Below, piece after piece: positions 1 to 19,826 of a DNA stretch of 19,826 nt (position 1 is its first letter; every line of letters begins with the position of its first letter). The DNA is from Bacteroidaceae bacterium (lineage in GTDB: Bacteria; Bacteroidota; Bacteroidia; Bacteroidales; Bacteroidaceae). Made by a program: the position numbers and the translations under genes. Under the pieces are notes generated by a model, which saw nothing but the letters and a program-made list of their open reading frames with translations, was not told where the DNA came from and did no database searches. The stretch covers positions 1 to 19,826 of the forward strand of contig JAEEOD010000130.1 in the NCBI GenBank assembly GCA_016284115.1, in the 5' to 3' direction.

Positions 1-2604
1 ACCTGTCAATTCTGGCCAAATCTTGGCAAACAAACCCTTATCCATCACCACATTTCCCTGCAACACGGTGTTGGGCAGTGTTCCTGCTATCAAAAGTTTT
101 ACCTCGTTGTCGTGAGCGTCTGTATAATACAAAGTATCTCCCATGCTCTTCATCAATCCCCAGGTCAACACGGTTTCATCCACCAATACAGGATAGGCCG
201 AAACATCATTCTTTAATCGTTGAAGATCGTACCCGGCATAATAGTCAACGGAGAAAGATTGGGTAAACTGTTCCATATCAACACCCAAGACTGTAGGAGT
301 ACTCACTTTATTCAAATTAAGACAAGAAGCATCATCGGCACTATAGCGTAAAAATTGGAGGATATGAGCATCAGCTGGTAGTTCTGTCAGCGACAACTGT
401 TTCTTTCCCTCTGGTGTATTGATGTCATAATAAACTGGTACAGAAGTCTCCATCAACAAAGCATACCCTCCTGTACCCTGCCCAAGCTGACTGCTATCAG
501 CAAAACTCCTTCGATTTAAACCAACGGCAAAGACAATAAACACGCCTAAGACCAAAGGCAAGAATGAAGCTACAGCTTGCTTACGAACAGCATACAAGGA
601 ACTCCAGACAAGTTGTTTCCTTTCTGTTACCTGTGGAGAAAGTCCTCGAACAACAAGCAAATAAAAGCCAGCCACTGTCGCCAAAGCAATCCACATACAA
701 CCAGTTATAACAAATAGGATTATTGACTGATAGAAAATATTGATAAGCAATACGAGTAAGGTCAGTATGCCCAGAAAAACTAACCACACGAACAGCTTTC
801 TTTTAGAGGTATTATTTTGATCTACTATTGGTTTATCTGCAATAGCCTTACCAATAGTCCATCTCAGTAAGCCTAATGAAAGTGCCACACTCACAAGGGT
901 TCCAATACAAAGTGTCAGCATATTGGCATAAACGCCAAAGCCGTCAGTCTGGGTCGCACCTTGCCACACATTTCCCAATAAATACATGATGACAGCAGTG
1001 TAAAGCAATCCGAATAATACTCCTATCAGGGATGCAATCAATACGATTGGCAATGCTTCTCGCCAAAGCAATGAGGTTATTCGATGAGACGAATAGCCTA
1101 ACGACTTCAGTAAGTTTATTTCCGCAGTTCGTTTAGCATACATTTCTGATAAAGGACTATACATCAGCAATAAGGCAGATACAATAATAAAGAAACCCAA
1201 AGCCAGGAAAAGACCGGAAAAATCTACTCCGTTCATGGCACCAAACAAACCAGACTCACGAGGATGAACCACTTGTACGCCAAACATGGAAGCATGCAGA
1301 CCGGAGAGGTCTGGATTAAGGTCATCAACACGCAAAGCAGTGGCTGTACCAAATACGGTTTCCCAATCTCCAGCCACTGTCTTATAAGGAACCAAGGCCT
1401 TAGGCGTAGAACGGTAATCTGTCCAGTACTGTTCATCCTCATCAGTAATCAATTTCATGTCAATTGGCAAGTCGCTATCCCAATCTGTGCATCGCTCCAC
1501 ATCAGACAAGCCTGGGAAATCAGCACTCAAATGTCCGTCATCCACAAAATCCTGTAAAGGAATGACTGCGGCAACTCTCAACAAGACTGAATCTGTTTCC
1601 AGTTTCTTCAAACCTTTCATTTTATAATAGGTGACATTCACCCTATCACCCACTTTCGCATGAAGACGATGGGCTGCATAGTCTGACAGCAGTATCTTAT
1701 CATCCGCTAAATCATATTCACCATATCTGTCTAATGCCGTAACAAATGAATAAGGAATGGAAATATCATTTAGGGAAATGAAATTGGCCAAGTAAGAATA
1801 CAAACGGTTGGGGCGCTGGTTCTGTCCACTCAATTTGCTGACCAGTTCCTGTTGCATGAAGACCCTGTCTGTGGTTATCTCCCTAACAGAGCCTACCGTT
1901 TCTACATGGACACCAGCCAAATCATTATTCCATAAATCATTGATTTCTTCATACGAAATCATCTGCTCAGCAAGGATCATATTGACTTTGTGATCAACAC
2001 CAAGCAGTGCTGCCAGTACAGTACGATTAACGAACACATTCAACGGCAACACCTGTTCATTCTTCAGACTGATATTTCCTCCCTCGGATGCAGAAATTAC
2101 TCCCTCACAACCCAACCGGATGCTGGTGGTATAGCTTTGTGTAACGAATAATGAGCCAGAGGGAACCATACCATTATTGGCTAATCGCAAGACAATGTCA
2201 TCCTTTGAGTTCTCCAACTCTTTTGACAAAGGGACATTGATCTTTGAAGTTCCTTCTTCAACTGTTATTCCAGATGCAAGTTGGTCTATGCCCCATACGG
2301 TTACGGGTATCAAGCGGCCATGATCAGCAATGAAACCATCAGTCATAATTACCCCTTGACAGCCAGATTGAAAAACAGGCAGTTGAAGTATAGTCTCGTC
2401 TATATAACCAGTACGGCTATAGATAATTGACTCTGTTTTACCCAACCGATCTGTCACTCTCTTGACCAAAGTCATTCTCACAGAATCCCCTACCATCAGA
2501 CTGCCCACGATGGATGCCACCGTCATGAGCGATGCCAATGCAACAAACACATAATAGCGTTTGTAAAACCGAAGGTTACTGTTTATGACCTGCCAATTCT
2601 TCAT
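1..2604 (-). CDS. FtsX-family ABC transporter permease, 3' end outside window
   Basis: An uninterrupted frame runs from the ATG at 2604 to the left edge: 868 codons with no in-frame stop. Hydrophobic helices lie at about 18-39, 461-483, 517-542, 561-580, 604-624, 628-652 and 678-696. A soluble region of about 420 residues follows helix 1, and another soluble region begins after about 697. This fits the duplicated FtsX layout (1 + 3, two connecting helices, 1 + 3), with three more helices expected beyond the edge. Residues around 484-512 (MYSPLSEMYAKRTAEINLL, then KSLGYSSHR) match the conserved cytoplasmic stretch of the family. It should be the membrane partner of the ATPase encoded just upstream. 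The first 39 residues are typical inner-membrane anchoring. What is moved is unknown. Confidence 0.85.
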   Translation of the reverse strand, partial: MKNWQVINSNLRFYKRYYVFVALASLMTVASIVGSLMVGDSVRMTLVKRVTDRLGKTESIIYSRTGYIDETILQLPVFQSGCQGVIMTDGFIADHGRLIPVTVWGIDQLASGITVEEGTSKINVPLSKELENSKDDIVLRLANNGMVPSGSLFVTQSYTTSIRLGCEGVISASEGGNISLKNEQVLPLNVFVNRTVLAALLGVDHKVNMILAEQMISYEEINDLWNNDLAGVHVETVGSVREITTDRVFMQQELVSKLSGQNQRPNRLYSYLANFISLNDISIPYSFVTALDRYGEYDLADDKILLSDYAAHRLHAKVGDRVNVTYYKMKGLKKLETDSVLLRVAAVIPLQDFVDDGHLSADFPGLSDVERCTDWDSDLPIDMKLITDEDEQYWTDYRSTPKALVPYKTVAGDWETVFGTATALRVDDLNPDLSGLHASMFGVQVVHPRESGLFGAMNGVDFSGLFLALGFFIIVSALLLMYSPLSEMYAKRTAEINLLKSLGYSSHRITSLLWREALPIVLIASLIGVLFGLLYTAVIMYLLGNVWQGATQTDGFGVYANMLTLCIGTLVSVALSLGLLRWTIGKAIADKPIVDQNNTSKRKLFVWLVFLGILTLLVLLINIFYQSIILFVITGCMWIALATVAGFYLLVVRGLSPQVTERKQLVWSSLYAVRKQAVASFLPLVLGVFIVFAVGLNRRSFADSSQLGQGTGGYALLMETSVPVYYDINTPEGKKQLSLTELPADAHILQFLRYSADDASCLNLNKVSTPTVLGVDMEQFTQSFSVDYYAGYDLQRLKNDVSAYPVLVDETVLTWGLMKSMGDTLYYTDAHDNEVKLLIAGTLPNTVLQGNVVMDKGLFAKIWPELTG

Positions 2605-3266
2605 TGTAGGATTCCGTCTTTTAATAACAACTCCCTATCTGCCACTGACGAGGTCTCATTCGAATGTGTCACCATCACAATGGTAGTATGCAACGTTCTG
2701 TTGATTTCTGCTAACAGTTGGGCTACATCACGGGCATTCTCACGATCTAATTGTCCTGTGGGCTCATCTGCCAGAAGTAATGCCGGCTTCATAACCAATG
2801 CCCTGCACACTGCCACCCTGCTTGCTTCGCCACCAGACAAAGTGGAAGGATATTGCTGAGACAAATGCTCTATATGCGTCAACCGCATCAGTTCTACGGC
2901 ATAAGCCAGCTGGTCCTCAGAACTTTGTTCTTGAAAAGCCAGTGTTGGTAACAGGATATTCTGTGAAACAGTTAATTGTGGCATCAAACGATGGTCCTGA
3001 AACACAAAACCAATCTTCTCATTACGAACTGTGGCCAAATCTATTTCACTATTCGTAAGAACAGTTCCATCTAAAACATATGTACCACTATCAGGCAAAA
3101 GCAAGGTACCCAGTATATTCAAGAGGGTAGTCTTTCCAACACCTGACTGTCCCTTTATGGCCAAAAATTCGCCCTTATCAAGATGCAGATTCAAGCCTCT
3201 GAGTACTTGATTGATGCGATTATCACCATCTTGGAAAGTTTTCACAATGTCTTTCAGTTCTATCAT
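2601..3266 (-). CDS. ABC transporter ATPase, LolD/MacB type
   Basis: 221 residues, the usual length for this subfamily. It has Walker A GQSGVGKT (39-46), Q-loop Q90, signature LSGGEASR (143-150), Walker B LLLADEPTG (163-171) with D-loop residues just after, and switch His H201. These are the complete set of a working ATPase. Family knowledge: LolD/MacB-type ATPases pair with FtsX-fold permeases that use mechanical force to release lipoproteins, lipids or peptides on the periplasmic side, rather than passing substrate through a pore. The next gene is such a permease and overlaps by four bases (ATGA). The substrate is not evident; the terpenoid product or the propeller lipoprotein encoded just upstream are candidates by context only. 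Confidence 0.93.
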   Translation of the reverse strand: MIELKDIVKTFQDGDNRINQVLRGLNLHLDKGEFLAIKGQSGVGKTTLLNILGTLLLPDSGTYVLDGTVLTNSEIDLATVRNEKIGFVFQDHRLMPQLTVSQNILLPTLAFQEQSSEDQLAYAVELMRLTHIEHLSQQYPSTLSGGEASRVAVCRALVMKPALLLADEPTGQLDRENARDVAQLLAEINRTLHTTIVMVTHSNETSSVADRELLLKDGILQ

Positions 3267-3284
3267 ATAAAACCATATTATAAG

Positions 3285-4430
3285 TTAGTTACCACTCCCT
3301 ACACCAAAGCAAAGCAAAGTTCCCCTAGTAGTCAATATCAGGAAATGATCTTTAACAATGGCAGGAGAAGCTACTATATCTTCACCTGAATCATATTCCC
3401 ACAAGAGCGTACCATCGTCTTTATCAAATATATTCACAATACCTGTTTTGGTACACACAATCACCTTATCCTTACAAATAACAGGAGAGCTCTCCCCTAC
3501 ATTTCCCTTCAACATCTGGCGCCATTTGACTTCTCCACTTTTTCTGTCTATAGATGACAGGTAGCGTCCACCTGTATTAACAAAAATCCTTTTTTCATCT
3601 ATCGCCGGCACTGATACATTATCGCCATCATCATCGGTAGCCTCTACCAGTTTCCTGTGGTTGACGATACCGTCTCCTCTCAACTGTAACTCATAAATAT
3701 TGCCGGAATAGTCACCTACATAAGCAAAATTACCAGAGATAGCTGGAGAACAAGGGATGTAGTTATCTAATTGCAGAGAATCAGTCTGCAAACCGGTTTC
3801 ACAATTAATAACCCTTATCCATTGGTCGCATCCTCCAAAGATAACGAACTTATTCCACAACGCAACGGCACCGTTCAGATAATAGCCCGACTCAAACTGG
3901 CTAAGCAAATGACCATCGCGTTCATCAACGCAATAGAGATAGTTATCATAACTGCCGAATACGATAGCATTGTTACCTGCAAAATTCACATGATTGGGTG
4001 AGGCGGATATCTGCCCTAATGTTTCGAAGCTCCAAAGAGTATCTTGTTTGGTAAGAGAAATGGTTTGCAATTTTCCTTCGATGGTACCGATATATAATAC
4101 GGAATCACGAATCATAGGAGTTGCCTCCACCAAAGTCTTCAAATCATAGAAAAAGACTTCCTCGCCTTGCAAATCTACTCCAAACACCTTACCCCTACGG
4201 TCACACCAATAGGTCACGCCATTGAGCACGACAGGCGAACTGACTGTACGGCTTTTTGCTTGAAATGTCCATAACAAAGAAGGCTTCTCCGGCAATGAGG
4301 TACGAGTATAACCGCTCAATTGTTCGTCACCACGGAATAAAGTCCAATCGAGTGTACCACCGCTTTCAGACTGTCCAATGCATGCAGACAATCCAGCAAT
4401 CAACAATAATATGTAAAATAACTTTTTCAA
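3285..4430 (-). CDS. PQQ-like beta-propeller lipoprotein
   Basis: 381 residues. A lipoprotein signal ends in the lipobox LSAC with the acylated cysteine at residue 17. After a short Ser/Gly-rich stretch the propeller opens with WTLFRGDEQLSGY and PSLLWTFQAKS. Blades are then marked by VDERDGHLLSQF, NCETGLQTDSL, RKSGEVKWRQ and DKDDGTLLWEY. It is therefore lipid-anchored in the periplasm or on the outer membrane; an acidic surface-export tag after the cysteine is weak, so surface display is not claimed. It is the fifth propeller of the operon and sits between the iron-sulfur genes and the ABC transporter (18 bases to the ATPase). It may receive or present a lipid substrate, or be a Bam-like scaffold. 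Enzymatic activity is not established. Confidence 0.86.
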   Translation of the reverse strand: MKKLFYILLLIAGLSACIGQSESGGTLDWTLFRGDEQLSGYTRTSLPEKPSLLWTFQAKSRTVSSPVVLNGVTYWCDRRGKVFGVDLQGEEVFFYDLKTLVEATPMIRDSVLYIGTIEGKLQTISLTKQDTLWSFETLGQISASPNHVNFAGNNAIVFGSYDNYLYCVDERDGHLLSQFESGYYLNGAVALWNKFVIFGGCDQWIRVINCETGLQTDSLQLDNYIPCSPAISGNFAYVGDYSGNIYELQLRGDGIVNHRKLVEATDDDGDNVSVPAIDEKRIFVNTGGRYLSSIDRKSGEVKWRQMLKGNVGESSPVICKDKVIVCTKTGIVNIFDKDDGTLLWEYDSGEDIVASPAIVKDHFLILTTRGTLLCFGVGSGN

Positions 4431-4433
4431 ATC

Positions 4434-5405
4434 TTAATCATCTATGAATAAAGCCCACGTAGGACAAAGCTTAGCCAAATCCTCAGAAACATGTTCCTTA
4501 CTTTCATCTGGTAGGACAACCTGCATACCAAATCCTCGTCCCTTGAAAGTGAATCCATCTTGTGAATTATATACACACAAGCCACAGCGGATACATTTGG
4601 CTGGTTCAAACCACAATCTTCCTGTAATATGCTGCTTAATCTTGAACGGCAAACTGGAAGAAACACCAAAACGAGGTGACTTGATACCCTCATCTGTGGC
4701 ATATCCCCTCAGCTTGCACTCATGACGAGCCGAGCAGGCACAATGGATACAGCGTGACTTAACACTAATACTTGCTTTCAGCCACTCCTGCTCATGTGGC
4801 GAGAAGCGTCCCACCTTGGAGTTGAACCTATTCTTATCCTTCACTTCTGCATCATTAGGATTTCCTGTAACAGGCAAATCATCCATAGCGGACAGCTCAC
4901 GCATGATCGCTTTTATCTCTACATGTTTGTCAACTGTTCCTCGGCGACAAATCTTCTCACAAGGGCCCTTACATTCATCACAGGCTATTTCAGGCAGTTT
5001 AAACACAGCAGCCATGAGTTTGCGAGCCTCTTCATACTGGCCTTTATCATAATGGTAAAGTACACCTTCCACATTCAGGTTATAAGGACAGGCAATCACA
5101 CAAGGAGCCTCACAGTCAGCACGATGATCGCTCAATAGCAATTCGAGCGACATCTTGCGCATCTCATGTATCTCATCGTTGTCTGTCTCTATTTCCATGC
5201 CATCCATTACCAATGATGAGCAAGAAGGCAGCAACTGTCCATTGTTTAAATTCTTCACAATACACACCATACATGAGGGCTTATGTTCTTTACCTGGCAC
5301 ATAGCACATGTGAGGTATCTTAACACCAGCTTTCTTAGCGACCTCCAGAATCGTCTCACCCTCGTGAGCCTCAACTTTTATTTTATTAATCGTCAATTCT
5401 ATCAT
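4434..5405 (-). CDS. Multi-cluster iron-sulfur protein: [2Fe-2S] + GltD-type N-terminal domain + ferredoxin
   Basis: 323 residues. A plant-type [2Fe-2S] domain comes first (C34, C45, C48, C62), as in NuoG/HydA/HoxU. Next is SDHRADCEAPCVIACP, with C98/102/106 and C142/145/149/153, which resembles the helical Fe-S domain at the front of the glutamate synthase small subunit and dihydropyrimidine dehydrogenase. A cysteine group follows (C219/222/224/230), then a last ferredoxin-like site (C271/274/277 with C314 in LCPTWALF). The FAD/NADPH domain that normally follows the GltD-type domain is missing, and so is any H-cluster or molybdopterin domain, so this is an electron relay rather than an oxidoreductase by itself. 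Its pairing with the NuoEF-like gene (1-base gap) suggests they form one complex. It is cytoplasmic, with no signal peptide. Confidence 0.85.
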   Translation of the reverse strand: MIELTINKIKVEAHEGETILEVAKKAGVKIPHMCYVPGKEHKPSCMVCIVKNLNNGQLLPSCSSLVMDGMEIETDNDEIHEMRKMSLELLLSDHRADCEAPCVIACPYNLNVEGVLYHYDKGQYEEARKLMAAVFKLPEIACDECKGPCEKICRRGTVDKHVEIKAIMRELSAMDDLPVTGNPNDAEVKDKNRFNSKVGRFSPHEQEWLKASISVKSRCIHCACSARHECKLRGYATDEGIKSPRFGVSSSLPFKIKQHITGRLWFEPAKCIRCGLCVYNSQDGFTFKGRGFGMQVVLPDESKEHVSEDLAKLCPTWALFIDD

Positions 5406-5406
5406 A

Positions 5407-7800
5407 TCAATCTGTTTTCAGCGGCACCTTCTTGATTGCCTGATAACAACACTCGTCAATACACAACCCGCATTGCACACATCTCTTTACGTCAATTTCA
5501 TGTTTCTTATAAGGAGTATATTCTATAGCATCACTCGGACATGCTTTTGCGCATTTGGTACAACCTACACAATCGTCAGTCACCACATACTTAACCATAT
5601 CCTTGCAGGTACCAGTTCTGCAGATTCCCTGTAAGTGTTCCTCATACTCATCCCGAAAATATTTCAAGGTTGACAATACGGGATTAGGCGCCGTCTTACC
5701 TAAGCCACACATAGCACCTTTGGTAATGCTAACAGCAAGTTGCTCCAGCATATCAATATCCTCTTTTTTCCCCTTACCAGAGCAAAGTCTGTCAAGTATA
5801 TCCAGCATTCTCCTGATTCCCACGCGACAGAAAGTACACTTTCCACAAGACTCATCACATGTGAAGGTAGTAAAGTACCTCGCCACATCTACCATGCAAC
5901 TGTCCTCGCCCAAAACCACCAGACCACCAGAACCCATAATAGCGCCCAGTCGCTTCAATGCCTCATAATCCACTTGAGTGTCACAAAGGCTGGCTGGGAT
6001 ACAACCTCCAGAAGGGCCACCAGTCTGCACTGCCTTCAGTTTGGCATTGCCTTCCATACCTCCACCGATTTCATCAAGAAGCTGGTTCAATGTGGTTCCC
6101 ATAGGCACTTCAATCAAGCCGCCATGATTAACTTTCCCCACCAGAGCGAACACCTTTGTGCCTTTACTGCTTTCTGTTCCCGTTTCAGCATATGCCCTAG
6201 CTCCATGGTTAATGACATAGCTCACTTGACTCAAAGTCTCAACATTATTAATTAAGGTTGGACATCCATAAAGGCCTGATATAGCTGGATAAGGAGGACG
6301 GAGACTGGGAAATCCGCGTTTACCTTCAATCGACCCGATGAGAGCTGTTTCCTCACCACAGACAAAAGCGCCAGCTCCCTCAAATATACGGATATCGAAA
6401 TCGAATCCAGAGCCCATAATGTCTTTACCTACAAGATTCCTCTCACGGCACATCTCCAATGCCTTTCGGGTACGGATCACAGCCTGAGGATACTCAGCAC
6501 GAATGTAGAATATACCATGATGGGCACCTACCGCATATCCAGCAATGACCATTCCCTCTATTACGCGCAGAGGATAAGACTCCAGCAGGATACGATCCAT
6601 AAATGCGCCTGGATCACCCTCATCGCCATTACAGATAATATATTTTTCAGGATTAGTCTGTTGAGCCACCATATCCCATTTTCGTCCAGAGGGGAAACCA
6701 CCGCCTCCACGACCTCGCAATCCACTATTCAAGATTTCATCTATAATATCTTTCTGTGTCATTTCCTTCAGTGCTTTCTCCAGCGCCTTGAAGCCACCTC
6801 TGTGCAGATACTCATCTATATCAAGAGGTGACATAAGACCGTAACCTTCAGTTGAAACACGTTTTTGACCAGCGAAGAAATTATTAATAGTTCGCGTGCG
6901 ATGTTCATCTGCTGTCCACACGCTACTGTTCCATATCTCATCCGTCTGAAAATGGTCAATGTGGCGGAACAGTTTGTTCCTTAGCCTTAACAGACGGTTT
7001 TGGGGTTCAAAATGATGTAGTAAGATTTCCCTGACATCTTCAGGATTGACATTAGGATAACGTTTGATGGTTCCATCTGGCAAAGCCAAGTCAATCAAGG
7101 GCACCTGATTACATGCACCTACACAGCTGACCGGCTTAATTCGCACATTAATGCCTAATTCCTTCTTAGCTTCCATTACAGCCTTATAGATATCGGCTGT
7201 TCCACTCGCCTGACAGCAGTTCTCCATACCCAGACGTATCTCACCTTGTACTTCAGTTTCATCACCTCCATTAGCTTCTTTTTCCTTCTGATCAGCATAA
7301 GCCTTAAAGGCATCTATTACTTCCATCACCCTTCCAGGCTGCACATGCCCATATATTTTCTGGTCAATCTGTACGACAGGAGCCAAAGCACAACAACCCA
7401 GACAGGCAACTTTCTCAATAGAGAACTCGCCATCATCAGTCGTTATACGATCTTCTTTCATTTTCAGCTCACGACGCATGGAATCATAAACATTATCAGC
7501 CCCCTTCACATGGCAAGCCGTACCGACACATACCTTGATGACATGTTTACCGTAAGGCATCAGACGGAACTGAGAATAGAAGGTTGAAACGCTCATCAAT
7601 TGTGCACGGTCTATCTCTGTACGTTCATACACCCTCTCCAGTACATCACTTCGCAGATAGTTAAATTCCGCCTGCAATGCCTGGAGCAACGGAATGATGA
7701 TGTCACGTGTAGTTCCGATGCGGTCGATGATCGCATCTGTACGGGCTATCAACACTCGTTTCTCTTCAGCAGCTTTCTTTATACAATCCTTATCGCACAT
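5407..7800 (-). CDS. NuoE-NuoF fusion, NAD(P)H-oxidising flavin/Fe-S subunit (HndC/HydB-like)
   Basis: 797 residues from the ATG at 7800; an in-frame TTG at 7821 would run into the previous gene, so the ATG is preferred. Domains in order: a NuoE-type [2Fe-2S] thioredoxin fold (C91, C96, C133, C137); a second thioredoxin-like domain (C195/C196, C226, C230); NuoF with the NADH/FMN glycine loop LRGRGGGGFPSG (361-372) and NGDEGDPGAFMDR (391-403); the N3-type [4Fe-4S] site (C652, C655, C658, C698); and a two-cluster ferredoxin end (C744/747/750/754 and C774/777/780/784). This is the diaphorase of bifurcating FeFe hydrogenases or formate dehydrogenases with NuoE fused on. It should exchange electrons between NAD(P)H and ferredoxin-like clusters in the cytoplasm. 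No hydrogenase H-cluster or molybdenum gene is in the window, so its acceptor is unusual. One base separates it from the next ATG. Confidence 0.93.
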   Translation of the reverse strand: MCDKDCIKKAAEEKRVLIARTDAIIDRIGTTRDIIIPLLQALQAEFNYLRSDVLERVYERTEIDRAQLMSVSTFYSQFRLMPYGKHVIKVCVGTACHVKGADNVYDSMRRELKMKEDRITTDDGEFSIEKVACLGCCALAPVVQIDQKIYGHVQPGRVMEVIDAFKAYADQKEKEANGGDETEVQGEIRLGMENCCQASGTADIYKAVMEAKKELGINVRIKPVSCVGACNQVPLIDLALPDGTIKRYPNVNPEDVREILLHHFEPQNRLLRLRNKLFRHIDHFQTDEIWNSSVWTADEHRTRTINNFFAGQKRVSTEGYGLMSPLDIDEYLHRGGFKALEKALKEMTQKDIIDEILNSGLRGRGGGGFPSGRKWDMVAQQTNPEKYIICNGDEGDPGAFMDRILLESYPLRVIEGMVIAGYAVGAHHGIFYIRAEYPQAVIRTRKALEMCRERNLVGKDIMGSGFDFDIRIFEGAGAFVCGEETALIGSIEGKRGFPSLRPPYPAISGLYGCPTLINNVETLSQVSYVINHGARAYAETGTESSKGTKVFALVGKVNHGGLIEVPMGTTLNQLLDEIGGGMEGNAKLKAVQTGGPSGGCIPASLCDTQVDYEALKRLGAIMGSGGLVVLGEDSCMVDVARYFTTFTCDESCGKCTFCRVGIRRMLDILDRLCSGKGKKEDIDMLEQLAVSITKGAMCGLGKTAPNPVLSTLKYFRDEYEEHLQGICRTGTCKDMVKYVVTDDCVGCTKCAKACPSDAIEYTPYKKHEIDVKRCVQCGLCIDECCYQAIKKVPLKTD

Positions 7801-7802
7801 AA

Positions 7803-9614
7803 TTACTTTTCTTGAACGCAATACAAGCTGTTATTTGTCCTGACCACTATCCTTCCATCAGTAAATGCAGGTGTAGCAAAGGTCTTCTCACCCGTATCAA
7901 ACTGGCTGATGAGAGTAAGTTTGCCATCATTACTGAAGACATACATCTTACCATCGGTATCAAACTGATATATTTTTCCTTCTACCAACATTGGAGATGA
8001 ATAGAACTGAGTTGCCATATCTTGCTCAGCCACTAATTCACCAGTCTGTGCACTGAAGGCGGCCAACACGCCATAGCTGGTAGCAATATACAGATAATCT
8101 TTGGTTGCAATCGGGCTGGCAACTTCAGGCAGATAGTCATTGGCTTCCCAGAGTTGGGTACCATCAGCTCCATTGATGGCAACAATCTTAGCATACTCAC
8201 TGGCTGCAAAGATAATACCATTCGCACTGCATGGACTTGCCCCTACCTCACCGCTCATGCAATCCACCTTCCAAATCTGTTCTCCATTACTCGGATTATA
8301 AGCAGTCACTGCAGGATTACCCATCACAATCAGTTGAGCTTTATTATCAACATAAGCGATGGACGGTGAACTCCATGTAGCTTTCTCTGAACGGTTTTTT
8401 GACCACACCTGATTCCCATTTGCCAAACTTAACGCAATCAGCTTTGGAGCAGAGTCATTGTCATATTGGATGATCAACAGATTGCCATAAATCAATAATG
8501 ATGACGCGAAGCCATAATGATTATCTGGAACACCTATGTTCTTAGCCCACAATCTATTCCCATCCATATCTGCACAAATAACGTCACCTGTAGCAAAAAT
8601 AGCGCATACCTGTTTGCCATTAGTTGCCACTGTAGATGCAGCCAAACCCGTATCATCATTGACTCGAGGCATTGTAGAAGGAGAGCCTGCTATACCTGTA
8701 GCAGCCAACTTCCATCGCTGTTCACCTGTAAACAAGTCATAGCAATAAAGTTCACGAGCACTTTCATCCGCTCCGCTAAAGAAGATATTTCTGCCATTGA
8801 TGACAGGAGAATTGTAGCCCTTTCTAGGGACATCTACCCTCCATGCTATATTGGTACCATCAGATGGATTCCATTTGACAGGTATTCCTCTTGCGGAAGA
8901 TAACCCATTATAACCATTTCCACGGAAACCATTATGCGTTACTTTAGGAAGTTCCACCTCTTCAGTTGAAACGGCTGATTCTATTGGTGCTGCCTGAGCA
9001 CTTGGTTCATCTACAGTAGTCGAAGATTCATCCGTAGCAGCATCAGTTCCCAACACAGCAGCATATTCATCGGCTTCAGATTCATAGGAAATCTCCTCAG
9101 AATCTACTATAGCATCAGCCACAACATCTTCATTTCCAGAAGTAAGCTTATCTTTCAAAGATATATAATAAGGTGATGAGAGGAAACCTAAGACTATAGC
9201 AGTTAAAGCCAAACCAGCAACTCCCCATGTCACATACTTACGAGCCTTAGATTTAATGAGCCAGTCATCTACCTCATCAATTTCCTTATCGGGAATATTC
9301 ATGGCATTGGCATAATAATAGCGCAGACAAACCACCAGGATACCCAACATGCCCAGCAGGATGTAGATGCCAGACTTCAAGTGGCTTTCCTGAACAAAAT
9401 ATGCCTTACGAGCCAACAAATCAAGTTGACGGATCTGTTCTTGCAGCTCAACATTCTCTGAATTAGAATCATTGAGTTCCTTCAAGGTTTCCATCACCGT
9501 TGTCTGCAACGGTGTAGTACCCCTCACTTGGAAATAGTTTGTTATCAACATCACACTTAATGCCAATGCAAATATGGCTGTGACGATAGCTATGTTCCTA
9601 AAAATATTCTTCAT
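7803..9614 (-). CDS. Three-helix membrane-anchored PQQ-like beta-propeller protein
   Basis: 603 residues. The N-terminus has three hydrophobic helices: about 7-27, 81-100 and 128-147. A Glu/Gln-rich, possibly coiled-coil loop (40-75) separates the first two. A basic segment (KSKARK, 121-126) lies before the third, which places it inside and the C-terminal domain outside. Residues about 160-222 are an acidic, Ser/Ala-rich linker. A propeller from about 228 to the end starts with FRGNGYNGLSS and GYNSPVINGRNIFF. It has blades marked by YDLFTGEQRW, LANGNQVW, SNGEQIW, ADGTQLWE and QTGELVA. The anchor suggests stable tethering to the inner membrane beside the NosR/NapH-like protein encoded just upstream. 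It could be a membrane dehydrogenase-like subunit or a scaffold; no PQQ ligands are established. The stop TAA lies two bases before the next ATG. Confidence 0.84.
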   Translation of the reverse strand: MKNIFRNIAIVTAIFALALSVMLITNYFQVRGTTPLQTTVMETLKELNDSNSENVELQEQIRQLDLLARKAYFVQESHLKSGIYILLGMLGILVVCLRYYYANAMNIPDKEIDEVDDWLIKSKARKYVTWGVAGLALTAIVLGFLSSPYYISLKDKLTSGNEDVVADAIVDSEEISYESEADEYAAVLGTDAATDESSTTVDEPSAQAAPIESAVSTEEVELPKVTHNGFRGNGYNGLSSARGIPVKWNPSDGTNIAWRVDVPRKGYNSPVINGRNIFFSGADESARELYCYDLFTGEQRWKLAATGIAGSPSTMPRVNDDTGLAASTVATNGKQVCAIFATGDVICADMDGNRLWAKNIGVPDNHYGFASSLLIYGNLLIIQYDNDSAPKLIALSLANGNQVWSKNRSEKATWSSPSIAYVDNKAQLIVMGNPAVTAYNPSNGEQIWKVDCMSGEVGASPCSANGIIFAASEYAKIVAINGADGTQLWEANDYLPEVASPIATKDYLYIATSYGVLAAFSAQTGELVAEQDMATQFYSSPMLVEGKIYQFDTDGKMYVFSNDGKLTLISQFDTGEKTFATPAFTDGRIVVRTNNSLYCVQEK

Positions 9615-9621
9615 ATTAATA

Positions 9622-10863
9622 TTAAGAATTATATTCCATATTCATTTTCCTATTCTGAGGACAATAGTCGAAACATTTACCACAGGCAATACAATTGCTA
9701 TAGACAATCTCATATTCCTTACGAGTGCGTTTCAACGAAAGATTGATAAGTTTCAAACCTATCACCAAGCCTATTAGCACCCCCGCAATCGTGCTATATA
9801 CTGTAAAATCATCCTGCACCTTTTGATAGGAGGCTGTCAATTCTTCAATAGTCCTACCCTGACTGTAGAAAGCTTCCAGTTCGGGAGTGAGTTCACCATC
9901 GGGATCTGCTTCATGAGCTATTACCATGTGATAGAGTCTTACTTCACGATGTGCTTGACTCAGATTCTCGCTGCCCAATCTCATCAATACAGCACCAGCA
10001 ACCATCAACAAAGGCAAAATTACGAAGTAACCCAAGATACGCTTTACACCTTCTGAATGACTTTCCTCTACCTTCTTATTATAGGGGGCACGGATAGAAT
10101 CCACAGGGCATGAATTGTGGCAAAGTTCGCAAGAAATACATGGTTTCTTGGTAATCTTTATTTTCCAGATCGACACTGATGAGAAAATGCTCAGCAAGGC
10201 ACCATAAGGACATAGAAATCGGCAGAAAGGGCGTCCTGTAAACACAGACATAATCAACAAGATGGCACCGAAGATGATTAAGCCCCAGTCTCCTCCCAGT
10301 CGGAATATGCCAATAAACGGGTCAAACTGACAGATAATAAATCTTGTCCTGGTCAAAGCATAAAGCAAGGCGAATACAAGATATATCCAAGGGATTATAC
10401 TCAATGCACCAGATACGGCCCTTGACAAACGGTAGTTTTTAACATTTACCAAATCCTGCAAAGCTCCAAACGGGCACACACCTGCACAGAAAACCCTACC
10501 AAACAAATAAGCCGAAACTATAGGTATGATGAAAAACAGAAACACCACTATCGGCAAACGATAGCTGTCTTCTACAAACGCATAGGCGACATTTTGGATT
10601 GAACCAATGCTACACACACATCCGCCACGGAAGAAGCCGAAGTATGCTACAGATACTATAGATGTCCAGAAAACAGGTCCACGAGTATGCTTCTTATATA
10701 ATGCCCAAGTCACAATCCCAAGCAGAAGCAGAAGCATCAAGACATCCAGCGTGTCCCACAACGCTTCGTTTGGCACAGCGTATGAGTATTCTGGATACTG
10801 ATATCCAGACTCGAAATCTGGTCGTGGGAACCTACTGACTATTGCTAACAACATTTCCTTCAT
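9622..10863 (-). CDS. NosR/NapH-like membrane polyferredoxin
   Basis: 413 residues. Predicted membrane helices are at about 36-55, 64-80, 103-123, 151-171, 193-210, 273-296 and 357-376. Family motifs are FCAGVCPFGALQD (126-137) and FCRFLCPYGALL (214-224), the paired CxxxCP signatures of NosR/NapH/CcoG proteins; GCVC lies at 81-84. Two ferredoxin sites follow: C242/245/248/252 and C391/394/397/401. NosR has an N-terminal periplasmic FMN domain; it is absent here, as in NapH. A soluble segment of about 60 residues (297-356) separates the last two helices. The protein probably moves electrons between the membrane or quinone pool, or cytoplasmic iron-sulfur proteins, and the extracytoplasmic side. 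It overlaps the polyferredoxin gene by four bases and precedes the propeller gene by seven. Confidence 0.87.
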   Translation of the reverse strand: MKEMLLAIVSRFPRPDFESGYQYPEYSYAVPNEALWDTLDVLMLLLLLGIVTWALYKKHTRGPVFWTSIVSVAYFGFFRGGCVCSIGSIQNVAYAFVEDSYRLPIVVFLFFIIPIVSAYLFGRVFCAGVCPFGALQDLVNVKNYRLSRAVSGALSIIPWIYLVFALLYALTRTRFIICQFDPFIGIFRLGGDWGLIIFGAILLIMSVFTGRPFCRFLCPYGALLSIFSSVSIWKIKITKKPCISCELCHNSCPVDSIRAPYNKKVEESHSEGVKRILGYFVILPLLMVAGAVLMRLGSENLSQAHREVRLYHMVIAHEADPDGELTPELEAFYSQGRTIEELTASYQKVQDDFTVYSTIAGVLIGLVIGLKLINLSLKRTRKEYEIVYSNCIACGKCFDYCPQNRKMNMEYNS

Positions 10864-11441
10864 GCCTTATCCTTCATTTTATATGCCTGTTCATAAGGGA
10901 CCCGACTTATAGCCCCTGAAGCACAGACAGTGGAGATTTTACATTCATTACAATTCAAGCATAAGTCTTGCTTGACCTGAAGGAATAAAGAGCCATTGCC
11001 AAAAGAGCCACAACCCTTCACACATTTGCCACAGCCATTGCAGAGGTCATAGTCTATGGTATATTCGAAATAAGGCTCCTCCACAAACTTACGCTGAATG
11101 GCACCAGTGGGGCAAATCATATTCTCAGCAGCGGTGTTCAGCTCTTTAGCATTGGTACGGTAATAACCTCCGCAAAGATCACAATATCCACATACCTTAT
11201 TGGCATGAAAACACCTTACAGCTGAAACCGGCATCACGCAATCCGTCTCACAACGTCCACATTGCGTACATTTCTCATGGTCAATCTGCCAATACAAATC
11301 GGCAGTGCCTTCACTCTTCACTTTAGTAGCGGTAGCTCCTCCCACAGCAACTATACTTCCACCTGCAAGTACTGTACCCAAGCGACGGAAAAAATCTCGA
11401 CGCTTGATTGGGCTATTGCTCAGTTGTTCATTCTTTTCCAT
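10860..11441 (-). CDS. Exported polyferredoxin with Tat-like leader (four cysteine clusters)
   Basis: 193 residues from the ATG; a TTG at 11453 would add four. The leader has KRRDFFRRLG (13-22), a good twin-arginine match, then a hydrophobic Ala/Gly/Val run to about residue 38. Four cysteine groups can each hold a [4Fe-4S] cluster: C58/61/64/68; C84/87/90 with C110; C134/137/140/144; and C161/164/167/173. This is NapG-like in size and layout. It should carry electrons one at a time, probably outside the cytoplasmic membrane if the leader works. Its stop overlaps the start of the NosR/NapH-like gene (ATGA), and NapG-NapH-type pairs are an established electron-transfer unit. No tat genes are visible here, so folding before export is inferred. 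A cytoplasmic-side membrane-anchored location is the alternative. Confidence 0.83.
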   Translation of the reverse strand: MEKNEQLSNSPIKRRDFFRRLGTVLAGGSIVAVGGATATKVKSEGTADLYWQIDHEKCTQCGRCETDCVMPVSAVRCFHANKVCGYCDLCGGYYRTNAKELNTAAENMICPTGAIQRKFVEEPYFEYTIDYDLCNGCGKCVKGCGSFGNGSLFLQVKQDLCLNCNECKISTVCASGAISRVPYEQAYKMKDKA

Positions 11442-11446
11442 GGCTA

Positions 11447-11451
11447 TCCTC
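11447..11451 (-). promoter_or_regulatory. GAGGA ribosome-binding site deciding the polyferredoxin start
   Basis: Reading on the minus strand, GAGGA lies five bases before the ATG at 11441. The alternative start is a TTG at 11453 that overlaps the previous stop codon. The good Shine-Dalgarno spacing and the leader KRRDFF, which sits near the N-terminus either way, favour the ATG. Bacteroidota use Shine-Dalgarno sequences weakly, so this is supporting evidence only. Confidence 0.45.
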
Positions 11452-12514
11452 AAATCTTAACTCCTACCCTAAGTGGGCAATCTATTCCACATAAAGCACA
11501 AGCGGTGGCAGAAGGCGACTGGGCTGAAGCTATCGCCAACTGTTCGTCATATTGATAAGTGGCAATGCCTTTTTTCCCAGCAACCACCACTTTGTCATCA
11601 TCTATAATCCTCACTTCATAAGCGTCATGTCCTCCTCCTAATGCTTTTTGGTCAAGTAAGATGCTTCTGAATTCCCCACTAGGACTATAACAACTAATGC
11701 GAGGCACACCTTTTTCTGAAGTAAGGATCTCACCCGTTGGAGAACTCGTTACATATACAGGATTACAGCAACCGCTAAACCTGCCAGCAGCCAGTCCTGC
11801 TTCACCAAATGAAGCTAAGTATTCACCATCAGAAGAATAACTTTCAACCAAATGTCTGCCAGGGTTTGAACAATAGACGGTTTCTCCTATATGTGTGATA
11901 GAGAAAGAATAACTGGGTACGACAAATCCTTTCGGGCTGTTAATGAATCTGGCAAGTGTACCATCGGCGTGGTATTGACAGATATTCTTATTTGCTGCAT
12001 CAGTCACAAACACATGATTGCCAAAGACAGTCAACGAGCAATAATCGGAATTATCACTGCAAGCCTCCCACTCTCTTACCAGAACACCATCAGCCAAATA
12101 AACCTCAATACGAGTCGGGAACAATACATATATCTCGTCATTATAAACCGAAACATCCCTTACCTCAGATCCTATGGCGAAATTATTTATCAGGTCTCCG
12201 TCAGCAGTATATATATTTAAATTATTGGGAGTTACGACAATCAGATATTCTCCCATCACCTCAAACGCCTCAATCTCGTCATCTGCTTTAAAGGATGATA
12301 ATTTACGGTAAGATGACTTGAAATCACTTCGATTATCATTATCCGCTGTACTCAGACCGCCTGTATGATAAAAAACATCATCTGGCTTTGAAAACATCTT
12401 CCACAAAAGGCTGCCAGTTCCACCTGCTATTACAGTTCCAGCTACAACCGAACCGCAAAACTGCAAAAACCCCTTACGTGATAATTTTTTCTTGTCTTCT
12501 TGATTAGATTCCAT
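11450..12514 (-). CDS. NHL-type propeller with Tat-like leader, GCCNP motif and cysteine tail
   Basis: 354 residues. The N-terminus (KKLSRKGFLQFCG, then a hydrophobic run at 19-40) resembles a twin-arginine leader in which the second Arg is Lys. The body has NHL/six-bladed propeller repeats, such as IYTADGDLINNF, VYLADGVLVREW, QYHADGTLARF and SYSSDGEYLASFG. Two cysteine features stand out: SGCCNP (C249, C250), followed by a TSEKGVPRISCYSPSGEF stretch, and the extreme C-terminus with C339, C342 and C346 (CALCGIDCP), which looks like part of an Fe-S or metal site. From memory, propellers with a CCNP motif beside polyferredoxins occur in other anaerobe or planctomycete genomes; that is not checked. 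The next two genes encode polyferredoxins, so a redox role is likely. Stop TGA at 11450; the next ATG is 8 bases on. Confidence 0.75.
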   Translation of the reverse strand: MESNQEDKKKLSRKGFLQFCGSVVAGTVIAGGTGSLLWKMFSKPDDVFYHTGGLSTADNDNRSDFKSSYRKLSSFKADDEIEAFEVMGEYLIVVTPNNLNIYTADGDLINNFAIGSEVRDVSVYNDEIYVLFPTRIEVYLADGVLVREWEACSDNSDYCSLTVFGNHVFVTDAANKNICQYHADGTLARFINSPKGFVVPSYSFSITHIGETVYCSNPGRHLVESYSSDGEYLASFGEAGLAAGRFSGCCNPVYVTSSPTGEILTSEKGVPRISCYSPSGEFRSILLDQKALGGGHDAYEVRIIDDDKVVVAGKKGIATYQYDEQLAIASAQSPSATACALCGIDCPLRVGVKI

Positions 12515-12532
12515 AATATATCTATTTCTCGT

Positions 12533-13966
12533 TTATACAACCTTTATACACTTCACATGGTGAGCATCACGTACAATCAACATACCATCAGCGTATGCCA
12601 TGGGTCCCCATGCATCAATACCATCTTCCATAACCACCTGTCTCTTTATCAGTTTCATGCTCCGCTGTTCAATTTCATAAACAAAGAGTTCTCCCCCCTC
12701 GTTAAACGCAAAGAGATACTGGTTTATCACAATAAAAGGTCCCAAACCAAATTTCTCATCGGCTGCAGAACGCCACACTGGACTATGTAAATCCGTTGGC
12801 GCATACATCACCAGTTTTTCTCTATTGCCTCCTGCGTCCTTTGGCAAAATAGAAATAATCATGCCATTATACAATATAGGTGTCTGCTGCTCCGCAGACA
12901 AACCCTTGTCACTTTTGTATTGTTCTAAGACGGTAGCTATCCACTTATTTCCCGAACGGTCCACTTGAAGCAATGCCCCTCCTGTTCCGTAGCCTGCCAC
13001 TAAAAAGATCTTGTTAGATGACAGACGTAATGGAGATGGAGCTACGACTGAAGGCTGCCATTTATTAGCACTCCACAACAAAGCACCTCTATCGACATCC
13101 TCTGCTGAGACGCCACATACGCCACCTACACCCACATAAACATAAGTCTGCTTACCTCCCAGTTCCATTGGCATCACTGAAGAATGGCTCATCTTATACT
13201 TTACTGCATTAGGAGTAGTCCAGCGAATCTCGCCATTCTTCACATCAACACCAGCCAACAAGACTTCTTCACCTGCAGGAGCTACAACTAACATTCCATT
13301 ATCAACCAGTGGGCATTGACCTGTGTACCAGAAAGGGACTTCCGTAGCGAACTCTTTCTTCATATCAAGAGTCCACTTCATGTCTCCAGTATCTGGATCA
13401 CAACACATCACGTGTCCTTCTGGCCCAATTGTAATCACATATCCATCACCAACAGCCGGAATTGTCCTTGAGAATCCATGGTTACGTTTGATGCGCAATC
13501 GATACCAGCGTCTCCAGAGTTCCTTCCCAGTTTCTAACGAGAAGCATCTCAGCATATCGGACATCAGGGTTTCATCATAATCCATCACATAAACCTTGCC
13601 TTTGAAAATAACTGGGGCAGCATGGCCTTCACCTGTCTCAAAGGACCACATTTCCTGGAAATCCTGAGAAACATTAATATGATCTGAGGTCTTGATGATA
13701 TTGTCACGATTGGCACCTCTGAAACCTATCCATTGGCCTTTCAGATTACTAACCGCATCTCCTGTGTTTTCATCATACTTCATAAAAAACTCACCTACAA
13801 CTACATCATCTGCCTTTCGGGCACTACCTTCAGGACGGTTGTCCGCTCCTGGTGCCTGAAGACTGAAATTCCCAGCAGGGGTATAGACATGCCAGCCAAT
13901 CAATACAATCGTATAAATGACCGTCACCCCAGCGGTAATCAATGTAAGTCTTCTCTTACTATCCAT
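12533..13966 (-). CDS. Membrane-anchored PQQ-like beta-propeller protein
   Basis: 477 residues. A single N-terminal hydrophobic segment (about 8-27, after MDSKRR) has no obvious cleavage site and looks like a signal anchor placing the rest in the periplasm. A propeller follows from about residue 78 (WIGFRGANRDN), with blades marked by LETGKELWRRW, PDTGDMKWTL, VKNGEIRWTT and similar motifs. A vicinal cysteine pair (C188-C189) lies in one blade. Length and layout resemble the preceding gene, but the opening and anchor differ, so this looks like an older paralogue rather than a recent tandem copy. The ATG lies 13 bases after the previous stop. Function is unassigned; the operon context suggests an extracytoplasmic partner of the electron-transfer proteins downstream. 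PQQ use is not demonstrated. Confidence 0.82.
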   Translation of the reverse strand: MDSKRRLTLITAGVTVIYTIVLIGWHVYTPAGNFSLQAPGADNRPEGSARKADDVVVGEFFMKYDENTGDAVSNLKGQWIGFRGANRDNIIKTSDHINVSQDFQEMWSFETGEGHAAPVIFKGKVYVMDYDETLMSDMLRCFSLETGKELWRRWYRLRIKRNHGFSRTIPAVGDGYVITIGPEGHVMCCDPDTGDMKWTLDMKKEFATEVPFWYTGQCPLVDNGMLVVAPAGEEVLLAGVDVKNGEIRWTTPNAVKYKMSHSSVMPMELGGKQTYVYVGVGGVCGVSAEDVDRGALLWSANKWQPSVVAPSPLRLSSNKIFLVAGYGTGGALLQVDRSGNKWIATVLEQYKSDKGLSAEQQTPILYNGMIISILPKDAGGNREKLVMYAPTDLHSPVWRSAADEKFGLGPFIVINQYLFAFNEGGELFVYEIEQRSMKLIKRQVVMEDGIDAWGPMAYADGMLIVRDAHHVKCIKVV

Positions 13967-13979
13967 TCTCCGTATCCGT

Positions 13980-15191
13980 TTATTTTACTTGATAGGCCAT
14001 CAGGCTTTCTCCATGACGTACATACATTACACCATTGTAGATGACAGGATGCGCCCAATGCTGTTCCTCGCCCATGGTAACCTTCTCTCTACTCACAATA
14101 TCCAGTTTAGTTTCATCTGGGTTAACGAGTAACAACTCACCAGTACTTGTATAGAGATACAACATACCGTCTGCTAATACTGGGACTGCTTGCGCTATAC
14201 GCCCAACCCACAGCTGATTACCAGTGTTCCAATCCAGACAAGCAAACTGATGCCGGCTCTCATTATATCCATAAACCTGATTGTTCAATTTCACAATGCC
14301 AGAATATCCGTTCTCTATACTTTTGTTTTCCCAAACCTTAGATACACTCTTACCGCTGTTATCCAGTTTCAGCATCAGCGAACCTGTGTTGTTTCCACTC
14401 GTACACATAATCATTCCGTCACTGTATAAAGGAGAGTTAGCATGAGTGTCCCAACGGTCTGCATAAGGGTATGACCAAAGCAATGTCCCATTCGTAGGAT
14501 TGATGCCCAACACACTCTTAGCAGTCATGGTAATGATCTGAGGGATATTTACATCATCCACAAAAATAGGAGAACAATAAGCAGCTATATCACCGTTTGC
14601 CGGCGTACTCCAAATCAGTTCACCTGTCAGCTTATTCAGAGCCACGATATTATGCTGTTTACCTCCAACAGTAGCAATCACCTTGTTACCTATTATCAGA
14701 GGAACCTCATTCATGGCGAAGTTGATCATCTTACCCCCAAGTTCGTTCACCAAATCTTTCTTCCACAACAACTCTAAAGTTCCTTCAATTAGACAATAAA
14801 GAACGCCAAAACCACTTTCAATGAAAACCAGGCCCTCATCTACAGTCACAGCGCCTCTTGCACCGCTATAGTTGCCTTTCCATTCTTTGCCATAGTTCAC
14901 CTGTCTCAACAGATTTCCATTCAGGTCGAACACATGCAGCCATCCCTGTTGTCCATCTCTCATGCCATTGACGTATATTTTATCATTAGCTATAGACACA
15001 GAAGAATAACCTTCACCTAACTGGTCGTAATGCCAAAGCATCTTCAGTCCGCCATCAGGCCACTTCTTCATTAATCCAGTTTCATGATAAACGCCATCAC
15101 GTTTTTCCCCTCGCCACTGAATGTTTTTTTGAGCCAAAGCCGAAGAACACACAAGTGCCAATGCAGCCATTATTAGTCCTAAAGTTTTCAT
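13980..15191 (-). CDS. Secreted PQQ-like (BamB-type) beta-propeller protein
   Basis: 403 residues with a clear Sec signal peptide (about 1-20, cleavage after SSALA). The mature protein begins with the WRGEKRDGVYHETG motif common at the start of PQQ-like propellers. Repeated blade signatures follow, each with a hydrophobic strand, D/N-x-x-TG and a Trp, for example LNKLTGELIW, INPTNGTLLWS, LDWNTGNQLW and STGELLLVNP. It is therefore probably a periplasmic or surface seven- or eight-bladed propeller. Such proteins act as scaffolds (BamB) or as quinoprotein dehydrogenases. I see no C-terminal cytochrome and cannot establish PQQ ligands, so the family name does not prove PQQ binding. It starts 16 bases after the terpene cyclase. 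The enzyme/scaffold distinction is open. Confidence 0.85.
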   Translation of the reverse strand: MKTLGLIMAALALVCSSALAQKNIQWRGEKRDGVYHETGLMKKWPDGGLKMLWHYDQLGEGYSSVSIANDKIYVNGMRDGQQGWLHVFDLNGNLLRQVNYGKEWKGNYSGARGAVTVDEGLVFIESGFGVLYCLIEGTLELLWKKDLVNELGGKMINFAMNEVPLIIGNKVIATVGGKQHNIVALNKLTGELIWSTPANGDIAAYCSPIFVDDVNIPQIITMTAKSVLGINPTNGTLLWSYPYADRWDTHANSPLYSDGMIMCTSGNNTGSLMLKLDNSGKSVSKVWENKSIENGYSGIVKLNNQVYGYNESRHQFACLDWNTGNQLWVGRIAQAVPVLADGMLYLYTSTGELLLVNPDETKLDIVSREKVTMGEEQHWAHPVIYNGVMYVRHGESLMAYQVK

Positions 15192-15207
15192 ACCACTTAT
15201 TATCTTT

Positions 15208-16926
15208 TTATAATCTATGTTTTTTTATTTGTTTCAGTGCATTCAGAAGAAAAGCAACATTATATAAGTCTTCTGAATACCATAACCTGGCAAAATATAA
15301 ACCGATGGGCTCACGTTTATACAAATTACCATGCCGATAAGTCTGAAATAGGAAATTAAAACCTTCCTCTATCACATCACTGGGAACCTCTCCGTAAGGA
15401 GCTAACGCTGCCAAAGTTCGTGCTGTCAGTGTTACCTTAGATGTTATGCCCTTGGCACCTCCCCACCCTCCATCTGGGTTCTGTACTGACAACAAATATG
15501 CAACTCCTTTCTGCGCAAGTTTCTTCACCCGGTCATTGTCCGACGAACTGAAATAATCCACAGCAGTAGCGGTACCATATACAGGTGAATGCTCATCTGT
15601 AGCCTGTTGGTCACCAAACCATAACGGAATCCATGCACCTTCTTGGGTTTGCGTTTTTTCCATGAATGACACCAAGCGCTGAGTGCTTCTCTTACATCTT
15701 AAATACAAATCCGTAGGTAACTGATTCTTCCATATCTCAAAAGCAAAGTATGTGTGTGCAGTCAAATCAGGACTACTTTGGTCAAAAGGCAGTTTCGTCC
15801 ATCCTTTACAAAAGGTAGGAATCCCCCCATCATGATTCTGCAAATCCAACAGCCATTTTATACCATTACCTATTTCATCACTATAAGTTCCGCCTGTCAA
15901 TACATGCAAGGCGATTAATGCTCCTGGTGTATCATCTGCATCAGGAACAGAGCCTGACAGGTCTGTCCATCCCCACCCGCCAGGTTGAGCTCCAGTAAAA
16001 GGATGCACCTCTTTCAAAGCATTGGCTTTCAGTTTTTGAATAAAATAATCCCTCTCTGGTATGTCTTCATCCAAAGCCCGTAAACTTAACGATGTCACCC
16101 AACAGGCCAAATCTGTATCAATCGGCCAGGCACCATCTTCTCGGATCGTGTCCACCAAGAATTTGGCTGCTTTTTGTGTCACCTCATGCTCATTAAAACC
16201 TGCCCCACTCATACACATACCCACGAAAGCTGTTAACGGAGCTGCCTCCAAAAAACCTCCGTCATCGGGTTGCAACTTCTCCAAAACTTTTAGGCAACGG
16301 GGAATAAATTTATCCATCACGAAGGAATAAAAATTCCTTTTCCCTTTCTTATATCTTAAAATGCCAACTGCAATCAATGCAGGGATGGCATAACTTACCA
16401 CAGGTAACTGCAAAAAGCGGAACAGTTTCTGAGGCAACACAGCCAGTTCAAAAGGCAAGGGGGGAATCTTGTTCCACTGAGAAATCAAGCCTGCCAGTCC
16501 ACACATAGAAAGAATAGGAACAGAGAAAGTCAGGTCTGTGCCATAGTAATTCAGCACCCCCTTTATCAGTTGGTCTTCACTATCTCCCCCCAACTTATCC
16601 TGTAGATAATTCCTGACCTTTTGCGGTGGCGTATCTACTGCATACAACGCAGCGTAAGAGAGTAGCGTAGCAGTCATATTGGCAGGGCTCTCCTCACTAT
16701 CTCCCCATGCACCTTCTTCGGTCATGGTATTCTTTAGCCATGATGCCCCTTTAACTATATATGAACTATATTTCTCCCTATCAATCAAATAAAGCGCAAA
16801 AACAGAAACAGATGTAGAGATGGCGCTTGAAGACAAGTGTCCACGCCACATCTCACCAGGTTTTCTTGCATTTATCAACCTGCCTTTAACTTCTGTAATC
16901 ATTTCATCTATTTGCTCTATTCTCAT
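15208..16926 (-). CDS. Squalene-hopene-cyclase-like class II terpene cyclase
   Basis: 572 residues, shorter than classical squalene-hopene cyclases (about 630) and nearer to bacterial class II diterpene cyclases. The class II catalytic acid motif DADD is at 329-332, in the context GGWGW...VPDADDTPGAL, matching the DxDDTA region of the family. The family-like SPDLTAHTY follows at 385-393. QW-type repeats are visible: EEGAWGD (70-76), DGGFLEA (222-228), EDGAWPI (263-269), QNHDGGI (363-369), QEGAWIP (428-434) and QNPDGGWGG (482-490). The C-terminus (PIGLYFARLWYSEDLYN) recalls sporulenol/hopene cyclases. It should protonate and cyclise a polyprene or prenyl diphosphate; whether that is squalene, GGPP or a longer chain is unknown. 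No squalene synthase gene is visible here. A hydrophobic stretch (about 173-191) fits membrane association. Start ATG overlaps the previous stop (ATGA). Fold assignment is firm, substrate is not. Confidence 0.85.
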   Translation of the reverse strand: MRIEQIDEMITEVKGRLINARKPGEMWRGHLSSSAISTSVSVFALYLIDREKYSSYIVKGASWLKNTMTEEGAWGDSEESPANMTATLLSYAALYAVDTPPQKVRNYLQDKLGGDSEDQLIKGVLNYYGTDLTFSVPILSMCGLAGLISQWNKIPPLPFELAVLPQKLFRFLQLPVVSYAIPALIAVGILRYKKGKRNFYSFVMDKFIPRCLKVLEKLQPDDGGFLEAAPLTAFVGMCMSGAGFNEHEVTQKAAKFLVDTIREDGAWPIDTDLACWVTSLSLRALDEDIPERDYFIQKLKANALKEVHPFTGAQPGGWGWTDLSGSVPDADDTPGALIALHVLTGGTYSDEIGNGIKWLLDLQNHDGGIPTFCKGWTKLPFDQSSPDLTAHTYFAFEIWKNQLPTDLYLRCKRSTQRLVSFMEKTQTQEGAWIPLWFGDQQATDEHSPVYGTATAVDYFSSSDNDRVKKLAQKGVAYLLSVQNPDGGWGGAKGITSKVTLTARTLAALAPYGEVPSDVIEEGFNFLFQTYRHGNLYKREPIGLYFARLWYSEDLYNVAFLLNALKQIKKHRL

Positions 16927-17792
16927 AAAGAACCCAATGCCAATAGTCCATAAAATACATATTCCATATCACTCCGGTCATCAAATAAGGTTGCCGAGAA
17001 TCCCCCGTTTTCGCTAAAATGAGCTTCAATAAAATCCAAAGGCTCATATTTAGGTCTGATACCGTAATTTTTCAAAGCAAAAAGCGATGTGGCGGTTGAC
17101 AACAAATCTGGAATAGGAGCCAATGCATCAGCTTTGAAACCTCCGTTTTCTTCCTGCATATCCTTCAACGCAACAGCCTCAACGTGATCATAAACTGCCA
17201 ATTGTGCCTTTATCATCAAGGCTGCCGCTGTAGCATTAGCAGAGGCTGTCTCACAATCTTTCAGATTAGCATATCCTCCGCCCTTTACTTTATAGTCTTG
17301 CAAATCTATCAGTGTCTGTTTCTTGCCAATCAACCTGACATTGTAATCCTCCAACATCGAGAGCCATAGGAACTGCGTATAAGGTGAATGTCTGTCCCCT
17401 TGGGGGAAATCACAGAAGGAGTCAAGCGTACGTACATTGTTAACACTCCATACATTCAGCAACATTCCCACCATTCCGTCAGACACCAGCCTTTGCAGCT
17501 TCTTGCATTTCATCCAAGATATATAGTGTATCAGATCAAGACTTTCTGCATCAAAACCACTCAGAAACGTCCTCATCTTGTCAGCATCAAGCCTGATACC
17601 CTGCATGTATGCTACAAGCCATCCGAAAGCTGTATAATACAAATCTTCCTTACCACCTTTGCCAACAAAAGCACCACATTCTGTTTGCTGAGACAACACG
17701 AAGGCAAGAAGTTTGCTTCTTGCATCTTGCGTAAGACGTTTGTTAGCCTTTCGCAAAGCATTCATCATCTTAGTAGAAATGCTGGTCTTCAT
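16923..17792 (-). CDS. Prenyltransferase/squalene-oxidase-repeat protein (small alpha-toroid)
   Basis: 289 residues, with no signal peptide, so probably cytoplasmic. Repeats typical of alpha-alpha toroid proteins are visible: CGAFVGKGG (39-47) then DLYYTAFGWL, KGGGYANL (170-177), ENGGFKADAL (215-224) then DLLSTATSLFAL, and ENGGFSATLF (261-270). This is the fold of protein prenyltransferase beta subunits and of terpene cyclase halves. No class II DxDD acid motif is present, and I cannot identify the Asp/Cys/His zinc triad of protein prenyltransferases, so catalysis by this protein alone is uncertain. It starts 9 bases after the DUF116-prenyl synthase stop (TAG) and overlaps the cyclase start by four bases (ATGA), implying translational coupling. 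It may be a partner subunit of the cyclase, a prenyl-chain-binding protein, or a prenyltransferase with altered chemistry. Confidence 0.75.
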   Translation of the reverse strand: MKTSISTKMMNALRKANKRLTQDARSKLLAFVLSQQTECGAFVGKGGKEDLYYTAFGWLVAYMQGIRLDADKMRTFLSGFDAESLDLIHYISWMKCKKLQRLVSDGMVGMLLNVWSVNNVRTLDSFCDFPQGDRHSPYTQFLWLSMLEDYNVRLIGKKQTLIDLQDYKVKGGGYANLKDCETASANATAAALMIKAQLAVYDHVEAVALKDMQEENGGFKADALAPIPDLLSTATSLFALKNYGIRPKYEPLDFIEAHFSENGGFSATLFDDRSDMEYVFYGLLALGSL

Positions 17793-17801
17793 AACACTAA
17801 T

Positions 17802-19361
17802 CTATCTTAAAATCCGTTCTGTAATCCTAAACAAAAGTCGTTTCAGTTCTACCTGCTTCACGTTATATAAAGCCGCTAAAGCTTGCTGATGATAATCTTC
17901 GGCCAAATTCCTCGCCTTTTCCAAGGCATTATTTAGAATGGCCTGGTTTTGTGGATCACGGAAAAATTCCTTAATATTGCAGGCTGCAAACAATCTTTGC
18001 AAAAAAACTGCGTCATGATTATTTTGCTCACAAACGATTGCCAATACAGCTGACGGACGAATCTCCAATGGTTCATCATTGTCAAAATCTTCGATGTCAT
18101 CCAGCAATTGGTAAGTTATACCCAATGCTGTAGAATAAGTCTGAAATACTTTCCGTAATTGTTCATCGTCACCAGCACAAATCAATCCTAACAGTAGGGA
18201 TACCTCAAAAGCAGGCACCGTCTTGTTTCTGAATATATCTAACACAAAGTCGAGAGTGAACGAATGCGGATTCTTGCTCCAGTCAAGTTCCATACCTTGT
18301 CCTCTGCAAAGGGAAACATGAGCTTCAGCCACAGCTGACAGCAACGCTTTGGACTCGCAGGTGGAGAGTATTCGGTATCCCTGGCCTAACAGATAGTCGC
18401 CCACATTGATTGCTACAGGTACGCCGCAAGTGGCATGAACAGTAGGTTTTCCATATCGTTCACTATCATTATCCTGTATATCATCATGTACCAAAGAAGC
18501 CTTGTGAAAGCATTCCACCGCAATAGCGGCGCGTTTCACTTCTTCTGAAGGTATATCTTCATTTGTCAAAGAAGAGAATACAGCAGCAACAAGATAAGGC
18601 CTCCAGCGCTTTCCATCACCACTAAGCCAATCGAGTGCTGTAGTAGAGCTATGGCTTTCACTATCAGTGAAATACTGCTTCAAGGAGTCACGTTCGAACC
18701 ATGATTTTGATAGTTGACGTAATTCGTCATAGTCCATAAAGTAAGCGTCTGTGTCAGAACGCAGTCCCATCAGTTGCATCACGTAGCCATAATCCACCTG
18801 CGTGTCTTTGCATCCATCATAATTCAATGGGATGGCTATTCCGGGCACTGCATTGCGTATCAGTAAAGGAAACGCCTTCTCCAGGGAATTGAGACAACTC
18901 ACTCCTATCACAGCATCCACTACCCCATTCTGAATAAGACCCACAACAGAAGTAAAACCTTCAGCCACGATACTCATCATACCCAGCTCATCAGCCTTTT
19001 CCTGCAAATCAGGTATAGGACAATTGCCACACCTGTGGCAGAGCAAACCCAGTTCGTCCATTTCAGCCTGACACTTAGCAGAGTTACTCAAACATTTTGG
19101 CAATAGCAGGATACGCCTTTCAAACGGAATGGAAGCAATGGTATCTTTCCATATCTGGTTATGGATTTCCACCATCATCCACCCCCGATAAGCAGGATTG
19201 AGTTCATATTGTGAAATCAACTCATCAGCAACCGCCTCCAGGTCCTTCATAGAAAGGGGAGGGACAACTGACAACGAGCCGACCAACTCGCTGATAAGTG
19301 TCCTTATCTCTGTTCTTTCCTTGAAGGATAGTGGTGCTATCTGTTTACTTTCATTTTCCAT
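17802..19361 (-). CDS. Fusion of DUF116-like domain and polyprenyl diphosphate synthase
   Basis: A 519-residue two-domain protein. Residues about 55-205 resemble DUF116: seven cysteines (C90, C97, C108, C111, C114, C156, C184), with the core LLCHRCGNCPIPD and a VIGVSC strand; the cysteines probably bind metal or an Fe-S cluster. Residues about 225-519 are an all-helical trans-isoprenyl diphosphate synthase: GKRWRP (250-255) for IPP binding, first Asp-rich motif DDIQD (293-297), and second DDIED (421-425). This half should condense IPP with an allylic diphosphate. Small residues (A288, S289) before the first motif argue against a C15 stop and fit C20 or longer, but product length cannot be read reliably. 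Oddities are RYG where the family usually has RRG (residues 302-304), and an RPS.VLAI segment after the second motif in place of the usual GK-containing loop. It probably supplies the downstream cyclase. The ATG lies 6 bases after the preceding stop. Confidence 0.88.
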   Translation of the reverse strand: MENESKQIAPLSFKERTEIRTLISELVGSLSVVPPLSMKDLEAVADELISQYELNPAYRGWMMVEIHNQIWKDTIASIPFERRILLLPKCLSNSAKCQAEMDELGLLCHRCGNCPIPDLQEKADELGMMSIVAEGFTSVVGLIQNGVVDAVIGVSCLNSLEKAFPLLIRNAVPGIAIPLNYDGCKDTQVDYGYVMQLMGLRSDTDAYFMDYDELRQLSKSWFERDSLKQYFTDSESHSSTTALDWLSGDGKRWRPYLVAAVFSSLTNEDIPSEEVKRAAIAVECFHKASLVHDDIQDNDSERYGKPTVHATCGVPVAINVGDYLLGQGYRILSTCESKALLSAVAEAHVSLCRGQGMELDWSKNPHSFTLDFVLDIFRNKTVPAFEVSLLLGLICAGDDEQLRKVFQTYSTALGITYQLLDDIEDFDNDEPLEIRPSAVLAIVCEQNNHDAVFLQRLFAACNIKEFFRDPQNQAILNNALEKARNLAEDYHQQALAALYNVKQVELKRLLFRITERILR

Positions 19362-19367
19362 ATATAA

Positions 19368-19826
19368 TTATCCATAAGCTCCGAAACCAAAGAAATATCT
19401 TTTCTTAAGGAACTTGTAAAATACATTCTGTTCGGGAATCAAATCATCTTTCATATCATGACCTGCCACACTATTCATCGCTTCATATTCCTGCATCACC
19501 GTGCCTCTTGAGGTGGTATCCAGTGCTCCTTGCTGCTGAAGGAATTCCACCATACGCTGAGGATGCTCCATAATGATGCAACCTCTGCTTCCTTCTGCCG
19601 TTACCTTTCTGAAGTCAGCAAGAAACTGGGAGTTATTGAAAATATCTGTCAGATTGGAAGCATCCTCATTCAACCATTCCTTTGCCATTTGCATGGGTGG
19701 ACAGAACTCCACTGCCCCACTGGGTGAGATATGATGGCTCATACCAGTTGCTGCAGGGCACATAGCCCTGCCTTGATCATCCCAATATGTATCAATGATG
19801 AAAAGCGGGGCGTTTTTTCGTTGTTC
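19368..19826 (-). CDS. Radical SAM/SPASM-like protein, C-terminal part (5' end outside window)
   Basis: The reading frame stays open to the right edge, adding 21 codons upstream of the first internal ATG (19763), so that ATG is not the start and the visible 152 residues are a C-terminal fragment. Visible features are a Cys-Pro (MCPAATG), an SPASM-like segment (HHISPSGAVEFCPP) and a third cysteine (SRGCIIMEHP). The end is hydrophobic and aromatic (RYFFGFGAYG). From memory this resembles the auxiliary-cluster end of radical SAM proteins, where the cysteines bind a second [4Fe-4S] cluster; the CxxxCxxC core that would prove it lies outside the window. It ends in TAA and the next gene starts 6 bases later, so the two are probably co-transcribed. 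Its position ahead of isoprenoid genes suggests a radical modification of the terpenoid or a partner. A non-radical-SAM iron-sulfur protein is possible. Confidence 0.6.
   Translation of the reverse strand, partial: EQRKNAPLFIIDTYWDDQGRAMCPAATGMSHHISPSGAVEFCPPMQMAKEWLNEDASNLTDIFNNSQFLADFRKVTAEGSRGCIIMEHPQRMVEFLQQQGALDTTSRGTVMQEYEAMNSVAGHDMKDDLIPEQNVFYKFLKKRYFFGFGAYG

Follow-up and report, generated by a model that had tools for sequence, protein, structure and literature searches.

The extracellular electron-transfer locus of Listeria carries its own demethylmenaquinone branch. It brings an isoprenoid gene, NADH oxidation, a lipoprotein and a transporter together in one locus, a working likeness to the operon described here, but the Listeria system is based on flavin and quinone and the present one on Fe-S proteins and propellers. 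The electron-bifurcating Bfu enzymes (BfuABC/HydABC and NfnABC) share with the operon a NuoE/BfuC, an FMN-binding NuoF with a C-terminal 2[4Fe-4S] domain, a site of three cysteines and one histidine, and a BfuA partner resembling the N-terminus of NuoG. The differences are that BfuC and BfuB are fused here, that the BfuA-like NuoGn has no catalytic domain, and that NapH, a Tat ferredoxin and propellers accompany the core in the operon, none of which is among the third substrates named in the available text of PMC9304861. NapGH, NosR and the flavinylated NapH-like relays (PMC8238504, available part) likewise combine a membrane Fe-S protein bearing two CxxxCP motifs with a Tat polyferredoxin and modular partners, whereas in the present locus a Bfu core is encoded, no FMN-binding domain is found in the Pfam matches and no terminal reductase was recognised. 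Squalene-hopene cyclase and the hopanoid genes (HpnCDE, HpnH) agree with the operon in the two-domain class II fold, the DxDDT acid and a radical SAM neighbour; here, in contrast, a fused DUF116-synthase is present instead, the squalene-hopene cyclase score is low, and squalene/phytoene synthase (PF00494) occurs in just 3 of 20 cluster genomes. A DUF116-polyprenyl synthase fusion, Psta_0175, was noted in PMC5898192, where DUF116 was proposed to serve electron transfer; D116PPS of this operon has the same domain fusion, and cyclase, propeller or Bfu neighbours go unmentioned in the available part of that paper. No description of the operon was found in the open-licence literature searched.

The window, that is, the whole stretch of 19,826 nucleotides that was analysed, holds 15 long ORFs in an unbroken row from 1 to 19826, and all of them, with every coordinate given below, lie on the minus strand. 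The first gene (the C-terminus of a radical SAM protein) and the last (an FtsX permease) are both cut by the window ends. The first-pass annotation had described a 15-gene same-strand run with gaps of at most about 18 bases and three ATGA overlaps, and on recount the largest gap was 18 bases: from gene to gene the spacing runs 6, 9, -4, 16, 13, 18, -4, -4, 7, -19, 1, 3, 18 and -4 bases, and the four 4-base overlaps comprise three with ATG starts (halfT/SHC, fd4/NapH and ABC/FtsX) and a fourth where fd4 begins at its listed TTG. The starts of fd4, NuoEF and lpprop are TTG codons taken from the longest ORF, so the real starts may be internal. Terminator-like matches are at chance level (16 versus 14.4 in shuffled sequence, sd 3.9); promoter-like matches on both strands are above the shuffles (64 versus 43.9, sd 6.6), and promoters may therefore lie within the operon. 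Three modules can be told apart: T, for terpenoid, with the radical SAM protein, DUF116-polyprenyl synthase, half-toroid and class II cyclase; E, for electron transfer, with propellers, NapG/NapH-like Fe-S proteins, fused NuoE/F and truncated NuoG; and X, for export, with a lipoprotein propeller, a LolD-like ATPase and the FtsX permease. Pfam backs the polyprenyl synthase, class II cyclase, NapH/NosR-like, NuoE/F, ABC and FtsX identities, and the five propellers of the first-pass annotation hold up as four BamB/PQQ-like proteins and one NHL-like protein, the latter below the Pfam cut-off. The operon appears to encode an undescribed machine that passes electrons between the cell interior and proteins beyond the inner membrane, joined to genes for a ring-bearing lipid; the stretch probably stems from a rumen bacterium. 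Since gene content and order are seen again in other phyla, the arrangement is non-random.

Module E is very probably an envelope-directed Bfu system, a function read from its gene content. NuoEF (5407..7821; PF01257, PF01512, PF10589, Fer4) is a BfuC-like NuoE fused to a Bfu/HydB-like NuoF with the C-terminal 2[4Fe-4S] domain, and NuoGn (4434..5405; PF13510, PF14691) is a BfuA/NuoG N-terminal-like Fe-S protein. The best PDB matches of NuoEF are NfnB 9n5u, 9bov_B, 8oh5_B and HydB 7q4v; its nine top matches were deposited as NfnB, HydB, HoxF and the like, with complex I ranking below. NuoGn best matches the N-termini of 9bov_A, NfnA 9n5u_A and 8oh5_C. Across 30 aligned rows of NuoEF, the cysteines of the BfuC [2Fe-2S] cluster C1 (C98/C103/C140/C144, within PF01257) are present in all 30, those of the B1 [4Fe-4S] cluster beside FMN (C659/C662/C665/C705) in 90-93%, and those of the B3/B4 2[4Fe-4S] domain (C751/754/757/761/781/784/787/791), which align to HydB/NfnB, in 93%. 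In the B2 [2Fe-2S] region at the BfuB N-terminus, the window has C202, C203, C233 and C237, with C203 and C233 alone exceeding 85%. A further set, C607/H729/C734/C739, stands at 93% in the 30 rows, is aligned in the five PDB sequences compared, and would fit the site of three cysteines and one histidine, its ligands being assigned by alignment; that site, for Zn (or B5), is absent from Nqo1 according to the available text of PMC9499530. Where a respiratory-complex diaphorase had been proposed, the PDB matches, Fer4 domain and cysteines make Bfu-type bifurcating core the better name. NuoEF was also tried as complex I NuoF, and its 471.5 bits against TIGR01959 fall under the equivalog cut-off of 558.65.

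The predicted path beyond the core begins with NapH (9622..10863; PF12801 twice, NCBIfam NosR/NapH below cut-off), a membrane Fe-S protein of the NapH/NosR C-terminal kind, and fd4 (10860..11453; Fer4 families, a weak NapG match and alignment), a Tat-type, NapG-like polyferredoxin with 17 cysteines. Alignments bear out the pairing of a Tat polyferredoxin with a CxxxCP membrane protein, and C82, C84 and C178 are additionally invariant in NapH (30 rows). With the model of the NapH subfamily of NapGH quinol dehydrogenases, TIGR02163, NapH scores 69.9 bits, under the cut-off of 213. In the 15 proteins of the window, the Pfam matches with E up to 0.001 include neither an FMN-binding domain nor ApbE. 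Four propellers belong to the module: prop1 (13980..15191; PF13360), secreted, with a signal-like N-terminus and a copy number that differs among relatives; prop2 (12533..13966; PF13360), N-terminally anchored; prop3 (7803..9614; PF13360), BamB-like behind N-terminal segments that are hydrophobic by hydropathy; and nhl (11450..12514), NHL-like, with a Tat-like N-terminus and a weak NCBIfam ScyF match. In 32 rows, R161, N162, H163, S166, R167, T168, Y214, Q217, C218, H261, S263 and Q360 of prop2 are conserved at 93-100%, and the GCCNP motif of nhl (G248, C249, C250, N251, P252) is invariant.

Module T is likely to make a cyclic polyprenoid that is not derived from squalene. The radical SAM fragment (19368..19826), whose start lies outside the window, gives no Pfam match and was identified through its orthologue at locus L001, a full-length protein of 405 aa with PF04055 (82% over the fragment); the nearest NCBIfam models of that orthologue are NirJ2/NirJ1/NirJ/AhbC, with HpnH weaker and all far under cut-off. 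D116PPS (17802..19361; PF01976 and PF00348) has A288-S289 before its first Asp-rich motif, and Ala-Ser stands there in 25 of 25 aligned sequences, which we take as the sign of a long-chain product. halfT (16923..17792; PF00432 slightly under cut-off) is a single-domain alpha/alpha toroid of the type II terpene-cyclase/prenyltransferase-beta fold, its AlphaFold model (mean pLDDT 93.5) lying nearest to 8paj and RabGGTase-type beta subunits. SHC (15208..16926; PF13243, PF13249) is, on its DADDT acid motif and the two-domain alpha/alpha fold of its model (pLDDT 85), a class II terpene cyclase; the model is nearest to 1sqc (TM 0.78) and drimenyl-PP synthase, and the DxDDT catalytic acid motif is found in 42 of 43 rows of the cyclase tree. 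Tried as a squalene-hopene cyclase, it scores 62.6 bits with TIGR01507, whose equivalog cut-off is 431.1. The cluster genomes with PF00494 are G006, G007 and G009 in a sample that leaves the window's own genome outside, and 7 of 14 controls were positive; this scarcity makes squalene an improbable substrate. The window encodes neither a terminal reductase nor a head-group transferase, and no additional enzyme for terpenoid tailoring.

Module X comprises lpprop (3285..4430; PF13570, PF13360), a probable lipoprotein propeller with an LSAC lipobox-like N-terminus, the LolD/MacB-type ATPase ABC (2601..3266; PF00005), and the long FtsX-type permease (1..2604; PF02687), which has ten hydrophobic segments and ends outside the window. 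That the ABC genes go with those for electron transfer is supported, GT4 and ABC following the E genes in 11 of 11 extended loci, with FtsX recognised in 10. In the L121 genome, T genes including halfT occur with ABC and FtsX and without fd4. Scored as the ATPase of the LolCDE lipoprotein exporter, ABC stays below the equivalog cut-off (LolD TIGR02211, 201 bits against 307.75).

The reading we favour, though at somewhat less than even confidence, is a modular anaerobic system in which NADH and ferredoxin would together power an outward flow of electrons to a lipid or cofactor held by propellers, with T supplying a ring-capped polyprenyl lipid; we infer its electron direction, substrate and lipid alike. 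NuoEF and NuoGn would oxidise NADH jointly with reduced ferredoxin and pass electrons through NapH and the Tat-exported fd4 to the anchored and secreted propellers, where a lipid or cofactor in the conserved channel mouth of prop2 would be reduced. The polyprenyl diphosphate made by the DUF116-synthase would be long and all-trans; the half-toroid and the DxDD cyclase would jointly protonate it at the far end and close that end, and the radical SAM protein would modify it. The role of lpprop and ABC/FtsX (plus the GT4 glycosyltransferase in stand-alone relatives) would be to load an amphiphilic molecule and draw it out of the inner membrane. In the window's lineage, the ring-capped lipid may be the molecule reduced by E or carried by X, and that the terpenoid itself serves E/X as substrate or carrier can be put forward only tentatively. 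Doubtful, but worth stating, is a wider proposal of an undescribed anaerobic, energy-coupled envelope redox class, built on confurcation of NADH and ferredoxin by a fused Bfu core, with a NapGH-type relay feeding propellers that hold a novel cofactor or lipid at the place of PQQ in quinoproteins, a pathway for a ring-capped long-chain polyprenyl lipid as dedicated membrane carrier having been joined in some lineages and later lost in some. The range named for that class takes in Bacteroidota, Planctomycetota, Victivallales and a Chitinispirillia MAG. The operon would take electron bifurcation from enzymes of the cytosol to reactions beyond the inner membrane, offer a role for DUF116 proteins and for propellers that have so far gone unexplained, and add a squalene-independent terpenoid to gut and rumen bacteria.

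Electrons might instead be imported, a propeller (prop2 or another) acting on a periplasmic substrate as a quinoprotein-like dehydrogenase that feeds fd4, NapH, NuoGn and NuoEF in turn, with bifurcation to NAD+ and ferredoxin. HydABC-type enzymes are reversible (PMC9304861, available text), and in the available text of PMC8238504 flavinylated NapH-like systems are said to feed reductases or draw from oxidases and, in 172 genomes, to occur alongside an ethanol oxidase. Polar residues at the blade starts of prop2 are conserved, and prop3 (32.1 bits) and lpprop (30.8) exceed the PF01011 (PQQ) cut-off of 26.7 as whole proteins, each without a single passing stretch. Against this, prop1 (21.7) and prop2 (22.7) fall below that cut-off, BamB-type PF13360 scores far above PF01011 in all four BamB/PQQ-like propellers, the NCBIfam PQQ models are far under theirs, the Pfam matches of the window include neither a cytochrome c nor an FMN-binding domain, and the donor potential would have to approach that of H2 or formate. 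Import is considered unlikely. TIGR02111 (PqqC) matched in 0 of 27 genomes and in none of the control genomes.

Linkage speaks for the favoured reading. An E gene is present at 63 of the best 80 cyclase loci; of the 17 without one, 10 stop less than 1.5 kb downstream, and in the other 7 the downstream DNA runs to 3.1-10 kb. The combination of T and E genes was found in three bacterial phyla, with near-identical gene order in Bacteroidales, L072/L074 (where no NuoGn was seen) and the planctomycete L117. Co-occurrence of cyclase and fd4 (both/cyclase only/fd4 only/neither) was 23/5/8/87 in the first genome sample, 14/32/7/146 in Planctomycetota and 9/2/33/203 in Bacteroidales, with Fisher p values, which ignore shared ancestry and genome completeness, of 1.0e-13, 7.3e-6 and 2.3e-6. 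Of 11 non-Bacteroidota cyclase genomes, 10 have fd4, two of them previously known as linked. The expected neighbourhood linkage across phyla is kept in Bacteroidales, two Victivallales-type loci and 2 of 14 Planctomycetota genomes carrying both (distance at most 15 kb). What stands of the single system first proposed is linkage and above-chance co-occurrence; an obligate single pathway does not, with fd4 lacking cyclase in 33 of 42 fd4-positive Bacteroidales-sample genomes and cyclase lacking fd4 in 32 of 46 cyclase-positive Planctomycetota. Because E so often occurs without T, it must have a function independent of the cyclase product.

These counts also bear on a slightly less probable alternative than import, in which the terpenoid of T orders the membrane or belongs to the cell surface and has no part in E+X, an envelope redox system that shares only regulation and habitat with T. 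Many genomes do hold one module without the other, E+X by itself in many Bacteroidales and T by itself in many Planctomycetota, and besides the few close Planctomycetota pairs, cyclase and fd4 share a contig in 3 of 9 Bacteroidales-sample genomes with both; yet co-occurrence is above chance in three samples, unlinked cases included, and the same SHC-to-prop2 junction recurs in three lineages. Against the favoured reading, the trees call for the linked state to have changed no fewer than four times for NapH and three times for the cyclase. On balance, T and E probably act together.

Nocardia has a cyclic menaquinone. The third alternative, a quinone-type chain of the locus's own for respiration or extracellular electron transfer, in which T gives the ring-capped prenyl tail of a special quinone for NapH, draws on the naming of NapH as a putative quinone-binding subunit (PMC8238504, available text), on UbiA in 20 of 20 cluster genomes and on a cyclic menaquinone from Pyrobaculum (a reference title in PMC12145650), but it is the least probable of the three, as a head-group prenyltransferase is absent from the window, UbiA is off the cyclase contig in 6 of the 7 genomes with a known cyclase contig (G001-G006, G019), whereas in G004 it sits on the opposite strand at a distance of 7 kb, and E-only relatives would require a different quinone.

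As the marker of E, fd4 occurs in 42 of 247 Bacteroidales-sample genomes (about one in six) and 21 of 199 Planctomycetota (about one in ten). Mangrovibacterium marinum DSM 28823, Carboxylicivirga strains and Parabacteroides strains are among the carriers, and with such strain-named carriers lipid and redox tests are feasible.

All 15 consecutive open reading frames (ORFs) of the window lie on the minus strand, and the ORF listing and intergenic distances bear out the first-pass annotation in its description of 15 same-strand genes that are never more than 18 bases apart and overlap by ATGA at three junctions. The operon runs in the order rSAM (radical SAM, a fragment), D116PPS (a DUF116-polyprenyl synthase), halfT (a half-toroid protein), SHC (a class II cyclase), prop1, prop2 and nhl (propellers), fd4 (a Tat polyferredoxin), NapH, prop3 (a propeller), NuoEF, NuoGn, lpprop, ABC and FtsX (a fragment); the first four genes are here called module T, prop1 to NuoGn module E, and the last three module X. 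Among the matches listed, the closest loci by cyclase identity are in rumen-type Bacteroidaceae metagenome-assembled genomes (MAGs), namely L065 from yak omasum (78%) and L001 from goat reticulum (77%), which makes a rumen member of the Bacteroidaceae the probable source of the window. A viral scan with the cyclase profile gave 24 pattern matches, none a relative, and a plasmid tblastn search with D116PPS matched 340 records, 0 of which reached 80% query coverage (five rows among the matches listed).

The linkage of T and E recurs widely in relatives. Among the best 80 of at least 571 confirmed cyclase loci, D116PPS was present in 70, halfT in 69, at least one E gene in 63, and fd4 or NapH in 56; of the 17 loci in this set with no E gene, 10 have less than 1.5 kb of downstream sequence, and seven (L042, L046, L049, L069, L070, L077 and L078) show none in 3.1–10 kb downstream. 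The arrangement extends beyond the Bacteroidota. Two loci of Victivallales type, L072 and L074, read aquaporin-CobW-f8-rSAM-D116PPS-halfT-SHC-prop2-nhl-fd4-NapH-prop3-NuoEF-lpprop-ABC-FtsX, where f8 (a small Fe-S protein) was not recognised in L074 and NuoGn was seen in neither, and the planctomycete L117 reads D116PPS-halfT-SHC-prop2-nhl-fd4-NapH-prop3-NuoEF-NuoGn-lpprop-GT4-ABC-FtsX. At L118 the E genes precede the T genes. Across 11 cyclase genomes of Planctomycetota, Victivallales type and Chitinispirillia, fd4 was found in 10, two of which (G015 and G016) are the genomes of L072 and L074, and the one miss was G388.

Genome samples, whose order and family names were inferred from their centre genomes, were also scored for the cyclase and fd4, the latter with an E threshold of 1e-10 for the family sample (weakest match 9e-27) and 1e-30 elsewhere. 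The 123 Tannerellaceae genomes included 23 with both, 5 with the cyclase only, 8 with fd4 only and 87 with neither; the 199 Planctomycetota included 14, 32, 7 and 146; and the 247 Bacteroidales included 9, 2, 33 and 203. Fisher tests gave p values of 1.0e-13, 7.3e-6 and 2.3e-6, respectively, uncorrected for relatedness and genome completeness. Since completeness was not reported, the single-marker counts include MAG gaps. The two markers share a contig in 19 of the 23 Tannerellaceae by the listed places and in 3 of the 9 Bacteroidales genomes, and they lie within 15 kb of each other in 2 of the 14 planctomycetes. A class-wide sample was too thin, with the cyclase in 1 of 247 genomes, the centre genome itself.

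The modules are also found apart. Among the 42 fd4-positive Bacteroidales genomes, 18 fd4 places were examined, picked mostly for long contigs, and in 14 of them fd4, NapH, prop3 and NuoEF stand together; the genome of one of these 14 loci, L134, has an unlinked cyclase, and nothing in the genes flanking stand-alone E operons hinted at a function. Four cyclase-only Tannerellaceae loci were examined, of which L089 and L091 have prop2 and L088 and L090 stop soon after the cyclase. The rival that T and E are two unrelated neighbours has on its side fd4 without the cyclase in 33 of 42 fd4-positive Bacteroidales genomes and the cyclase without fd4 in 32 of 46 cyclase-positive Planctomycetota, and against it the linkage in relatives and the co-occurrence; the single system that the first-pass annotation had proposed is supported by the latter and weakened by the former. 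In one fd4-bearing Tannerellaceae genome, stop codons break the cyclase reading frame (G380:C52:24253-25957).

In the NapH tree, 27 Bacteroidales rows form a single clade (100/100), 22 of them linked and drawn from rumen, gut and marine isolates; nested within it are five Tannerellaceae rows without T, which read as probable loss of T, or possibly as MAG gaps. The order sample contributes a separate group (91/75) of twelve rows that lack T, and L072/L074, L117 and L118, all linked, are placed elsewhere, so that the tree forces at least four changes of linked state; the L118 row is untrimmed, L098 had no usable NapH, and row L120 is labelled 'Eonly', yet its genome, G464, has a cyclase. The cyclase tree groups the Bacteroidales, Victivallales type, Chitinispirillia and the planctomycete L080 (100/100), with L117 and L118 apart; its rows L071, L075 and L080 are labelled 'Tonly', yet their genomes carry fd4 elsewhere. 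The trees fit both repeated loss of an ancient linkage and more than one joining of the modules, and do not decide between them. L060 is 72% identical to the window in NapH, 81% in fd4 and 55% in the cyclase, figures that cannot tell exchange of T from faster change of T; module exchange is not borne out, because the cyclase tree still places L060 next to the window, though on a long branch and weakly supported.

Within module T, D116PPS is a polyprenyl synthase fused to a DUF116 domain. In 25 of 25 aligned sequences, Ala-Ser stands five and four residues ahead of the first Asp-rich motif, which, by analogy with octaprenyl diphosphate synthase, would suggest a long-chain product. The same fusion is noted in Pirellula staleyi, with a proposed electron-transfer role for DUF116 (PMC5898192). 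SHC matches PF13243/PF13249, its nearest folds are squalene-hopene cyclase and drimenyl diphosphate synthase, and DxDDT is present in 42 of 43 cyclase tree rows. Squalene is an unlikely substrate, because SHC falls below the squalene-hopene cyclase cut-off (62.6 vs 431 bits) and a squalene/phytoene synthase was found in just 3 of 20 cluster genomes (controls matched in 7 of 14), in two of them on a different contig from the cyclase (C18 against C10 in G006; a contig of more than 330 kb against one of 177 kb in G007). A hopanoid reading was rejected on the same score and on the 17 genomes without the synthase; the simplest candidate substrate is a polyprenyl diphosphate or a derivative of one. 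HalfT is a single-domain toroid resembling type II cyclases and RabGGTase beta; the Asp, Cys and His that we take to be the Zn ligands of Zn protein prenyltransferases are not conserved, so it shares only the fold with those enzymes and was rejected as one of them.

Upstream of module T, among the best 80 of at least 571 cyclase loci, f8 precedes the radical SAM gene in 48, and some relatives have a LytTR regulator (18 loci) accompanied by a histidine kinase (17; both, e.g., L001:2104-3917), an aquaporin (12) and a CobW-type GTPase (12). Weakly similar histidine kinase/LytTR pairs occur after FtsX in L144 and near the cluster in L154, and the aquaporin (MIP, with a Cys-rich tail) and CobW-type GTPase recur beside the system at L043:1776-3725, L072:3862-5804 and L153. 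Where planctomycetes lack fd4, the cyclase and D116PPS come after genes for a GcvH-like protein (PF01597 in L104) and a ferredoxin resembling f8 (L104:10985-12532 and L109:7986-9685).

The core of module E is best read as a member of the electron-bifurcating Bfu family (BfuABC/HydABC, NfnABC). NuoEF (804 aa) joins NuoE to a NuoF that carries a 2[4Fe-4S] domain at its C-terminus, and its nine best solved relatives, deposited as NfnB, HydB, HoxF and similar, outrank complex I; the HoxF chain of 8oh5 is presumably from the Stn complex. Clusters B1, B3 and B4 and the Cys/Cys/Cys/His site are 90–93% conserved over 30 rows. BfuBC clusters define the family, for which the excerpted account lists 17 BfuB clades without assigned function and names no NapH- or propeller-linked member (PMC9304861), and another states that Nqo1 does not conserve a three-Cys, one-His site found in HydB (PMC9499530). 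The NuoF score and the Bfu features rule against a complex I or diaphorase reading, and the NuoEF diaphorase suggested earlier gives way to a Bfu core. NuoGn resembles the N-terminal parts of partner A subunits and has no catalytic domain; bifurcation by NuoEF/NuoGn is predicted. NapH and fd4 align as a NapGH-like pair, NapH with three additional invariant cysteines (C82, C84 and C178). In prop2, conserved polar residues immediately precede the blade-starting proline in 4 of 8 blades as parsed, a putative ligand site that may be the place where quinoproteins hold PQQ; a PqqC search matched 0 of 27 genomes, and control genomes were also without a match. The propeller nhl (11450-12514) carries GCCNP at residues 248-252, with the vicinal Cys invariant in 32 rows from three bacterial groups. 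A flavinylated EET reading was rejected, as the Pfam hits of the window include no FMN-binding domain.

The module X genes lpprop, ABC and FtsX follow the E genes in the window. When 11 stand-alone E loci were followed further downstream, all 11 showed GT4 and ABC, separated by other ORFs in L147, and 10 showed FtsX. In three Phycisphaerae loci (L097-L099), lpprop, a GT4-like ORF (by eye), ABC and FtsX precede prop2, and the planctomycete L121 has T genes, halfT, ABC and FtsX together in a genome (G509) not among the 21 fd4-positive ones of the Planctomycetota sample.

Taken together, NADH and reduced ferredoxin would feed electrons into NuoEF/NuoGn, from which they would pass outward through NapH and fd4 to the propellers, while module X, with a predicted role for ABC/FtsX, would move an amphiphile and module T would, in the window's lineage, supply a ring-capped polyprenyl lipid, so that a terpenoid may be the molecule handled. 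We offer this whole scheme tentatively, at somewhat under an even chance. The outward direction is the likelier course in our reading; a rival is electron import from a quinoprotein-like propeller, and NapH-like relays are reported to be paired in some cases with reductases and in others with oxidases (PMC8238504). In a further rival, the lipid would be a dedicated cyclic-tailed quinone. Every component of the locus has known kin, and a search of the open-licence full-text literature found no description of the combination or of the E+X operon, which is weak evidence of absence.

Some smaller observations may be added. One Prevotellaceae MAG (Hm464_bin62) carries the cluster twice, as L055 and L066, which lie on separate contigs. 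Related ORFs of family f18, which we take to be DUF1016/YhcG-like, are inserted within or adjoin the cluster in L007, L017 and L078. L009, from a MAG titled Eubacteriales, has identities to the window nearly equal to those of the Parabacteroides locus L008, and the MAG is probably mis-binned. Distant fd4 and NapH cousins with an NHL-like hit adjoin a PhnD-like protein (PF12974), probably a lipoprotein, that contains a TACSC/TACAC stretch (L139:1-5359 and L140:1-5425); these may form a related but different system.
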